Notes under the pieces: model-generated
The model's database searches: none
The model's input: the letters and a program-made list of their open reading frames with translations, nothing else
Told to the model about the DNA's origin: nothing
In this document: piece after piece, positions 1-64,000 of the stretch
How the letters are laid out: each line of letters starts with the position of its first letter
How positions within the stretch are numbered: the first letter of the stretch is position 1
Position numbers and translations under genes: made by a program
Assembly (NCBI GenBank): GCA_016742175.1
Contig: JACVCH010000004.1
Span: forward strand, 124,001 to 188,000
DNA length: 64,000 bases
Direction: 5' to 3'
Origin: Rhizobiaceae bacterium
GTDB lineage: Bacteria; Pseudomonadota; Alphaproteobacteria; Rhizobiales; Rhizobiaceae

Positions 1-1401
1 GATAGCAGCGGCTTCTTGGAATGTGCGAGCCACGCATGACAGGACGTCACCGAGATCACCGGGTTCCAGCCAGGTCGCTACCGAGGTCCGCACGAGAGGC
101 AGTTGCAAGACATGGGAGAGGACCTTGGCAAATCGCGTCTTACCCGTACCAGGCGGGCCGGAAAGCAGCAATGCTGTGCTTGCTTGCGACCAATGCCCTT
201 TTCCTTCTCGCCATGCCTCAAGGTCGGATTTGAGATCAAGAGCCCAATCCTTGGCCTCGCCGTAGCCAGTGAGACTCTCCAAGAGTTTCCGTTCCGCTAT
301 CGGCGGGTCGGGCTGGATTATGTCGGCTGTAGGTAGCTGTTCTCCACGACGGGTCGAAGCGGTTTTCTTGGCAGGCTTCTCAGGAGCGTCTTTCGCTTCA
401 TCCTGCTCTTTCATCCCCAGCAGCGCCAGCAACTTGGATGCGACGTCCCGGGCTTCGGTGCCCGGACGTATAACAAGATCAAGATCGGCCAGGGTCAAAA
501 CATGCATTTTTTTAGCGAGCTCATCGGGAACATGATGCGGTGGCTGTCCGAGCACGACCTCCACGGTACGGTGCAGGATTGCCGGCGTCAGCGCGCCGCA
601 ATCAAGCGACAACTGAGCGGCTCCTTTCATCGCCCCCGGCAAACCTGTGGAATCCTGTGCCGTTGCCAATAGCGGCAAATCGCGGGATGCGGCCTCCGCT
701 ACTCGTCGCAACACGTCGAGCGGGTGGCTATTGTGAGGGCCTATGTGAACGATAGCGCGCCCCTCGTACGTAATTGATGGCGCGTGTGTCTGCACTCGCT
801 CGATGATGCGGCGGCGGCGGGCAATGATAACGCCTCGTTCGAGCAGCCCATGCAGTCTGCCAGAAAACCCGTCAATATTCGCCGTAATGGTGACAATCGG
901 CGCATTTCTGCGAAGTGATGACTTAATGTCCGCCCATTCAGTTGATGAGTGCTCAACCGCATTGGCAATTAACAATACGGTAGCTACGTCGCTTGCCAGA
1001 GGCGGTGCCGCTATACGGCGCAATTCCGAGATAGTTGCCTCCGCTTCCACATCGGCCGTCAGAAGCGGACCGCACTCAACATCCGCAGTTGCGGCTGAAC
1101 ACGAAGCTGCTCCGTCAGTAGACCAAGAATCGATAACATCGTCACCGCCAGTGTGTTCGGCGGCGAAACTCTTCGGAGGTGCAAGGCCGTTTTCAGGATT
1201 CGGAGCTTGTCCCGGGTCACGGTACAGGTCGTCCTCCCTAGTGGTAGGATATGCATATACACGCGCCAGCCGTCCATTTCGAGTTCGGGCCGTGGTCACG
1301 ACCAGCTTGCGCTCGTCCACCGCCCGATCGAGAGCTCGCTGTATCCGTTGTCGGCGAAGACGTTCTACGAGAATTGTCGAGATTTTTCTTGCCAGCATCA
1401 T
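1..1401 (-). CDS. AAA+ ATPase, 3' end outside window (partial)
   Basis: The reverse-strand frame is open from the left edge up to 1512 and encodes 467 residues here before leaving the window. The last residues visible hold a perfect Walker A motif (GPPGTGKTRFA) preceded by a GYGEAKDW stretch, so the ATPase core is only starting at the edge. This resembles alphaproteobacterial AAA ATPases that sometimes carry an M41-type protease domain further on, but no protease part is visible. The first 370 or so residues match nothing I recognise; residues around 330-350 are rich in Lys, Glu and Ala like a linker. The start is taken at the paired ATG codons at 1399-1401 and 1396-1398 behind a GGGGA; an ATG at 1461 is possible. 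It lies 161 bases downstream of the hypothetical gene at 1563-2507 on the same strand, so the two may be co-transcribed. Confidence 0.75.
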   Translation of the reverse strand, partial: MMLARKISTILVERLRRQRIQRALDRAVDERKLVVTTARTRNGRLARVYAYPTTREDDLYRDPGQAPNPENGLAPPKSFAAEHTGGDDVIDSWSTDGAASCSAATADVECGPLLTADVEAEATISELRRIAAPPLASDVATVLLIANAVEHSSTEWADIKSSLRRNAPIVTITANIDGFSGRLHGLLERGVIIARRRRIIERVQTHAPSITYEGRAIVHIGPHNSHPLDVLRRVAEAASRDLPLLATAQDSTGLPGAMKGAAQLSLDCGALTPAILHRTVEVVLGQPPHHVPDELAKKMHVLTLADLDLVIRPGTEARDVASKLLALLGMKEQDEAKDAPEKPAKKTASTRRGEQLPTADIIQPDPPIAERKLLESLTGYGEAKDWALDLKSDLEAWREGKGHWSQASTALLLSGPPGTGKTRFAKVLSHVLQLPLVRTSVATWLEPGDLGDVLSCVARTFQEAAAI

Positions 1402-1562
1402 AGTCCCCGAACGCGAGTACAGAGTTGTGTGGTTATCAATGGTTGAATGGCGCTGGCGCATGGCGACCAACCGCCAGATGACGGCGTGGGATGGGTAGCG
1501 GCCACAGGTGCTCTAGACGTCGTGCCCTATGGTCGGCCGGTAAGCCAGAATACTTGCGACCA

Positions 1563-2507
1563 CTAAGAGGTGGTGCAACTAGTCGTAGTTAACGCCGGTG
1601 GCTCGCCGATTCTTACTGTGGCAATAGGCATCTTTGCGAGGCCATCGACATTTGCCGACGTTTCGTTTCGTCTTAGCTTCTGGGCGACGCTTCGGCCTGT
1701 GGCTTGCCAATAACTCCGCCATACTGTATTCGCGGTGCGCCAACGAGCATGTTCATCGATCAAGAAAGTGAGTTCTGCGCGGTAGTGCGGGATGAGATCG
1801 GTGCCGATCCGATCGCCGGTGTCGAGATAGTTATCGAGATCGCTTAAGCCGATTACCCCAGCTTCGGTCGACGGACCATCAAGCGTTAGATCGAGAATTA
1901 GGGCTTCGATGTGCATCACCTCTTGGCCGCAGTCGAACCCCTTCCGCGCTTCAACAGCCACATGTCGTGCGCGGCTCAACATCAGTCGGGCCCGCTCGGC
2001 AGCGTGATCAGAAATCTGGCGCGCGCCCTTTGGAGCGATCATCAAGATTACTGTCCGTCCGAGGTAGGGTTGTGCAATTGCGATGACATTTTCGAAATGG
2101 TTAGAGATAAACACGGAAGTTATTGACTGGCGCTGTTCAGCCTCCTGCGCCTGCGGAGCGTCAGGCGTTCCTGACAGTTCGGGTCCATCGTCTGTCTGGG
2201 TGGAGCCGCGACCACTGCCCAAGTCTTGCGGATAGGGCGAGTGCCACACTCGCACTTCTGCTGCGTAATATAGCTGGATTATTTCGGCCACGAGGCGACC
2301 ATCTGCGCGTAGGATGGCCTCAAACAAGTCGTGAATTGGCAAATACTCGCCTAGAACGCTGTGAGAGCCTATACTAGCGACGTTGCCAAGGCGGTCAGCA
2401 GTTGCATCGAATATCAGCCGAACTCTCTCCGAGAACCTTGCAGAGGTGCGTCCCGAATCATGGGATTCTGAACAGTTTCGCTTATTCGAACCAGTCGGGG
2501 TATTCAT
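1563..2507 (-). CDS. Hypothetical protein upstream of the AAA ATPase
   Basis: A 314-residue protein with no domain I recognise, no signal peptide and no membrane segment. The start is well supported: GGAGG lies six bases before the ATG at 2507. It contains an acidic, Gln-rich stretch in the middle (about residues 100-130), and its C-terminus is rich in Thr and Ser. It is followed on the same strand by the AAA ATPase gene, which suggests a two-gene unit, possibly an ATPase with its substrate or adaptor; that is inference only. Codon use is less G+C-biased at third positions than in the sugar genes to the right, which could mean a different origin. Confidence 0.6.
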   Translation of the reverse strand: MNTPTGSNKRNCSESHDSGRTSARFSERVRLIFDATADRLGNVASIGSHSVLGEYLPIHDLFEAILRADGRLVAEIIQLYYAAEVRVWHSPYPQDLGSGRGSTQTDDGPELSGTPDAPQAQEAEQRQSITSVFISNHFENVIAIAQPYLGRTVILMIAPKGARQISDHAAERARLMLSRARHVAVEARKGFDCGQEVMHIEALILDLTLDGPSTEAGVIGLSDLDNYLDTGDRIGTDLIPHYRAELTFLIDEHARWRTANTVWRSYWQATGRSVAQKLRRNETSANVDGLAKMPIATVRIGEPPALTTTSCTTS

Positions 2508-3160
2508 GGCAATCCTCCGTCAAAGTGGTCTGGACGATCGGCGAATTGAGTTCGTTAGCAGCGGCGTCGGCCGAGCCTCCCGCGAGCAGTCTGCCCGCGG
2601 AACGACACAATTCGCACAAGGAAGGTGAGCAGCTCGCCGATCTCGGCTCGCCGTGCTTGTTTATATAGGGGAACGAAGGTTTTCGGGTGTCGCCCGATCC
2701 GACTGCACCGGATCTTCCGATTTGGGCATTCGCGTCGTAATGATGTCCATAGCCTAAGCCTTTCTTCCAAAAAGGTGGACGGTTAGGCCTTCGTCAGTGC
2801 GCCAACACCGGCGGAGGCCGCTAATCGCAGTCGCTCCTGCGAGAAGATCGCTATGGAAGCAGGATCCTATCGATCCGGCAAGGCCGTTTTTTGCATGCCC
2901 ATCTTCCAGGTCACCTGGGTCATATGGCATTTAACGCCATCAAGCAGCGCCTAAAGGCTTCACGGAACGACAGATAGAACCCTTAAGGGATTGATGGTGA
3001 TCGCTTCGCTGGCCATATCTGTGGTATTCCGTGCTGTGCTCGACCGAAGTTTTGCTGCTGAAGTACGCGCGCTTGTATCGCGAGCTGGCTTGCTTCCTCG
3101 GCTGTATTCAGCCATTAACCCGGCTATGTGAGGAGGCAACCCTTCGGGAGCTTTTTTTTG
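2508..3160. other. Long non-coding stretch before the polysaccharide locus
   Basis: About 650 bases between the leftward hypothetical gene and the rightward wzz. No frame here looks coding: the open frames are short and lack high-G+C third positions. The leftward promoter of the AAA unit should lie near its left end and the promoter of the polysaccharide operon near its right end. The last 30 bases (3130-3160) hold a short imperfect hairpin around CCCTTCGGG followed by eight T residues directly before the wzz ATG. I saw no JUMPstart/ops element, tRNA or clear insertion-sequence remnant. Confidence 0.5.
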
Positions 3161-3982
3161 ATGCCGTCAGAAGCGCAGAGCACGATCGACGACGACGATT
3201 ACTTTGGCCTAATGGACATCGTGGTCGTGATCGCGGAATGGTGGATTTACATCCTGTCCGCGGCGATCATTTCCGGCTGCATCGCCTTCTGGTTCATCTC
3301 GGCACGGGAGCCCACCTTTGCTACGTTCGCCATCGTCGACGTCTCCGACGTCAATGAAGAACTGATCCTGTCACCGGCCGTCGCAGATCGCATCGTCGAA
3401 CGGGCGGGGCTGGCGTCCCGACAGGAATTTGGCCGCCTTTACTCCATCAACAACACCAATCAGCAAGCCGCCCAGATCGAGGTCGTGAGCGACAGCGCGG
3501 AGAGGTCGCTCGAGATCACGAACGTCGTTCTGGATGAACTGGCCTCCGTCAGTCAGCCGTCGGATGCGCAGCGCGCGCTGCTCGATGCGCGTATCGAACG
3601 CCTGCGCGCCTCGATCGAGCGAAGCGAACAGGCGCGAGATGCGCTGATTGAGCCCAACCAGGGATCGGGACCGCAGTTCAACGCAGGCCAGACGGCCGAG
3701 GCAATCGTCTCGCTTTCAACGGATATCGACGAGCGGATGGAACTACTTCGGATCGAAGAGCGCAAGCTGTCCGGCTTCGGCCAGATGCAGATCATGCGCA
3801 GCCCGACGACCGTAACCGTGCCGCCAAGTGGCGGTTCGAAGATCCTCGTCATGGCGGTCGCGGGCGCAGCGTTTTTCATCATCGCCATCGGAATCGCGCG
3901 TGAACTTTGGCTGCGCGCAAGGCGCGATCCGATCAATCGGCCCAAGACAGACCGCATTCGCGAAGCGTTTTTCCGGTCCTAG
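3161..3982 (+). CDS. Wzz-family polysaccharide chain-length determinant
   Basis: A 273-residue inner-membrane protein with the two-helix Wzz layout: a short acidic N-terminus (DDDDYFGLMDI), a membrane segment at about 29-46, a periplasmic domain with a coiled-coil-prone Arg/Glu-rich part (about 140-215), and a second membrane segment at about 228-246. A PPSGG stretch precedes the second helix, as in the Pro/Gly motif of the family. There is no C-terminal tyrosine kinase domain. Wzz proteins set the modal chain length of Wzy-polymerised glycans, which fits its place as first gene before Wzx and Wzy candidates. The start at 3161 (GGGAG 11 bases upstream) gives the usual short cytoplasmic N-terminus; a GTG at 3128 would add an 11-residue tail. 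Confidence 0.85.
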   Translation: MPSEAQSTIDDDDYFGLMDIVVVIAEWWIYILSAAIISGCIAFWFISAREPTFATFAIVDVSDVNEELILSPAVADRIVERAGLASRQEFGRLYSINNTNQQAAQIEVVSDSAERSLEITNVVLDELASVSQPSDAQRALLDARIERLRASIERSEQARDALIEPNQGSGPQFNAGQTAEAIVSLSTDIDERMELLRIEERKLSGFGQMQIMRSPTTVTVPPSGGSKILVMAVAGAAFFIIAIGIARELWLRARRDPINRPKTDRIREAFFRS

Positions 3983-4076
3983 AGAACGGCCTTGCCGCGT
4001 CAGGTCCAGGTCGGTGCCCCACGCAGCGCGGTCGCGCCCCGGCAGCCTCGCTCCCTAACATAAGAAGACGGTACTC

Positions 4077-5411
4077 ATGAAGATTGCGATTTTCGGCAGC
4101 GGTTATGTCGGCCTCGTCACAGGGGCCTGCCTGGCCGATGTGGGCCACGACGTGATCTGCGCGGATATCGACGAGGCCAAGGTCGCGCGACTCAATCTGG
4201 GCGAGGTGCCGATCTATGAGCCCGGCCTGTCGGCGCTCATCGGCGCGAACGTGTCCGCCGGCCGGCTCAGCTTCACGACCGACATGGCGAGGGCGGTCGC
4301 CCATGGAGACGTCCTGTTCGTCGCGGTCGGCACGCCCTCCGACGTCGACGGCAGCGCGGACCTGAAGCAGGTGCTCGCCGTGGCGCGCACGATCGGCGAA
4401 AATATCGGCCGCTACAAGGTCATCGTCACCAAGTCGACGGTACCCGTTGGCACCACTCACATGGTCGCCAGCGAAATTTCGGATGCGCTCGGCAAGCGAG
4501 GCGCCGAAATTGCCTTCGACGTTTGCTCGAACCCGGAATTCCTGAAGGAGGGCGCCGCGATCGAGGATTTCACCAAGGCCGCCCGCATCGTCATCGGAAC
4601 CGAGAACCCGAAGGCGCTGCAGGTCATGCGCCAGGTCTACGGCCCGTATAATCGCAATCACGACAAGATCATCGCAATGGACATCCGCTCGTCCGAGCTG
4701 ACGAAATATGCGTCGAACGCGATGCTCGCCACCAAAATCAGCTTCATGAACGAGCTTGCCAACATCGCCGAGCGGCTGGGCGCCGATATCGAGCGTGTTC
4801 GCATCGGCGTGGGGTCCGATCCGCGCATCGGGTTTCACTTCATCTATCCTGGCTGCGGCTTCGGAGGATCGTGTTTTCCCAAGGACATTCGTGCGCTGGC
4901 CAAGACGGCCAGGGACGCTGGCGTGACGCCGCACGTCCTCGATGCGGTCCAAGCCGTCAACGTGCGCCAGAAGCATCGCCTGTTCGAAAAGCTGTCGGAA
5001 GCGCTTCCGGATCTAGGCGGCAGGACGATCGCCGTCTGGGGGCTGGCCTTCAAGCCCAACACCGACGACATGCGCGAGGCGCCCAGCCTGACGCTGGTCG
5101 AGGAGTTGCTGGCAGCGGGCGCGACCATTCGGGCGCACGACCCGGAAGCGGCTGCCGAGGCGCGGCACATCTTCGCCGGCAAAGAGGGCATTTTGGTCTG
5201 CGACACATTTCAGGATGCGTTGAACGGCAGCGATGCCCTTGTCATCTGCACCGAGTGGAAAATATACCGGACCGTCGATCCTGAATTGATCCGCAATGCC
5301 CTGAAATCGCCGATCGTCGTCGACGGCCGTAACCTTTACGAGCAGTCGACGATGCAGGAAGCCGGTCTCGTCTATCATTCCGTGGGCCGGCCCACATTAC
5401 CACCGCAATAA
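4077..5411 (+). CDS. UDP-glucose 6-dehydrogenase family protein
   Basis: A 444-residue cytosolic enzyme of the UDP-glucose/GDP-mannose dehydrogenase family. The N-terminal NAD-binding motif GSGYVGL is at residues 7-13, and the catalytic cysteine sits in GCGFGGSCFPKD at about residue 266. Length and motifs fit UDP-glucose 6-dehydrogenase (Ugd, TuaD, RkpK), which oxidises UDP-glucose to UDP-glucuronate with two NAD+. The next genes, however, need UDP-N-acetylglucosaminuronic acid as substrate, and no WbpA-type dehydrogenase is seen in the window. This enzyme may therefore act on UDP-GlcNAc, or the WbpA step may be encoded elsewhere. It starts 94 bases after wzz and 44 bases before the WbpB-like gene. 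Confidence 0.9.
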   Translation: MKIAIFGSGYVGLVTGACLADVGHDVICADIDEAKVARLNLGEVPIYEPGLSALIGANVSAGRLSFTTDMARAVAHGDVLFVAVGTPSDVDGSADLKQVLAVARTIGENIGRYKVIVTKSTVPVGTTHMVASEISDALGKRGAEIAFDVCSNPEFLKEGAAIEDFTKAARIVIGTENPKALQVMRQVYGPYNRNHDKIIAMDIRSSELTKYASNAMLATKISFMNELANIAERLGADIERVRIGVGSDPRIGFHFIYPGCGFGGSCFPKDIRALAKTARDAGVTPHVLDAVQAVNVRQKHRLFEKLSEALPDLGGRTIAVWGLAFKPNTDDMREAPSLTLVEELLAAGATIRAHDPEAAAEARHIFAGKEGILVCDTFQDALNGSDALVICTEWKIYRTVDPELIRNALKSPIVVDGRNLYEQSTMQEAGLVYHSVGRPTLPPQ

Positions 5412-5455
5412 GGTCGTTAACCGTTGCTGTCCGTTATTTTTGCCAGAGTGTAGAC

Positions 5456-6517
5456 ATGATGAAATTCGCCCTCGTGGGATGCGGTCGCATCGCCAAGCGG
5501 CACGCTGAACTTCTGGGAAATCAGGCGATCGACGGCGCCTCTCTGTCGGCCGTCTGCGACGTCGTTCCGGAACGTGCCGAGGCTCTGGGCAACCAGTTCT
5601 CGGTGCCGTGGTTCACAGACATGCACGAGATGATGCGCGCGGTCGAAGTCGATGCTGTGAGCATTCTGACCGAGAGCGGACTTCACGCCCAGCACGCGAT
5701 CGAGCTCGCGCCCTACGGCAAATCCATCCTAGTCGAAAAGCCGATGGCCCTGACGCTGGTCGATGCCGACCGGATGATCGAGGCCTGCGACCTTAACGGC
5801 GTGCGTCTCTTCGTCATCAAGCAGAACCGCTTCAATGTGCCCGTGGTCAAGCTGCGGGAAGCGCTTGAGGCGGGGCGGTTCGGCAAGCTCATCCTCGGCA
5901 CGGTGCGCGTTCGCTGGTGCCGTCCACAATCCTACTACGACCAGGCGTCGTGGCGCGGCACATGGGCGATGGACGGCGGCGTTCTGACCAACCAGGCAAG
6001 CCATCACGTCGATCTGCTCGAATGGATGATGGGCGACGTCGAATCGGTGCAGGCCATGTCGACGCGCGCGCTAGCGGACATCGAGGCCGAGGATACCGCG
6101 GTAGTCACGCTCAAATTCGCCAACGGCGCGCTCGGCATCATTGAGGCGACGACGGCCGCCCGTCCGACCGATCTCGAAGGATCAATCTCGATCCTCGGCG
6201 AGAACGGCACGGTCGTCATCGGCGGCTTTGCCGTCAACAAGATGGAAACTTGGCGCTTCACCGAAGAGCAAGCCGGCGACGACGAGGTCATGGCGCGTTA
6301 TTCGGTCAACCCACCGAGCGTCTACGGCTTTGGCCATCAGGCCTATTACGAGCACGTCGTCGAGGCCCATCGCAATTCGACCCCGCACCTGGTGGATGGC
6401 ATCAAGGGCCGCCGGAGTCTTGAACTCATCTCCGCGATCTACGAAGCCATCGAGACCGGGCGCAAAGTCGACCTCAAGTTCAATCCCGCATACTGCCGTC
6501 TCGGGAAAGCGTCTTGA
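5456..6517 (+). CDS. WbpB/WlbA-like UDP-GlcNAcA 3-dehydrogenase
   Basis: A 353-residue oxidoreductase of the Gfo/Idh/MocA family. The Rossmann motif GCGRIA is at 8-13 and the EKP motif at 94-96; KQNRFN and a [18 protein letters not shown] segment (about 173-190) are characteristic of WbpB/WlbA. These enzymes oxidise C-3 of UDP-GlcNAc uronic acid, so that the following aminotransferase and acetyltransferase can build the 2,3-diacetamido uronic acid. It overlaps the acetyltransferase gene by four bases, and the oxidase, acetyltransferase and aminotransferase genes are consecutive, which supports the assignment. Two Met codons open the frame; the first was taken. Confidence 0.88.
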
Positions 6518-6981
6518 GCGGGGTCTCGCGCAAGTCGGTCGGCATCGTCGATGTGGAGTTCGGCGACGGCGTCACGATCGTCGAGCCCTGCAATCTTTAT
6601 GGCTGCGCGATCGGCGACGGCGTCTTCGTCGGTCCGTTCGTGGAGATCCAGAAGGACGTCGTGATCGGCGCGCGCACCCGCGTCCAGTCGCACGCCTTCA
6701 TCTGCGAAAAGACGACAATCGGCGAAGACTGCTTCATCGGGCACGGCGTGATGTTCATCAACGACCGCTTCGCCACCGGCGGGCCGGCACGCGGAAACCG
6801 CGCTCTCTGGCAGGAGACGGCCATCGGCGACAGTGTTTCGATCGGCAGCAACGCTACCATTCTGCCGGTGTCCATCTGCGCCGGCGTCGTGATCGGGGCG
6901 GGCGCGGTCGTGACGAAGTCGATCACGGAACCCGGCATCTACGCCGGCAATCCTGCACGCAAGCTACGGGCAATCGGATGA
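6514..6981 (+). CDS. WbpD-like UDP-amino-sugar N-acetyltransferase
   Basis: A 155-residue left-handed beta-helix acyltransferase made almost entirely of hexapeptide repeats ([45 protein letters not shown]). WbpD-type enzymes acetylate the 3-amino group of the UDP-2-acetamido-3-amino uronic acid made by the WbpB and WbpE enzymes. The start is TTG at 6514, overlapping the stop of the oxidase gene; no in-frame ATG would keep the first repeat. It ends in an ATGA overlap with the aminotransferase gene. This coupling suggests translational linkage of the three steps. Confidence 0.85.
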
Positions 6982-8075
6982 TCAAGTTTCTCGACCTCAA
7001 TTCGCAGTACGAAGCCATCCGCGCCGACATGGACGCCGCGATCGCGGCGGTGATCGCGGAATCGGCCTTCATCGGCGGCCGCTTCGTCCAGGACTTCGAA
7101 ACGGCTTTTGCGGACTGGCTCGGCGCGAAGCACTGCATCGGCGTCGCCAACGGGACCGACGCGATCGAGATCGCCATCGAGGCGCTCGACCTGCCGGCAG
7201 GCTCTGAGATCATCGTTCCGGCCAACACGTTCATCTCAAGCTCCGAAGCGGTGACGCGCGGCGGCCACTCCGTCGTGTTCGCGGACGTGTCGCCCGACTG
7301 CTATACGCTGACGCCGGAGAGCGTCCGCGCCGTGCTAACGCCTCGGACGAAGGCGATCATGGCGGTGCATCTCTACGGCCATCCCTGCGACATGGGCGGG
7401 CTCGGCGAGATTGCCCGCGAGCATGGGCTCAGGATCATCGAGGATTGCGCGCAGGCGCATGGCGCCGAATTCGACGGCCGGAAGGTCGGCACGATCGGTG
7501 ACATCGCGACGTTCAGCTTCTATCCCGGCAAGAACCTCGGCGCATATGGCGACGCCGGAGCGGTTACGACCGCAGACGCCGCGCTCGCGACGCGCGTGCG
7601 CAAGATCGCCAATCACGGCCGCGTCGCCAAATACGTTCATGAGTTCGAAGGCCGCAACTCGCGCCTCGACGGCCTGCAGGCTGCCGTACTTTCCGTCAAG
7701 CTGCCGCACCTGCATCGCTGGACGGACCACCGGATCGCGGTGGCCGACCAGTACATATCCGGCCTTGCCGGGATCGAGGGCCTGACGCTTCCGGTCCGCC
7801 AGAACTGGGCCAAGCAGGTCTACCACCTCTTCGTCGTGCGCACGCCTCGGCGCGACGCTCTGACCGAGCATCTCAAGCGCGACGACATCCAGACCGGCAT
7901 CCATTATCCCGTCGCCTTGCCGAAGCTTCCGGCCTATGCGAGTCATGCGCAGCAGACGGAAAGCTTCTTCGCCTGCCGGTCCGACGAGGAACTCCTCAGC
8001 CTCCCGATCGGCGAGCACCTGACGTCCGCCGACGTCGATACGGTGATCCGCTCGGTTCGCGACTTCTTTGGGTAA
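6978..8075 (+). CDS. WbpE-like PLP aminotransferase (DegT/DnrJ/EryC1)
   Basis: A 365-residue sugar aminotransferase. The Schiff-base lysine is K185 in [14 protein letters not shown]; the EDCAQAHGA segment that contacts PLP is also present. In the WbpB/E/D pathway this enzyme transfers an amino group from glutamate to the 3-keto UDP-GlcNAcA, forming UDP-GlcNAc(3N)A. The start is the ATG at 6978 inside an ATGA overlap with the acetyltransferase gene, and the flippase ATG begins on the last base of its stop codon. Order and overlaps indicate a single operon. Confidence 0.9.
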
Positions 8076-9361
8076 TGCAGGCAGCGCGCGCCATCCTCGG
8101 ATCTGCGTTGGTCTATTCCTTCGCCAACGCCTTCACGGCTGCCGTTCCGATCCTGCTGCTTCCACTCCTGACGCGGATTCTTTCGCCGGCTGACTACGGC
8201 CTCGTCGCGATGTTCGGGCTCTTGGTGCAGCTTCTCGGCGCGATCACCGGCCTGAGCGTGCACGGCGCCGTCGGGATGCGATATTTCGAGCGCGAGAGCC
8301 TGGACTTCCCGCGCTATGTCGCCTCCGCGCTGTGCGTGCTCGCCGTCAGTTCGGTCGTGGTGCTGGTAGCCGTTCTCGCGTTGATGCCCCTGCTCGAAGA
8401 ACTTTTCGGCCTGCCCCGGTTCTGGCTCATCATCGGCGTCTTCGCGTCGGCTGCCAATTTCGTCACCCAGATCCAGCTGTCGATCTGGCAGTCCGCCCGG
8501 CGTCCGGTCCGGTTTGCATCCCTGCGCATCGGTCAGGCAGTCCTCGACCTTGCGGCAACGCTCATCCTCGTCCTCGGTCTGGCGATGGCATGGGAGGGAC
8601 GCACCGGCGCGATCGCGGCCGCGGCCGTGCTGACCGGCCTCGCCGCAGCGGTGGCACTGCGCAGCAGCGGCTGGGCCCGGCTTCCCATCGACCGCGCCTA
8701 CATGGCGAATGCCGTCCGGTTCGGCGCGCCCCTCGTCCCTCACGCGCTCGGCGGGCTGCTCGTCGCCTCGATCGATCGCCTGATGATCACGAACGTCCTC
8801 GATGTCGCCAATGCGGGGATCTATTTCGTCGCCGTGCAGATCGGGCTGGTCATCAACCTTGCGACCGACGCCTTCAACCGGGCTTTCGCGCCCTGGCTCA
8901 TCGAGTCGCTGAAGACCGCATCGGCGCAAAGAGACCGGCTGATCGTGAGAGCGACCTATGGCTGCTTCGCCCTCCTGCTCGCCGGCGGCCTGGTCGTCGG
9001 CCTTCTGGCCCCTTACGCGCTCGACGTCGCCGTCGGGCCGCAGTTTCGCGCCGCGGGCGAGCTCGTCATCTACATCGCCATCGGCCAGGCCTTCGGCGGC
9101 ATGTACTATCTCGTCACCAACTACGTATTCTTCGCCGGCCGCACCGGGCGTCTGGCGCTCGTTTCCGTCAGCGCCGGCCTCCTGAATGTCGCACTGTCCT
9201 ATTTTCTCCTGACGAGATACGGACTGGTCGGAGCCGGCATTGCCTTCGTGGCCGCGCAGATGCTTCTGTTTGCTGGCACATTCGCCCTCGCCGCCACTTC
9301 GCACCCCATGCCATGGTTGAGCGCGTTTCGCTCGCCATCGCCGACGAGCCCTCAGCCATGA
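8075..9361 (+). CDS. Wzx-like polysaccharide flippase
   Basis: A 428-residue polytopic inner-membrane protein with about 12-14 hydrophobic segments and the N-terminal pattern of the polysaccharide transporter family (PLLTRILSPADYGLVAMF at about 30-47). Wzx proteins flip undecaprenyl-diphosphate-linked repeat units across the inner membrane for Wzy-dependent polymerisation. It directly follows the aminotransferase with a one-base overlap and lies in the same operon as a Wzy candidate and glycosyltransferase genes. It is the only flippase of this type seen in the window, so it probably serves the whole locus. Confidence 0.85.
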   Translation: MQAARAILGSALVYSFANAFTAAVPILLLPLLTRILSPADYGLVAMFGLLVQLLGAITGLSVHGAVGMRYFERESLDFPRYVASALCVLAVSSVVVLVAVLALMPLLEELFGLPRFWLIIGVFASAANFVTQIQLSIWQSARRPVRFASLRIGQAVLDLAATLILVLGLAMAWEGRTGAIAAAAVLTGLAAAVALRSSGWARLPIDRAYMANAVRFGAPLVPHALGGLLVASIDRLMITNVLDVANAGIYFVAVQIGLVINLATDAFNRAFAPWLIESLKTASAQRDRLIVRATYGCFALLLAGGLVVGLLAPYALDVAVGPQFRAAGELVIYIAIGQAFGGMYYLVTNYVFFAGRTGRLALVSVSAGLLNVALSYFLLTRYGLVGAGIAFVAAQMLLFAGTFALAATSHPMPWLSAFRSPSPTSPQP

Positions 9362-9380
9362 CCGTCCGGGCGGATCGTAT

Positions 9381-10850
9381 GTGCCACTCACGGGAAGATC
9401 GTTCTTGACCGCAAATCGCAAACTGAGATCGGAACCGGAAGTCGCCGCCATGCTCGCGGAGGTCGAGAGCCGGCAGGACCTCTTCTCCATCGCCGTCGAT
9501 GGGATCTCGCTTTGGAGGCTGCTGCGCTTCGAAGTGGCGCTGCAACTGCAGAACCTCGGCCTCAGACGCATATCGATGGGCCGCGCCGCCCTCTTGAAGT
9601 CTCTCCCCCGCGCGGCCGGACAGTACCTCCTTGCCCCGCGCGGCTTCAGATATCTGGGCAAGACGTCGAATTCCGGCCTGCGCGGTCTCGACGAGCGCGG
9701 CTATTTCGACATCTATTTCGACGATCTGATCGACGGACTGCCTGGTGGTGCGAAACTCAGTTCCCTCGACGCCGGCGGCTACGAGGCCAATGAGCGCGGC
9801 GCCTATCGCGAACCGGTTTTCGACGATACTGCGGTCATCGTCGCCAGCGCCGTTCTCGGCCGGATTCGCGCGCCGAGAGAAGGTGCACGCGCCTTCGGCG
9901 AGCTTGCCGGCATCCTTGACCGCGAGTTCGACCTGCCGGAATTCGCGCCGGCCCATATTGCGCGCAAGTACAGCGTTTTCGTCGCCCGGCGCGCTCTTTA
10001 CCGGCGCATCCTCAGGCGCCTCGGAGCCCGCTCGGTTCTCGCGGCCAATACCGGCCAGTTCGCGCTGTGCATGGCTGCGCGCGACATCGGCATTCCGTTC
10101 GTGGAAATGCAGCACGGGCTGTTCACCAGCAGCCATCCCGACTGCCTGCCGGCACGCGCGCTGGATGCCTCCGCCGACCTCATGCTGCCCGATCTGCTGA
10201 CCGTCTACGGAGACTATGCGGCCGGCCTCATTGCCGAGACGGCGTTGGCCCGGCACGGCAAGGTGCGCGCCGTCGGCAATCCGGCGATCGAGAAGGGTCG
10301 CGACCTGCGCGCCCGCAGTTTCCGCCCCGACCGGCAGAGCCCGGTCGTCACGCTGACGGCGCAAGGCATCGGCGACAAGGACACGGCCGCGTTTTTGGCC
10401 GAGTTCCTGCGGCGCGTTCCCGGCGACCTCACGCTGAACATCCGGCTCCATCCCGGCTACGATTCGCGCGGCGATTTCGAGCGCAGCGGCGTTCTGGGCG
10501 ACCGGCGCGTCCGGCTGATGCCCGGCCAGTCGACGCCTGCGACCCATGAGGTCATCGCGCTGTCCGATCTGCATCTCAGCGTCTTTTCGACCTGCCATTA
10601 CGATGCGCTCGGCATCGGCACCCCGACGATGGTGTTGCCCGGTGCGGGACACGAAGCCGTGGCCGACCTCTACGAAAAGGGGCATGCACGGTTGCTCGAT
10701 ACGCCCGCCGGACTTGCAGAAATCATCTCGAAAGGCCAATGGTCGGACGTACCCGAAGCGACCTCGCGCCACTTCTTCCAGCCCGGCTTTCTGGAAAACA
10801 TGCGCGCGCTTCTGAACGAGCTCCAGGTAGCCGAAAGTGGCCCGAAATGA
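9381..10850 (+). CDS. Putative surface-glycan glycosyltransferase (MQHG motif)
   Basis: A 489-residue soluble protein that I cannot place in a named family. The second half has features of GT-B-fold capsule transferases: an FVEMQHGLF segment near residue 235, a YGDYAAGL segment where many such proteins check a partner, VRAVGNPAIEKG, and a late glycine-rich loop (LGIGTPTMVLPGAGHE) like the donor-binding site. It lies between the flippase and the hisH-like gene, and its end overlaps hisH as ATGA, so it belongs to the same operon. It probably transfers one residue of the repeat unit. The start is uncertain: GTG at 9381, or TTG at 9405 behind GGGAAG. Confidence 0.6.
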   Translation: MPLTGRSFLTANRKLRSEPEVAAMLAEVESRQDLFSIAVDGISLWRLLRFEVALQLQNLGLRRISMGRAALLKSLPRAAGQYLLAPRGFRYLGKTSNSGLRGLDERGYFDIYFDDLIDGLPGGAKLSSLDAGGYEANERGAYREPVFDDTAVIVASAVLGRIRAPREGARAFGELAGILDREFDLPEFAPAHIARKYSVFVARRALYRRILRRLGARSVLAANTGQFALCMAARDIGIPFVEMQHGLFTSSHPDCLPARALDASADLMLPDLLTVYGDYAAGLIAETALARHGKVRAVGNPAIEKGRDLRARSFRPDRQSPVVTLTAQGIGDKDTAAFLAEFLRRVPGDLTLNIRLHPGYDSRGDFERSGVLGDRRVRLMPGQSTPATHEVIALSDLHLSVFSTCHYDALGIGTPTMVLPGAGHEAVADLYEKGHARLLDTPAGLAEIISKGQWSDVPEATSRHFFQPGFLENMRALLNELQVAESGPK

Positions 10851-11461
10851 TCACGATCGTCGATTACGGAACCAGCAATCTCGGCTCGATGAAGAACATG
10901 CTGAAGAAGATCGGCGTCGAGACGCGCTTCGCGTCGACGCCGTCCGATGTCGAGGACGCGACCAAGATCATCGTCCCCGGTGTCGGAGCCTTCGATGCCG
11001 GCATGCGTGCGCTCAACGGATCGGGCATGGTGCCCGTCCTCAACCGCAAGGCTCTGGAGGAGCGCGTGCCGATCCTGGGCGTGTGCCTCGGGATGCAACT
11101 CATGACGCGCGGGAGCGAGGAGGGCAAGCTCGAGGGGCTTGGCTGGATCGCCGCGGACACGGTACGCTTCGACCAGGCCGCGCATCCGGGCCTGCGGGTG
11201 CCGCATATGGGCTGGAACGAGGTCAGGATGCGCAAGCCGGACGCCATCGTCGCCAACATGCCGGAGGAGGCCCGGTTCTATTTCGCCCATTCCTATCACG
11301 TCGCCTGCGACGTGGCCGACGATATCCTTCTCGAGGCGAGCTACGGCGAGACGTTCCCGGCTGCAGTCTCCCGCGGCAACATCGTCGCCGCCCAGTTCCA
11401 CCCCGAAAAGAGCCATCGTTTCGGCATGTGGCTGCTGCGCAATTTCGTGGAGGCGCGCTGA
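10847..11461 (+). CDS. HisH-like glutamine amidotransferase, amidino-sugar set 1
   Basis: A 204-residue class I glutamine amidotransferase. The nucleophile cysteine is in GVCLGMQLM and the His-Glu pair in AAQFHPEKS, so glutaminase activity should be intact. It resembles HisH, the ammonia-producing subunit of imidazole-glycerol-phosphate synthase. In this setting, next to a HisF-like and a WbpG-like gene, it should serve sugar modification rather than histidine synthesis, as in the wbpG-hisH-hisF set of Pseudomonas aeruginosa O5, where the three proteins are linked to forming the acetamidino group. It overlaps both neighbours by one to four bases. Confidence 0.85.
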   Translation: MITIVDYGTSNLGSMKNMLKKIGVETRFASTPSDVEDATKIIVPGVGAFDAGMRALNGSGMVPVLNRKALEERVPILGVCLGMQLMTRGSEEGKLEGLGWIAADTVRFDQAAHPGLRVPHMGWNEVRMRKPDAIVANMPEEARFYFAHSYHVACDVADDILLEASYGETFPAAVSRGNIVAAQFHPEKSHRFGMWLLRNFVEAR

Positions 11462-12219
11462 TGCTGCGCACGCGCGTCATTCCGTCACTGCTTTTGAAGG
11501 GCGAAGGTCTCGTGAAGACCTCGCGCTTCAAGAACCCGAAATATGTCGGCGATCCGATCAACGCCATCAAGATCTTCAACGACAAGGAGGTCGACGAACT
11601 CGTCCTTCTCGACATCACCGCGACCAACCAGTCGAAGGGGCCGGCCTTCGAGACCATCACGCAGATCGCGAGCGAATGTTTCATGCCGGTCGCCTACGGC
11701 GGCGGCATCGCGACGGTCGACCAGATGCGCCGGATCCTGAACTCGGGCGTCGAGAAGGTCATCCTGAACAGCGTGACCTTTTCAGACCCGGCCATCGTCC
11801 GGCAGGCGGCGGACGAGTTCGGCAGCCAGGCGGTCATCGCTTCGATGGACATCAAGCGCAAGCTCCTGGGCGGCTATGAGGTCATGTCGCATTCGGGCAC
11901 GCGCAAGACCGGTCAGGAGCCGGTCAAATGGGCGAAAAGGATGGAGGAATGCGGCGCCGGCGAAATCCTCCTCAACGCCATCGACCGTGACGGCATGATG
12001 GGCGGCTACGACCTCGAACTGGTTTCGCGCGTGTCACACGCCGTATCGATCCCGGTCATCGCCGCGGGCGGCGCTGGCGCGGTGTCCGATTTCGCCAAGG
12101 CAACGGACGCGGGTGCCGGCGCGGTCTCGGCAGGCGCCATGTTCGTTTTCCACGGCCCCCACAGAGCGGTGTTGATCACCTATCCGACACGTACGCAACT
12201 GGCGGCGATGGGCTCGTGA
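11461..12219 (+). CDS. HisF-like channel subunit, amidino-sugar set 1
   Basis: A 252-residue (beta/alpha)8 barrel of the HisF family. It keeps the aspartate of SMDIKR (D130 of Thermotoga HisF) and IDRDG, but the N-terminal aspartate corresponding to D11 is leucine: the start reads RVIPSLLLKGEG where HisF has CLDVKDG. Without that residue the normal cyclase reaction is unlikely. The barrel probably passes ammonia from the HisH-like partner to the WbpG-like enzyme. The ATG overlaps the hisH stop by one base, and the GTG of the next gene overlaps its own stop. Confidence 0.85.
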   Translation: MLRTRVIPSLLLKGEGLVKTSRFKNPKYVGDPINAIKIFNDKEVDELVLLDITATNQSKGPAFETITQIASECFMPVAYGGGIATVDQMRRILNSGVEKVILNSVTFSDPAIVRQAADEFGSQAVIASMDIKRKLLGGYEVMSHSGTRKTGQEPVKWAKRMEECGAGEILLNAIDRDGMMGGYDLELVSRVSHAVSIPVIAAGGAGAVSDFAKATDAGAGAVSAGAMFVFHGPHRAVLITYPTRTQLAAMGS

Positions 12220-13316
12220 GGTACTATCGCGCACGTATCGGCTTGACCCTTGCCTTATCCATTTCAGTTTTTATCGTCTCGTGCATCTACTTATCGATGC
12301 ACGGCATCGACGCGATCGAAGGACGAAACTACTATCAGTTCTTCGCTGATGCAAATACCTATCATGAATTTGCAAGATCGATAGATTCTTTTGGTTCTCA
12401 CGAAATTATCAGCGTGGGAAGAAATCTGATCGGTCCACTTCTTGTCGTCATTGTGTCGGGCGATAACTACTATATCGTCTGCGCTCTCAACGTACTCATT
12501 TTTTACTTGTCAGTCAAAATGCTTTCTTGGGATGCTCGCATCGATCCGCTATTTTTTGCGGCGATCTTGCTCCTCAATCCCATGACAATCTCGAGTCTGA
12601 TGGCTGCCAACAAAGAAATCCTGTCACTTCTATTCCTTGCACTCCTAGTCCGCGCATGGCTGAGAAAGTCGGGTCTATGGCTGGTTTTCGCAGCACTAGT
12701 CGCAATTGGCGTCAGATGGCAACTTCTTGCATTTGTCATTCTGCTGACACCCTTTGCACTTGGTTGGCGCCTTCCGCCTCGCAATCGTGTTTCACTCCTG
12801 GTCTCGATTGCGGTGGGACTGTCGATTACGTACGCCCTCGCGCTCGAGGCGTTGTCGCATGTGACGGAAAACTTTGAAGCAGCGGCGAGTTCCTACTCGG
12901 AAGGTTCCGGCCTATTTGTGAAACTTGTTTTAATTCAAATGGATGGCCTCTATTTTCTCGTTGCGCCGATAAAGGCGGCTCACCTGCTGTTTGGCCTGGG
13001 GCTCCGCTTCGATCGGCTTCTGTCGCCTGTAGATATATACAACGACATCTGGCAACTTCTTGGATCTACCGCCCTTCTTTTGATGTTCTTGGCCCTGGTG
13101 GTAAAACGAATCTTCAGAATTCAGAACGACATAGTTTTTGTTTCGTTAATATATATTTTATTATTTTCCCTTTCACCGATCTACGCTCCACGATATTTTT
13201 ACGTTGTCTACGCCATGTGGGCACTGGTCTACTGCCTCTACCGCCAGGGAATTAAAGCACCCGATCTTGGCGGCATTCACCGGTTGCCTCCCTTGGCTCG
13301 CCAACGCAGTTGGTGA
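12216..13316 (+). CDS. Multispanning membrane protein, candidate Wzy polymerase
   Basis: A 366-residue integral membrane protein with about ten hydrophobic segments and a larger soluble loop near residues 30-65 (NYYQFFADANTYHEFARS). Wzy polymerases have this general look and little sequence conservation; its place between HisF-like and WbpG-like genes, in an operon with Wzx, makes it the best Wzy candidate in the window. It starts with GTG in a four-base overlap with the hisF-like gene. Base composition is clearly lower in G+C than its neighbours: 17 of 60 bases are G or C in 13141-13200, which is common for wzy genes and suggests separate acquisition. Confidence 0.65.
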   Translation: MRYYRARIGLTLALSISVFIVSCIYLSMHGIDAIEGRNYYQFFADANTYHEFARSIDSFGSHEIISVGRNLIGPLLVVIVSGDNYYIVCALNVLIFYLSVKMLSWDARIDPLFFAAILLLNPMTISSLMAANKEILSLLFLALLVRAWLRKSGLWLVFAALVAIGVRWQLLAFVILLTPFALGWRLPPRNRVSLLVSIAVGLSITYALALEALSHVTENFEAAASSYSEGSGLFVKLVLIQMDGLYFLVAPIKAAHLLFGLGLRFDRLLSPVDIYNDIWQLLGSTALLLMFLALVVKRIFRIQNDIVFVSLIYILLFSLSPIYAPRYFYVVYAMWALVYCLYRQGIKAPDLGGIHRLPPLARQRSW

Positions 13317-13428
13317 ACAGCCCCGTAGACCGCGCCACAATTGTTGGCTAAACGGCGCGATCACCCGAGTTCCAGAAAGCGCCGAGCCCTTGCGGCAGCA
13401 AGCGTCCCGCACCAGCGAGAGACACATC

Positions 13429-14541
13429 ATGAGCACCATCGTCTGCACGCGCTGCATCATGGACACGACCGATCCCGACATCTCGTTCGACGAGAGCGGC
13501 GTGTGCAATCATTGCCATCGCTACGATCGCGTCGCGCAGCAGCGTCTCATCCCTCTCAATGAGCGCGACGCCCGCCTGAAGCAGCTCATCGACGAGATCA
13601 AGTCCGTCGGACGCGGCAAGGATTACGACTGCGTTATCGGCGTCAGCGGCGGGGTGGACAGCACCTATGTCGCCCACATCGTCAAGGAACTGGGTCTGCG
13701 CCCCCTGGCCATCCACCTCGACAATGGCTGGAATTCCGAACTCGCGGTCGCCAATATCGAGAAGACGCTGAACACGCTCGGCATCGACCTGCATACGCAT
13801 GTCATCGACTGGGAAGAGTTCCGCGACCTGCAGGTTTCCTTCCTGAAGGCATCGACGCCCGACGGCGAGGTGCCGACCGATCACGCGATCTTCGCTCTGC
13901 TCTACGAGATGGCGTCGCGGCACGGCCTCAAGCACGTCATCACCGGCACCAACGTCGTGTCCGAGGCGATCCTGCCGGAGAAGTGGGGTTACGGCTATTT
14001 CGACTGGGCCTACGTCAAGGATGTCCACAAGCGTTTCGGCCGCGCCAGGCTCAGCACTTATCCGCACTTCTCGCTCGCGAAGCTCTTCTACTACGTCTTC
14101 GTGCGGCGCATCCGGCTGGTCTCCATCCTCAACTACGTCGAGTACGACAAGAAGGCCGCGATGGACGTGCTCGAGAACAAGCTGGGCTGGGTCTATTACG
14201 GCGGCAAGCACTACGAGTCGATCTACACGCGCTTCTATCAGGCTTACCTCCTTCCCAAGAAGTTCGACATCGACAAGCGCAAGGCACATTACTCCAACCT
14301 GATCCTTTCCGGCCAGATGTCGCGCGAGGAAGCGCTTTCGGCGTTGCAGGAGCCGGTCTATCCGGAAAAGCTGCTCCAGGAAGATCGCGAATACGCCATC
14401 AAGAAGCTGAACCTTGCGCCCGGCCAGCTCGAGGAGATCATCGCCGCGCCCAACAAGACGTTCCTCGACTATCGGACGAGCCATGCCCTGTTCGAGCGCG
14501 CCAAGAAGGTGGTCAACGCCACACGGCGCTATATCGGCTGA
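13429..14541 (+). CDS. WbpG-like N-acetyl sugar amidotransferase, set 1
   Basis: A 370-residue ATP-dependent amidotransferase. The N-terminus has two CxxC pairs (CTRC and CNHC, about residues 6-30) likely to bind zinc, followed by a PP-loop GVSGGVDSTY near residue 70 for adenylation. Members named WbpG or PseA turn an N-acetyl group of a nucleotide sugar into an acetamidino group, using ammonia delivered by HisH/HisF-like partners. Those partners are encoded just upstream, separated by the Wzy candidate. The likely substrate is the UDP-2,3-diacetamido uronic acid from the WbpB/E/D steps. The start at 13429 follows GAGAGAC; the longer upstream frame is not typical of the family. Confidence 0.87.
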   Translation: MSTIVCTRCIMDTTDPDISFDESGVCNHCHRYDRVAQQRLIPLNERDARLKQLIDEIKSVGRGKDYDCVIGVSGGVDSTYVAHIVKELGLRPLAIHLDNGWNSELAVANIEKTLNTLGIDLHTHVIDWEEFRDLQVSFLKASTPDGEVPTDHAIFALLYEMASRHGLKHVITGTNVVSEAILPEKWGYGYFDWAYVKDVHKRFGRARLSTYPHFSLAKLFYYVFVRRIRLVSILNYVEYDKKAAMDVLENKLGWVYYGGKHYESIYTRFYQAYLLPKKFDIDKRKAHYSNLILSGQMSREEALSALQEPVYPEKLLQEDREYAIKKLNLAPGQLEEIIAAPNKTFLDYRTSHALFERAKKVVNATRRYIG

Positions 14542-14551
14542 CGTCGCGATA

Positions 14552-15757
14552 ATGCGAGTCCTCTACATCCACATGATCGGCGCCTTCGGCGGCGCGTCGC
14601 GCAGCCTGGCCGAAGCGGTGCAGGCGGCCGGGCCGGACGTGAGGGCTCATTTCGTCGCGCCCTCCGGCACGGCCGCCGATCATTTCAGCGGGCTCGGCGA
14701 GGTGGTCGAGGCGCGCGGCATGTCGCAGTTCGACAACACCCGGTACAGCCACTACCGCGGCCTTCGCTGGCTGGTCCTCGCCCGCGAGATCGGATACCTG
14801 CCCTCCACCGTCCGCACGCTTCTCGAAGCCCGCCGGCGCTGGCCGGACATCGACCTCGTCCACGTCAACGAATTTACCGGCATCATCCCGTGGCTGATCG
14901 CCCGCCGGCTGTTCAAGGTGCCCGTGATCGTGCACGTGCGCTCCGTGGCGAACGACGATGCGAGCCTGCGGACACGGTTCGTCAGCCGCCTCTTTCGCCG
15001 CAAGGCGGCGGCGGTTATCGCGATCGACGAAACGGTCAAGGACAGCCTGCCCGCCGATCTCGATGTCGACGTCATCCACAATTCGTTCTCGCAAAAGCCG
15101 TCGGCGGGGGCGACCGACCTTTTCGCGAACCACGCCTTGCGCACGTCGTCGTTCAAGGTGGGGTTCGTCGGCAATCTCCTGCGCGTCAAGGGTATCCATG
15201 AACTGGTCGAGGCCGCCAGGATCGTTCGCGATGCGGGCCTCGACGTCGAGTTCATCATCGTCGGCGGCGACGCCGCCAAGCCAAAGGGCCTGCGCGCCAC
15301 GATCGCACGGATGCTCGGCGTCGCGCAGGATTCGGGCGAGGAGGTGCGCGAGGCCATCGCAACGCACGGCCTTGCGCCGATCTTCCATTTCACCGGCGCG
15401 ACGAAGGACATCGCCCAGGCTTATGCAAAGATGGATGTGCTCTGCTTCCCGTCGCATTTCGATGCGCCGGGCCGTCCCATCTTTGAAGCGGCGTTCGCCG
15501 GCATTCCCAGCATCGTCGCCGTTCGGAAGCCGAAACCGGATACGATCGTCGACGGCGTAACGGGCATTGCCATCCCGCCCCGCGACGCCCAGGCGCTGGC
15601 AGCGGCCATCGGGCAGCTTGCCTGTGACCGCGCGCGGGCCGGTTCCATGGGAGAGAATGCACGCAGCCTTGCCGAGCGCAACTTCGACCCGGCCGCCAAT
15701 GCGGCCAAGCTCGTCGCCGTCTATCGCAGGGTTCTCGGCCGCAGCCGATCCACCTAA
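14552..15757 (+). CDS. Family 4-like glycosyltransferase
   Basis: A 401-residue GT-B-fold transferase. It shows the N-terminal glycine loop (MIGAFGGASRSL, about 7-18), the hinge segment KVGFVGNLLRVKGIHEL near residue 205, and a C-terminal donor-site stretch PSHFDAPGRPIFEAAFAG with the GT4 Glu. It begins 10 bases after the amidotransferase gene and ends tail-to-tail with the dehydratase gene, where the stop codons of the two genes overlap in CTAA. It probably adds one of the locus sugars to the lipid-linked oligosaccharide. The acceptor and donor cannot be told from sequence. Confidence 0.82.
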   Translation: MRVLYIHMIGAFGGASRSLAEAVQAAGPDVRAHFVAPSGTAADHFSGLGEVVEARGMSQFDNTRYSHYRGLRWLVLAREIGYLPSTVRTLLEARRRWPDIDLVHVNEFTGIIPWLIARRLFKVPVIVHVRSVANDDASLRTRFVSRLFRRKAAAVIAIDETVKDSLPADLDVDVIHNSFSQKPSAGATDLFANHALRTSSFKVGFVGNLLRVKGIHELVEAARIVRDAGLDVEFIIVGGDAAKPKGLRATIARMLGVAQDSGEEVREAIATHGLAPIFHFTGATKDIAQAYAKMDVLCFPSHFDAPGRPIFEAAFAGIPSIVAVRKPKPDTIVDGVTGIAIPPRDAQALAAAIGQLACDRARAGSMGENARSLAERNFDPAANAAKLVAVYRRVLGRSRST

Positions 15758-16980
15758 AGCCTCTGGTCCAGATTCGCCGCCGCGTCCTTGTGCGTTGCCA
15801 GGAAGCCGGGCTCGACCATCGCGATCACCGCCTTCAGCCGATCCTTGCTCAGGGCGTCCGCCGACGCGCCGCCCATCAGCTCTTCCGTCTCGCGCAGCAT
15901 CGCCTCGATCGCCGGGCGGTCGGCCGCCAGGTAGTCGACGGCGTGCAGGTTCGGAAGGCCGATCTCGCGCGCCCGCTCGCGCTCGGTCATGAATTCCTCG
16001 TAGGGCTTTTCCCCCGAGGTGTCGAGCGCCGTCAGGAGCAGCGGCCAGCGGCCGGCACCCGCCTCGCGCCGCGCGGCCGCGCAGGCTTCGCGCTCGTCGA
16101 TGTAATGCACCGGCTCGTAGCCGTGATGCTGCAGGAATCCTTCGGCGATCGCCTGAAGCGGCACGAGGTGCTTTTCGGGGTCGAGGCGGGGGATAACGAT
16201 GGTGCGGTCCGGGGCAAGCGCGGCCGCGAGCACGCACAACTCGCCGGATTCGCGCAGCGAGACGAAATATCGGCGGGTATCGCGCGGCGCGGCCAGCGGC
16301 TCGGTGCGGGCGAGACGGTTCTCGAAGCCCTGCAGCAGCGAACCGTTGGAAAACGCGACATTGGCGAAGCGCGCCGAGGTCTTGACGCCGGGAATCGCCG
16401 CCGCGACCGCCGAATTGAACAGCACGTGCTCCATCGCGCGCTTCGACGCGCCCATCATCGAGGACGGGTTGGCCGCCTTGTCGGTCGAGACGGTGAAGAA
16501 CCGGCCCGCGAACCCCGTGGCGGCGAGCCAACCCATGAAGCGCGCCTGCTTCAACAGGTTGGTCTCGAACATCTGCAACGTCGAGAACGGGTCCTTCTCC
16601 GAACGCACGTGCTTGAGCGCGGCGAAGTTCAGCACGAGGTCGTACGGCGCCTGCGACGCCAGCAGATGGCGCATCGCCGCCGAGCCGTAGTCGAGCGGCA
16701 GCGTCTGGAAGTCGCGCGCCGACCAGATGTCGGGTTGCGAGCGCAACTGGCGGACGAGTTCGGCCAGGCCGTTTTCGTTCTGGTCGACGACGTGCAGCGT
16801 ATCGGGGCCGCGCATGGCGATCTGCAGCACGGTCGACGAGCCGATCGAGCCCGCGCCGCCGATCGCCAGCACGCGCTTGCCCGAAATCGCAGCGCGCAGC
16901 GCGTCTTCCGACTGGGCGATGTCGGCCTCGAACAGAGAGCCGGCGCGGCCGGTCGCGATGGCGTGGAGAGGTTGGGTCAT
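15754..16980 (-). CDS. CapD-like nucleotide-sugar 4,6-dehydratase, nonulosonate set
   Basis: A 408-residue SDR enzyme without membrane helices. The NAD-binding loop IGGAGSIGSS is at about residues 41-50, and an STDKAANPSSMMGASKR segment carries the Met-Lys form of the catalytic motif seen in the WbpM/CapD group. The last 100 residues extend beyond the SDR core and contain no domain I recognise. It forms a two-gene unit with the cytidylyltransferase (ATGA overlap), so it most likely supplies the 4,6-dehydratase step of the legionaminic-type pathway (the LegB role), acting on UDP- or GDP-GlcNAc. The substrate is inference from the neighbours. Confidence 0.72.
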   Translation of the reverse strand: MTQPLHAIATGRAGSLFEADIAQSEDALRAAISGKRVLAIGGAGSIGSSTVLQIAMRGPDTLHVVDQNENGLAELVRQLRSQPDIWSARDFQTLPLDYGSAAMRHLLASQAPYDLVLNFAALKHVRSEKDPFSTLQMFETNLLKQARFMGWLAATGFAGRFFTVSTDKAANPSSMMGASKRAMEHVLFNSAVAAAIPGVKTSARFANVAFSNGSLLQGFENRLARTEPLAAPRDTRRYFVSLRESGELCVLAAALAPDRTIVIPRLDPEKHLVPLQAIAEGFLQHHGYEPVHYIDEREACAAARREAGAGRWPLLLTALDTSGEKPYEEFMTERERAREIGLPNLHAVDYLAADRPAIEAMLRETEELMGGASADALSKDRLKAVIAMVEPGFLATHKDAAANLDQRL

Positions 16981-17714
16981 GTGGTCGGTCCAGTGTCCGC
17001 AATGTTCCGCGCGATCCGCGCGGCCTGAAATCGCTTCATTAGTGCCTCGGCGCAGACGAAGTCCGTCTCGTCGTCGATGTCGGCGCTGCGCTCGGGCGGC
17101 ATCACGTAGCCAAGAGCGCCGGGCGACACAACCGTCCGGCGCTGGCGAAAGCCGTGCGGGCGGATCACATAGACCGCGCCGTTGACATGGAAGAGCGGTT
17201 CCATGTCCTGCCCGCGCCGGTATCCTTCCACCGGCGGGAGGAAGTGCCGCGTCGTGCCGTCGTCGCCCAGCCGGTACATGAGTTCGGGATGCACGCCGAC
17301 GAGCGACATCGAAAACGCGCTGTCGCCGCCCCGGTCCGCAACCAGTGCCGCCGTTCCGTCGATGTCCGCGCCCGTGCGCAGCGGCGATGTCGGCTGAAGC
17401 AGGCACAGATAGTCCGGCAAAGCGCCCTCGTCCGCCTCGATCCAGTCCAGCGCGTGGGCAATCACGTCGTAATGCGAGGACGTGTCGCCGGCCAGCGCGG
17501 CCGGTCGCATGAACGGCACCTCGGCGCCGCTCGCCCGGGCAGCGTCCGCGATCTCGTCGCTGTCGGTGGAGACGATCGTCCGGCGCACGGCGCCTGCGGC
17601 CTGCGCCGCCTCACAGCTCCAGTGGATGAGCGGCCGGCCGGCAAAGGCCATGACGTTCTTTCCCGGAAGCCGCTTCGAGCCGCCGCGTGCGGTGATGAGT
17701 GCAATACAGTTCAA
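16977..17714 (-). CDS. Acylneuraminate/legionaminate cytidylyltransferase-like
   Basis: A 245-residue CMP-nonulosonate synthase of the NeuA/LegF group. The N-terminal nucleotide-binding motif LITARGGSKRLPGKN and the LLQPTSPLRT segment are both present. These enzymes activate a nine-carbon acid with CTP before transfer. With the NeuB-like synthase at 26887-27918 and the LegC- and LegG-like genes, legionaminate or a derivative is the expected substrate. No ATG fits; TTG at 17714 follows GGAAG by 10 bases, and a GTG at 17723 is the alternative. The stop overlaps the dehydratase ATG. The gene is divergent from capE. Confidence 0.82.
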   Translation of the reverse strand: MNCIALITARGGSKRLPGKNVMAFAGRPLIHWSCEAAQAAGAVRRTIVSTDSDEIADAARASGAEVPFMRPAALAGDTSSHYDVIAHALDWIEADEGALPDYLCLLQPTSPLRTGADIDGTAALVADRGGDSAFSMSLVGVHPELMYRLGDDGTTRHFLPPVEGYRRGQDMEPLFHVNGAVYVIRPHGFRQRRTVVSPGALGYVMPPERSADIDDETDFVCAEALMKRFQAARIARNIADTGPTT

Positions 17715-17856
17715 GCGGATCACTCTTCCATTCGGGCCGCTTCTAGAATTTTTCACCCTCATAAGGAAGCCATTCTTCGCCGCCAACACGCCGCCCGCAC
17801 CTTGATTCTGCCGGTGCGCCCGCGCTACTACCCACCAACAGCAAGAAGGTCGCTTC
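17715..17856. promoter_or_regulatory. Divergent intergenic region, legF-like / capE-like
   Basis: These 142 bases separate a leftward two-gene unit from the rightward FucNAc operon, so both promoters must lie here. It is noticeably A+T-richer around 17745-17775 than the flanking genes. I could not define convincing -35 and -10 boxes or an operator. Confidence 0.4.
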
Positions 17857-18891
17857 ATGTTCTCAGGAAAAGTTCTGCTGATCACCGGTGGGACCGGCTC
17901 GTTCGGTCGCGCGACCGTGCGCCGCTTCCTCGACACGGACATCGCGGAAATCCGGGTGTTCAGCCGTGACGAGAAGAAGCAGGACGACATGCGCAAGCAT
18001 TTCGACAATGCGAAGCTCAAGTTCTACCTCGGCGACGTGCGCGACCGCCACAGCGTCGAGCGCGCCATGCGCGGCGTCGACTATTGCTTCCATGCAGCCG
18101 CTCTGAAACAGGTGCCGTCCTGCGAGTTCCACCCGATGGAAGCCGTACGCACCAACGTGCTCGGCACGGAGAACGTGCTGGAGGCCGCGATCGCCTCGGG
18201 CCTGAAGCGCGTCGTGTGCCTGTCGACGGACAAGGCTGTCTACCCCATCAACGCCATGGGCATCTCCAAGGCTTTGATGGAGAAGGTCATGGTCGCCGCC
18301 TCGCGCAATCTCGATCCTGCCCGCACCGTCATCTGCGGCACGCGCTACGGCAACGTCATGGCCTCTCGCGGCTCGGTCATCCCGCTCTTCGTCGACCAGA
18401 TCGCGGTCGGCGATCCGATCACGCTGACCGACCCGGCAATGACGCGGTTCATGATGACGCTGGAGGACGCCGTCGAACTGGTCCTCTACGCCTTCGAGAA
18501 CGGGCGCAACGGCGACATCTTCGTGCAGAAGGCGCCGGCGGCGACCGTCGCCGTACTGGCCGAGGCGGTCAAGTCGGTGCTCGGAAAGAGCGACCACCCC
18601 GTCCGCGAGATCGGCACGCGCCACGGCGAGAAGCTGTTCGAGGCGCTGCTCAGCCGCGAGGAACTGGCGACGGCCGTCGACGAGGGCGGCTATTTCCGCG
18701 TTCCAGCAGACGCGCGCGACCTCAACTACTCCAAGTTCGTCGAAGAGGGCGAAAAGCGGCTAAACCGCACGGAAGACTATAACTCCCACAACACCGAGCG
18801 CCTCGACGTCGCGGGCATGAAGGCGCTCCTGATGAAGGTCGACTATGTGCGCCGGGCTGTCAGCGGCGAGCCTGTCGGTCCGGAGGACTGA
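17857..18891 (+). CDS. capE: UDP-GlcNAc 4,6-dehydratase/5-epimerase (CapE/WbjB/FnlA-like)
   Basis: A 344-residue SDR. The NAD loop is ITGGTGSFGRA (8-18). The active-site region reads STDKAVYPINAMGISKALME, with the Met-x-x-x-Lys variant typical of the CapE/FnlA/FlaA1 group. It catalyses the first step to UDP-N-acetyl-L-fucosamine: dehydration of UDP-GlcNAc with inversion at C-5. The next two genes match the second and third steps, in the same order as capE-F-G in Staphylococcus aureus and wbjBCD in Pseudomonas aeruginosa, which makes the pathway call strong. FlaA1/PseB-type enzymes share the fold but are followed by different genes. Confidence 0.9.
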   Translation: MFSGKVLLITGGTGSFGRATVRRFLDTDIAEIRVFSRDEKKQDDMRKHFDNAKLKFYLGDVRDRHSVERAMRGVDYCFHAAALKQVPSCEFHPMEAVRTNVLGTENVLEAAIASGLKRVVCLSTDKAVYPINAMGISKALMEKVMVAASRNLDPARTVICGTRYGNVMASRGSVIPLFVDQIAVGDPITLTDPAMTRFMMTLEDAVELVLYAFENGRNGDIFVQKAPAATVAVLAEAVKSVLGKSDHPVREIGTRHGEKLFEALLSREELATAVDEGGYFRVPADARDLNYSKFVEEGEKRLNRTEDYNSHNTERLDVAGMKALLMKVDYVRRAVSGEPVGPED

Positions 18892-18895
18892 CGCA

Positions 18896-20008
18896 ATGAC
18901 GATCGAGATCACCGGCGCGGACGGCTTCATCGGACGCAATCTGGCGGTCCGTCTCGCCGAGGCGGGCCATGCCGACATCGTACGGATCACACGCGACACG
19001 CCGCGCAGCGGGCTCTCCGACCGGCTCGCCGGCGTTGACCTCGTCTTCCATCTCGCCGGCGTCAACCGGCCGAGCGACCCGGCCGAGTTCGCAACGGGCA
19101 ATGCCGATTTCACCGAGGATCTGTGCGACACGCTGGCGGCTCTTCCCGCGCCGCCGCGCCTCGTCCTCTCCTCCTCGACGCAGGCCGCGCTCGACAACCC
19201 CTACGGCGCGAGCAAACGGCGCGCCGAGGAGATCGTCGAAGCCTATGGCGCGCGCACCGGCGCGAACGTCCACGTCTTCCGGCTCCCCAACGTTTTCGGC
19301 AAATGGTCGCGCCCGAACTACAATTCGGCCGTCGCCACCTTCTGCCACAACATCGCGCGCGGCCTGCCGATCACCGTCAACGATCCCGCCGCACCGCTGC
19401 GGCTCGTCTATGTCGACGACGTCGTCGAAACCTTCCTGGCTCTGGCCCGCGATCCCGAGGCCCCCGGCGGAATCGCCGAGGTCGAACCGGTCTACGACAC
19501 GACGGTCGGCGCGGTCGCCGACATGATCCGGTCCTTCCCCGCAAGCCGGGAGAACCTGACGACGCCGCCCGTCGGCACCGGCCTCGCCCGCGCGCTCCAT
19601 GCGACCTATCTGAGCTTTCTCGAACCTGTCGCCTTTACCTACACGGTGCCGGTCCACAGCGATCCGCGCGGCAGTTTCGTGGAGATGCTGAAGACGCGCG
19701 ACAGCGGCCAGTTCTCCTATTTCACCGCGCATCCGGGCATTACGCGCGGCGAGCACTACCACCATTCGAAGACGGAAAAGTTCCTCGTCATCAAGGGAAC
19801 GGCCAGCTTCGGCTTCCGCCAGATCGTCACCGGCGAGACGTTCGAACTCGTCACCCGCGGCAGCGAGGCCACCATCGTCGAGACCATTCCGGGCTGGGCG
19901 CACAACGTCACCAATATCGGCGACGACGAGCTCGTCGTCATGCTGTGGGCGAACGAGATCTTCGATCGCGGGCGGCCCGATACGATCGCAGCGAAGGTAA
20001 AGCCGTGA
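18896..20008 (+). CDS. capF: CapF/WbjC/FnlB-like epimerase-reductase with cupin domain
   Basis: A 370-residue two-domain enzyme. The N-terminal SDR domain (NAD loop ITGADGFIGRN, 4-14; YGASKRRAE active-site segment near 103-111) is followed by a C-terminal cupin (about 245-365) with a GEHYHHSKTEKFL metal-binding motif. CapF uses the cupin for C-3 epimerisation and the SDR domain for NADPH-dependent C-4 reduction, giving UDP-6-deoxy-L-talosamine derivatives. GGAGG lies 10 bases before the ATG at 18896, four bases after the capE stop. The end overlaps capG as GTGA. Confidence 0.9.
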   Translation: MTIEITGADGFIGRNLAVRLAEAGHADIVRITRDTPRSGLSDRLAGVDLVFHLAGVNRPSDPAEFATGNADFTEDLCDTLAALPAPPRLVLSSSTQAALDNPYGASKRRAEEIVEAYGARTGANVHVFRLPNVFGKWSRPNYNSAVATFCHNIARGLPITVNDPAAPLRLVYVDDVVETFLALARDPEAPGGIAEVEPVYDTTVGAVADMIRSFPASRENLTTPPVGTGLARALHATYLSFLEPVAFTYTVPVHSDPRGSFVEMLKTRDSGQFSYFTAHPGITRGEHYHHSKTEKFLVIKGTASFGFRQIVTGETFELVTRGSEATIVETIPGWAHNVTNIGDDELVVMLWANEIFDRGRPDTIAAKVKP

Positions 20009-21138
20009 AAAAGCTCAAGGTCATGACCGTCGTCGGAACGCGCCCGGAGATCATCCGGCTGTCGCGCGTGATGGCCGAGCTCGACGCGCATTGTGACCAC
20101 GTGCTGGTCCATACCGGCCAGAACTACGACTACGAACTCAACCAGGTTTTCTTCGACGATCTCGGCGTCAAGAAGCCCGACCATTTTCTCGATGCCGCAG
20201 GCGCCGGGGCAGCTGAGACGATCGGCAACATCATCGGTGCCGTCGACAAGGTGCTGGCCGAGGAAAAGCCCGAGGCGATGCTCCTTCTGGGCGACACCAA
20301 TTCGTGCCTCTCGGTCATACCCGCCAAGCGGCGCAAGGTTCCCGTGTTCCACATGGAGGCGGGCAACCGCTGCTTCGACCAGCGCGTGCCCGAAGAGATC
20401 AACCGGCGGATCGTCGACCACACGGCCGACATCAACCTGACCTACAGCTCAATCGCCCGCGAATATCTGCTGCGCGAGGGCCTGCCGCCGGACATGGTCA
20501 TCAAGACCGGCAGCCCGATGTTCGAGGTGCTGCATCACTATGCGCAGCGCATCGACGCTTCCGACGCGATCCAGCGACTCGGGCTGGAGGAGAACGGCTA
20601 TTTCGTCGTCAGCGCGCATCGCGAGGAGAACATCGATTCCGACCGCAATTTCGGCCGGCTCGTCGCCATCTTGAATCGCGTCGCCGAGGATCACGGCCTG
20701 CCCGTCATCGTCTCCACCCATCCGCGCACGATGAAGCGCGTGGAGGCGACCGGTTCGACGTTCCACGACCTCGTGCGACTGATGAAGCCGCTCGGCTTCC
20801 ACGATTATGTCCGGCTGCAGAAGTCGGCCCGTGCCGTGCTGTCGGACAGCGGGACGATCAACGAGGAATCCTCGATCCTCAACTTCCCCGCCCTCAATCT
20901 GCGCGAGGCGCACGAGCGTCCGGAAGGCATGGAGGAAGCCGCCGTGATGATGGTCGGCCTGTCGGAAGACCGCGTGCGGCAGGGACTCAACATCCTCGCG
21001 ACCCAGCCACGCGGCACCGAGCGCGGCCTGCGCCTCGTCGCGGACTATTCGATGCCGAACGTGTCGGAAAAGGTCGTGCGGATCATCCACAGCTACACCG
21101 ATTACGTGAACCGCGTCGTCTGGCGCCGCTACGACTGA
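20005..21138 (+). CDS. capG: CapG/WbjD/FnlC-like UDP-sugar 2-epimerase
   Basis: A 377-residue non-hydrolysing UDP-GlcNAc 2-epimerase-family protein. Family signatures are TVVGTRPEIIRLS at the N-terminus, GDTNSCLSV, FHMEAGNRCFDQRVPEE, SAHREENID and LSDSGTINEESS. The GNRCFDQRVPEE form (rather than GLRT) is typical of the FucNAc branch. It performs the final C-2 inversion to UDP-L-FucNAc. It starts at GTG inside a GTGA overlap with capF and ends eight bases before the fucosaminyltransferase gene. Confidence 0.9.
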   Translation: MKKLKVMTVVGTRPEIIRLSRVMAELDAHCDHVLVHTGQNYDYELNQVFFDDLGVKKPDHFLDAAGAGAAETIGNIIGAVDKVLAEEKPEAMLLLGDTNSCLSVIPAKRRKVPVFHMEAGNRCFDQRVPEEINRRIVDHTADINLTYSSIAREYLLREGLPPDMVIKTGSPMFEVLHHYAQRIDASDAIQRLGLEENGYFVVSAHREENIDSDRNFGRLVAILNRVAEDHGLPVIVSTHPRTMKRVEATGSTFHDLVRLMKPLGFHDYVRLQKSARAVLSDSGTINEESSILNFPALNLREAHERPEGMEEAAVMMVGLSEDRVRQGLNILATQPRGTERGLRLVADYSMPNVSEKVVRIIHSYTDYVNRVVWRRYD

Positions 21139-21145
21139 GGCCGCG

Positions 21146-22375
21146 TTGCGCATCCTGATCCTGACGCAGTATTTCTGGCCCGAGAACTTCCGGGTCAACG
21201 ATCTGGCGTCCGATCTCATCGCGCGCGGCCACGAGGTGACGATCCTCACCGGACTGCCGAACTATCCGTCCGGCAAGGTGTTCGAGGAATACCGCGCCGA
21301 CCCAGAGAAATTCGCGCATTTCGAAGGCGCCGAGGTGATCCGCGTGCCCATGCTGCCGCGCGGCTCAGGCAGCCTGCGGCTGATGGCGAACTATGCCAGC
21401 TTCGTCCTCTCCGGCCTGACGGTCGGCGCCTGGAAGCTGCGCGGACGCCAGTTCGATTCCATCTTCGTCTTCATGATCTCGCCGATCACCGCCGTCCTCC
21501 CCGCGATCCTCCAGCGCCGGCTGAAGCGCGCGCCGCTGTTCGTCTGGATCCTCGATCTGTGGCCCGAGACGCTCGAGGCGGTGGGCGTCGTCAGATCGCC
21601 GCGCCTGCTCGCTCTCGTCGGCAAGCTCGTCAGCTACATCTACAAGCGCACCGATCACATCCTCGTCCAGTCACGCGCCTTCATGGACAATGTACGGACC
21701 TATGCCGGTGCGAATGCCACCGTCAGCTATTTTCCCGGATGGGCCGAGCCGATCTTTCAACAGGGTCTCGAAACCGAGCCGAAAGCGGCCGAAATCACCC
21801 GGTTTTCGGACAGTTTCAACGTGGTTTTCGCTGGAAATGTCGGCGAAGCGCAGGATTTTCCGGCAATTCTGGACGCCGCCGAGGCATTGCGAAAAGATAT
21901 CCCCGCACGCATCCTCGTCATTGGCGACGGCCGCATGACACCCTGGGTCGAAAAGGAAATCGTGCGACGTGGACTGTCGGACCGCGTGATCCTGCTCGGC
22001 CGCTTCCCGCTGGAGCGCATGCCGTCCTTCTTCAAGGCCGCCGGCGCTCTCCTCGTCTCGCTCAAGCGCGACAAGATCTTCGCCATGACCATTCCGGGCA
22101 AGGTACAGAGCTATCTGGCCGCTGGCGTGCCGCTCCTCGGCATGCTCGACGGCGAAGGCGGCCGCGTCATCCGGGAAGCTCGCGCCGGCCTCGTCAACCG
22201 CTCGGGCGACGGCGCGGCGCTCGCCCGCAACATCGAAGCCCTCGCCGGCATGACGCCCCAAGAACGCGCCGCCATGGGCGCCAACGCCAAGGCCTACGGC
22301 CTCGCCGAGTTCGACCGCACCCGCCTTCTCGGCGGGCTGGAGGCGAAGATGCGCGATGTGGCGAGGGGCGGCTAG
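21146..22375 (+). CDS. WbuB-like L-fucosamine glycosyltransferase
   Basis: A 409-residue GT4-family transferase. The N-terminus QYFWPENFRVNDL and the following LTGLPNYPSGKVF segment are the hallmark of WbuB, the FucNAc transferase of Escherichia coli O26. The GT-B donor half has FAGNVGEAQDFPAIL and an IPGKVQSYLAAGVPLLGM segment. Its position directly after capE-F-G supports UDP-L-FucNAc as donor. The start is TTG at 21146 behind GAGG; no ATG would keep the conserved N-terminus. It meets ptmE tail-to-tail: both TAG stops lie within the palindrome CTAG at 22372-22375. Confidence 0.87.
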   Translation: MRILILTQYFWPENFRVNDLASDLIARGHEVTILTGLPNYPSGKVFEEYRADPEKFAHFEGAEVIRVPMLPRGSGSLRLMANYASFVLSGLTVGAWKLRGRQFDSIFVFMISPITAVLPAILQRRLKRAPLFVWILDLWPETLEAVGVVRSPRLLALVGKLVSYIYKRTDHILVQSRAFMDNVRTYAGANATVSYFPGWAEPIFQQGLETEPKAAEITRFSDSFNVVFAGNVGEAQDFPAILDAAEALRKDIPARILVIGDGRMTPWVEKEIVRRGLSDRVILLGRFPLERMPSFFKAAGALLVSLKRDKIFAMTIPGKVQSYLAAGVPLLGMLDGEGGRVIREARAGLVNRSGDGAALARNIEALAGMTPQERAAMGANAKAYGLAEFDRTRLLGGLEAKMRDVARGG

Positions 22376-23415
22376 GCTCGATCGAACTCGTCCATCGCGC
22401 GGTTCAGGTCGTCCGGTTTGCCGACGTCGAGCCAGTATTCGTGCAAGGGGAAGGCGACGCGGCGGTCGGGGTGGATCTGGTCGAATAGGGAGGGCATGTC
22501 GAAGAAGCGGTCGGTCGGGATCAGGTCCAGCATTTGCGGGCTGATCACGTAGATGCCGGCATTGACGAAGAAATCGAAGACCGGCTTTTCCGAAAAGCCG
22601 GTGATGTGGTGGTTCCTGACGTCCACCACGCCGTACGGCACCTGGTACTGGTAGCGGTTGAGGCCCATCGTCGCCAAGGCGCCGTTCTCGTAGTGGAACG
22701 CCAGCATCTGGGCGAAATTGATCGAGGTCAGGATGTCGCCGTTCATGACGATTAACGGCTTTTCCGGCCGCTCGCCCAGCAGCGACAGCGCGCCGGCCGT
22801 GCCCATGCGCTTGGTCTCGCGAACGTATTCGATCTCGACGCCGAAGGCCGCGCCGTCGCCGAAATGGTCCTCGATAATCTCGGCCAGATGATTGACGCAG
22901 AGCGACACCTTGCGAAATCCCTGCTCGCGGAAGCGCTCCAGGATGCGCTCGAGGATCGGGCGGCCGCCGACCTCGATCATCGGCTTGGGCACCGTCTCGG
23001 TGATCGGGCGCAGGCGCGTGCCGAGGCCGCCCGCCATGATGACGACGCGGTGGGCGGCGGGGTCGGGCAACTCGATCTCGTCGGCCAGATGCAAGCCGAC
23101 GACGACGCCCTCGCCGTCCACGACCGGCATCTGGAAGATCATCTCCCGCTTCAGGATCGCGGCGATCTCGGCCAGCGGCGTGCCGCGCGGGACGGAGCGC
23201 GGATGGCGGTGCATGACGTCGCCGGCGGTCGAATCCAGCGTCGCGCCGCGCAGGATCGCCCGGCGGATGTCGCCGTCGGTGATCGTGCCGACCAGCCGGA
23301 ACCGCTCGTCGACGACGAGCGCGATCTGGCCGCCGCTCGCCTCGATGCAGGCGACCGCGTCGGCGAGCTTGTGCGTCTCGCCCAGACTGATCGATTTCAG
23401 CGTTTTGGTGTCCAT
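22372..23415 (-). CDS. PtmE-like hexosamine-1-phosphate nucleotidyltransferase with CBS pair
   Basis: A 347-residue protein with two CBS domains (about 8-58 and 65-115) followed by a nucleotidyltransferase domain that starts with GGLGTRLRP (129-137) and has VNGDILT as the metal-binding region. This arrangement matches PtmE, which makes GDP-glucosamine as entry into legionaminic acid in Campylobacter. It is the last gene of a leftward operon led by DUF2793 and neuB. The CBS pair may sense a nucleotide. The start is ATG at 23415; a GTG lies directly before it. Confidence 0.85.
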   Translation of the reverse strand: MDTKTLKSISLGETHKLADAVACIEASGGQIALVVDERFRLVGTITDGDIRRAILRGATLDSTAGDVMHRHPRSVPRGTPLAEIAAILKREMIFQMPVVDGEGVVVGLHLADEIELPDPAAHRVVIMAGGLGTRLRPITETVPKPMIEVGGRPILERILERFREQGFRKVSLCVNHLAEIIEDHFGDGAAFGVEIEYVRETKRMGTAGALSLLGERPEKPLIVMNGDILTSINFAQMLAFHYENGALATMGLNRYQYQVPYGVVDVRNHHITGFSEKPVFDFFVNAGIYVISPQMLDLIPTDRFFDMPSLFDQIHPDRRVAFPLHEYWLDVGKPDDLNRAMDEFDRA

Positions 23416-23434
23416 CACGGCTCAGACCCTGCCA

Positions 23435-24079
23435 TCAGCGCGCCGGCGTTCCTCTGACCATGGCCCCTGCGGCGACGTCGCGGATGACAGTCGCGCCGGC
23501 GGCAACGGTCGCGCCGCGCCCGATGCGAAGGTTCTGCACGACGACGGCGCCAGTGCCGACATGGCAGCCATCCTCGAGGCGAACGCCGCCCGACAGGACG
23601 GCACCGGGGGCAACGTGGACATGATCGCCGATCCGGCAGTCATGGTCGATGGCGGCGCGCGTGTTCACGATGACATTGCGGCCGATCACGGCGCGCGGCT
23701 GGACCACCGCGCCCGCCATGACGACGGTTCCGACACCGATGGTCGCCGAACCGGCCACGATGGCGGCGGGATGCAGCGCCGCGAAGGGCTCGAGACCGGC
23801 CGCTTTTCCGGCTTCGAAAAGCCGGGCGCGCAGATCGCTGTCGGCGCGGGTCGAGCCGACCGCGACGATGAAATGGGTCAGCCGACCGGCCGCGGCGAGG
23901 CGCGGCAAATCCGCATCGGTGCCGATGCAAGGCACGCCGAGCACCGGCTGCGCCGCGCCCGTCTCGTCGGTGAAGCCGGCGAGTTCGACATCCGCGCCCG
24001 CGCGGGCGATCGCCTGCAGGGTATCGATCACAACGACGGCGTGTCCGCCCCCGCCGATGCAGACGATCCGCCGCGTCAT
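23435..24079 (-). CDS. NeuD/PglD-like sugar acyltransferase, nonulosonate set
   Basis: A 214-residue protein of the NeuD family: an N-terminal Rossmann-like part with GGGGHAVVVIDTL (about 7-19) and a C-terminal left-handed beta helix with hexapeptide repeats (IGVGTVVMAGAVVQ, IGDHVHVAPGAVLSGG). In legionaminic-type pathways such a protein acetylates the 4-amino group of the UDP/GDP-diamino sugar (LegH or PglD role); sialic-acid O-acetylation is the other known role. Its genes on both sides (HisH-like and PtmE-like) favour the first. It overlaps the hisH-like gene as ATGA. Confidence 0.82.
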   Translation of the reverse strand: MTRRIVCIGGGGHAVVVIDTLQAIARAGADVELAGFTDETGAAQPVLGVPCIGTDADLPRLAAAGRLTHFIVAVGSTRADSDLRARLFEAGKAAGLEPFAALHPAAIVAGSATIGVGTVVMAGAVVQPRAVIGRNVIVNTRAAIDHDCRIGDHVHVAPGAVLSGGVRLEDGCHVGTGAVVVQNLRIGRGATVAAGATVIRDVAAGAMVRGTPAR

Positions 24080-24723
24080 GTGGCGAGGAATCGTTCGAGG
24101 ATCTTCTGTCCGGCCCGGCCGCTGCGCTCGGGATGGAACTGCAGGCCGGTGATGTTGTCGCGCCGGATGGCGGCGGTGACCTCGAGCCCGTCATAGTTGA
24201 CATGGGCGATGCGCTGGGCGGGATCGGCCGGCCGGCAGTGATAGGAGTGGACGAAATAGACGGCGTCGCCGGCATCCTCGGCGCCTTCCAGCGCCGTGCC
24301 GTTCCAGCCATCGTCCGTGCCCTGCGACGGCACCAGCGGCGCCCAGCCGATATGCGGCACGCGCAGGTGCTGGCCCGAAGGGCTTTGCGAGGCGATGCGC
24401 TCGACGGAACCGGGGACGAAGCCGAGGCCTTCGGTCTCGCCGAACTCGCTCGACCGGTCCATCAGCACCTGCATGCCGATGCAGATGCCCAGGAACGGCC
24501 GTTCCGTGGCGACGAAGTCGCGCAGCGCGTCGGAGATGCCCTTGCCATGAAGCGCATCCATGGCGCGGGCAAAGGCGCCGACGCCCGGCAGGATGACGCG
24601 GTCTGCGTTGCGGATGGCGGCAAGGTTGCCCGTCAGTTCCGCCTCGCTGCCGATGGCGCGCAGGGCGTTGCAGACGGAGAAGACATTGCCGATGCCGTAG
24701 TCGACGACGACGGTGCCGATCAT
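24076..24723 (-). CDS. HisH-like glutamine amidotransferase, amidino-sugar set 2
   Basis: A 215-residue class I glutamine amidotransferase, paralogous to the protein encoded at 10847-11461. The nucleophile cysteine is in GICIGMQVLMD and the His-Glu pair in GLQFHPERS, so it should release ammonia from glutamine. Its gene overlaps those on both sides as ATGA and is followed upstream by a second HisF-like gene and a second amidotransferase gene, forming the complete second set. A role in histidine synthesis is unlikely because none of the other his genes is near. Confidence 0.85.
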   Translation of the reverse strand: MIGTVVVDYGIGNVFSVCNALRAIGSEAELTGNLAAIRNADRVILPGVGAFARAMDALHGKGISDALRDFVATERPFLGICIGMQVLMDRSSEFGETEGLGFVPGSVERIASQSPSGQHLRVPHIGWAPLVPSQGTDDGWNGTALEGAEDAGDAVYFVHSYHCRPADPAQRIAHVNYDGLEVTAAIRRDNITGLQFHPERSGRAGQKILERFLAT

Positions 24724-25496
24724 GCCGCCATCTCCCGTTCGACGCGCCGCGTGTCGATGCCGGCAGCAAGGCAGGCGTCGCGGAAATCGGCGAGCGTGTG
24801 CTTTTCGAGGTGCAGGTCGCGGGCGACGGCGACCGCGCTGACATCGGGATTCTTCAACACGTCGACGACGTGCCGCGGGTTGCCGACGCCGCCGGACGCG
24901 ATGACAGGAATGTCGACTTCGCGGGCGATCGCAGCGATCAGCGCCTGATCCATGCCGCGGCCCGTCCCGTCCTGGTCGATGGAGGTGACGAGCAGTTCGC
25001 CCGCGCCGAGCTTCTGGCCTTCCACGGCCCAGGCGACCGCGTCGCGGCCGGAGTGGTTGCGGCCGTTGTCGGTCATCGCTTCCCAGCCGCCGGTGGTAAG
25101 CTTCTTCGCCTCGATCGACAGGACCGTGGCCTGCGAGCCGTAAGTGTCGGAGATCGCGCGCAGGATGTCGGGGTCCTGCGTGGCTGCCGTGTTGACGGCG
25201 ACCTTGTCGGCACCGACCGACAGCATCTCGCGCACCGCCTCGATGCTGCGGATGCCGCCGCCGACGGTGATCGGGATGAACACTTCGGAAGCGACCTCGC
25301 GCACGATGCCGGACAGGTTGTTGCGGCCGTAGAGGCTCGCGACGACGTCCATGTAGAGAAGCTCGTCGGCGCCCTGCTCGTAATAGAGCCTGGCGCGCGC
25401 CTTCGGGTCTCCCACCTTGCGCCAGCCCTCCAGATGGATGCCCTTGATCAGGTGCTCCATCTTCACGTCGAGGCGTGCGATCAGCCGTCTGTTCAT
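24720..25496 (-). CDS. HisF-like channel subunit, amidino-sugar set 2
   Basis: A 258-residue HisF-family barrel. In contrast to the set 1 protein it keeps the N-terminal aspartate ([12 protein letters not shown], corresponding to D11) but has glutamate in place of the second catalytic aspartate (LSIEAKK instead of the AIDAKR type, D130). SIDQDG near the C-terminal half is kept. Normal cyclase activity is therefore doubtful, and ammonia transfer to the amidotransferase encoded next is the likely role. The ATG at 25496 lies eight bases after the amidotransferase stop; the stop overlaps the hisH-like start. Confidence 0.85.
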
Positions 25497-25504
25497 TGCC
25501 GGTC

Positions 25505-26827
25505 TCAGTTTTCCTGGAAGACGGTGCGGCGCAGCTTCCACTCGCCGTTGTCGTAGGCCCAAAGGTGCGGGGAGCGGAACCGGTTGGCGAGCGCGTCGAA
25601 ATAGTCGCGGTCCATGATCGGGTCCTCGAACTGCTTCGAGGCTTCCGGGAAGGTTTCGGCCGGTACGCTCAGATATTCGAACAGTTCCTCGGCGAAGCGA
25701 TCCGGGAACTCGCCGTCATAGCGCTTGACCAGCGCCACGCCTTCCTCGCGCTCGATGTCGCCGGAGCGGATTTCCTGCGCGGCATCGTAGCTGGTGCGGC
25801 CGATGCCGAACTTCACGTGGGTCGTGTAGTAATGCAGGTCGTCGATGCGGTCGTCGATGGAATTATACTTCGAATATGTGCCCGGCGTGCGCTCCGGCGA
25901 CGCCTCGAACCCGCCATGCTCGACCGCGAAGTAGTAGGCCGCCTGCGGATGCCACTTCAAATAATAGCCGAGATAGTGGACCTCGATGCCCTTTTGCTCC
26001 AGCGCGCGCGGATCGGACGGCATGTAGGCGGAGAGATCGGCCTTGCGGACGCCGAACTTCGACTGGAGATCGGCGACCGACACGCCGCCGAGATAGGTTT
26101 CCTCGTCGGACGCCATGGAGAAGTAGTCGTAGTCGCGCCTGGCGCTCTCGTTGTCGGCGATGGGGTTGCCGTATTCGGCCTCGTTCTCGCCGTAGAAGAT
26201 CAGCGGGATGTCCATCTTGGCCGCGAAGCCGGGCGCGAAGCCCTTCTGGCCGATGATGAAGGGCTGGAAGGGGTGGAACAGGTTTTCGACCGCAAGGCGC
26301 GTCATCAGGCGCTTGACGCGGCCGTTCGGCGTCAGGAGATAGTTGTCGAAGCCGGAGTGGATCCAGCGGTTGAAGTTGCGCCAGCCCCAGTCCGTGTAGA
26401 TGTGCGGGGCCCAGGTGCAGGTCAGCGGGTTCATGCCGAATTCGTATTTCAGCATCCAAGACTGGTAGAACGAATCCTTGCCGCCCGATCCCGGCACGAG
26501 GCAATCATAGGAGCCGTTGCGCGAGCGGAATTTGTCGCACAGCGCGATGAGCTCGGCGCGGCGGCGGTCCCAGTCGATGACGGCATGCTTGCGCTCGGCG
26601 TTGCGGCAGGCGTCGCATACGCCCTCCTCGTCGAAGGCGATGACGGTCTTCTTGCTTTCCGCGGTGTGCTTGTACTCGACGGCGGAATTCGGCCGCTGGT
26701 TGGAAATCACGCATTTGCGGCAGAACTGGACGTTCTGGGGCAGGCCGTATTTGGTCTGGCTCGGGGCGGCGTCGGGGCCGTAGAGCGACATGTCGATCGA
26801 TTCTTTTCGCGGATCGGCATAGATCAT
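25505..26827 (-). CDS. PtmG-like N-acetyl sugar amidotransferase, set 2
   Basis: A 440-residue ATP-dependent amidotransferase of the same broad group as the WbpG-like protein, but longer and clearly distinct. Two CxxC pairs (CRKC and CDAC) lie in the first 80 residues, followed by the PP-loop PGSGGKDSFY near residue 125. PtmG-type enzymes form the acetamidino group of legionaminic acid in Campylobacter. With HisH- and HisF-like partners downstream and neuB upstream, a 5-acetamidino nonulosonate is the likely product. The start at 26827 has GAAAGG eight bases upstream. Confidence 0.85.
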   Translation of the reverse strand: MIYADPRKESIDMSLYGPDAAPSQTKYGLPQNVQFCRKCVISNQRPNSAVEYKHTAESKKTVIAFDEEGVCDACRNAERKHAVIDWDRRRAELIALCDKFRSRNGSYDCLVPGSGGKDSFYQSWMLKYEFGMNPLTCTWAPHIYTDWGWRNFNRWIHSGFDNYLLTPNGRVKRLMTRLAVENLFHPFQPFIIGQKGFAPGFAAKMDIPLIFYGENEAEYGNPIADNESARRDYDYFSMASDEETYLGGVSVADLQSKFGVRKADLSAYMPSDPRALEQKGIEVHYLGYYLKWHPQAAYYFAVEHGGFEASPERTPGTYSKYNSIDDRIDDLHYYTTHVKFGIGRTSYDAAQEIRSGDIEREEGVALVKRYDGEFPDRFAEELFEYLSVPAETFPEASKQFEDPIMDRDYFDALANRFRSPHLWAYDNGEWKLRRTVFQEN

Positions 26828-26886
26828 GCGACGGCCTTTCGAATTCTTGAGATTTGGGCTTCCGCTACTTGGCGGCACCCGCGATG

Positions 26887-27918
26887 TCAATCGAACATCG
26901 ACCAATCCAGCGGGTCGCCCGCTTTAACCGGGCGGTTGAGGCGTTTTCCGGGCAAGGCTGAAAATTCAGCGGGGGAAATGCCGGTGGCGGGACGAAGGAG
27001 CACGCCGTCGCCCGCCCCTAACACCTCGCCTGCTGCCATGTCGCGGGCCGCCTTGGCGCCGCGGCGCACCAGCGCACGCGCCTCCATCTCCGCCGGGCGC
27101 GGCGCCTTGCGGCCGTCGCCGAGGATCGCCTCGACCGCCGCGATGGACGCCACCATCGACTTCAACTCGTCCGGCTGCAGCGATGCGGAATGATCCGGCC
27201 CGGCCATGGTGCGGTCGAGCGTGATGTGCTTCTCGATGACGAGCGCGCCGGACGCGACGGCGATCGGCGGCACGAGGATGCCCTGCGTGTGGTCGGAATA
27301 GCCGACCGGCACGCTGAGCTCGGCGGCCATCGTGGCCATCGCGCCGAGGTTCACGTCCTCGAGCGCGGTCGGATAGGCGCTGGTGCAGTGGAGGACGACG
27401 AGCGGCGGCAGACCGGCCGGGTCCTCGGCGAAGGAGGACGGCATCGCCGCCCGGATGATGCCGACCGCGGCGCGCACCTCGTCGAGATCCGCCATGCCCG
27501 TCGACAGGATGATCGGCAGGCCGCGCCGGGCGCAGTCCTCGAGATAAGGGACGTTCGTCACCTCGCCCGACGGCACCTTGATGCGCCTGATGCCGATCTC
27601 GCAGAGAAGGTCGAGCGACGCGGCGTCGAATGCGGTGGACATGAACTCGATGCCGCGCGCCTGGCAATGCGCGGCGACGGTGCGGTGGTCGTCGTCCGAC
27701 AATTCCAATTTCTTTAGCATCGCATGCTGGTCGTCGCCGCCGGCGCTCTTCTGATAGGCGACGGTCGCGGTGTTGCGGGCGGTGATCGCATCGGCCTTGA
27801 ACGTCTGGAACTTCGCCGCCTGAGCGCCCGCCGCGGCGGCCGCGTCCACGAGCTGCAGCGCCAGATCGAGGCTGCCGTTGTGATTGACGCCGATCTCGGC
27901 GATCACGAATGTCTTCAT
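26887..27918 (-). CDS. NeuB/LegI-like nonulosonic acid synthase
   Basis: A 343-residue phosphoenolpyruvate-dependent synthase. The barrel domain starts with VIAEIGVNHNGSLDLA and contains KVPSGEVTN, LSTGMADLDEV and GYSDHTQG; the C-terminal 60 residues form the SAF (antifreeze-like) domain. It condenses PEP with a six-carbon diacetamido sugar to give a nine-carbon acid. NeuB, LegI and PseI are hard to separate by eye; the LegC-, LegG- and PtmE-like genes and the lack of PseC- or PseG-like genes favour legionaminic acid. The start at 27918 removes a nine-residue extension not seen in the family. Confidence 0.87.
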   Translation of the reverse strand: MKTFVIAEIGVNHNGSLDLALQLVDAAAAAGAQAAKFQTFKADAITARNTATVAYQKSAGGDDQHAMLKKLELSDDDHRTVAAHCQARGIEFMSTAFDAASLDLLCEIGIRRIKVPSGEVTNVPYLEDCARRGLPIILSTGMADLDEVRAAVGIIRAAMPSSFAEDPAGLPPLVVLHCTSAYPTALEDVNLGAMATMAAELSVPVGYSDHTQGILVPPIAVASGALVIEKHITLDRTMAGPDHSASLQPDELKSMVASIAAVEAILGDGRKAPRPAEMEARALVRRGAKAARDMAAGEVLGAGDGVLLRPATGISPAEFSALPGKRLNRPVKAGDPLDWSMFD

Positions 27919-28015
27919 CGCTTTGGTGCTTTCCCGTCGGGGCATCTATCCGACAGGTGTTACAAGCGGCATCCGAGCGAGGCAAGCCGCCAGTCGGGGG
28001 CCTGCCCCCGTGCGA

Positions 28016-29176
28016 TCAGGCGACGGGCTGGCGATCGTGAACGCGCCGCCACGTCGCGCCGTCCGAAAAGGCGAGCGTGGCGCCTGCGGAATCGTTGGCG
28101 ACGAAGACGATCGCGCCCGCGCCGGTTGCCGCTGCGGAGGGCAGCGTCGAAACGGCGTAGGAGCCGACGCGGGCCGCACCGCCGACATGCAGCGGCGCGG
28201 TCGGGGCGGCCTCCGAAATGCCGACGCAGCCATTGGTGTGGACGTTGATGCGGATCGCCGTGTCCTGCCGGAAGACGGTCGGATAGTTGCCGCCATAGGC
28301 GTAGAACTGAAGGCCGTCGGGATAGTGGGACAGGAAGGTGAAGGCGGTGTTGCCGCTGGAGCCGAGACCGCACCACACCTTCTCCTCGCCATCGGCGTCG
28401 ACCCAGTTCACGATCCCCAGATGGGCATTGCCGGTGCCGGCCGTTCCGTTAAGCGACAAGGTCGGATTGGCGTGCGCGACGGCAAGCGTGGCGGCGGACT
28501 CGATATCGTCGCCGACGACGAGAGCCGGCGCGACGCGCATTCCGCCGGCAGGCGGGAATGTCGCGCTGGTCGCCCACGATGCCCCGTCGGCGCTGACCTT
28601 GACGGCAAGCGCGTCCGAACCGGCAAGGCCGATCTCGGCGCGTCCTTCCCAATCGGACTGGAAGACGAGCGAAGCGGTCCGCTCCGGCGCGTTCTTGTTG
28701 ACGACGACGCGCGCATCGCCGTCGCCCTCGGGGTCGTGCGAGAAGGCGACCGAAGCGGATGCCACCGCAAGGCGGGTCTTCGCGTCGGCCTCGGCGTTGA
28801 TTCCGAGCTGCGTTGCGCCCGAGGTCGGCGCGCCGCCAAGATCCACCCACGCGTCGCCATCGAAATAGGCGAATGCGCTCTCGTCGCGCACGAGAAGCTT
28901 GAAGCCAGCGAAGGGCGGCAGAAACTCCCAGTCCGTGCCGAGTGGAAGGGCGATCTCGCCCGCCTGCGCGGCCCACGCGCCACTCGCACCGGCAGGCACG
29001 AGCCAGGCCGCCCCGGTATCGGGCTCGGCCGGCGGGGTGAGAAGCGTGCGGCTCTCGACGGCGGGATGGGCGAGACGGTCGAGGCGCGCGATGGCCTCGT
29101 TGTGCGTGACGTGCTTTTGCGCCTGCGAGGGCATGATCAGCGGAAGGTTGAGGCGCGTGGTGTTTTCGGTCTGCAT
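28016..29176 (-). CDS. DUF2793 tail-fibre-like protein
   Basis: A 386-residue protein whose N-terminus reads NLPLIMPSQAQKHVTHNEA, the signature of DUF2793 proteins found in alphaproteobacterial prophages and gene-transfer-agent tail regions. The C-terminal 60 residues (LHVGGAARVGSY, GAGAIVFVANDSAGA, FSDGATWRRV) are like the end of phage tail fibres. No signal peptide is present. No other phage gene is near. It is the first gene of the leftward block that continues with neuB 97 bases on, so it may be co-transcribed with sugar genes. Whether it is a cargo gene, a glycan-binding protein or a stray prophage relic is open. Confidence 0.8.
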   Translation of the reverse strand: MQTENTTRLNLPLIMPSQAQKHVTHNEAIARLDRLAHPAVESRTLLTPPAEPDTGAAWLVPAGASGAWAAQAGEIALPLGTDWEFLPPFAGFKLLVRDESAFAYFDGDAWVDLGGAPTSGATQLGINAEADAKTRLAVASASVAFSHDPEGDGDARVVVNKNAPERTASLVFQSDWEGRAEIGLAGSDALAVKVSADGASWATSATFPPAGGMRVAPALVVGDDIESAATLAVAHANPTLSLNGTAGTGNAHLGIVNWVDADGEEKVWCGLGSSGNTAFTFLSHYPDGLQFYAYGGNYPTVFRQDTAIRINVHTNGCVGISEAAPTAPLHVGGAARVGSYAVSTLPSAAATGAGAIVFVANDSAGATLAFSDGATWRRVHDRQPVA

Positions 29177-29252
29177 GGTGCGGTTCCCGTGTTGATCCCG
29201 CGCCAGTATCGCACCAGGCGAAAGGGCGGGGATAAGTCGGGCCGATGCCTGA

Positions 29253-29603
29253 TCAGTCGCCGGTGCAGATTTCGTAAGGCGTCAGGTATCCGAGTGCATG
29301 CGCCTTGGATCGGCAGGCATATTGCACGGCGAATTCCTTCGCAAAGCCCGGCGCGGCGATGGTGTCGACCGCACCCGGCGTCCCGACGCCTTGGAAATAG
29401 AGGTAGTTGCGTTCGTACTGACGCGGGATGTCGGCGGCATAGTGGGGCGACTTTTCAACGCGCCGGCCGCAGCCAGAACATACGAAAACGGCTGCGGCAT
29501 CCTGTGCAACGATGGCGAGTTGCTGGCTGGCTCCAAGGCAAGCGCGGCTGGTTCGGGCCTATGACTTGCAGATCGGCTTTCGCAACGACTGGCCATTGCA
29601 CAT
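29253..29603 (-). pseudogene. Short coding frame broken by an in-frame TAG
   Basis: The frame from 29558 down to the TGA at 29253 has strongly G+C-biased third positions and reads like protein (102 residues with CSGCGRR, then QYERNYLYFQG and LTPYEICTGD near the end), but contains no ATG, GTG or TTG before its last quarter. In the same frame an ATG at 29603 opens 14 codons that end in TAG at 29559-29561. The simplest reading is a small gene inactivated by a nonsense mutation, or the 3' end of a truncated gene. I do not recognise the family. It sits between the DUF2793 gene and the A+T-rich membrane-protein gene, a likely rearrangement border. Confidence 0.4.
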
Positions 29604-29629
29604 GATCGTCCGATCACCACGATGACGAG

Positions 29630-31180
29630 CTAACGGCCTACCCAACGGAATAACGCGACATTCCCCACGCCAACTTCCGTGCCTGATAGAATTTCTCTTT
29701 CATACACGTATCCGCGCTCCTCCATCAACGCCAACGTTTTCGGGGAAACTTCAATCTGGATGCTAAACTCGGGAATCACGCCCTCGATTTTACCTGACAT
29801 TGCCGCGTCATAGGCGTCGAGGTCCCGGTGACCATTCGTATATGCATAGATATTGAGGTAGGGGCGCACATCGTTGTAGAGCCTAAATCCATGTCCGAAT
29901 CCACCAATGACGTATGCATCCCCCAACGGTCTTAACGAGATCATGGCTTGCTTCATGTTTTCACTATAATTTTTGAATAGCTCGCGGTAAACAGTAGGAA
30001 CATTCGATATCGCTAGCATCGCGATTGCAACGGTTGAAAATACATAAAGCGCCCACTTGCTTCTCAACAACGAAACGAGCAAAAGCGCTCCGAATATGGC
30101 GAATGGCATTATGCAAACCATTTTTCGCACGGGATAATCATTCACGATAATCGTCTGAAAAAACAACGCGAGTCCAAACAAGCTAAATATAATTGTCGTA
30201 TCTTCTGTTTCTGGAGTTTTGCTTATTGATGGCGTAACCATCATACGGACCGCTGAGAATACTACGATTGCCGCCATAACAGTCAACGACGCCAGATAGA
30301 CCACAAATGATCCCGGAATACTCTGAAATATAGGGAATTCCTGCATAGCAAAAAAATTGGACCAAAGTGCTTCATCGAGCGACGACACGCCAGCGCCCGC
30401 CACACGGTCCCCGACTGCGAACAACATCCTCAGTACCAATGACGTGCCGCCAAACATCCAATGATTTAGGGCCACCCATATCAAGCTGGCTGACGTTAGC
30501 GCCACTAAGTTCCAGCTTGCGACCCGTCGAAATTCCCTCCAGCTTCGGAGCCTTAAACAGCGCCAAATTTGGTAGGCAAGGATTGCAGCAATTACGAAAA
30601 AATTCGTTACATATACAAAAAAGAATCCACAATAGGCCAAAAACGCAACGAAGAAGTGGGCCCACCACGGCCAAAAATCATGCCACTTTCGATTTATCCT
30701 CTCCATGATTAGAATTACCAAAGCCGCATGAAATAGCCGATATATCGTAGGCTCAACTTCAAGACTGGCCATAAACCAAGGGAAAGAAATCAAGTAGAAA
30801 GACAGAGACAGGGCGAGTCCTGCCTTTCCAAACCGCTCGGCCGCAATCCAAGAAAAGATGATGGAGGTCGCAAGTGCAACAAAAATAACATTCAAACGAA
30901 ACCCATAATAGTTATCCCCGAGCAAACTCAGATTTGCATATACAATTATGTTATAAAGAATACCCCCTGGCAGTGCTGTAATTCCATTCTGCAAAACAGC
31001 GGGTTCATGCGCACCTTCCAACCATTCAAAGGCAAGACTGGCATAATAGAACGCATCAATTTTCTGGTAAGATGTAATATCGAATGGAGCCAAGTCCCCT
31101 TCGATTAACCAAATTCGAGACATCAAAAATGCAGAGGCGAAAATTAGGTAGATCAACGTGTCCAATTTACGGGCCGTCAC
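29630..31180 (-). CDS. GT-C-like multispanning membrane protein
   Basis: A 516-residue integral membrane protein with about 10-12 hydrophobic segments. After the first helix there is an acidic loop (LAPFDITSYQKIDAFYYASL, about 31-50) with Asp residues where GT-C transferases have catalytic Asp/Glu, and a soluble C-terminal tail of about 110 residues. It could be a lipid-phosphate-sugar-dependent glycosyltransferase or a second polymerase. The gene is strikingly A+T-rich for this window (19 of 60 bases G or C in 30901-30960), a sign of acquisition. It lies 119 bases downstream of the wecE-like gene on the same strand. Confidence 0.65.
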   Translation of the reverse strand: MTARKLDTLIYLIFASAFLMSRIWLIEGDLAPFDITSYQKIDAFYYASLAFEWLEGAHEPAVLQNGITALPGGILYNIIVYANLSLLGDNYYGFRLNVIFVALATSIIFSWIAAERFGKAGLALSLSFYLISFPWFMASLEVEPTIYRLFHAALVILIMERINRKWHDFWPWWAHFFVAFLAYCGFFFVYVTNFFVIAAILAYQIWRCLRLRSWREFRRVASWNLVALTSASLIWVALNHWMFGGTSLVLRMLFAVGDRVAGAGVSSLDEALWSNFFAMQEFPIFQSIPGSFVVYLASLTVMAAIVVFSAVRMMVTPSISKTPETEDTTIIFSLFGLALFFQTIIVNDYPVRKMVCIMPFAIFGALLLVSLLRSKWALYVFSTVAIAMLAISNVPTVYRELFKNYSENMKQAMISLRPLGDAYVIGGFGHGFRLYNDVRPYLNIYAYTNGHRDLDAYDAAMSGKIEGVIPEFSIQIEVSPKTLALMEERGYVYEREILSGTEVGVGNVALFRWVGR

Positions 31181-31299
31181 GATAAATCCTTCAATCGCCT
31201 GATTAATCGAATAAGCTTGGTTCGAGAATGTCTACTTTAAGAAAAATGATATCATCAATTTTCTCGATCACGAAGAGTTCTGGCGCCTCACTTGACCTA

Positions 31300-32448
31300 T
31301 CAGCTTTTCAGACTGTGAGTTAGCAAGCTCAATACTTGGTCTTGTGCATCTACCCTAATGTCCGAAGCGAGCGGAAGCCGCAACAGCCGCGCGGACAGAT
31401 CGTCGGTCGCGGCAAGGCCACCCGACATGCGGCCGTACCTCAACCCTGCCGGGGCCGAGTGAAGCGGGACGTAGTGATGCGCGGCCTGAACTCCACGTCT
31501 CCGGAAGGCTTCCAGGATGCGCGCCCGGTCGGCCGCGTCGTTCACCAGCACGTAGTAGATGTGCCCATTGTGGCTGCAATCTTCCGGAACGACCGGCCGG
31601 CGCAGCGCCCCCTCGATCTCCGCGTCCTCAAGCGCGTCGTGATAGTGCTGCCAGGCGCCGAGCCGACGGCCGTTGATGTCGTCGGCCTGTTCGAGCTGCG
31701 CGAACAGGAATGCGGCCACCAACTCGCTCGGCAGATAGGACGAGCCGACATCCTGCCAGGTGTATTTGTCCACCTCGCCGCGCAGGAACCGGCTTCTGTC
31801 CGTGCCTTTTTCCCGGATGATCTCGGCGCGCAGAGCGGTCTCGCGGTCGCCGTTCACGGCGAGTGCGCCGCCTTCGCCGGAGACGATGTTCTTGGTCTCG
31901 TGGAAGCTGAACGCTCCGAAATCGCCGATGGAACCAAGCGGCCTTCCCTTGTAGGAGGCGCCCAACCCCTGCGCCGCGTCCTCGACGACCTTCAAGTCAT
32001 GGCGGCGGGCGACGCGGAGTATTTCGTCCATGTCGCAGGCGATGCCGGCGTAGTGGACCGGCACGATCGCACGCGTGCGCGGCGTGATCGCCGCTTCGAC
32101 CAGCGTCTCGTCGAGATTGAGCGTGTCGGGGCGAATGTCGACAAAGACGGGAACGGCGCCGCGAAGCACGAACGCGTTCGCCGTCGACACGAAGGTGAAG
32201 GATGGCATGATGACCTCGTCGCCAGGCTCGAGGTCGAGGAGAAGCGCGGCCATCTCCAGCGCGGCGGTGCACGAATGCGTCAAGAGGACTCGCGGCGCGG
32301 CGAGGCGCCGTTCCAGCCATTCATGGCATCTGCGCGTGAAGGGACCATCGCCCGAGAGCCGGCCGGCGGCGAGCGCTTCGCCGATATAGGCGATCTCCCT
32401 GCCGGTCATCGCCGGCCAGCCGAGCGGGATGCGCTCGCCGCCACTCAA
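31300..32448 (-). CDS. wecE: dTDP-4-amino-4,6-dideoxygalactose transaminase (WecE/RffA-like)
   Basis: A 382-residue PLP aminotransferase closely resembling WecE: VLLTHSCTAALEMAALLLD, the DEVIMPSFTFVSTANAFVLRG region, FSFHETKNIVSGEGG with the Schiff-base lysine, and IIREKGTDRSRF near 225. WecE converts dTDP-4-keto-6-deoxyglucose to dTDP-Fuc4N. RmlA is encoded immediately upstream in an ATGA overlap and RmlB at 36413-37450, so the substrate can be made locally. No RmlC- or RmlD-like gene is present, which argues against rhamnose. A NeuD-like acyltransferase at 38807-39469 may acylate the product. Confidence 0.9.
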   Translation of the reverse strand: MSGGERIPLGWPAMTGREIAYIGEALAAGRLSGDGPFTRRCHEWLERRLAAPRVLLTHSCTAALEMAALLLDLEPGDEVIMPSFTFVSTANAFVLRGAVPVFVDIRPDTLNLDETLVEAAITPRTRAIVPVHYAGIACDMDEILRVARRHDLKVVEDAAQGLGASYKGRPLGSIGDFGAFSFHETKNIVSGEGGALAVNGDRETALRAEIIREKGTDRSRFLRGEVDKYTWQDVGSSYLPSELVAAFLFAQLEQADDINGRRLGAWQHYHDALEDAEIEGALRRPVVPEDCSHNGHIYYVLVNDAADRARILEAFRRRGVQAAHHYVPLHSAPAGLRYGRMSGGLAATDDLSARLLRLPLASDIRVDAQDQVLSLLTHSLKS

Positions 32449-33332
32449 TGCCCTGCTCCGCGGATACGCCGCGTTTCGGTCGCGACGCCTTCGAGATAGG
32501 CGCGGTAGTCGCAGGCCGGCATCGCCGCCGCGACGGCGCAGAACTGATCGAGATCGAGGAACCCGCGCACGAGCGCAGCTTCCTCGGGACAGCCGAGCTT
32601 GACGCCCTGCCGGCGCTCGATCGTCTCGATGTAAGCCGAAGCCTCCTGCAGGGCGCGGCTCGTGCCGGCGTCGAGCCAGGCGAAACCCCGGCTCAGCCTG
32701 CGCACATAAAGCTCTCCGGATTCCATATAGGCGCGATTGATGTCAGTGATCTCTAGCTCGCCGCGCGCCGAAGGCTTTATCGTCCTGGCCATGCCGACGA
32801 CGCGGTTGTCGTAGAGATAGAGGCCGGGAACGGCGAAATGCGATCGCGGCGCGGCCGGCTTTTCCTCGATCGAGACCGCCCTGCCCTCGCGATCGAATTC
32901 GACGACGCCGTAATCGCCCGGATTGGTGACGTGATAGGCGAAGATGGTCGCCCCGGAGCGGAACTCGGCCATCGCGCGCGGGAAAGCGTCACCGCCGAAG
33001 AAGATGTTGTCGCCCAGCATCAGCGCCACGTTGTCCGATCCGACGAAACTCTCGGCGATGAGGAAGGCCTGGCCGATGCCATCGGGGCTCGCCTGCGTGC
33101 GATACTCGATCGAGATGCCCCATTGCGTTCCATCGGCCAGAAGCTGCTCGAACCGGTACTGGTCCTGCGGCGTGGTGATGATGCAGAACTCGCGGATGCC
33201 GGCCGCGATCAGCACGGTCAGCGGGTAGTAAATCATCGGCTTGTCGTAGACGGCCTGCAGCTGCTTGCTGGACACCTTCGAAAGGGGATAGAGCCGGGAG
33301 CCGTTGCCGCCGGCCATGATGATCGCCTTCAT
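32445..33332 (-). CDS. rmlA: Glucose-1-phosphate thymidylyltransferase
   Basis: A 295-residue enzyme of full family length. The nucleotide-binding loop is GGNGSRLYP (8-16; the usual form is GGSGTRLYP), followed by KQLQAVYDKPMIYYPL and later LGDNIFFG, EEKP and EITDINRAY, all typical of RmlA. It joins dTTP and glucose-1-phosphate to dTDP-glucose for RmlB and then WecE. It is the fourth gene of a leftward five-gene operon and overlaps both neighbours by four bases. Confidence 0.95.
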   Translation of the reverse strand: MKAIIMAGGNGSRLYPLSKVSSKQLQAVYDKPMIYYPLTVLIAAGIREFCIITTPQDQYRFEQLLADGTQWGISIEYRTQASPDGIGQAFLIAESFVGSDNVALMLGDNIFFGGDAFPRAMAEFRSGATIFAYHVTNPGDYGVVEFDREGRAVSIEEKPAAPRSHFAVPGLYLYDNRVVGMARTIKPSARGELEITDINRAYMESGELYVRRLSRGFAWLDAGTSRALQEASAYIETIERRQGVKLGCPEEAALVRGFLDLDQFCAVAAAMPACDYRAYLEGVATETRRIRGAGH

Positions 33333-34309
33333 TCGCCGCGTCCCGTCCCGCTGAAGGAATCCTGCCCGTAGATCTCCTGTACCACGGAGCGCGGCCGGTC
33401 CTTCACCTCTTCCAGTATCTGCTTCACATAGAGCCCGATGAGGCCAGTGAACACCGCATTGAGGCTAAAGAAGAACACCACGACGGCCATCAGCGACGAC
33501 CATCCGTCCTGAACGGTTCCTGTAGCGGCGCGGATGACAACATAGGCGCCATAGGTCAGACCGAGCAGCGAGAGCACAACGCTCGCCGCGAACATCAGTT
33601 GCAGCGGCCGGCCGCTGAACGTCGTGATCGCCAGCACGAGGAGCGAAATCCGCTTGCGCAGCGAGTACGTCGTCTGCGACGTGCCATCTTTCGTGAAGTA
33701 ATGCGGGGCCTGCGGGTAGCCGGCCAGAAGGCTGAGCGGCACGAAGACCGGATTGCGGTCGCGGAAGAGCAGCAGCGAATCGACATAGCGGCGCGACATC
33801 AGGCGAAGCGTCGAGACGTTCTGCGGAATCCGGACTTCGCTCATGGCTCCGAAAAGCCAGTAGAAGGCCCGGCCAGACAAGCGCTCGGCAACGCCGCCCT
33901 TGCGCCCGCGCTGGACGCCGTAAAGGCAGTCGACCGGATTTCGTTCTAGCTCAGCCGTCATCGCGACGAGCAGTTCCGGCGCTTCTTCTAGATCGCTGTC
34001 GATCAGGAATACACGGTCGCCGTGGGCTTGCTGGAGGCCCGCAAGCATCGCGCGATGGTGGCCGAAATTGCGGCTGAGTTGCACTAGCCGCACGCGCGGG
34101 TCGCGATCGACGATGCCGCGCACGATCGCAGCGGAATCGTCCGGGCTGCCGTCATCGACAATGATCAGTTCGACGTCCGGCGCCGTGACCTGCGCCGCGG
34201 CAAGCGCACGCTGCACGAACTCGGAAATCGTCGAGCGCGAATTGTAGAGCGTCGTGACGATCGACAGGCGCAATTTCGGGCTTTCAGCCAAGTCGTGTAG
34301 CACGGTCAT
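33329..34309 (-). CDS. GT2 glycosyltransferase with two C-terminal helices (GtrB/ArnC-like)
   Basis: A 326-residue membrane-anchored GT2 enzyme. The GT-A domain has VDDGSPDDS (51-59) and the metal-binding DSD (104-106); the C-terminus has two membrane helices (about 236-258 and 272-295) and a short cytoplasmic tail. This layout is that of polyprenyl-phosphate sugar synthases such as GtrB, ArnC and DPM1, which load a sugar from a nucleotide donor onto undecaprenyl phosphate. A GtrA-like protein is encoded at 40380-40787. The ATG at 34309 lies inside the end of the PhyH gene (26-base overlap); the longer frame would run through that gene and was rejected. Confidence 0.83.
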   Translation of the reverse strand: MTVLHDLAESPKLRLSIVTTLYNSRSTISEFVQRALAAAQVTAPDVELIIVDDGSPDDSAAIVRGIVDRDPRVRLVQLSRNFGHHRAMLAGLQQAHGDRVFLIDSDLEEAPELLVAMTAELERNPVDCLYGVQRGRKGGVAERLSGRAFYWLFGAMSEVRIPQNVSTLRLMSRRYVDSLLLFRDRNPVFVPLSLLAGYPQAPHYFTKDGTSQTTYSLRKRISLLVLAITTFSGRPLQLMFAASVVLSLLGLTYGAYVVIRAATGTVQDGWSSLMAVVVFFFSLNAVFTGLIGLYVKQILEEVKDRPRSVVQEIYGQDSFSGTGRGE

Positions 34310-35105
34310 CAAGCCAATCCTCCAACGATCTGAACTCCTCAAGCCCAAAGCCGAGGATCCTCCTCTGTTCCTCTGAAAAGGAAGCGCCGTCTCCAATGAT
34401 CGAAGGCAGATGAAACTGTTGCCGCAGCATGGGGATCGTGAAGACGTGGTTGATGGCACGACGATCGCGGGCGGTGCGGTTGGTCGCGCCCGCATGATAG
34501 AGCATGCAATCGAGCACGATGAACGTGCCCCGCTTCACGGTGATCTGTACCTGCGTGCGGCGGACGACCTCGTCGGGCGGGAACGCTTCGCGGTGCTGGC
34601 TGGCGGGAATGACACGCGTCGCGCCATTCTCGATAGAGAAATCGTCCAGCGCGAACAGCGCGTTGATGGCAAGCGGCTGCGAGCTCGTGAAATGCTGGTA
34701 CGGCAGGTCGCGGTGGTATTTGGCCTGATGATATTCGCTCTGGTTGCCGCGATTGATGAGACCGTTCACCTGGTTCAGGATGAAGTAACCGCCCAGAAGA
34801 CGCGAGAGCAATTGTTGAAGCGGCTTGTTGAAGACGATTGACCAGAACTGCGGCTCCATGAGGGGCAGCAGGCGGACGGCGTCCTGTTCGCCGAGCTTTT
34901 CAAGGTCATGGCTGCGTTCGACTGCGTCAACCGCGTAGCGGCGTCTGGCGTCGTCGAACCGGCTCGACAGTTCGTCCAGTTCGGCTTCCGACATGCCGGC
35001 ATCGAGCGTGGTGTAGCCCACCAGCCTCACTTCCTCGGTCAGAACATCGTAGATGTCGCTGGCTGGGGTTGCCATCTTCACGCCGTACCGGGACACGTCC
35101 GTCAT
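34284..35105 (-). CDS. Phytanoyl-CoA dioxygenase (PhyH) family protein
   Basis: A 273-residue non-heme iron oxygenase. The iron ligands can be placed: H131 and D133 in KYHRDLPYQH and H204 in DCMLYHAGATNR, with R210 positioned for 2-oxoglutarate. PhyH-family enzymes hydroxylate diverse small molecules; in a polysaccharide locus the substrate may be a sugar or a lipid/acyl substituent, which cannot be told here. It is the second gene of a leftward operon, overlapping the methyltransferase gene upstream by four bases. The ATG at 35105 has AGAGAAC upstream. Confidence 0.83.
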   Translation of the reverse strand: MTDVSRYGVKMATPASDIYDVLTEEVRLVGYTTLDAGMSEAELDELSSRFDDARRRYAVDAVERSHDLEKLGEQDAVRLLPLMEPQFWSIVFNKPLQQLLSRLLGGYFILNQVNGLINRGNQSEYHQAKYHRDLPYQHFTSSQPLAINALFALDDFSIENGATRVIPASQHREAFPPDEVVRRTQVQITVKRGTFIVLDCMLYHAGATNRTARDRRAINHVFTIPMLRQQFHLPSIIGDGASFSEEQRRILGFGLEEFRSLEDWLDDRATRLG

Positions 35106-36280
35106 GATGCCGTTCTCTTCTGTGCGAGCTCGTAGGGATGGAAAATCGCGGTGCCAGTCGAGGCGAACCGTTGCTTCAAGCCGGGCCAGCTTCGTTCGTT
35201 CACCGCAGCCAGCAACGGGATCGGCGCTCCGAAGAGGAAGGCTTTCGTGGCAACGACAGGCTTTTCGCCGCGGGAACCGTCCAGCGGCGCGTCCACCACG
35301 AAGCAGCGGGCGCGGTCGATGACGGCAGGACTGTAGGCAGCCAGCAGGTCGGCAAACTCGCCCGTCCCGAAAATCGCATAGGCACGTCCCTCGAACACCT
35401 TGAGAACGGCCGCCTCGATCCGACGCCAATCACCAATGAATCGCGAGCGCGCTTCGGCAAGCCCCGCTCGCGCGGCCGACGGGCAATCGCCCCGCGTCGC
35501 TCCGGGACGCAGGACATATGCCCTGAAACCGCTCAAAATGCCCGACAAGGCGGCGTTTGCGACTAGGCTCAATCCCGCTTCTCGGGCCGCAAGTTCCATC
35601 GAGCAAACTGTGAAGCTCGATATGTGATCGTAGAAGAGAAGTTCGGATGTTGCGCGTTCGCCGTCGGGACAGATCACTACGACGATGCCGTCGCGCGACA
35701 CGGCATTGCGGCAGGCGCGCAAATAGCCGGATGGCGATGCAGCGTGCTCCACGACGTTGACAGACAAGCACAGGTCGTATGCGGTCTCGCGTGGATCGAA
35801 AGCTTCGGCGAAGCATTCCTCGATTCTGGTACCGGGCGCAGCCTGGCGCCGCGAATGCTCCACCAACCGTGCGCTCGGCTCTACTCCGGTAACCACATCA
35901 CAATTCCACTCGCGCGCCAGGAACCCCAGAAGGCTGCCGCTGCCGCTGCCGAATTCCACCAGCGACGAAATGCTGAAATCCGGCCCAAGAACATCGCGCA
36001 AGATGCCCGAAATCTGGCTGCCATAGGCAAGCGCGCGCTCATGCTCCGCCTGACCGTCGCGCAGCCCGATCGTATAGCTCGCGTCGTAGATATCGCGCAG
36101 ATCCGCCGCGTCCGGCGGCGTGGCATGAAATCCATAACCGCATGCTTTGCAAGACCGCCTCTGCAACGGCCTTGGCATCAGCTTTCCGTCGCTGATCATC
36201 GAGCGCGTCGGATTCGGGACAGGCAGGTCGACCACGTCGCTGGAACCGCAGACGGGGCAAGCCAGTGCGAGTTGATCCAA
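35102..36280 (-). CDS. SAM methyltransferase with zinc-binding N-terminus
   Basis: A 392-residue three-part protein: an N-terminal zinc-binding module with two CxxC pairs (CPVCGS at 9-14 and CKACGY at about 44-49), a class I SAM domain with LVEFGSGSGSLLGFL near 108-122, and a C-terminal Rossmann-like domain (AYAIFGTGEFADLLAAY). This organisation is that of C-methyltransferases such as TylCIII and NovU that act on nucleotide sugars, and of related proteins in O-antigen loci. The start is TTG at 36280 with GGAGGG seven bases upstream. It leads the operon with PhyH, GT2, rmlA and wecE. Confidence 0.8.
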   Translation of the reverse strand: MDQLALACPVCGSSDVVDLPVPNPTRSMISDGKLMPRPLQRRSCKACGYGFHATPPDAADLRDIYDASYTIGLRDGQAEHERALAYGSQISGILRDVLGPDFSISSLVEFGSGSGSLLGFLAREWNCDVVTGVEPSARLVEHSRRQAAPGTRIEECFAEAFDPRETAYDLCLSVNVVEHAASPSGYLRACRNAVSRDGIVVVICPDGERATSELLFYDHISSFTVCSMELAAREAGLSLVANAALSGILSGFRAYVLRPGATRGDCPSAARAGLAEARSRFIGDWRRIEAAVLKVFEGRAYAIFGTGEFADLLAAYSPAVIDRARCFVVDAPLDGSRGEKPVVATKAFLFGAPIPLLAAVNERSWPGLKQRFASTGTAIFHPYELAQKRTAS

Positions 36281-36412
36281 TCAAGCCCTCCTTGACGAGG
36301 TAAAGTTGACTGCGGCATACGGTAGCGATCGCGTGGAGCGCAAGTCATTTGTTTGACGCCCGTCGGCCGTGCTCGGCGTCAATTTTCCCAACGGGCCGGA
36401 GCCGGCTGATCA
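36281..36412. promoter_or_regulatory. Divergent intergenic region, methyltransferase / rmlB
   Basis: These 132 bases lie between the leftward methyltransferase-PhyH-GT2-rmlA-wecE operon and the rightward rmlB operon and must carry both promoters. A TTGACT at 36306-36311 could be a rightward -35 box, but I see no good -10 partner. The two dTDP-sugar half-pathways, rmlA-wecE and rmlB, diverge from here, so co-regulation from one spot is plausible. Confidence 0.4.
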
Positions 36413-37450
36413 ATGACGATTCTGGTAACCGGCGGCGCCGGGTTCATAGGTTCGAACTTCGTTCGCGACTGGTTCGATCACAGCGACGAGACGATCGTCA
36501 ACCTGGACAAGCTGACCTATGCCGGCAGGCTCGAAAACCTCGACGGCCTCGCCGACGATCCGCGTCATGTGTTCGTCAGGGGCGACATCGCCGACCGGGC
36601 GCTGGTAGGCGACCTTTTCGCAACGCACCGCCCGCGCGCCGTCATCAACCTGGCCGCCGAGTCCCATGTCGACAGGTCGATCAACGACCCGTCTCCCTTC
36701 ATCGCCGCGAATATCGACGGCACGTTCCAGCTTCTGGAGGCGACGCGCGCCTATCTTGCGGGCCTCGATGCCGCAGCGAGCGCGCGGTTCCGCTTTGTGC
36801 ATGTCTCGACGGATGAGGTATACGGCTCGCTCGGAAGCGACGACGAGGCTTTCCGCGAGACGACGCCCTACCGGCCGAACAGCCCCTATTCTGCATCCAA
36901 GGCGGCCGCCGACCATCTGGTGCGGGCCTATTTCCACACATTCGGCATTCCCGCCATCACGACCAACTGCAGCAACAATTTCGGGCCGGCCCAGTATCCC
37001 GAGAAGTTCATCCCGGTCGTCATCCACAACGCTGTCGGAGGCAGGCCGATTCCGGTCTACGGAAACGGGCTCAACGTCCGGGACTGGCTCTATGTCGCGG
37101 ATCATTGTTCGGCGCTGCGTGCCGTCCTTGACGCCGGCACGCCCGGTGAAACCTACAATGTCGGCGCGGGATGCGAATTGTCGAACATCGAGCTCGCCGG
37201 GCGCCTGTGCGCGGCCCTCGACGAAATGCGGCCGCGCGCCGATGGCGCCTCCTATCGCTGCCAGATCGAAATGGTGACCGATCGCCCCGGCCATGATTTC
37301 CGCTACGCCGTCGACAGTTCGAAACTGAAGGCCGAACTCGGCTGGCAGCCCGCAGAGGGCTTCGATGCGGGATTGCGCAAGACCGTCGCCTGGTATCTCG
37401 CCCGGCACGACGCGACCTGGGGCGCGCCCGAACACGCAGCGGGTTCATGA
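36413..37450 (+). CDS. rmlB: dTDP-glucose 4,6-dehydratase
   Basis: A 345-residue SDR enzyme. NAD loop VTGGAGFIGSNF (5-16), the HVSTDEVYGSLG segment with catalytic Thr-Asp-Glu, and SPYSASKAAADHL with the Tyr-x-x-x-Lys pair are all present, as are NCSNNFGPAQYPEK and NVRDWLYVADH, typical of RmlB. It makes dTDP-4-keto-6-deoxyglucose for the WecE-like transaminase encoded in the divergent operon. It overlaps wbqC by four bases and leads an eight-gene rightward operon. Confidence 0.95.
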   Translation: MTILVTGGAGFIGSNFVRDWFDHSDETIVNLDKLTYAGRLENLDGLADDPRHVFVRGDIADRALVGDLFATHRPRAVINLAAESHVDRSINDPSPFIAANIDGTFQLLEATRAYLAGLDAAASARFRFVHVSTDEVYGSLGSDDEAFRETTPYRPNSPYSASKAAADHLVRAYFHTFGIPAITTNCSNNFGPAQYPEKFIPVVIHNAVGGRPIPVYGNGLNVRDWLYVADHCSALRAVLDAGTPGETYNVGAGCELSNIELAGRLCAALDEMRPRADGASYRCQIEMVTDRPGHDFRYAVDSSKLKAELGWQPAEGFDAGLRKTVAWYLARHDATWGAPEHAAGS

Positions 37451-38160
37451 AGAAGGTCGCAATCGTCCAGTCGAACTATATTCCTTGGAAGGGATATTTC
37501 GATCTGATCGCCTCGGTCGACGAGTTCATTCTCTTCGACGACATGCAGTTCACCCGGCGCGACTGGCGCAACCGCAATCTCATCAAGACACCCCAGGGCA
37601 CCCAGTGGCTGACCGTGCCTGTCGAGGTGAAGGGGAAATTCAGCCAGGCGATCCGCGACACGCGCATCCAGGATGCGGGCTGGGCCGCCGATCACTGGAA
37701 AGCCCTGTGTCTCAATTACCGGCGCGCGGCCCATTTCGAGGCCGCCAGCGTACTTCTCGAGCCGCTCTATGCCGCACGGCACGAGAGCCTTTCGCAGCTC
37801 AATCGCGTGTATCTGGAAGCGATCAGCGGCTTCCTCGGCATTCGGACCCCGATCACCAACTCGTGGGACTATGCCGCCGCGGATGGAAAGAGCGAACGGC
37901 TGGCGAGCCTGTGCGCCGCGGCGGGCGGAAGCGTCTACGTGTCGGGCCCGGCCGCAAAGGACTATCTGGAGGCGGGCCCTTTCGAAGCGAGGGGAATTGC
38001 GGTCGAGTGGTTCGACTATTCGGGCTATCCGGTCTATCCCCAATTGTGGGGCGAGTTCGCGCATGGCGTCACGATCCTCGACCTCATCTTCAATACTGGC
38101 GCGGAGGCGACGCGGTACATGAAACATGCGCCCTGCAAGCGCGAAAGGATTAGCGCGTGA
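37447..38160 (+). CDS. WbqC-family protein
   Basis: A 237-residue protein with the WbqC N-terminus IVQSNYIPWKGYFDLIASVD and the DDMQFTRRDWRNRN segment. WbqC-like proteins occur in many O-antigen loci next to dTDP-amino-sugar genes and have been proposed to act in sugar acylation or related tailoring; their reaction is not firmly known to me. No signal peptide or membrane helix is visible. It overlaps rmlB and the methyltransferase gene by four bases each, so its role is probably tied to the dTDP-4-amino sugar. Confidence 0.85.
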   Translation: MKKVAIVQSNYIPWKGYFDLIASVDEFILFDDMQFTRRDWRNRNLIKTPQGTQWLTVPVEVKGKFSQAIRDTRIQDAGWAADHWKALCLNYRRAAHFEAASVLLEPLYAARHESLSQLNRVYLEAISGFLGIRTPITNSWDYAAADGKSERLASLCAAAGGSVYVSGPAAKDYLEAGPFEARGIAVEWFDYSGYPVYPQLWGEFAHGVTILDLIFNTGAEATRYMKHAPCKRERISA

Positions 38161-38807
38161 GCGTGACGAAAAGCGATCCAACCTTCGCGGCGATGATCGA
38201 GGACGTCGCCGCCTATTACGGCTCGCGTCTTGCCGAGCACGGAACGACTGCGCGCGGAGTCGACTGGAACGGAGCCGAAAGCCAGACGCTGCGCTTCGAC
38301 CAGTTCGAGAAGCTGTTGCCCGACGCGGGATCGGTTTCCATCAACGATGTCGGATGCGGCTATGGCGCGCTGTTCGACTATCTTTCTTCACGCAGAACCG
38401 CTCTCGATTACTGCGGCACGGATATTTCGGCGGCGATGATCGAAGCCGCGCGCGAGCGCCTTGCGGGGCGCGACGATGCAAGGTTCGTGATCGGCTCCAG
38501 GCCTGACGGGCTTGCCGACTACGGGCTTGCCAGCGGCATCTTCAACGTCAGGCTGCGCAACAGCGACGCGGCATGGCATGACTATCTCGTCGCGACGCTC
38601 GACATGATCTGCGAGACCAGCCGGAAAGGGTTCGCGTTCAATTGCCTGACCAGCTATTCCGACGCCGAACACATGAAAGCGCACCTCTACTACGCCGACC
38701 CATGCGCGGTCTTCGACCTTTGCAAACGCCGCTATTCGCGACAGGTCGCACTGCTGCATGACTACGGCCTCTACGAATTCACCATCCTGGTCCGGAGGGA
38801 AGCCTGA
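38157..38807 (+). CDS. Class I SAM-dependent methyltransferase
   Basis: A 216-residue protein with SAM motif I in NDVGCGYGALFDYL (about 62-75) and the later acidic position in CGTDISAAMIE. It lacks a zinc module and is short, close to a bare methyltransferase domain. The substrate is unknown; neighbours suggest a sugar or its acyl substituent. The start is GTG within a GTGA overlap with wbqC, and the next ATG overlaps its stop. Confidence 0.75.
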   Translation: MSVTKSDPTFAAMIEDVAAYYGSRLAEHGTTARGVDWNGAESQTLRFDQFEKLLPDAGSVSINDVGCGYGALFDYLSSRRTALDYCGTDISAAMIEAARERLAGRDDARFVIGSRPDGLADYGLASGIFNVRLRNSDAAWHDYLVATLDMICETSRKGFAFNCLTSYSDAEHMKAHLYYADPCAVFDLCKRRYSRQVALLHDYGLYEFTILVRREA

Positions 38808-39469
38808 TGTCGAAACTGGTGATCTTCGGGACGGGCGACATCGCCGAACTCGCCTGGCACTATTTCTTGACCGATTCCGACCATGAGGTCGTGGGCTTCA
38901 CGGTCGACGGTGCCTATCTTGGCGAGAGCACGTTCTGCAACCTGCCGGTGGTCGCGTTCGAGGAGGTTGCGGAGCGGTTTCCCGTTGCCGACCACGCGCT
39001 CTTCGTCGCCCTCAGCTATTCCAGGCTCAATGCGCTCCGCCGCGAGAAGTACCTTGCGGCCAAGGCGCTCGGCTATCGCATGGCCAGCTATGTAAGCAGC
39101 CGCGCGAGCGTGCTGACGCAAGAGCCGATCGGCGAGAACTGCTTCATTCTCGAGGACAACACGATCCAGCCCTTCGCCTCGATCGGCAACAACGTGACGC
39201 TGTGGAGCGGCAACCATATCGGGCACCATTCCGCCATCGCCGACCACAGCTTCCTTGCATCGCACATCGTCGTGTCCGGCGGGGTCGAGATCGGCGAAAG
39301 TTGCTTCATCGGCGTCAACGCCACGCTGCGCGACCACATCAAGGTGGGCGACCGGTGCGTGGTCGGCGCCGCGGCGCTGCTACTCGCCGACGCGGAGCCG
39401 GAAGGCGTCTATATCGGGCCGGCGACGGAAAGGTCGCGCGTGCCGTCGTCGCGCCTGCGCAAGATCTGA
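38807..39469 (+). CDS. NeuD-like sugar acyltransferase, dTDP-sugar set
   Basis: A 220-residue protein with the NeuD layout: an N-terminal Rossmann-like part starting KLVIFGTGDIAELAW and a C-terminal hexapeptide beta helix (IGENCFILEDNTIQPF, IGNNVTLWSGNHIGHHS, IGESCFIGVNATL). A histidine in NHIGHHS is a good catalytic-base candidate. In this operon, with rmlB and not far from wecE, it is a candidate to acylate the 4-amino group of dTDP-Fuc4N. The second NeuD-like protein of the window, at 23435-24079, is only distantly similar. Confidence 0.78.
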   Translation: MSKLVIFGTGDIAELAWHYFLTDSDHEVVGFTVDGAYLGESTFCNLPVVAFEEVAERFPVADHALFVALSYSRLNALRREKYLAAKALGYRMASYVSSRASVLTQEPIGENCFILEDNTIQPFASIGNNVTLWSGNHIGHHSAIADHSFLASHIVVSGGVEIGESCFIGVNATLRDHIKVGDRCVVGAAALLLADAEPEGVYIGPATERSRVPSSRLRKI

Positions 39470-39473
39470 CCCG

Positions 39474-40379
39474 ATGGCGTGGCAGAAGCTCGGACGCATC
39501 TATGAGCCCCGCGCGAAGGGGCCGAAGCTTGCGAGCCATGCCGCCAATCCGCTTGCGGTGCATCTGGCGGGCGACGTCTATCGTGTCTTCTTCAGCGGTC
39601 GGGACGCGGAGAAGCGCTCGTCGGTCGGCTGGTTCGACCTCGACATGGCCGGCCGCCGGGTCGTTGCCGAATGCGACGGGCCGGTTTTCCTGCATGGTCC
39701 CGACGGTAGCTTCTACTCGCATGGCGTCAGCGTCGGATGCTTTTACGAGACGGGCGGCGCGAGCTACATTCTCTTCATGGGCTGGCACATTCCCGAGGGT
39801 GGTCACTGGCGCGGAGAGATCGGGCAACTGCGGCTCGACGCGGACCTGTCGCTGCATCTCGACCCCGAGCGGCCCGTGCTCGCAGTCGACGCACACGATC
39901 CGGTCAGCCTTTCCTATCCCTGGGTCAGCCGGATCGGCGGCACCTATCGGATGTGGTATGGCTCCACGTCGACCTGGGACGCCGGCAATGGCGAGATGCT
40001 GCACGTCCTTCGCCAGGCGCATTCGACCGACGGGCAAGGCTGGGAGCGCGAGGACAACGACCTTCCCCACGAGATCGGTGTCGCGCAAGCCTTTTCGCGG
40101 CCGACCGTCGTCTGCAGCCATGACGGCTCCTGCCAGATGTGGTTCTCCTACCGCAGCGGGTCCGGCGAGACCTATCGCATCGGGCATGCACGCAGCCCCG
40201 ACGGCGCCAACTGGACGCTCGGTCTCGACGCCGCCGGCATCGGCGTTTCCGCCTCGGGATGGGACAGCGAGATGATCGAATATCCGTTCGTGTTCGCGCA
40301 TGGCGGGCAGCGCTACATGCTCTACAACGGCAATGGCTACGGGCTGACGGGCATCGGCCTTGCCGTGGAGCGCGAATAG
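39474..40379 (+). CDS. GH43-like beta-propeller protein
   Basis: A 301-residue protein with repeated propeller-blade patterns (YRVFFSGRD, YRMWYGSTSTW, CQMWFSYRSGSG, RYMLYNGNGYG) like five-bladed glycoside hydrolases and their inactive relatives. There is no signal peptide, so it should stay in the cytoplasm, where a hydrolase acting on finished polymer would not meet its substrate. Such proteins recur in O-antigen loci without a proven role; a sugar-binding, transferase or editing function is possible. The start ATG at 39474 follows the acyltransferase stop by four bases; the longer upstream frame runs through that gene. Confidence 0.72.
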   Translation: MAWQKLGRIYEPRAKGPKLASHAANPLAVHLAGDVYRVFFSGRDAEKRSSVGWFDLDMAGRRVVAECDGPVFLHGPDGSFYSHGVSVGCFYETGGASYILFMGWHIPEGGHWRGEIGQLRLDADLSLHLDPERPVLAVDAHDPVSLSYPWVSRIGGTYRMWYGSTSTWDAGNGEMLHVLRQAHSTDGQGWEREDNDLPHEIGVAQAFSRPTVVCSHDGSCQMWFSYRSGSGETYRIGHARSPDGANWTLGLDAAGIGVSASGWDSEMIEYPFVFAHGGQRYMLYNGNGYGLTGIGLAVERE

Positions 40380-40787
40380 ATGTTCGACCTGGCGACCGTT
40401 CGGCGGCTGGTGCGCTACGGCCTCGTCGGCATCGCGACCAACCTGGCCGGCTACGCGCTTTATCTCGTCGTGACTCATGTCGGCCTCGGCCCGAAGCTGA
40501 CGATGACCCTCCTCTATGTCGCCGGGGCGACATTCGGCTACGTAGGCAACCGACAGTGGGCGTTCCGGCACACGGGAAGCGTCCTACACAGTTCCACGGG
40601 CTATGTCCTTGCCCATGCCGGCGGCTACCTGCTCAATTTCGCATTGCTGCATGTCTTCGTCGACCGCTGGGGCTACCCGCATGAGATCGTCCAGGGCTTC
40701 GCCATCCTGCTGGTCGCCGGCTACCTGTTCCTCGTTCTCGACCTCCTTGTATTCAAGGGGGAGAAGGCCGGAGGGGCCGCATCATGA
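40380..40787 (+). CDS. GtrA-like membrane protein
   Basis: A 135-residue protein with four membrane helices and the GtrA signature RLVRYGLVGIATNLAGY at the N-terminus and a FGYVGNRQWAFR loop between helices two and three. GtrA proteins are thought to flip undecaprenyl-phosphate-linked sugars to the periplasm, working with a GtrB synthase. A GtrB-like enzyme is encoded at 33329-34309 on the other strand. The ATG starts directly after the previous stop codon, and the end overlaps the next gene as ATGA. Confidence 0.87.
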   Translation: MFDLATVRRLVRYGLVGIATNLAGYALYLVVTHVGLGPKLTMTLLYVAGATFGYVGNRQWAFRHTGSVLHSSTGYVLAHAGGYLLNFALLHVFVDRWGYPHEIVQGFAILLVAGYLFLVLDLLVFKGEKAGGAAS

Positions 40788-41680
40788 TCGTCTGTCCTTC
40801 CTGCCAGTCCGCAGTCCCGGATGATAAAGCAGCGTGCCCGTCCTGCGGCTTCTCGCCCACGACGGTGGAAGGCTTCACGGCCTGGGCGCCGGAGATGGCG
40901 CATGCCGGCGGCGGGTTCAAACGGGAATCTTTCGCGCACCTTGCCGAACTGGAGGCGTCCAACTTCTGGTTTCGAGCACGAAACGCCCTGATCGTCTGGG
41001 CATTGCAGCGTTACGCCCCGAAAATGGCGTCGTTCCTGGAAATCGGCTGCGGGACCGGCTTCGTCCTCAGCGGCGTCGCGCAGGCCTTTCCCCAGGCACG
41101 ACTCGTCGGCAGCGAGATATTCGTGGATGGGCTTGCGCACGCCGCGACGCGCCTGCCCGATGTCGAACTGGTGCAGATGGACGCACGTCGCATTCCCTAT
41201 CGCGAGGCCTTCGACGTCGTCGCGGTCCTGGACGTGATCGAGCACATCGAGGAAGACGAACTGGTGCTGCGCCAGATGCTGGGCGCGCTGCGGCCGGGCG
41301 GCACGGCGCTCATATCCGTACCGCAGCACCAATGGCTGTGGAGCAAGGCCGACGACTATGCCTGCCATGTCCGCAGGTACAGTGCGGGCGAAGTTCACCG
41401 CAAGGTGAAGGCTGCCGGTTTCGAGATCGTCCGCAGCACCTCGTTCGTATCAGTTCTGCTGCCCGCAATGATGGCGTCGCGGCTTGCCGCGCGCCGGACG
41501 AGCACGTTCGATCCGCGGAAGGAGTTTGAGATTCCCCCGGCGATCAACAGTGCGTTCGAGGCGTCGCTGGCATTCGAACGCGGCATCATCCGCGCGGGAA
41601 TCAACTTCCCGATCGGCGGCTCGCGCTTCGTAGTGGCACGCCGCCCGCACCCGGAGAGGACCATATGCGCAGATTGCTGA
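40784..41680 (+). CDS. SAM methyltransferase with N-terminal zinc ribbon
   Basis: A 298-residue protein. Residues 4-22 hold two CxxC pairs (CPSC, CPSCGF) forming a zinc ribbon; the class I methyltransferase domain has LEIGCGTGFVLSGV (about 86-99) and LDVIEHIEEDELVL. The domain order resembles proteins found in lipid- and glycan-modifying clusters; the target is unknown. It is the third methyltransferase gene of the locus and overlaps the epimerase gene at its 3' end by 16 bases, with that gene's GGAGAGG site inside it. Confidence 0.77.
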   Translation: MIVCPSCQSAVPDDKAACPSCGFSPTTVEGFTAWAPEMAHAGGGFKRESFAHLAELEASNFWFRARNALIVWALQRYAPKMASFLEIGCGTGFVLSGVAQAFPQARLVGSEIFVDGLAHAATRLPDVELVQMDARRIPYREAFDVVAVLDVIEHIEEDELVLRQMLGALRPGGTALISVPQHQWLWSKADDYACHVRRYSAGEVHRKVKAAGFEIVRSTSFVSVLLPAMMASRLAARRTSTFDPRKEFEIPPAINSAFEASLAFERGIIRAGINFPIGGSRFVVARRPHPERTICADC

Positions 41681-42819
41681 TCGTCACGGCCGGCCGGTCC
41701 GACTACGGTATCTACCGGCCGATTCTCGACCGGATCGAGGCGGAGCCCGAGCTTGACTATGCGCTGCTCGTCACCGGCCAGCATCTGTCCGCTGCTGGCG
41801 GGGGGACGGTCGGGGAGATCGAAGCGGACGGGCGGCCGATCGCGGCGCGGGTTCGGTTGCCGGAGACGGCGGCGAGCCGCGGCGCGGTGGCCGAGGCTAT
41901 GGCGGTGGCGCTTTCGGGCACGGGTGCGCTCCTTGCCGGCGAAGGCTTCGACATGGTCGTGGTTCTCGGTGACCGATTCGAGATGTTCGCGGTCACCGCG
42001 GCCTGCGTGCCGTTCAACATTTCCGTCGCGCACATCCATGGCGGCGAGGTGTCGTTCGGCGCGATCGACGACAGCCTGCGTCACGCGATGACCAAGATGG
42101 CGCATCTGCATTTCGCCGCGACCGAGGACTATGCGCGTCGCATCCGCCAGCTCGGCGAGGAGGATTGGCGTGTCACCGTTTCTGGCGCACCGACGCTCGA
42201 CACGATCATGAACGCCGACCTGCCCGACCGTGCGACGCTTTCGGCACGCTTCGGCCTGCCGCTCGACGAGCCGCCGCTGATGGTGACCTTCCATCCCGTC
42301 ACGCGCCAGTATGGCGAGGCGGAACGGCAGACCCGGGCGCTGCTCGCGGCGCTCGAAGCGGTCGACCTGCCCGTCGTCTTGACCGCTCCCAATGCGGACG
42401 TCGAAAGCGACGTGATCCGCGGCCTCTTCGACGCCTTCCTTGAGCGGCGCCCCGGCCGGGCCTGGCTGGTGGAAAGCTTCGGCGCGCTCAACTACCTCGC
42501 CATGCTGCGCGAGGCGCGCGCGGCGGTCGGCAACTCCTCGAGCGGACTGATCGAGACGCCGGGCTTCGAACTGCCCACCGTCAATATCGGTGACCGCCAG
42601 ATGGGCCGCACGCGCGCCGCCAACGTCATCGACTGCGCGGCGGACGCCGACGCCATCGAGGCGGCGATCCGCAAGGCGATCGATCCCGCCTTCCGCGCCT
42701 CGCTCGCCGGCATGGCCAATCCCTATGGCGACGGAAACGCGGCCGAGCGGATCGTCACGACCCTGCGCGACGTTCCGATCGACGCGCGGCTGACGGGCAA
42801 GATCTTCGTCGACCGCTAG
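41665..42819 (+). CDS. Hydrolysing UDP-sugar 2-epimerase (NeuC/LegG-like)
   Basis: A 384-residue enzyme of the hydrolysing 2-epimerase group. It starts LLIVTAGRSDYGIYRPIL and contains LGDRFEMFAVTAA, HIHGGEVSFGAIDDSLRHA and GNSSSGLIETP, the NeuC/LegG pattern. It would release the 2-epimerised six-carbon sugar that the NeuB-like synthase (26887-27918) condenses with PEP. Given the LegC-like gene next to it on the opposite strand, the LegG role fits best. It ends three bases from the legC-like stop, tail-to-tail. Confidence 0.87.
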   Translation: MRRLLIVTAGRSDYGIYRPILDRIEAEPELDYALLVTGQHLSAAGGGTVGEIEADGRPIAARVRLPETAASRGAVAEAMAVALSGTGALLAGEGFDMVVVLGDRFEMFAVTAACVPFNISVAHIHGGEVSFGAIDDSLRHAMTKMAHLHFAATEDYARRIRQLGEEDWRVTVSGAPTLDTIMNADLPDRATLSARFGLPLDEPPLMVTFHPVTRQYGEAERQTRALLAALEAVDLPVVLTAPNADVESDVIRGLFDAFLERRPGRAWLVESFGALNYLAMLREARAAVGNSSSGLIETPGFELPTVNIGDRQMGRTRAANVIDCAADADAIEAAIRKAIDPAFRASLAGMANPYGDGNAAERIVTTLRDVPIDARLTGKIFVDR

Positions 42820-42822
42820 GGT

Positions 42823-43974
42823 TCAGCCGCGAAACCAGGCGAGGACGGTCGCGATGACCTTGTCCTGCTCGGCATCGGTCAGATGGGTCGAGCAGGGCAG
42901 CGTCACGACGCCCGGCCAGAGCGCATCGGTGACCGGCATCGCCGTGCGGGGCGCGTCGGCATAGGGCTTCTGATCGTGCATCGGCTTCCAGAACGGGCGG
43001 GCGTCGATGCCCTCCTCGCGAAGATGCGTGCGCAGCGCGCGACTCTTCTCGCCCGCGCCCTCGCCATGGAAGGCAAAGCCGGAGAACCAGGCCGGGCTTT
43101 GCGCCCATTCGGGATCAGGAAAGCGACCGATGCCGTTCAAGCCGCGGAAGGCGTCCTCGTAGCGTGCGGCGATGCGGCGCTTGGCGGCGACGAATTCGTC
43201 GAGGCGCTCCATCTGCGCGCAGCCGACGGCCGCCTGCAGGTTGGTCATGCGGTAGTTGAAGGCGACGACGTCGTGGTCGTAGTCCGCACCGACGCGGCCG
43301 GTCGTCGTCAGGTGGCGGAAATGGGCGAGCAACGCCTCGTCGTCGCCCGCCACCGCGCCGCCACCGCCGGCCGTCGTCGTCTTGTTGCCGTTGAAGGAAT
43401 ACATCGTCAAATCCGCGCCGAGCGCCCCGGACATGCGTCCCTTGTAGAGAGCGCCGAGCGCCGCCGCGCCGTCGACGACGACTTTCAATCCATATTCGCG
43501 CGTAAGCCCGACGATCGCGTCCATGTCGACCGGAATGCCAAGCGTGAAGACGGGGAGGATGGCGGAGACGCGGCGGCCGGTCGCGACATGGAAAAGCTCG
43601 CCGCCGCGCCGCTCGGTCGCGCCCGCCAGTTCCTGTGCCATCAGCTTCGGGTCGAGCGTCCAGCTCGACGGGTCGACGTCGAACAGCCAGGGGGTCGCGC
43701 CGGCATGCGAGGTGGCATTGGCCGAGGCGATGAAGGTCAGCGACGGGCAGATGACGAGGTCGTCGCGCCTGACGCCGACGGCGACTAGGGCGGCGTGGAG
43801 GGCCGTCGTCCCGGCGGACGTCGCGACCGCGCCGGCCGTTCCGGCAGCCTCGGCAACCATCTTCTCGAAGCGAGTGACGAAGGGGCCGATCGTCGAGACG
43901 AAGGTCGACGAGACGCATTCGGCGAGATACTTGCCCTCATTGCCGGAAATGTTCGGGACGCAAAGCGGGATCAT
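42823..43974 (-). CDS. LegC-like nucleotide-sugar aminotransferase
   Basis: A 383-residue PLP-dependent aminotransferase of the DegT group, subtype LegC: IPLCVPNISGNEGKYLAEC at the start, FVSTIGPFVTRFE, and SFNGNKTTTAGGGG with the Schiff-base lysine. LegC aminates the 4-keto group of the dehydratase product in the legionaminic pathway. It is the partner of the LegG-like gene and the dehydratase at 15754-16980. The start at 43974 has GAAGAG upstream and gives the conserved N-terminus; the frame extends further upstream without family resemblance. Confidence 0.87.
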   Translation of the reverse strand: MIPLCVPNISGNEGKYLAECVSSTFVSTIGPFVTRFEKMVAEAAGTAGAVATSAGTTALHAALVAVGVRRDDLVICPSLTFIASANATSHAGATPWLFDVDPSSWTLDPKLMAQELAGATERRGGELFHVATGRRVSAILPVFTLGIPVDMDAIVGLTREYGLKVVVDGAAALGALYKGRMSGALGADLTMYSFNGNKTTTAGGGGAVAGDDEALLAHFRHLTTTGRVGADYDHDVVAFNYRMTNLQAAVGCAQMERLDEFVAAKRRIAARYEDAFRGLNGIGRFPDPEWAQSPAWFSGFAFHGEGAGEKSRALRTHLREEGIDARPFWKPMHDQKPYADAPRTAMPVTDALWPGVVTLPCSTHLTDAEQDKVIATVLAWFRG

Positions 43975-44094
43975 GCGGGGCTCTTCGGATTGTGGGGTCG
44001 TGTCCGCTTTAGAGCATCGGGCGGCAAAACGGAATCGGGATTCGGACCTTGTCCGCCGCCTCGCCATTGGACCAGCGCGGCGTGCGGCGGCGCC

Positions 44095-44655
44095 TCAGTT
44101 CGTGCGGACCCGGTCGCCGCTGCCGGCGCGCTGGAAGACCGTGCGGTAGATCAGGTGCAGGTCGCCCATGAACGATCGGTTCGCCAGATATTCGGCGTCC
44201 TTTTCGGCGAGGCGGACGGGATCCGACATGTCGATGTCGTTGACCTGCGCCAGGCCGGTGATTCCCGGCAGGATCGTCAGGACGCCGTGTTGCCGGCGCT
44301 CCTCGATCAACTGGGTCTGCGAGGGCAGGCAGGGGCGCGGGCCGACGAAGCTCATCTCGCCGCGGACGATGTTCCAGAGCTGGGGAAGCTCGTCGAGCTT
44401 GGTGCGGCGCAGGCGGGCGCCGAGCATGGTGATGTGCGCGCTGGAGGCATGATGGGTGGGCACGTTCGGCGCGTTGGCCGCCATGGTGCGCAGCTTGTGG
44501 CAGCGAAACAGCCGGCCATCCAGCCCGACGCGGTCCTGCGAGAAGATGGCCGGGCCATCCGATTCCCGCCGGATCAGGATCGCGAGGATGCCGATGACGG
44601 GAGCCGCGAAAAGGAGGCCGACCAGTGCGGCCGAAAGATCGAAAAGTCTCTTCAT
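44095..44655 (-). CDS. Short undecaprenyl-phosphate sugar transferase (WreU/PglC-like)
   Basis: A 186-residue monotopic phosphoglycosyl transferase: one N-terminal membrane-inserting segment (about 5-28) followed by the catalytic domain with KLRTM, RRTKLDELPQLWNI, VGPRPCLPSQ and GITGLAQV. It lacks the extra N-terminal helices of WbaP/WcaJ, as in PglC and rhizobial WreU. It starts the repeat unit by moving a sugar-1-phosphate onto undecaprenyl phosphate. The directly upstream WbpM-like dehydratase and the QuiNAc reductase gene suggest D-QuiNAc as first sugar. Confidence 0.87.
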   Translation of the reverse strand: MKRLFDLSAALVGLLFAAPVIGILAILIRRESDGPAIFSQDRVGLDGRLFRCHKLRTMAANAPNVPTHHASSAHITMLGARLRRTKLDELPQLWNIVRGEMSFVGPRPCLPSQTQLIEERRQHGVLTILPGITGLAQVNDIDMSDPVRLAEKDAEYLANRSFMGDLHLIYRTVFQRAGSGDRVRTN

Positions 44656-44657
44656 GG

Positions 44658-46613
44658 TCAGATCGAGCGCACTTCGATGGCGCGGACGGCCTCTGCGTCT
44701 TCGTCGCTATCGGGCACGGAGTTCCTGTATTCCGGTACGATGTTACGCAAGAGTTCGAGGACGCGCGTCTCGTCCTCGGCAAGGACGGCCGCTTCGATGC
44801 CGCCGAGCGTGCGCATCAGGAAGGCGCGGTCGACGACGCGGGGATTGGCGACGACGTAGCCCTCATTGGTCTTGGCGTCCTGCACCTCACTCGGATCGAA
44901 CAGCTCCTCGTAGAGCTTTTCGCCCGGGCGCAGGCCGGAAAAGACGATCTCGATGTCGATGTTCGGCTTGAAGCCGGCAAGCTGGATCATGCGTTCGGCA
45001 AGGTCGACGATGCGGACCGGATTGCCCATGTCGAGGACGGTGATCTTGCCGCGTTCGAGCTGGTTATGAAGGCCGTGGGCGGTGGCATGAAGGACGAGGC
45101 GCACCGCCTCCGGAATGGTCATGAAATAGCGTACGATGTTTGGATGGGTGACCGTGATGGGCCCGCCGGCGGCGATCTGCTCGCGAAAGCGGGGCACGAC
45201 CGAGCCGTTCGAACCGAGCACGTTGCCGAAACGCACCGTCTTGAAGCGCGTCGTCTCCGACGACAGGTCCATTGTCTGGCAATAGGCCTCGGCTGCGCGC
45301 TTGGTCGCGCCCATGACATTGGTCGGGTTCACCGCCTTGTCGGTCGAGATCATGATGAAGGTCGAGACGCCGTTTTCCAGCGCCGCATCGACGACGTTGC
45401 GGGTGCCCAGCACGTTGGTCTTGATGCCCTCGACCGGGTTTTCCTCCACGAGCGGAACGTGCTTCAGCGCGGCGGCGTGGAAGACGACGTCGGGTAGGCA
45501 TTGCGCAAAGAGGTCGCGCAGGCGCGTCTTGTCGCGCACGCTCACCAGCCGCGTGATGACGTCCAGATCGGGGTAGGTTTCCCGGATCTCCTTGTCGAGC
45601 ATGTAGGTGTTGTATTCGGAATTGTCGGTCAGCACGAGCTGGCGCGGGCCGAACTGGGCGATCTGGCGCACGAGCTCGGAGCCGATGGAGCCGCCCGCGC
45701 CGGTCGCCAGCACGCAGCGTCCCGCGATGAGGGCGGCGACGCCGTTGATGTCGGTCTCGACCTCGGCGCGGCCCAGAAGGTCGCGCAGCTCGATCGGCCT
45801 GGGGTCGATCAGGGTCGCGCTGGTCAGCGCCGCAGTGTCCGTGAGGTCCGGAATGCGGGTGACCTTGAGGCCGGCGGCCGTCGCCTGCTGGACGATCTCG
45901 CTCAGGCGTTGCCGGCTCGGCGAGGATTCGGCGATGACCAGTTCGGTCAGCGCGATGCCGTTCTTGTCGAAGCGGTCGATGACCGCCTGCAGGTCGCCGA
46001 GGCTGCCGACGACCTTCACGCCCTGCACGGACTCGGTCCGCGAGGTGTCCGCCGAATCGAGGATGCCGGCGACGTAGAGCATTGGATTGCGACTGCGCCG
46101 CCACGCACGGATGAAGCTTTCGGCCGTGTTGGTGAAACCGAGGATCAGAACGTTTCGGGCGCCCTCCTCGCGCCTGCGGCCGCCGAGCGGGTTGAGAAGG
46201 TGACCTTCCACCGCGAGGCGATAGATCATGCGGGGCGTAACGAGCCCGGCGAGCAAGAGCAGGCCGCTGAGGACGATGACGCTGCGCGGCACGTTGCTGC
46301 CGCGCGAGACGAGGAACGCGCCGACCGTATAGAGGACCACCGTGGCGGCCACGGTCTTGATCAGGTTGAGGATGTCCGGCAGCGAGACGTAGCGCCACGT
46401 GCTGCGGTGGACGCCGAAGACGGCGATCATCACCGCGCAGATCGCCGCGAAGGCGAGCGCCTTTTCCGCGAGCGCCGGCACGAAGCGCAGATCCGTCGTC
46501 TCGTAGACGATCGCGTAGGCGCCGTAGAACGCGGCCCAGGCCATCGCGAGATCGAGCAGGATGCTCACCGCGCGCCAGGATGCCAACCGGAACCGTCGAC
46601 GGGAAAATGCCAT
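44658..46613 (-). CDS. WbpM/WreV-like membrane-bound UDP-GlcNAc 4,6-dehydratase
   Basis: A 651-residue inner-membrane enzyme. Four helices lie in the first 130 residues; a CoA-binding-like Rossmann part (about 150-290) precedes the SDR domain with GAGGSIGSEL (305-314) and the ISTDKAVNPTNVMGATKR segment with the Met-Lys active-site pair of WbpM. It converts UDP-GlcNAc to UDP-4-keto-6-deoxy-GlcNAc. The reductase encoded divergently at 46880 would finish UDP-D-QuiNAc. The ATG at 46613 gives the normal N-terminus; it is followed after two bases by the initiating transferase gene. Confidence 0.9.
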   Translation of the reverse strand: MAFSRRRFRLASWRAVSILLDLAMAWAAFYGAYAIVYETTDLRFVPALAEKALAFAAICAVMIAVFGVHRSTWRYVSLPDILNLIKTVAATVVLYTVGAFLVSRGSNVPRSVIVLSGLLLLAGLVTPRMIYRLAVEGHLLNPLGGRRREEGARNVLILGFTNTAESFIRAWRRSRNPMLYVAGILDSADTSRTESVQGVKVVGSLGDLQAVIDRFDKNGIALTELVIAESSPSRQRLSEIVQQATAAGLKVTRIPDLTDTAALTSATLIDPRPIELRDLLGRAEVETDINGVAALIAGRCVLATGAGGSIGSELVRQIAQFGPRQLVLTDNSEYNTYMLDKEIRETYPDLDVITRLVSVRDKTRLRDLFAQCLPDVVFHAAALKHVPLVEENPVEGIKTNVLGTRNVVDAALENGVSTFIMISTDKAVNPTNVMGATKRAAEAYCQTMDLSSETTRFKTVRFGNVLGSNGSVVPRFREQIAAGGPITVTHPNIVRYFMTIPEAVRLVLHATAHGLHNQLERGKITVLDMGNPVRIVDLAERMIQLAGFKPNIDIEIVFSGLRPGEKLYEELFDPSEVQDAKTNEGYVVANPRVVDRAFLMRTLGGIEAAVLAEDETRVLELLRNIVPEYRNSVPDSDEDAEAVRAIEVRSI

Positions 46614-46879
46614 TGCTGCGTTCGCTACCCTTCGCCTCGGCCACAAGCGGCCCGGCCGCGTGCCAATACATCCTCGGTTGCCGTGCGGCAACTCTCCACC
46701 GCCGGCAACACCACAATCCGTGCATGAGAGCAATGATCCCGACTGCCGCATGATTTTGTCGTTTTGACGCCGAGAGGGCGCCACGACGCATCTTTTCGCG
46801 GCGCCTCGGCTTTCGATCGCAGGCCAAACTTACTAGGGTCCGCGCCTGAACCGGCGTGGACGAAGAGGGCGGAGACAAG
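46614..46879. promoter_or_regulatory. Divergent intergenic region, wbpM-like / QuiNAc reductase
   Basis: This 266-base region holds no convincing gene and separates two halves of the same UDP-QuiNAc pathway, so it should carry both promoters. Two GGCGCC palindromes about 30 bases apart (around 46775-46810) are the only repeat seen; they may form a weak hairpin. No clear -35/-10 pair could be fixed. Confidence 0.4.
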
Positions 46880-47812
46880 ATGCAAAAGGTGCTGTTGACG
46901 GGATCGACCGGCTTCGTCGGAAGGAAGGTTTCGGGCAGGCTGGCAGCGGCCGGATACGCGGTGCGCAAGGCCGTGCGGCGGCCCGGTGCTGACGGCGACC
47001 TTGCCGTGGTGGGCTCCATCGGGCCGGGAACGGACTGGAGCGCGGCGCTCGACGGATGCGCGGCCGTCGTCCACCTCGCCGGCCGCACGCCGGGCGGCGC
47101 CGTGTCGGCCGACGAATTCACAACCGTCAACGACCAGGGAGCGGCGCGGCTCGCCGAACAGGCCCGCCAGGCGGGTGTCGAGACGCTCGTCCTGATGTCG
47201 AGCATCTTCGCTGTGACGGAGAATGCGAGCGAAGCTGTCGTCGACGACAGGTCGGCATCGCGCGCGGCACTCCCCTACGGCCGCTCCAAGCTTGCCGCGG
47301 AAGCGCATGTCGCCGCCTTCGCCGGCGAGGGCCGGGCCGGCATCGCATTGCGCCCGCCGCTCGTCTACGGCGCGGCGGCGACCGGCAACTGGGCGCTCCT
47401 ACAGAAGCTCGCCGCCACCGGCCTGCCGCTTCCGTTCGGCGCCGCGCGCAACCGCCGCACCATGATTTCGGTCGACAATCTGGCGGACGCCGTCGTGGCG
47501 GCCCTGCGCGGCGCGGCGCCGGCAAAGAGCGGCGCCTACGCCGTCGCCGATGGCGAAAGCCTCAGCCTGGCGGAAATCCTGGCCTGCCTGTGCGAGGGAA
47601 TGGGCAAGCCGGCACGGCTGGTGCCCGTTCCCGCCACCTTGATGGCGACGCCGCTGAAGCTTGCCGGGCGCGGCGCGATGGCGCAGAGCCTTCTCGGCAA
47701 TCTGGAGGTCGACGCCGCGCGGTTCCGCACGGCGTTCGACTGGTCGCCAGCGGAAAGCGCGCGCGAGGCGATCCGCCGCTCCGGCCGCGAGTTCGCCGCT
47801 ATTCGACGGTGA
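46880..47812 (+). CDS. WbpV/WreQ-like UDP-4-keto-6-deoxy-GlcNAc reductase
   Basis: A 310-residue SDR. NAD loop LTGSTGFVGRKV (5-16), active site YGRSKLAAE with Tyr and Lys, and the GLPLPFGAARNRRTMISVDN segment, which resembles WbpV-type enzymes. WbpV and WreQ reduce the 4-keto group left by WbpM-type dehydratases to give UDP-D-QuiNAc. The start at 46880 follows GGAGA by five bases; an upstream GTG at 46856 is less likely. Its last 14 bases overlap the end of glmS, which is on the other strand. Confidence 0.83.
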   Translation: MQKVLLTGSTGFVGRKVSGRLAAAGYAVRKAVRRPGADGDLAVVGSIGPGTDWSAALDGCAAVVHLAGRTPGGAVSADEFTTVNDQGAARLAEQARQAGVETLVLMSSIFAVTENASEAVVDDRSASRAALPYGRSKLAAEAHVAAFAGEGRAGIALRPPLVYGAAATGNWALLQKLAATGLPLPFGAARNRRTMISVDNLADAVVAALRGAAPAKSGAYAVADGESLSLAEILACLCEGMGKPARLVPVPATLMATPLKLAGRGAMAQSLLGNLEVDAARFRTAFDWSPAESAREAIRRSGREFAAIRR

Positions 47813-49622
47813 CGGACTTCGCCAGATTGCGCGGCTGGTCGACGTCGGTGCCCTTCAGCACGGCCGTATGGTAGGCGAGCATCTGCAGCGGCACGGCGAA
47901 GACGAGCGGCGCGAGAAGCTCGGGCGCGGTCGGCACGACGATGGTCTCCAGCGTCTCGATGCCGGCCTTCTCGGCGCCCTTCTCGTCGGTGATCAAAATG
48001 ATCCTGCCGCCGCGCGCCGCCACTTCCTGCATGTTCGACACGGTCTTTTCGAAGACGCGGTCGTGTGGCGCGACGACGATGACGGGCATGTCCTCGTCGA
48101 TGAGCGCGATGGGCCCATGCTTCAGTTCGCCCGCCGCATAACCTTCGGCGTGGATGTAGGAGATTTCCTTCAGCTTCAGCGCGCCTTCGACGGCCAGCGG
48201 GTAGCTGGTGTCGCGGCCGAGATAGAGCGCGTGGCGCGCGTGCTGGAGTTCGCGCGCCACCGTCTCGACCTGCTCGACCACCTTGAGCGCCGAGTTGATG
48301 TAGCGCGGGGCCTCGGCGAGCTGGCGCACCAGCCGCGCCTCTTCGGCGCCGTCGATCGTGCCGCGCTGGACGCCGGCGCGCACCGCGAGCGAGGCGAGGA
48401 CGGCGAGCTGGCAGGTGAACGCCTTGGTCGAGGCGACGCCGATCTCGGGGCCGGCCAGCGTCGGGAAGGTGCCGTCGGATTCGCGCGCGATGGTCGATTC
48501 GCGGACATTGACGAGCGCGCCGATCTTCATGCCGACCTGGCGGCAGTAGCGCAGCGAGGCGAGCGTGTCGGCGGTCTCGCCCGACTGCGAGATGAACAGC
48601 GCCGCGTCCTTTGCCGCCAGCGGCATCTCGCGGTAGCGGAACTCGGAGGCGATATCGATGTCGACCGGCAGGCGCGCATGGCGCTCGAACCAGTATTTGC
48701 CGACGACGCCGGCAAGGTAGGCCGTGCCGCAGGCCGAAATGGCGAGGCGGTCGATGGACGAGAAATCGAACGGCGCGGCCATGTCGCGCGTGCGGCCGGT
48801 GGAGAAGTCGAGATAATGCGCGAGGGTGTGGGAGACGACCTCCGGCTGCTCGAAGATCTCCTTCTCCATGAAGTGGCGGTAGTTGCCCTTGTCGACGACG
48901 TGCGCCGCATTGGCCGCCTGGCGCTGCTCGCGGGTGACGGCGTTGCCGTCGGCGTCGAAGACCGCGAAGCTGCCGCGGCGCACCACGGCCCAGTCGCCGT
49001 CCTCCAGATAGGTCACCGCATTGGTGAAGGGCGAAAGCGCGATGGCGTCGGAGCCGAGGAACATCTCGCCCTCGCCGTGGCCGATGGCGAGCGGCGGGCC
49101 GTTACGCGCGCCGACGATCAGGTCGGCATCGTCGGCGAACATGATGGCGAGCGCGAAGGCGCCTTCGAGCCGCTTGATCGCGGCATGGGCGGCCTCGACC
49201 GCGCCGGCGCCGTTCTTCATGCCATGGGCGACGAGGTGGGCGACGACTTCCGTGTCGGTCTGCGAGGCGAAATCATAGCCGTCGCGCTTCAGTTCCTCGC
49301 GCAGCTCCGCGAAATTCTCGATGATGCCGTTATGGACCACGGCGACGCCGGCGGAAAAATGCGGGTGCGCGTTGGTCTCGTTCGGCACGCCGTGCGTGGC
49401 CCAGCGCGTGTGGCCGATGCCGATCGTGCCGTCGAGCGGGCTGTCCTGGAGCCGGCGCTCCAGATTGACGAGCTTGCCCTCGGCGCGCCGGCGGTCGAGC
49501 CCGGAATCGGACAGCGTCGCCACGCCAGCGGAATCGTAGCCGCGATATTCGAGGCGCTTGAGCGCATCCACGATCAGGGGGGCGACGGGGCGAACGCCCA
49601 CGATTCCAACGATACCGCACAT
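47799..49622 (-). CDS. glmS: Glutamine-fructose-6-phosphate aminotransferase
   Basis: A 607-residue enzyme of full length. The N-terminal glutaminase domain starts MCGIVGIVG with the nucleophile cysteine at position 2; two SIS domains follow, with the ISQSGETADTLA loop and the C-terminal NLAKSVTVE end seen in almost all GlmS. It makes glucosamine-6-phosphate, the source of UDP-GlcNAc for the five amino-sugar routes in this locus. Whether this is the only glmS of the genome cannot be judged; its position among polysaccharide genes suggests dedicated supply or a shared single copy. Confidence 0.96.
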   Translation of the reverse strand: MCGIVGIVGVRPVAPLIVDALKRLEYRGYDSAGVATLSDSGLDRRRAEGKLVNLERRLQDSPLDGTIGIGHTRWATHGVPNETNAHPHFSAGVAVVHNGIIENFAELREELKRDGYDFASQTDTEVVAHLVAHGMKNGAGAVEAAHAAIKRLEGAFALAIMFADDADLIVGARNGPPLAIGHGEGEMFLGSDAIALSPFTNAVTYLEDGDWAVVRRGSFAVFDADGNAVTREQRQAANAAHVVDKGNYRHFMEKEIFEQPEVVSHTLAHYLDFSTGRTRDMAAPFDFSSIDRLAISACGTAYLAGVVGKYWFERHARLPVDIDIASEFRYREMPLAAKDAALFISQSGETADTLASLRYCRQVGMKIGALVNVRESTIARESDGTFPTLAGPEIGVASTKAFTCQLAVLASLAVRAGVQRGTIDGAEEARLVRQLAEAPRYINSALKVVEQVETVARELQHARHALYLGRDTSYPLAVEGALKLKEISYIHAEGYAAGELKHGPIALIDEDMPVIVVAPHDRVFEKTVSNMQEVAARGGRIILITDEKGAEKAGIETLETIVVPTAPELLAPLVFAVPLQMLAYHTAVLKGTDVDQPRNLAKSVTVE

Positions 49623-49725
49623 ATCAGGACCTCATCGGGGAAGTGCCGCCCCGCGCGGCGGCATCCGTTTCGGGTGAAGCTGCATTGCGACGTCGATAAC
49701 AGGCATGGGATCGCGCAGCATGATG

Positions 49726-49762
49726 TTGCGGCGGCCATAGCATTGCGGTTTTGCCGCCGCAA
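49726..49762. terminator. Perfect 10-bp inverted repeat downstream of phosphomannomutase gene
   Basis: TTGCGGCGGC at 49726-49735 and its exact complement GCCGCCGCAA at 49753-49762 are separated by 17 bases. The pair lies 19 bases after the leftward phosphomannomutase gene and before glmS. It can form a strong G+C-rich hairpin, but no T run follows on the relevant strand, so it is either a weak terminator or an RNA-stabilising element between the two genes. Confidence 0.45.
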
Positions 49763-49780
49763 GGCTGGCGACCCGGCGCG

Positions 49781-51145
49781 TCAGGCGCGATGGTCCCGGA
49801 TCATCGCCTCGACGACCGCCTGCCTGTCGGCGAGAAGCGCGACGTCGCCGCGCGTCTCCAGGTTGAGGCGCAGAAGCGGCTCGGTGTTCGACGCGCGCAG
49901 GTTCAAGCGCCAGTCGTCGAACTCCATCGACAGCCCGTCCAGCCAGTCGGTCGCACGCGCCTTGCCCGCCAGATTGTCGGCGATGCGCTTTTGCACCTCG
50001 CGGCTGTCGGCAACGGTGAAATTGATCTCGCCCGAACAGGGAAAGGCCGCGATGCGGTCGGCGAGAAGGTCGGCCAGCGTCATGTCGCGGGCGGAAAGCT
50101 CCGCGACGACGGCGAGCCAGGCCAGCATGCCGGAATCGCAATAGGCGAAATCGCGGAAATAGTGATGCGCGCTCATCTCGCCGCCATAGACCGCGTCCTC
50201 CTCGCGCATCTTCTGCTTGAAGAAGGCGTGGCCGGTCGGGCACGCCTTCGCCACCCCGCCCATCCGACCGACGATGTCGATCGTGTTCCAGCAGACGCGC
50301 GGATCGTAGATGATCGGCGAGCCGGGATGGTCGCGCAGCATGGTCGCCGCGATCATGCCGACGAGGTAGTAGCCTTCGACGAATTCGCCGCGATGGTCGT
50401 AGAGGAAGCAACGGTCGAAATCGCCATCCCAGGCGATGCCGAGATCGGCACCGGTCTCGCGCACGGCGGCGCTCGCACGCAGGCGCTTCTCCGGCAAGAG
50501 CGGGTTCGGGATGCCGTTCGGCAGGCGCGGGTCGGGCTCGTGGTCGACGCGCACGAACTCGAAGGGCAGATGCGGCTCCAGCATGTCGAGGACGGGGCCG
50601 GCGCAGCCGTTCCCGGCATGGACGACGATCTTCATCGGCCGCAGGGGCTTGGCCGTGACGGAGGAGAGCAGCCGGTCGACATAGGCCTGCCGCGGCAGGA
50701 TGTCGTGCAGGTGACCCCGGGCGGCGTAGTCCGGCACCGCCGGCAGCGGGATTTCGGAGAGGACGACGCTCTCGAGCGCGTCGAACGCGTTCTCGCGTGT
50801 CGCCGCGCGGGCGCCGGAGAGAACCATCTTGAGACCGTTATAGTCGGCCGGGTTGTGGCTCGCCGTGACCATCAGCCCGGCATCGGCGCCGCTTGCGGCG
50901 GTGTGGAAATAGACTTCCTCGGTGCCGCACATGCCGAGCGGCAGCACGTCGACGCCGACGTCCAGCAGCCCCTGCGCCAGCGCCAGGGCGAAGGCCGGGC
51001 TTTCCTGGCGCATGTCGTGGCCGACGACGACCGCGCGCGGGGAAAGCTCGCGCCCGACGGCCTTGCCGAAGCGATGCATGAAGGCGACGTCGATCTCCTG
51101 CGGGATGCGGCCGCGAATGTCGTATGCCTTGAACGGCGATCCCAC
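49781..51145 (-). CDS. manB: Phosphomannomutase/phosphoglucomutase
   Basis: A 454-residue alpha-D-phosphohexomutase. The phosphoserine loop is in VTASHNPADYNG, the metal-binding loop in WDGDFDRC, and the sugar-specificity region in GGEMSAHHYFRD; the last domain has LRASNTEPLLRLN for phosphate binding. It converts mannose-6-phosphate to mannose-1-phosphate for ManC, encoded divergently. No ATG fits; GTG at 51145 has GGAG seven bases upstream and is preferred over GTG at 51184. Glucose-1-phosphate for RmlA could also come from such an enzyme. Confidence 0.9.
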   Translation of the reverse strand: MGSPFKAYDIRGRIPQEIDVAFMHRFGKAVGRELSPRAVVVGHDMRQESPAFALALAQGLLDVGVDVLPLGMCGTEEVYFHTAASGADAGLMVTASHNPADYNGLKMVLSGARAATRENAFDALESVVLSEIPLPAVPDYAARGHLHDILPRQAYVDRLLSSVTAKPLRPMKIVVHAGNGCAGPVLDMLEPHLPFEFVRVDHEPDPRLPNGIPNPLLPEKRLRASAAVRETGADLGIAWDGDFDRCFLYDHRGEFVEGYYLVGMIAATMLRDHPGSPIIYDPRVCWNTIDIVGRMGGVAKACPTGHAFFKQKMREEDAVYGGEMSAHHYFRDFAYCDSGMLAWLAVVAELSARDMTLADLLADRIAAFPCSGEINFTVADSREVQKRIADNLAGKARATDWLDGLSMEFDDWRLNLRASNTEPLLRLNLETRGDVALLADRQAVVEAMIRDHRA

Positions 51146-51265
51146 TGGCAGACTCCACGGAAGACTTGATGGGGCAAGTTGCACAATTTGCGTTCACGAC
51201 ATGTAAATTCGACTTTGTCATGAATGCTCCCGGATAGAACCGGGAAAGACAGCGGGGACGCGGGA

Positions 51266-52669
51266 ATGCTCTTGCCGATCATCATGGCGGGCGGGTCGGG
51301 AACCCGGCTCTGGCCGCTCTCGCGCCAGCTATACCCAAAGCAGTTCCACGCGCTCGTCGGCAGCCAGACCATGCTGCAGGCCACCGTCTCGCGCCTCGAC
51401 GGCCTCGACGCGCAGACGCCGCTCGTGATCTGCAACGAGGAACAGCGCTTCCTTGCCGCCGAGCAGATGCGCGTCGCGGGCGCAGGGGATGCGACGATCC
51501 TGCTCGAGCCCGTCGGCCGCAACACGGCGCCGGCGATCGCACTCGCGGCGATCCGCGCGTCCGCCGGCGGCCACGATCCGGTGCTGCTCGTCCTTGCCGC
51601 CGACCATCACATCCGCCAGTCCGAACGGTTTCGCGACTGCGTGCGCGCGGGCGTCAAGCTGGCGACCGAAGGCAAGCTCGTTACCTTCGGCATCGTGCCG
51701 GCAAGCCCGGAAACCGGCTACGGCTACATTCGCAAGGGCAACCCGCTCGGCGCAGGCTTCGAGGTCGCGGCCTTCGAGGAGAAGCCCGACGCCGCCACCG
51801 CCGAACGCTACGTCGCAAAGGGCGACTATCTCTGGAACAGCGGCATGTTCATGTTCCGCGCCCGCCGCTACCTCGAAGAGTTGAAGAAGTTCCGCCCCGA
51901 CATCCTCACCGCCTGCCGTCAGGCGATGGCCGCGACGACCCCCGACATGCAGTTCGTGCGCGTCGACGCCAAAGCGTTCGAGGAATGCCCGTCCGAATCC
52001 ATCGACTATGCGGTGATGGAAAAGACGAAGGAGGCCGTCGTGCTGCCGCTCGACGCCGAGTGGAACGACATCGGCTCGTGGTCGGCGCTCCTGTCCGTGC
52101 AGGAGCGCGACGGGGACGGCAATTCGTTTTCCGGCGACGTCCTGTCGATCGACACGCGCAACACGCTGGTGCGTGCCGATGGCCGCCTCGTCGCCCTCGT
52201 CGGCATCGAGGACCTCGTCGTCGTCGAGACCAAGGATGCGCTGCTCGTCGCGCATCGCGACAAGGTGCAGGACGTCAAGGGCATCGTCGACCAGTTGCGC
52301 GAGGCCGGCCGCACCGAGCACTTGAACCATCGCGACGTCTACCGGCCGTGGGGACATTACGATTCCATCGATGTCGGCGAGCGCGACCAGGTCAAGCGGA
52401 TCACGGTCAATCCAGGCGCCAAGCTTTCGGTGCAGATGCACCACCACCGCTCCGAGCACTGGGTCGTCGTGCGCGGCACGGCGCGGGTGCACAAGGGCGA
52501 GGAGACGATCATGCTGACGGAGAACGAATCCGTCTACATCCCCCTCGGCGAAATCCACGCGCTCGAAAATCCCGGCAAGATCCCGCTCGAACTGATCGAG
52601 GTCCAGACCGGCTCCTATCTTGGAGAGGACGACATCGTGCGCTTCGAGGACCGCTACGGAAGGTCCTGA
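51266..52669 (+). CDS. manC: Mannose-1-phosphate guanylyltransferase / mannose-6-phosphate isomerase
   Basis: A 467-residue bifunctional enzyme. The guanylyltransferase domain starts [18 protein letters not shown] and has [11 protein letters not shown]; the C-terminal cupin (about 350-467) with [10 protein letters not shown] and [15 protein letters not shown] is the type II isomerase. It supplies GDP-mannose from fructose-6-phosphate together with ManB. The ATG at 51266 has GGGGA eight bases upstream; an ATG at 51224 would add 14 residues. The 3' end overlaps the transglutaminase gene on the other strand by 16 bases. Confidence 0.94.
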
Positions 52670-53538
52670 TCGAGCGGCAGGACGTCGACTGCTTGCGTTG
52701 CGGTCTGCCCGCCGGCGGTGCGGATGACGCCGCGCACCGGGGGCACGTCGGCATAGTCGCGACCGTAGCCGACGACGATGTGGTCGGCGCCGACCACCAG
52801 GTCGTTGGTCGGGTCGAACTCGACCCAGCCGGTCTTCGCCCCGCACCAGGCCGACACCCAGGCGTGCATCGCGTCCGCGCCTTCGAGCCTCGGCTCGCCC
52901 TTCGGCGGGATGGTGCGCAGATAGCCGCTGACATAGGCGGCGGGGATGCCGAGGTGGCGCAGGGCGGCGATCATGATGTGGCTGAAATCCTGGCAGACGC
53001 CGTGCCGCGCCTCGAAGGCTTCGGCCAGCGGCGTGTCGACGTCTGTCGCCTCGGCGTCGTAGCGCATGTCCTTGTAGAGCGCCGCATTCAGCGCCAGCGC
53101 CGTGTCGAAGACGGTTCGCGATGAATATTCCCGCGCATAGTCGCGGATGCCCGCATGGGGCGGGACGAGGGCCGATGCGTTGAGGAAATGCGCCGGCGAG
53201 CGCGCCAGGAGCGTCTTTTCCGCATCGAGTTCGGCGCGCAGATCGGCAAGCAGTGCGGAATCGTCGGCGGCGTAGGCCGGCGCCGTGCGCTCCACCCGCG
53301 CCTGCGCGGTATAGACGAGTTCGTCGGCGATCGCGTCGAAGGCGCAGTCGGTGACCGGGTTGCCGAAGAAGTCGACACGCTCGGAGCGCTCATGCGGCAC
53401 CGGGTCGACATCGACATGGCCGGCAATCAGCCTTTGATGCGCGCCGATCGTCTGCGGCAGCACCCGGATCGCGTGGCGCCCGCCGCCGGCAAGGCCGGAA
53501 TAGTCGAAGCGCATGGTCAGCTTGATGTCATACAGCAT
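52654..53538 (-). CDS. Transglutaminase-like protein
   Basis: A 294-residue protein with an N-terminal beta-rich domain (the bacterial transglutaminase-like N region) and a papain-like transglutaminase domain with the triad C182 ([10 protein letters not shown]), H225 (AMHAWVSAW) and D242 (EFDPTND). There is no signal peptide. It is the last gene of a leftward three-gene cluster conserved in many alphaproteobacteria, in which ATP-grasp, alpha-E and transglutaminase proteins are thought to make and cut or transfer peptide tags. It starts seven bases after the upstream stop. Confidence 0.87.
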
Positions 53539-53544
53539 GGCGCG

Positions 53545-55923
53545 TCATCCCAGATAAGCCGCGGCGACGAGGTCGGAGATGATCTCCAATTCGCCATGCA
53601 CGCGTTCGAGGAAGGCGGCGTCGACCTCATGCGCCTGCGCGGTCGCGAGTTCGGTATGGAGCCGCAGCGTCGCGCGCGCCAGGTCGCCGGCGCGGCCGGC
53701 AAGTCCGCCATCGGGGAGCAACTGCACCTGGTCGTCGATTTCCGCGACCTGGAACAGGATGGAGCGCGGGTTCATCGGATCGAGCGCCAGGAGCGCGACG
53801 ACGCTTGTCACGCTCGCCTCGAGCGAAAAGCGGCGGCGGTGGGTCAGGACGCTGTCGCCAATCTCGATGGCGATGTCGAGCGCGCCTTCCGGCGCATCTT
53901 CCGCGATCATGAAGCCGAGCATCGAGGCGGTCGCGATGGCGCGCTCGATCGAGCGGCCGATCCGCATGAAGCGCCAGCCGGTGAAACGGTACATATTCTC
54001 ATGCGCAAGGCCGGAAAAACCGGTGATTTTGCGCAAAAGAACACCCATTATCCGCCCGTTTGCGTCCGAAACCTCCTCTTTTTCGCTCATACTTTGGGTC
54101 GTTGCGGCCAAATCCTTGAGCGCCGCCCAGCCATCGACCGAGAAACGGTCGCGCACTTTCGAGGCGCTGAAGACGGCCGAGCCGATCGTCGCGGACAGCG
54201 CCTCGGGGATGCGCTGGGCAAGGTCGATGCCGAAATCGTCCAGCAGTTCGCCGAAGTGGACGAGCAGCGGCGTCTCCTCGCCGCCGGCCTCGGCAGCGCG
54301 GACGCGATAGGCGCGCACGAGCCGCATCGTGTCTTCGGCGCGCTCGACATAGCGCCCGAGCCAGAACAGATTGTCGGCGGCGCGGGCCGGAAGCGCGCCC
54401 TGCTGCGCCTTCAGATTGGCCGCGTGCTCGCCGGAGAGGAGGCTGATCGCCTCGACCGGCTTGTCGGCGACGACCCAGACATCTGCGACCCTGCCGCCGA
54501 GCGCCAGGCTCGCCGCGCCGCCCTCGCCCGCCGCGATGCGCGCATAGCCGCCGGGCAGCGCCTGCCAGCCATCGGCCGTGCGGGCCAGGAAGACGCGCAG
54601 GCTGAACGGCCGCGCGACCAGCCTTTCGCCGTCGAGCGCCGGCGTCGAGCCGAGCGATACGATCTCCTGCGCGACGAAGAGTTCGGGATGCGTGTCGGGC
54701 GAAGCGTCGGCCGAAAAGCCGTGGGTCAAAAGCGGCACGTCGCCCTCATAGGGAAGGCTGGTCGAAAGTGCGGAGGAGCGGTGGAGGTCGGTTCTTTCGG
54801 CGACCGCATTTCGCGCGATTTCGTCGCCGCACCACCATGTCGCGACGTTGTGCAGGGCCAGCGGTTCGCCGTGGAGGATTTCGGAAAGGCGCGGCATGAA
54901 GGCGAGGAGCGCGCGCGTTTCGAGGACGCCGACGCCGAGCGCGTTGACCATGGCGAGGCTGCCCCGGCGCAGCGCCGAGACGAGGCCGGCCGTGCCGAGC
55001 CGCGAGCGGTCGTCGAGTTCCAGCGGATCGGCATAGCTCGCGTCGAGCCGCCGCCACAGGACGCCGACCGGCTGCGGGCCGGAGACGGTGCGCACCATCA
55101 GGCGCCCGTCGCGCACGGTCAGGTCCTCGCCTTCCAGAAGCGACAGGCCGAGATAGCGGGCGATGTAGGCATGCTCGAAATAGGTGTCGCTGTGCGGGCC
55201 TGGCGTCAGGATCGCGGCACGCCCCTCCCCGCCCGGCGCGAGCGACTGCAGGCTGGAGCGGAAATCGCGGAAGAAGCCGGCGAGACGGTGAACGTTGGTG
55301 CGGGCGTAGAGCTCGGCGAAGATGCGCGCGGTCGCGACGCGGTTTTCGAGCGCGAAGCCCGCGCCCGAAGGCGCCTGCGTGCGGTCGCCGAGCACCCACC
55401 AGCTACCGTCGACCGAGCGCGCGACGTCGAAAGCGACGATGTTCAGCCGATGGCCGGAGGCGGGCGGCACGCCGACCATCGGGCGCAGCCATTCGGGGCT
55501 CTGCGCGACGATTGCCGCCGGCAGGTGCCCGTCCGCCACGAGCCGGTTTTCGCCATAGATGTCGGCCGCGACGGCCTCCAGAAGCTCGGCGCGCTGGACG
55601 AGGCCGGAAACGAGGCCGGACCAGTCGGTCTCGTGGATCAGGACCGGCAGATGGCTGAGCGGCCAGACGCGCTCGGCATCGCCGGCGCCGAACTGGCGCA
55701 GATAGACGCCGGCATCGCGCAGATATTCGTCGCCGCGCGCGACGCGGCCCTCGATCTCGCCCGGCTTCATCCGGGCGAGATCGTCGACGAGGCCGCGCCA
55801 GAGCGGACGCACCGCGCCGTCGCCATCCAGCAACTCGTCATGCGTTCCTGGAAACGCGCGATAGGTTTCCAGAAGCGCAGAGCGCCTTTTGGGCAGGGAC
55901 GGGCGCGGCGACGGGGCGGTCAT
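53545..55923 (-). CDS. Circularly permuted ATP-grasp + alpha-E fusion protein
   Basis: A 792-residue fusion. Residues 1-470 form the circularly permuted ATP-grasp domain ([51 protein letters not shown]); residues from about 480 on, starting [21 protein letters not shown], form the alpha-helical alpha-E domain (DUF403). In many bacteria these are two separate genes. ATP-grasp enzymes of this type probably join peptides; alpha-E is a partner of unknown role. ATG at 55923 overlaps the stop of the upstream gene; the much longer frame upstream lies inside that gene. Confidence 0.9.
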
Positions 55924-58900
55924 AGGTTGGCGGGCCGGCGCAGATCGAGCGTGGACGGGAACTCCGGATGCGGCGTCTCGCACACCGCCTCGAAGCGGCC
56001 GGGCGTATGGCCCCAGCCCTCGAAACGGGCGAGCCGCCGGGCCTCGGCCTCGTTGCCGTTGACCGGGAAGGTCTCGTAATTGCGACCGCCCGGATGGGCG
56101 ACGTGGTAGACGCAGCCGCCGAGCGAGCGGCCCGTCCAGTTGTCGTAGATGTCGAAGGTCAGCGGCGTGTCGACGGCGAGCACCGGATGTAGCGCCATGG
56201 CCGGCTGCCACGCCTTGTAGCGCACGCCGGCGACCGCGACCCCGTTCGCCACCTTCTCCAGCGGCACGCGGCGGCGATTGCAGGTGACTGCATAGCGCGA
56301 CGGATCGGCCGCCTGGAGCTTGACCTGAAGGCGCTCGGTGGAGCTGTCGGTGTAGCGCACCGTGCCGCCGATCGCGCCGGTTTCGCCGAGCACGTGCCAC
56401 GGCTCAAGCGCCTGGCGCAGTTCCAGCCTGACGCCCTCGACCTCGATTTCACCGCAGAACGGGAAGCGGAACTCGGCCTGCGCCTCGAACCATTCGGATC
56501 GGAACGCGAAACCGTGGTCCTTGAGGTCAGTCAAGACGTCGAGGAAATCGGTCCAGGCATGGTGCTGGAGCATGAAGCGGTCGTGCAGAGCCGTGCCCCA
56601 GCGCGTGAAGGCTCCCTTGACCGGCGCCTGCCAGAGTCGGGCGATGATGGCACGGACCAGCAATTGCTGGGCGAGCGACATGCGCGGATTGGGCGGCATC
56701 TCGAAGCCGCGGAATTCGACGAGGCCGAGCCTGCCGGTCGGCCCGTCGGGCGAATAGAGCTTGTCGATGCAGATTTCCGCGCGGTGCGTGTTACCGGTCA
56801 CGTCGGTCAGGAGATTGCGCAAGAGGCGATCCGTCAGCCAGGGCAGCGGCTGCGCCCCTTCCAGCGGATCGGGGATCTGCGCCATCGCGATCTCGAGTTC
56901 GTAGAGCCCGTCATGACGGGCCTCGTCGATGCGCGGCGCCTGGCTGGTCGGGCCGATGAAGAGGCCGGAGAAGAGATAGGAAAGCGACGGATGGCGCTGC
57001 CAGTAGAGGATCAGGCTGCGCAGCAGATCGGGACGGCGCAGGAACGGGCTGTCCATCGGCGTGCGGCCGCCGACGACGACGTGATTGCCGCCCCCGGTGC
57101 CGGTGTGCCTGCCGTCGATCATGAACTTGTCGGCGCCGAGGCGGCACTGGCGCGCCTCCTCGTAGATCGCCTCCGTCGTCGCCACGCAGTCGCGCCAGGA
57201 CGAGGCCGGATGGATGTTGACCTCGATGACGCCCGGATCGGGCGCGACGCGGATGACGTTCATACGAGGATCGGCCGGCGGGGCGTAGCCTTCGATGTGA
57301 ACCTTGAAGCCCAGCTTCTCCGCTGCGTTCTCGGCCGCGGCGACCAGTTCCAGATAGTCCTCGATGCGCTCGACCGGCGGCATGAAGACGCAAAGCCTGC
57401 CGTCGCGCGGCTCGACGGATAGCGCGGTGCGCACGGCGCCGCCGAGTTCGCCGATCTCCTGCGGCACGATCGCCTGCTGCGGTGTCGCTGCGGTGAAGCT
57501 CGCGACCTTCTGCTCCGGCTCCGGCGGCTCGGGCAGCGGTCCGCGCTCCTCGGTGGGATCGGCCGGGTTTACATAAGGATATTGCGCCGGCGGCACATAA
57601 GGGAGCGAGCCGAGCGGCAGGCGATAGCCGACGGGACTGTCGCCGGGCACGAGGAAGAGATGGCCGCGCCGCACGTTCCAGACCTCGGACATCCAGCGCG
57701 GCGCCGTCGCTGCCGCCTGCCAGCGCTGCACCGGCAGGACGTAGCCGGACGGTTCGGTCAGCCCACGGCCGAAGACGCGCGCGATGCGGTAGCGCTCCTC
57801 GGGGTCCTTCAGTTCGGAGTTTTCCGGCGTGACGTTTTCGGGAAGCTGGCCTTCCTTCAACAGCCACTCGGCCGGGTCCTCATAGGCGGCCACCACGTTC
57901 TCGCCGGGAAGCCCGAGCTCTCCGGCGATGGCCTGGAGCAGGCTTTCCGCCTCCTGCGGCGAGGCCGTGCCGCCGCCCGCTTCCGTCGCGATCCGGTCCG
58001 CATCGCGCCAGATATGCTTGCCGTCCTCGCGCCAGTAGAGCGAGAAAGTCCAGCGCGGCAGCGTCTCGCCCGGGTACCACTTGCCCTGCCCGTAATGCAG
58101 GAACCCGCCCGGCGCGAAGCGGTCGCGCAAGCGCCGGATCAACTGGTCCGCGAGCGCGCGCTTGGTCGGGCCGACCGCGTCGGTGTTCCATTCGGCGGAT
58201 TCGAAATCGTCGATCGACACGAAGGTCGGCTCGCCGCCCATCGTCAGGCGCACGTCGCCGGCCGTCAGCGCCGCGTCGACCGTCTCGCCCAGCCGGTCGA
58301 GTTCGGTCCAGGCCTCGTCGGAGAAGGGTTTGGTGATGCGCGGATGCTCGGCGACGCGCATGACCTTCATGTCGAAGGCGAAATCGACCTCGGCATAGCT
58401 CGCCAGTCCGGAGATCGGCGCGGCGTTGGAGAAGTGCGGGGTTGCGGCCAGCGGGATGTGGCTCTCGCCGGTCAGGAGGCCGGAGGTCGGGTCGAGGCCG
58501 ATCCAGCCCGCGCCGGGCAGATAGACCTCGGCCCAGGCGTGCAGGTCGGTGAAGTCGTGATCCGTTCCCGTCGGCCCGTCGAGCGCGACGAGATCGGGCT
58601 TCAACTGGATGAGGTAGCCCGAGACGAAGCGCGCTGCGAAGCCGAGGTGGCGCAGAATCTGGACCAGCAGCCAACTCGAGTCGCGGCACGAGCCGGATGC
58701 GCGCTCGAACGTCTCCTCGGGCGCCTGTACGCCCGGCTCCATGCGGATGACGTAGCCGATCTCGCGCGCCAACCGCGCATTGAGGTTGACGACGAAATCG
58801 ACCGAGCGCGTGCGCTCGCGCGGGACGGTGTCTAGAAACGCCTGAAGGCGCGGGCCGGCAGGCTCCGGCCTGCGGTAGATGACGAGATCATCCTCCAGCG

Positions 58901-59225
58901 CGGCCGGATAGTCGAACGGCCAGTGCTCGGCCTCCTCCTCGACGAAGAAATCGAAGGGGTTGTAGACCGTCATGTCGGCGACGAGGTCGACCTCGATCTT
59001 CAGTTCGCGCACCGGCTCGGGAAAGACGTAGCGCGCCAGCCAGTTGCCGTAGGGGTCCTGCTGGTAGTTCACGAAATGATTGTCGGGCGAGACCTTCAGC
59101 GAATGCGAGACGACGCGCGTGCGGCTGTGCGGCGCGGGGCGAAGGCGAATGATCTGCGGGCCGAGCGTGACCGGGCGGTCATAGGTGTAATGCGTCAGAT
59201 GGCTGATGGCAGCGAGGATCGACAT
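55920..59225 (-). CDS. Transglutaminase-DUF2126 protein
   Basis: A 1101-residue protein. The N-terminal third carries the transglutaminase N region and core with C180 ([10 protein letters not shown]), H229 ([10 protein letters not shown]) and D245 (GLDPTSG); the remaining part is DUF2126, with [14 protein letters not shown] near 350, [18 protein letters not shown] and [15 protein letters not shown]2126 is related to amidoligase-like folds, so the protein may both join and cleave peptide bonds. It is the first gene of the three-gene leftward cluster. The ATG at 59225 gives the conserved start; the frame continues upstream without resemblance. Confidence 0.92.
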
Positions 59226-59364
59226 CGGGCGGATGGGGTTTCCATGTGGGATCGGGTCGAGCGGACGTTTCCACAAATAGGTGCGTTGCACCACCGCTTT
59301 GTTGGAAAAGAGTTGCATGGCGCAAGCGTGGCCATCACCTTGCGCACCGACGATGGAGGGAATG

Positions 59365-60099
59365 ATGAAAACGAAGGCAATCGTGACCGGACACAGCCGC
59401 GGCCTCGGCGAGGCGATCGCCGCCGCGCTCCTCGACAAAGGGGTCGACGTGCTCGGCCTGTCGCGGCGCGCATCGACGCATCTGGCGGCGAGGGACGGGG
59501 CGAAGCTGAGCGAAACTGCACTCGATCTGGGCGATGCCGCAGCGCTCGGCGACCGCGCGCTGTCCGACCGGATCGAGGCGTTCTGTGCCGGCGCCGACCG
59601 CGTGATCCTCGTCAACAATGCCGGCATGGTGAAGCCGATCGGCCCGGTGGGAACCGGCGGGGCGGAGGCCATCGCCAAGGCGGTGACGCTCAACGTGACC
59701 GGACCGCTGGTGCTGGCCGATCTCTTCCAGGCGGTCGCGGCGCCGGTGAAGGACCGCCGGTTGCTGCACATCTCGTCCGGTGCGGGGCGGCGCGGCATGG
59801 CGGGATGGAGCATCTATTGCGCGACCAAGGCGGCGCTCGACAACCATGCCCGCGCGATCAGGGAGGATTCGATCCCGGGCCTGCGCGTCTCCAGCCTCGC
59901 GCCCGGCGTCATCGACACCGACATGCAGGCCGACATTCGCGGCTCGAGCGTCGAGCAGTTCCCGGCCATCGACCAGTTCAAGGCGATGAAGGCCGACGGC
60001 GTTCTCGCCTCGCCGGCCGAAGCCGGCACGAAGATCGCCGCCTATCTGCTTTCGGACGCCTTTGGCGCGGAGGCCGTCACCGACTTGCGGACGCTCTGA
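59365..60099 (+). CDS. Short-chain dehydrogenase/reductase
   Basis: A 244-residue SDR. Cofactor loop [11 protein letters not shown] near the N-terminus, VNNAGMV, and the active site with Ser (ISSGAG) and [11 protein letters not shown] (Tyr and Lys). The substrate is unknown. GGAGGG lies just before two ATG codons at 59362 and 59365; the second has the better spacing. It is divergent from the transglutaminase cluster. Its last 58 bases overlap the 3' end of the ligase-like gene on the other strand. Confidence 0.83.
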
Positions 60100-61310
60100 C
60101 GCGCATGCGCGCGGCTCTCGTTGCGGGCCGCGCCGGCGATCATCACGCCCATATAGAGGAAGATGCCGCAGATTGTCGTCTCGTGCAGGAACGGGTTGTG
60201 GAGCGATCCGTATGACAGGACCGCGGCCAGGACATAGAGCGCGTTTCGCCTCGTCGCGGCATCGCCGGCATATTTGAGGATATGGCGGAACCCGACCGCC
60301 AGCAGCCCCACGAGGATGACGAGGCCCGGCATGCCGTGCAGGAGCGCTTCGTCCAGGAACATGTTGTGGACATGACGCATCTGCACGAGTTGCTCGTGCA
60401 TGCTTGGCGCGCGCGCGATGACATCTTCCATTCGCCCCTCGCCATACCCGGCGAGCGGCTTCTGCGCTATCGAAGCGAGTGCCCCCTGCCAGAGCGAGAG
60501 CCGGATGTCGCCGGAAACGCTTCCTTCCCATTCGACGTTCTGGCCGGTGTAGTAGAGCACGGCCGGCATGAAGAGCCGTTCCACCAGCCCATGCACCGGA
60601 CCTGCCGCCAAGAGCGCGGCCGCGAGGCCGGCGCCCGCGGCGAGGCCGGTCAACCGCAAGCGGAGCGGCTTCGGCCGAAGCCAGACGACATATTCGACCA
60701 CGAGAACGAGCGGAACGATGACGAGCAGGGCGCGCGTCTCGGAATAGTAGATGGGAACCGCGCCGAGCAGCGCGTAGAGCACGGAATTGGGCGCCCAGCG
60801 CGGCGCGCGGCGCACCGGTATGATCGCGGCGATCATGCAGATCGCGGCGACCATCGCGAAGGGCGCCGGATTGCCGCCGAGGCCGACGCGATCCTGCCCG
60901 ATCAGGTCGTAGCTGAGCGATGCGAGGATCGCCCCGACGACGCCGATCCGGCTGCCGACCACGAAAAAGCGCAGCGGGTCGCGAACGAGGACGAGGCCGT
61001 TCGCGATGAAGGCCGACATGCCGATCATGAGGCTGTAGGTGACCTGGCGGTTGTCGAGAAACGGTTCGCCGCGCATGATTATCAGGAACAGCGACCAGGC
61101 GAGATAGGCGACGCCGAGGCCGACGAACCAGGGCGCCAGCCGGCGCGCGCCGCGATGGCCGATCGCGACCAGATAGACGCCGACGGCGGAGAAGAACAGG
61201 GTCACGAACGGCGTGATCCCGTGGCGCAGCGGCATGGCCGCGCCCCCCAGCGCCAGAAGCCGCGAATCCCATTTGCGCCGGCGGATGAAATGTCGCGCCA
61301 GCCGCTTCAT
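60042..61310 (-). CDS. O-antigen ligase-like membrane protein (WaaL/Wzy family)
   Basis: A 422-residue polytopic membrane protein with about ten helices and a large periplasmic loop (about 245-330) that contains GAGEGRM-like motifs: WQGALASIAQKPLAGYGEGRME and VHNMFLDEALLHG, typical of the Wzy_C domain of O-antigen ligases, where the Arg and His are functional. A ligase role towards lipid A-core is more likely than a polymerase role because a GT25 gene of the LOS type is next to it (ATGA overlap). The ATG at 61310 is in frame with, and preferred over, a far upstream start that would run through the GT25 gene. Confidence 0.8.
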   Translation of the reverse strand: MKRLARHFIRRRKWDSRLLALGGAAMPLRHGITPFVTLFFSAVGVYLVAIGHRGARRLAPWFVGLGVAYLAWSLFLIIMRGEPFLDNRQVTYSLMIGMSAFIANGLVLVRDPLRFFVVGSRIGVVGAILASLSYDLIGQDRVGLGGNPAPFAMVAAICMIAAIIPVRRAPRWAPNSVLYALLGAVPIYYSETRALLVIVPLVLVVEYVVWLRPKPLRLRLTGLAAGAGLAAALLAAGPVHGLVERLFMPAVLYYTGQNVEWEGSVSGDIRLSLWQGALASIAQKPLAGYGEGRMEDVIARAPSMHEQLVQMRHVHNMFLDEALLHGMPGLVILVGLLAVGFRHILKYAGDAATRRNALYVLAAVLSYGSLHNPFLHETTICGIFLYMGVMIAGAARNESRAHARQSVRKSVTASAPKASESR

Positions 61311-62065
61311 CGCCGCGATCGTCCCGACGCACCGCGCATGGCGAACGCCATCCGGCGCAAATATTCGCTCGCGCGGAACGCCAACGTGCCCGACCGCCGA
61401 TAGAACGGATACTTGATAAGGCCGCCCTGGCCGACGATGGTGCTCGTCTCGACCGGCTGCAGGCCGATGATCGGGCGGCTGGTCGTATAGAAGCGAAGAT
61501 CGCCCTTCCAACCGCGCTCCAGCGCAACATCGTAGGGCACGATCATCGGCATCAAATTGTCGAGCAGCAGTCGCGCGCCGTTGCGCGTCACCGCATAGGA
61601 GGCCGAACTTCCCGATGGGCCGTGCAGGCAGCGGCCAAGGGTCCATTCGTCCGACAGGCGGTGGTGGGGCACGAAGCCGCGGTAGCGGAAATTGAAGAGC
61701 TTGACGACATCCCAATCGGACGCACCGGCAAGGCGGTCCATGAAGGCCAGCGTTTCGCTGGTGAAATCGACATCGTCCTCGCAGATGAGGCCGATCTCGC
61801 GGCCGTCGGCGAGAAAGGCTTCGAGCGCCTTGACGTGGCTGAGATAACAGCCGAGCTCGCCGGCGACGAGGGACCGGCCATTCACCGTCTCGAAGCGGGC
61901 GACGTCGACGCCGGGATGGCCGGCGATCGTCAGCGTTCGCCCGTCGACGGCGGCGACGCGCGTGAAGGCGATCGCGTGCCGGGCAGCACTCGCCTCGACG
62001 GCGGCGAGGCGCTCCGGCGATCGGTCCAGATTGATGACGTAGACTGGGAAGGCGGTGGCAGACAT
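61307..62065 (-). CDS. Glycosyltransferase family 25 (LOS-type)
   Basis: A 252-residue GT25 protein: VYVINLDRSPERLAAVE at the N-terminus, GELGCYLSHVKALEAFL, and the metal-binding LICEDDVDF. Family members add galactose or similar sugars to lipooligosaccharide cores. It is placed directly upstream of the ligase-like gene with a four-base overlap, so the two may complete and load the core. The start at 62065 lacks a strong ribosome binding site; ATG at 62131 would add 22 residues not seen in the family. Confidence 0.87.
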   Translation of the reverse strand: MSATAFPVYVINLDRSPERLAAVEASAARHAIAFTRVAAVDGRTLTIAGHPGVDVARFETVNGRSLVAGELGCYLSHVKALEAFLADGREIGLICEDDVDFTSETLAFMDRLAGASDWDVVKLFNFRYRGFVPHHRLSDEWTLGRCLHGPSGSSASYAVTRNGARLLLDNLMPMIVPYDVALERGWKGDLRFYTTSRPIIGLQPVETSTIVGQGGLIKYPFYRRSGTLAFRASEYLRRMAFAMRGASGRSRR

Positions 62066-62257
62066 TGGACCCGTAAGGTTCGGAGGCGGCGCAATGACTG
62101 ACGAGAGCGACACGATGGCGTCCGCCGGCATGGCCTAGCCACAATATCCCCGCAGGTCAAATCGTTCATCATGCGCTCGCGCAGGCCCGCGGCAACCATC
62201 CGCTAACCGCGTTTTGCGAGCCGGCGCGCGGATCGCGCAGGACCCATCGAATTTTAC

Positions 62258-62821
62258 ATGTCGAGCCAAGCCATTCGAGAGAAGTCTGCGTCATTAGACC
62301 AGCGTCAACTCAGTCAAACGGTGGTCATGCACATGCTTGGTGCAATCAATTCTACCCTTTTCGCAAAACCCCAGCCCCGGCCGGCGCCTCCTACCGCCCC
62401 GCAGGCGGTCGCAACGCCGGTGGCGGCTCCCGTCGTCGAGACGCCAGAGCTCGTCGCGGAGAAGCCTGCGCAAAGCGCCGAGACGCCGCGGCCGGCGACT
62501 CCGCCGCTGCTCGACCTCGCCGAACGCGCCGCCGCCAAACCGGCGCAGCCCGCCCCGGTCGCCAAAAGCCCGGCCGCCTCGCCCGCGCCGGCGGCGCCCG
62601 CCTCCCTGCTCGACATTTCCGCTACGGAAGATCTCGATGCGGCACGTCGGGCGGCGCTGGAAACGCAGCAGGCTCTGAAGCTCGAAGCGATGTTCGCGAC
62701 GCTCAAGGCGGACGCTCCGGAGGCGAATCCGGTTTCGGGCGAAGCGGATCGCGGCTCGGGCGCGACGGATTTCGGCACCGCCCGCAAGGCCTATGACGAG
62801 GCGATGGCGACAGCCGCCTGA
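62258..62821 (+). CDS. Pro/Ala-rich hypothetical protein
   Basis: A 187-residue protein. The first 36 residues look ordered (LSQTVVMHMLGAINSTLF could be a short amphipathic helix); residues 37-125 are a low-complexity Pro/Ala/Val stretch with repeated PxxAP-like spacing; the last 60 are a charged helix-rich part. No family is recognised. The middle resembles linkers that span the periplasm, but no signal peptide or membrane helix is present. It stands alone between the leftward GT25 and TetR genes. No good ribosome binding site is seen. Confidence 0.55.
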   Translation: MSSQAIREKSASLDQRQLSQTVVMHMLGAINSTLFAKPQPRPAPPTAPQAVATPVAAPVVETPELVAEKPAQSAETPRPATPPLLDLAERAAAKPAQPAPVAKSPAASPAPAAPASLLDISATEDLDAARRAALETQQALKLEAMFATLKADAPEANPVSGEADRGSGATDFGTARKAYDEAMATAA

Positions 62822-62875
62822 TCGTCCCCGGTCAGAAATAATGCCTCAAATGGCCGGGCCCTGCGCCCGGCCGCT

Positions 62876-63436
62876 TCACGTTTCGCGCACGCTCTCCAGT
62901 TCACGCTCCAGACGATCGAACACGCGCTGGACCTCGTCGGGCCGGATGCAGTCGCTTTCCATCAGGCGCAGCGACCAGAAGCCTTCGATGGCGAGGAAGG
63001 CGAGCGCGGAGAGTTCGAAATCGGCCGAGCGCTCGCGCAGACGCTCCATCACCTGCTTTTGATAGCGGCGCACCGGATCGATGAATTCGGGATTTTCGGC
63101 GATCGCCGCGAGCACGCCCGAGGCCGGCTCCGGCTTGTTGATCATCTCCTGGCGCGAATAGCGCAGATAGGCGAGCGCCATGGCGTTGCGGCCTTCGGGC
63201 AAGGCCTCGATGCTCTGCGCAAGCGCGGCCTCCGCGCGCTCGATATGCATTTCGACCAGCGCTTCCAGGAGCTTGGCCTTGGTCGGGAAATTGTAGAGCA
63301 GGCCGCCTTTCGACAATCCTGCCCTTGCGGCAACGGCATCGAGCGATATGTTGCCGGGTCCTTGCTCGCGCGCAAGCGCCTCCGCCGCATCGAGGATGCG
63401 TTGACGCGAACTTGGTCGTCCGGCTGGAAGCTTCAA
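62876..63436 (-). CDS. TetR-family transcriptional regulator
   Basis: A 186-residue regulator. The N-terminal helix-turn-helix is clear: ILDAAEALAREQG, then ISLDAVAARAGLSKGGLLYN with FPTKAKLLEALV. The C-terminal domain is the type found in many AcrR-like proteins controlling efflux pumps. It is divergent from the RND adaptor gene, and the 16-bp palindrome between them is the likely operator. The start must be TTG at 63436: a TAA stop lies eight codons upstream in frame and no ATG or GTG fits. Confidence 0.87.
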   Translation of the reverse strand: MKLPAGRPSSRQRILDAAEALAREQGPGNISLDAVAARAGLSKGGLLYNFPTKAKLLEALVEMHIERAEAALAQSIEALPEGRNAMALAYLRYSRQEMINKPEPASGVLAAIAENPEFIDPVRRYQKQVMERLRERSADFELSALAFLAIEGFWSLRLMESDCIRPDEVQRVFDRLERELESVRET

Positions 63437-63470
63437 TTCGTCACGCTGTGCCTTTGCAGTTTAGCAAATG

Positions 63471-63500
63471 TTGACAATACCGTCCGGACGGTACAGTAAT
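63471..63500 (+). promoter_or_regulatory. TetR operator and promoter of the efflux adaptor gene
   Basis: TACCGTCCGGACGGTA at 63478-63493 is a perfect 16-bp palindrome between the divergent tetR and adaptor genes. It lies exactly between a consensus -35 box TTGACA (63471-63476) and a possible -10 box AGTAAT (63495-63500, 18-base spacer). A repressor bound there would block RNA polymerase on the adaptor side. The leftward tetR promoter must lie in the same 138-base region, so autoregulation is likely. Confidence 0.75.
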
Positions 63501-63574
63501 GCGCCGCACAATTGCAAGACCTCCACGCATCATAGCGCATTTCAGCGCCATCCAGCTTCGTCACGGGCCCACCG

Positions 63575-64000
63575 ATGATCAAACGTTTCCTTATTGCCAT
63601 CGTCTTCGTCGCGGTCGTCGTCGGCGGCATCGTCGGCTTCAACATGTTTCGCGACCAGGCGATCCAGGATTTCTTCGCCAACCGGCAGGCGCCCGCCTTT
63701 CCGGTGGATTCGGTGGTCGCCGAACCGACCGAATGGCAGCCCGGCATCGAAGCGATCGGCACCGTCTATGCCGCGCAGGGCATCGACCTTGCCGTCGAGG
63801 CGACGGGCGTCGTGCGCGAGGTCAATTTCCGCGCCAATGACGAGATCGACCAGGGCGACCTTCTCGTCCAGATCGACGACACGATCGAACGGGCCGAGAT
63901 CGTCGCCGCGCAGTCGCAGGTCGATGTGAGCAACCAGGCGCTGGAGCGCGCGCAGACCCTGTCGGACCGCGGCGTCAGTTCCGCCTCGACCGTGCAGGAG
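63575..64000 (+). CDS. RND efflux periplasmic adaptor, 3' end outside window (partial)
   Basis: The first 142 codons of a membrane-fusion protein. Residues 3-23 form an N-terminal membrane anchor or signal, followed by the lipoyl/barrel-sandwich half (EATGVVREVNFRANDEIDQG, LLVQIDD) and the start of the coiled-coil hairpin (AAQSQVDVSNQALERAQTL). This matches AcrA/MexA-type adaptors. The RND pump gene should follow outside the window. Regulation by the divergent TetR protein is suggested by the palindrome in its promoter. Confidence 0.88.
   Translation, partial: MIKRFLIAIVFVAVVVGGIVGFNMFRDQAIQDFFANRQAPAFPVDSVVAEPTEWQPGIEAIGTVYAAQGIDLAVEATGVVREVNFRANDEIDQGDLLVQIDDTIERAEIVAAQSQVDVSNQALERAQTLSDRGVSSASTVQE

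Follow-up and report, generated by a model that had tools for sequence, protein, structure and literature searches.

A Rhizobiaceae polysaccharide locus with two diverged amidotransferase modules, predicted to place two amidino sugars in one glycan

The window, i.e. the whole 64,000 nt stretch that was analysed, covers positions 124,001-188,000 (forward strand) of contig JACVCH010000004.1 from Rhizobiaceae bacterium GCA_016742175.1. Families were called with NCBIfam profiles and their curated cut-offs, with Pfam, and by the bit scores of solved-structure relatives, yielding the following features:

4077-5411 (strand not given): dehydrogenase; like UDP-glucose dehydrogenases, 553 bits; TviB type 70 bits
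5456..6517, +: WbpB/WlbA-like UDP-sugar 3-dehydrogenase; best solved relatives 3q2k/3q2i, 317/299 bits, next 105
6514..6981, +: WbpD/WxcM-like acetyltransferase; TIGR03570 73 bits, below cut-off; WxcM-like 4mzu 53 bits
6978..8075, +: WbpE-like sugar aminotransferase; 2oga 338 bits; WbpE 3nyu 243 bits
8075..9361, +: Wzx flippase; PF01943 64 bits
9381..10850, +: unnamed GT-B fold protein (g9381), candidate glycosyltransferase; Foldseek of AlphaFold model
10847..11461, +: HisH1, module 1 glutaminase subunit; TIGR01855 222 bits, Cys-His-Glu retained
11461..12219, +: HisF1 (AglZ/HisF2 family), module 1 ammonia-channel subunit; NF038364 ("AglZ/HisF2 acetamidino modification protein") 365 bits, cut-off 310
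12216..13316, +: Wzy-like membrane protein, putative Wzy polymerase by look and place
13432..14541, +: WbuX1, module 1 N-acetyl sugar amidotransferase; TIGR03573 310 bits
14552..15757, +: GT4 glycosyltransferase, beside WbuX1 in relatives too; PF00534 88 bits
15754..16980, -: LegB-like 4,6-dehydratase; PF02719 107 bits, 3pvz 278 bits; matches none of the NCBIfam models at E 1e-15
16977..17714, -: CMP-nonulosonate synthetase (LegF/NeuA type); PF02348 77 bits; TIGR03584 PseF 163 bits, below cut-off
17857..21138, +: fnlA-fnlB-fnlC, UDP-L-FucNAc cassette; FnlA 610 bits, short of the 730 cut-off; FnlB (NF047837, 556 bits) and FnlC (WecB-type model, 224 bits) above theirs
21146..22375, +: WbuB/WcaI-type glycosyltransferase; NF007640 123 bits, below 276 cut-off
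22372..23418, -: PtmE-like nucleotidyltransferase with CBS domains; PF00483 138 bits, PF00571 53 bits
23435..24079, -: LegH/NeuD-type acetyltransferase; TIGR03570 201 bits, above cut-off
24076..24723, -: HisH2, module 2 glutaminase subunit; TIGR01855 190 bits, Cys-His-Glu retained
24720..25496, -: HisF2 (WbuZ-like), module 2 ammonia-channel subunit; TIGR03572 WbuZ 261 bits, below 299.7 cut-off
25505..26791, -: WbuX2, LpNASAT/PtmG orthologue, module 2 amidotransferase; TIGR03573 371 bits
26887..27945, -: LegI/NeuB nonulosonate synthase; TIGR03569 401 bits, just above cut-off
41665..42819, +: LegG/NeuC hydrolysing 2-epimerase; TIGR03568 398 bits, above cut-off
42823..44067, -: LegC-family aminotransferase; TIGR04181 385 bits, below 420 cut-off
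44095..46784, -: initiating sugar-phosphate transferase plus WbpM-like dehydratase; TIGR03025 197 bits, PseB/FnlA-like domain 189 bits, neither reaching its cut-off

We take 3q2k and 3q2i to be WlbA, the structure entries themselves being labelled oxidoreductase/dehydrogenase; the acetyltransferase at 6514..6981 probably performs the 3-N-acetylation.

As the original prediction had it, profile matches place two complete HisH-HisF-WbuX/NASAT sets in the window, module 1 at 10847-14541 (+) and module 2 at 24076-26791 (-), the former interrupted between HisF1 and WbuX1 by the Wzy-like membrane protein, which matched no NCBIfam or Pfam family at the thresholds used and has relatives (33-35 %) in loci L181 and L229. 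The sugar genes named for each module are present as well, with WbpB/D/E at 5456-8075, NeuB at 26887-27945, and PtmE at 22372-23418. An fnlABC cassette between the modules and further legionaminate genes (15754-17714 and 41665-44067) had gone unmentioned. WbuX1 and WbuX2 are the only two WbuX proteins above cut-off in a profile search of the genome, both exceed the TIGR03573 cut-off of 203, and both contain the PP-loop SGGxDS (SGGVDS and SGGKDS) and a CxxC...CxxC zinc tetracysteine (CTRC/CNHC and CRKC/CDAC, with cysteine-pair spacings of 16 and 31). The two modules were rightly called clearly diverged, as 1.55 substitutions per site separate WbuX1 from WbuX2 along the longest inner branch of a tree of 185 sequences (118 WbuX1-type and 67 WbuX2-type rows). 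Their sequences predict that both are N-acetyl sugar amidotransferases, which would form an amidine on a nucleotide sugar.

HisH1 and HisH2 also pass the histidine HisH model TIGR01855, as they would if one set belonged to the histidine pathway; however, the genome contains three HisH above cut-off, including the two of the window, and three HisF, of which the copy on C34 alone passes the hisF cut-off. A weak hisF-model match (85 bits) between HisH and HisF on C34 was taken for HisA. Moreover, while true HisF retain both catalytic aspartates (30/30), the first is missing in all 32 HisF1-type sequences (L/D in the window, with Leu at the first position) and the second is replaced by Glu in all 14 of the HisF2 type (D/E in the window). 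With another HisH/HisF outside the window and one catalytic aspartate lost from HisF1 as from HisF2, neither module is the histidine enzyme, and the chance that either set serves this pathway, let alone as the genome's sole HisHF, is negligible.

For module 2, a product of the Leg5Am7Ac type is well supported by sequence comparison. WbuX2 matches the Legionella pneumophila LpNASAT structure 8WEX at E 5e-210, with 286 of 415 residues identical (69 %) and no gap over these 415 residues, an identity at which it would be expected to share the 8WEX fold. The fold is apparently common to module 1, since the WbuX1 AlphaFold model (pLDDT 88.9) also finds 8WEX as its best Foldseek match (E 1.9e-14, TM 0.61-0.68). 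WbuX2 and 8WEX furthermore have in common a 15-residue insert in the zinc loop, a disordered segment in 8WEX; the corresponding cysteine-pair spacing of 29-33 occurs in 20/67 WbuX2-type rows and 0/118 WbuX1-type rows, 20 of the 185 rows being unreadable by the pattern. 8WEX is probably the product of L. pneumophila ORF 28, the ptmG homologue that passages of PMC3766260 tie to CMP-Leg5Am7Ac. As in Legionella, nonulosonate genes stand alongside: the window holds candidates for the whole Leg route (PtmE, LegB, LegC, LegH, LegG, LegI, and LegF), although LegC and LegF, like HisF2 and FnlA, score below curated cut-offs, and these genes are scattered over 28 kb. The Legionella O-chain is a nonulosonate homopolymer according to the same passages, whereas the window has genes for other sugars too, along with another amidino module.

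Module 1 probably acts on a WbpB/D/E-type 3-amino sugar, most likely a uronate. In the tight WbuX1 clade, WbpB/D/E-type genes occur in all eight loci with context, window included (divergent in L178), while fnlB was found in 2/8 and not seen in 6/8; around one of these loci (G1109, 76 kb), no ORF had FnlA, FnlB, or FnlC as its best match. No uronate amidotransferase with biochemical proof of function (P. aeruginosa WbpG) anchors the tree, and the similarity of the window WbpD to solved structures is weak. Among known systems, module 1 is reminiscent of P. aeruginosa O5 (ManNAc3NAmA), in which WbpG-HisH2-HisF2 and WbpB, WbpD, and WbpE presumably form one cluster; this likeness is one of genes. 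Unlike there, a WbpA-type UDP-GlcNAc 6-dehydrogenase, needed by the uronate route, was not located in the locus, since the dehydrogenase at 4077-5411 resembles UDP-glucose dehydrogenases. Likewise, no WbpI 2-epimerase was found in the assembly (96 % complete), where the WecB model picks up FnlC and NeuC only; therefore, the product of module 1 would be the gluco isomer and not the manno isomer of O5.

That the modules serve different amidino sugars, as originally proposed, thus stands as the best reading, legionaminic-type for module 2 and WbpB/D/E-type for module 1, but the proposal had overlooked a serious rival offered by fnlABC and the WbuB-type transferase (17857-22375): module 1 could make L-FucNAm from UDP-L-FucNAc, leaving the WbpB/D/E sugar un-amidinated as in P. 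shigelloides O51. The gene content would fit its repeat GlcNAc3NRA-L-FucNAm-QuiNAc, given in passages of PMC3210612 and PMC6222762. WbuX1 shares a deeper superclade with fnl-linked enzymes, and the outer members of its clade (L179, L180, L181, and L229) lack a close WbpD (28-34 %), three of them (L179, L181, and L229) having an FnlA-FnlC pair instead. Against this, the five rows tagged by nearby FnlB alone (L175, L042, L043, L137, and L157) form their own clade with 100/100 support and WbuX1 outside it, and fnlB is mostly missing from the tight clade. A joint clade of WbuX1 and fnl-linked WbuX was rejected (p-AU 3.6e-7, with groups chosen after the first tree). The E. coli locus compared (L175, O118/O151-type, which we take to contain FucNAm) resembles the window in its three-gene module beside fnlABC, as does O145 WbuX-WbuY-WbuZ (L-FucNAm), but its enzyme is 43 % identical to WbuX1, which falls outside its clade. 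The comparative data thereby disfavour the L-FucNAm route, which seems rather improbable. The roles of WbuX in O145 and of WbpG in O5 are described in passages of PMC10607449. Far more improbable is that both modules act on one nonulosonate, at N5 and N7. Both accompany a single NeuB, and NeuB lies within 10 kb of 10/118 WbuX1-type rows; in the other 108 it is absent from this distance in the sequence covered, many stretches being short, and therefore the WbuX1 type needs no nonulosonate.

The pairing itself recurs. The view that two amidino sugars in one glycan would be unusual was half right: by hand count of copies above cut-off, 26 of 138 WbuX-positive genomes, our own included, have at least two within 25 kb, and 12 loci pair a complete set of one WbuX superclade with a complete set of the other, only six of them (window included) having close orthologues of WbuX1 as well as of WbuX2. 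Among the entries that searches in an open-access library listed, none was recognised as a polysaccharide with two amidino sugars, most older O-antigen structure work being absent from that library. Four loci (L048, L049, L050, and L183) have the one-strand order WbuX2-HisF2-HisH2-WbpB-D-E-(Wzx)-g9381-HisH1-HisF1, with WbuX1 inverted in L050. The product of g9381 matched no NCBIfam model at E 1e-5 and no Pfam family at 0.001, whereas its AlphaFold model (pLDDT 82.6) found GT-B fold proteins, including TagF and BshA, as best Foldseek matches, with 2-epimerases ranked first. Its family occurs in 13/13 loci with both WbuX types versus 7/135 others (Fisher p 5e-14, kinship ignored), and in plasmid locus L255 too, making 14/14.

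We favour, at a probability of roughly 0.58, that the locus builds a single Wzx/Wzy-type surface polysaccharide whose repeat carries two amidino sugars, with the modules acting on the Leg and WbpB/D/E products. The HisH of each module would release ammonia from glutamine, HisF, its cyclase role lost, would channel it, and WbuX, a PP-loop/zinc enzyme, would activate an N-acetyl group with ATP and swap its oxygen for NH. PtmE, LegB, LegC, LegH, LegG, LegI, and LegF would thereby lead to CMP-Leg5Ac7Ac and module 2 to CMP-Leg5Am7Ac, while module 1 would convert the WbpB/D/E product, most likely UDP-2,3-diacetamido-glucuronate, into its 3-acetamidino form. This explanation builds on which genes are present, their homology, the catalytic residues lost from HisF, and the recurrence of the pair, from which we infer the reactions, the exact substrates, and the presence of both sugars in one glycan. 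Alternatively, the modules might serve two glycans, module 1 acting for the surface polysaccharide and module 2, for instance, for a flagellin or a further polysaccharide. They lie on opposite strands in the window (as in L255) with the Leg genes split, L056 has module 2 within a compact Leg cluster and no module 1, and amidino nonulosonates decorate C. jejuni flagellin in passages of PMC7099621. Yet both whole modules share a strand in 9/12 paired loci, L048, L050, and L183 have one Wzx between them, the g9381 family is linked to the pairing, and MptE-like PF01973 had no match in the genome, a weak negative as the model matched only four archaeal controls. Two glycans therefore appear unlikely.

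Related arrangements are known. In passages of PMC11340318, cluster B of Sphingomonas sp. LM7, a cell-surface polysaccharide cluster, contains WbuX, HisF2, and HisH and, as in the window, genes for an aminotransferase, an acetyltransferase (WxcM family), and a dehydrogenase (MviM family); insertions in these genes were found among colony-form mutants. One such module is listed there instead of two. Campylobacter jejuni 12664 has genes for two amidino nonulosonates, Pse5Ac7Am and Leg5Am7Ac, in one genome (PMC7099621, in part); these are flagellin glycans, not settled by NMR according to this source, and both nonulosonates, whereas the window is predicted to join sugars of two classes in a Wzx/Wzy polysaccharide.

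Since similar pairings recur in other bacteria, the locus seems to represent a genuine class of surface polysaccharides with mixed charge that has yet to be described. More tentatively, and with the odds somewhat against it, such zwitterionic polysaccharides could be widespread, with an amidino-uronate and an amidino-nonulosonate joined by the dedicated GT-B family (9381-10850), and both modules, flippase, and transferase moving between lineages as a unit. Amidino groups make acidic sugars zwitterionic, and the charge pattern of surface glycans affects adhesion, cation binding, and recognition. The HisF residue losses offer a handle for telling sugar modules from histidine enzymes, the zinc-loop insert a marker of the legionaminate-linked amidotransferase clade, and the unnamed GT-B family a handle that accompanies the pairing. 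If true, a recurrent locus with two amidation modules per glycan would imply that dual amidination is under selection.

Both HisH-HisF-amidotransferase modules that the original prediction placed in this window are real, complete and where they had been located. They belong to a Wzx/Wzy-type polysaccharide locus of a 4.3 Mb genome (34 contigs; window G+C 64.5%), in which WbuX denotes the N-acetyl sugar amidotransferase of each module, and which reads as follows.

Features of the locus, in order
Left end: UDP-glucose-type dehydrogenase, WbpB/WlbA, WbpD and WbpE relatives, Wzx
9381-10850 (+): g9381, an unnamed protein
10847-14541 (+): module 1, comprising HisH1, HisF1, a Wzy-like protein and WbuX1; then a GT4 transferase
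Next, opposite strand to module 1: LegB-like dehydratase, CMP-nonulosonate synthetase
Further on: fnlABC with a WbuB-type transferase
Then, minus strand: PtmE, LegH, HisH2, HisF2, WbuX2, LegI (module 2, HisH2 to WbuX2, 24076-26791)
28016-29176: DUF2793 protein adjoining NeuB
29630-41680: GtrA/dTDP-sugar stretch
Beyond it: LegG, LegC, an initiating transferase, a WbpM-like dehydratase

DUF2793 is a family that occurs in phage-tail-like gene sets. The stretch at 29630-41680, which splits the Leg genes, holds GtrA, a GT2, a large membrane protein, RmlA/RmlB-like proteins, an aminotransferase, WbqC, PhyH and methyltransferases, and resembles a Gtr-type system of side-chain decoration. Next to the locus (47799-52669), GlmS-, phosphomannomutase- and ManC-type transferase-like genes were judged by eye. 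GlmS shares 69% identity with that of two Rhizobiales genomes, 56-57% with Brevundimonas and Roseicyclus and 47% with Rubrivivax; a search for 16S gave no match.

Neither set is a histidine enzyme. A third HisH lies on another contig, beside the sole HisF of the genome above the curated histidine cut-off and with a HisA-like match between them. Furthermore, when 30 true HisF (one per genome with a match, among 31 genomes drawn across the phylum) were aligned with 46 module HisF (from 32 hand-picked loci, one partial row, L127, being removed), the two catalytic positions (residues 11 and 130 in T. maritima numbering) were both aspartate in all true HisF. The first is replaced by L in 31 of the 32 HisF1-type proteins and by V in one, at a site touched by our reading filter (it required LD[VIM] close to the N-terminal start, and every locus passed it), and the second by E in 14/14 of the HisF2 type. 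The phylogeny against true HisF that had been proposed as a check likewise set both module types apart from it, as true HisF, HisF1-type and HisF2-type formed three separate groups (SH-aLRT 86, 90 and 100). Since the HisH triad is retained in both modules, glutaminase activity is expected of them, and cyclase activity is not.

For module 2, the substrate is comparatively well indicated. WbuX2 matched one solved protein, the crystallised Legionella enzyme LpNASAT (8WEX), at E 5e-210, with 286/415 residues identical and no gap. The authors of 8WEX (PMC10607449) describe some 15 disordered residues of it as missing in other family members. This 15-residue zinc-loop segment is also present in WbuX2. 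The clade around WbuX2 has 20 rows, 19 of them with 31-33 residues between the two cysteine pairs (the twentieth is truncated); outside that clade the spacing is 29 in one row, 42 in another and 16-18 in the other readable rows; the segment thus marks a clade of amidotransferases around WbuX2. Leg gene candidates occur in the locus for every pathway step, and the L. pneumophila ptmG homologue is assigned to CMP-Leg5Am7Ac (PMC3766260), so that Leg5Am7Ac is the likely product of module 2, putative as to the exact nonulosonate isomer because the scores of LegC and LegF do not reach the curated cut-offs.

WbuX1 is distant from 8WEX by sequence (48 bits), and its predicted structure (pLDDT 88.9) has 8WEX as first match (E 1.9e-14). 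Two substrates are on offer to module 1 in the locus, namely the WbpB/D/E product and the UDP-L-FucNAc of the neighbouring fnlABC cassette, from which it could make L-FucNAm. We computed a FastTree of 185 WbuX proteins (3 of 188 rows being dropped by length) and a careful tree of 79 rows hand-picked from these, whose bootstrap was not fully settled. Five rows with FnlB as their sole marker, including that of L175, an E. coli O118/O151-type locus, form one clade (100/100), and WbuX1 falls in a different clade of nine rows (100/99); forcing the two together costs 121 log units, with a p-AU of 3.6e-7 that is optimistic, as the groups were named after the first tree was seen. Eight loci of the WbuX1 clade have enough context (the window, L048, L049, L050, L136, L177, L178 and L183; L176, at 3.9 kb, was excluded), and all eight hold WbpB/D/E-type genes, in L178 divergent ones only (45/29/38%). 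FnlB is encoded in two of them, the window and L183; it was not found around L048 and L049 (60 kb each), L050 (38 kb, contig end), L136 (76 kb), L177 (49 kb) or L178 (59 kb). L048 and L049 do possess an FnlA-like dehydratase, and relatives may differ by exchange of the L-sugar in their repeat. Synthesis of L-FucNAm by module 1 is therefore disfavoured by the WbuX tree, the AU test and the relatives without fnl; what speaks for it are the outer WbuX1 members L179, L180, L181 and L229, which have no close WbpD, three of them (L179, L181, L229) carrying an FnlA-FnlC pair. The WbpB/D/E sugar is the preferred substrate. The WbpB relative of the window is closest to 3q2k and 3q2i, which we take to be WlbA, a uronate enzyme. 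The dehydrogenase of the locus is of the UDP-glucose type, so that the 6-oxidation step is not assigned to an enzyme of the locus. A WecB-model search of the assembly found no WbpI, and the product of module 1 would accordingly be the gluco isomer.

WbuX above the cut-off occurred in 138 different genomes, 26 of which (our own included; hand count) had at least two within 25 kb on one contig. Among 68 annotated loci, 23 had at least two WbuX, ten of these also two HisH and two HisF. Twelve loci combine a complete set from one WbuX superclade with a complete set from the other: the window, L048, L049, L050, L136, L137, L183, L226, L179, L177/L256, L178/L259 and the Azospirillum plasmid locus L255, the one record examined from plasmid searches that listed 19 and 14. 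WbuX2 was assigned by best BLAST hit rather than by tree position in L177, L178 and L255, and mis-binning is possible in L226, L177 and L178, which come from MAGs. L054, with rows on both superclade sides, was excluded, its second copy being below the cut-off on a branch of length 2.16. In the family scan, which excluded our own genome, both superclades occurred together in 3/393 genomes where 0.53 would be expected (p 0.012, not corrected for kinship). A separate locus, L125 (G577:C33:197000-214444), has three WbuX in about 6 kb, which all fall in the WbuX2 superclade and are accompanied by two HisH and two HisF.

Among the paired loci, close orthologues of both WbuX (at least 75% and at least 66%) occur only in the window, L048, L049, L050, L136 and L183. 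The second WbuX of L177, L178 and L179 shares only 30-31% identity with WbuX2 and is paired with a HisF1-type HisF, so the sugar of that set may differ; the WbuX2-side enzyme of L137 has no zinc-loop insert. NeuB is present in 11/12 (upstream of L179 lies outside the stretch read) and WbpB/D/E-type genes in 10/12, L137 having fnlABC and L179 an FnlA-FnlC pair instead.

Both modules share one strand in 9/12 paired loci, the exceptions being the window, L255 and L050, where WbuX1 is inverted. L048, L049, L050 and L183 have WbuX2-HisF2-HisH2-WbpB-WbpD-WbpE followed by g9381-HisH1-HisF1 on one strand, with Wzx annotated between WbpE and g9381 in L048, L050 and L183.

The g9381 family, without a match in Pfam or NCBIfam, was found in 13/13 loci holding both WbuX types (L180 and L184 showing only one HisHF set in the stretch covered), or 14/14 with L255; L054 had no relative at the threshold used, and counting it gives 14/15. 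Elsewhere it occurred in 4/34 other NeuB loci and 3/101 loci without NeuB, and all these counts favour close relatives, the query being the window protein. Its predicted fold is GT-B-like, with UDP-GlcNAc 2-epimerase as best structural match and TagF, BshA and MurG lower, and from this fold we infer a transferase, which would add the nonulosonate or join the two amidino sugars.

Taken singly, both modules belong to known kinds, and their pairing is recurrent. The original prediction had called a glycan with two amidino sugars unusual, which holds insofar as we found no description of the pairing in an open-access library (a scope without the classic P. aeruginosa O-antigen work, a possible home of a double example), but not as to rarity, given complete sets in 12 loci. 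We give a probability of somewhat under 0.6 to one glycan with two amidino sugars, module 1 acting on the WbpB/D/E sugar and module 2 on legionaminate, odds slightly lowered by close orthologues of both enzymes in only 6/12 paired loci. This reading is directly testable.
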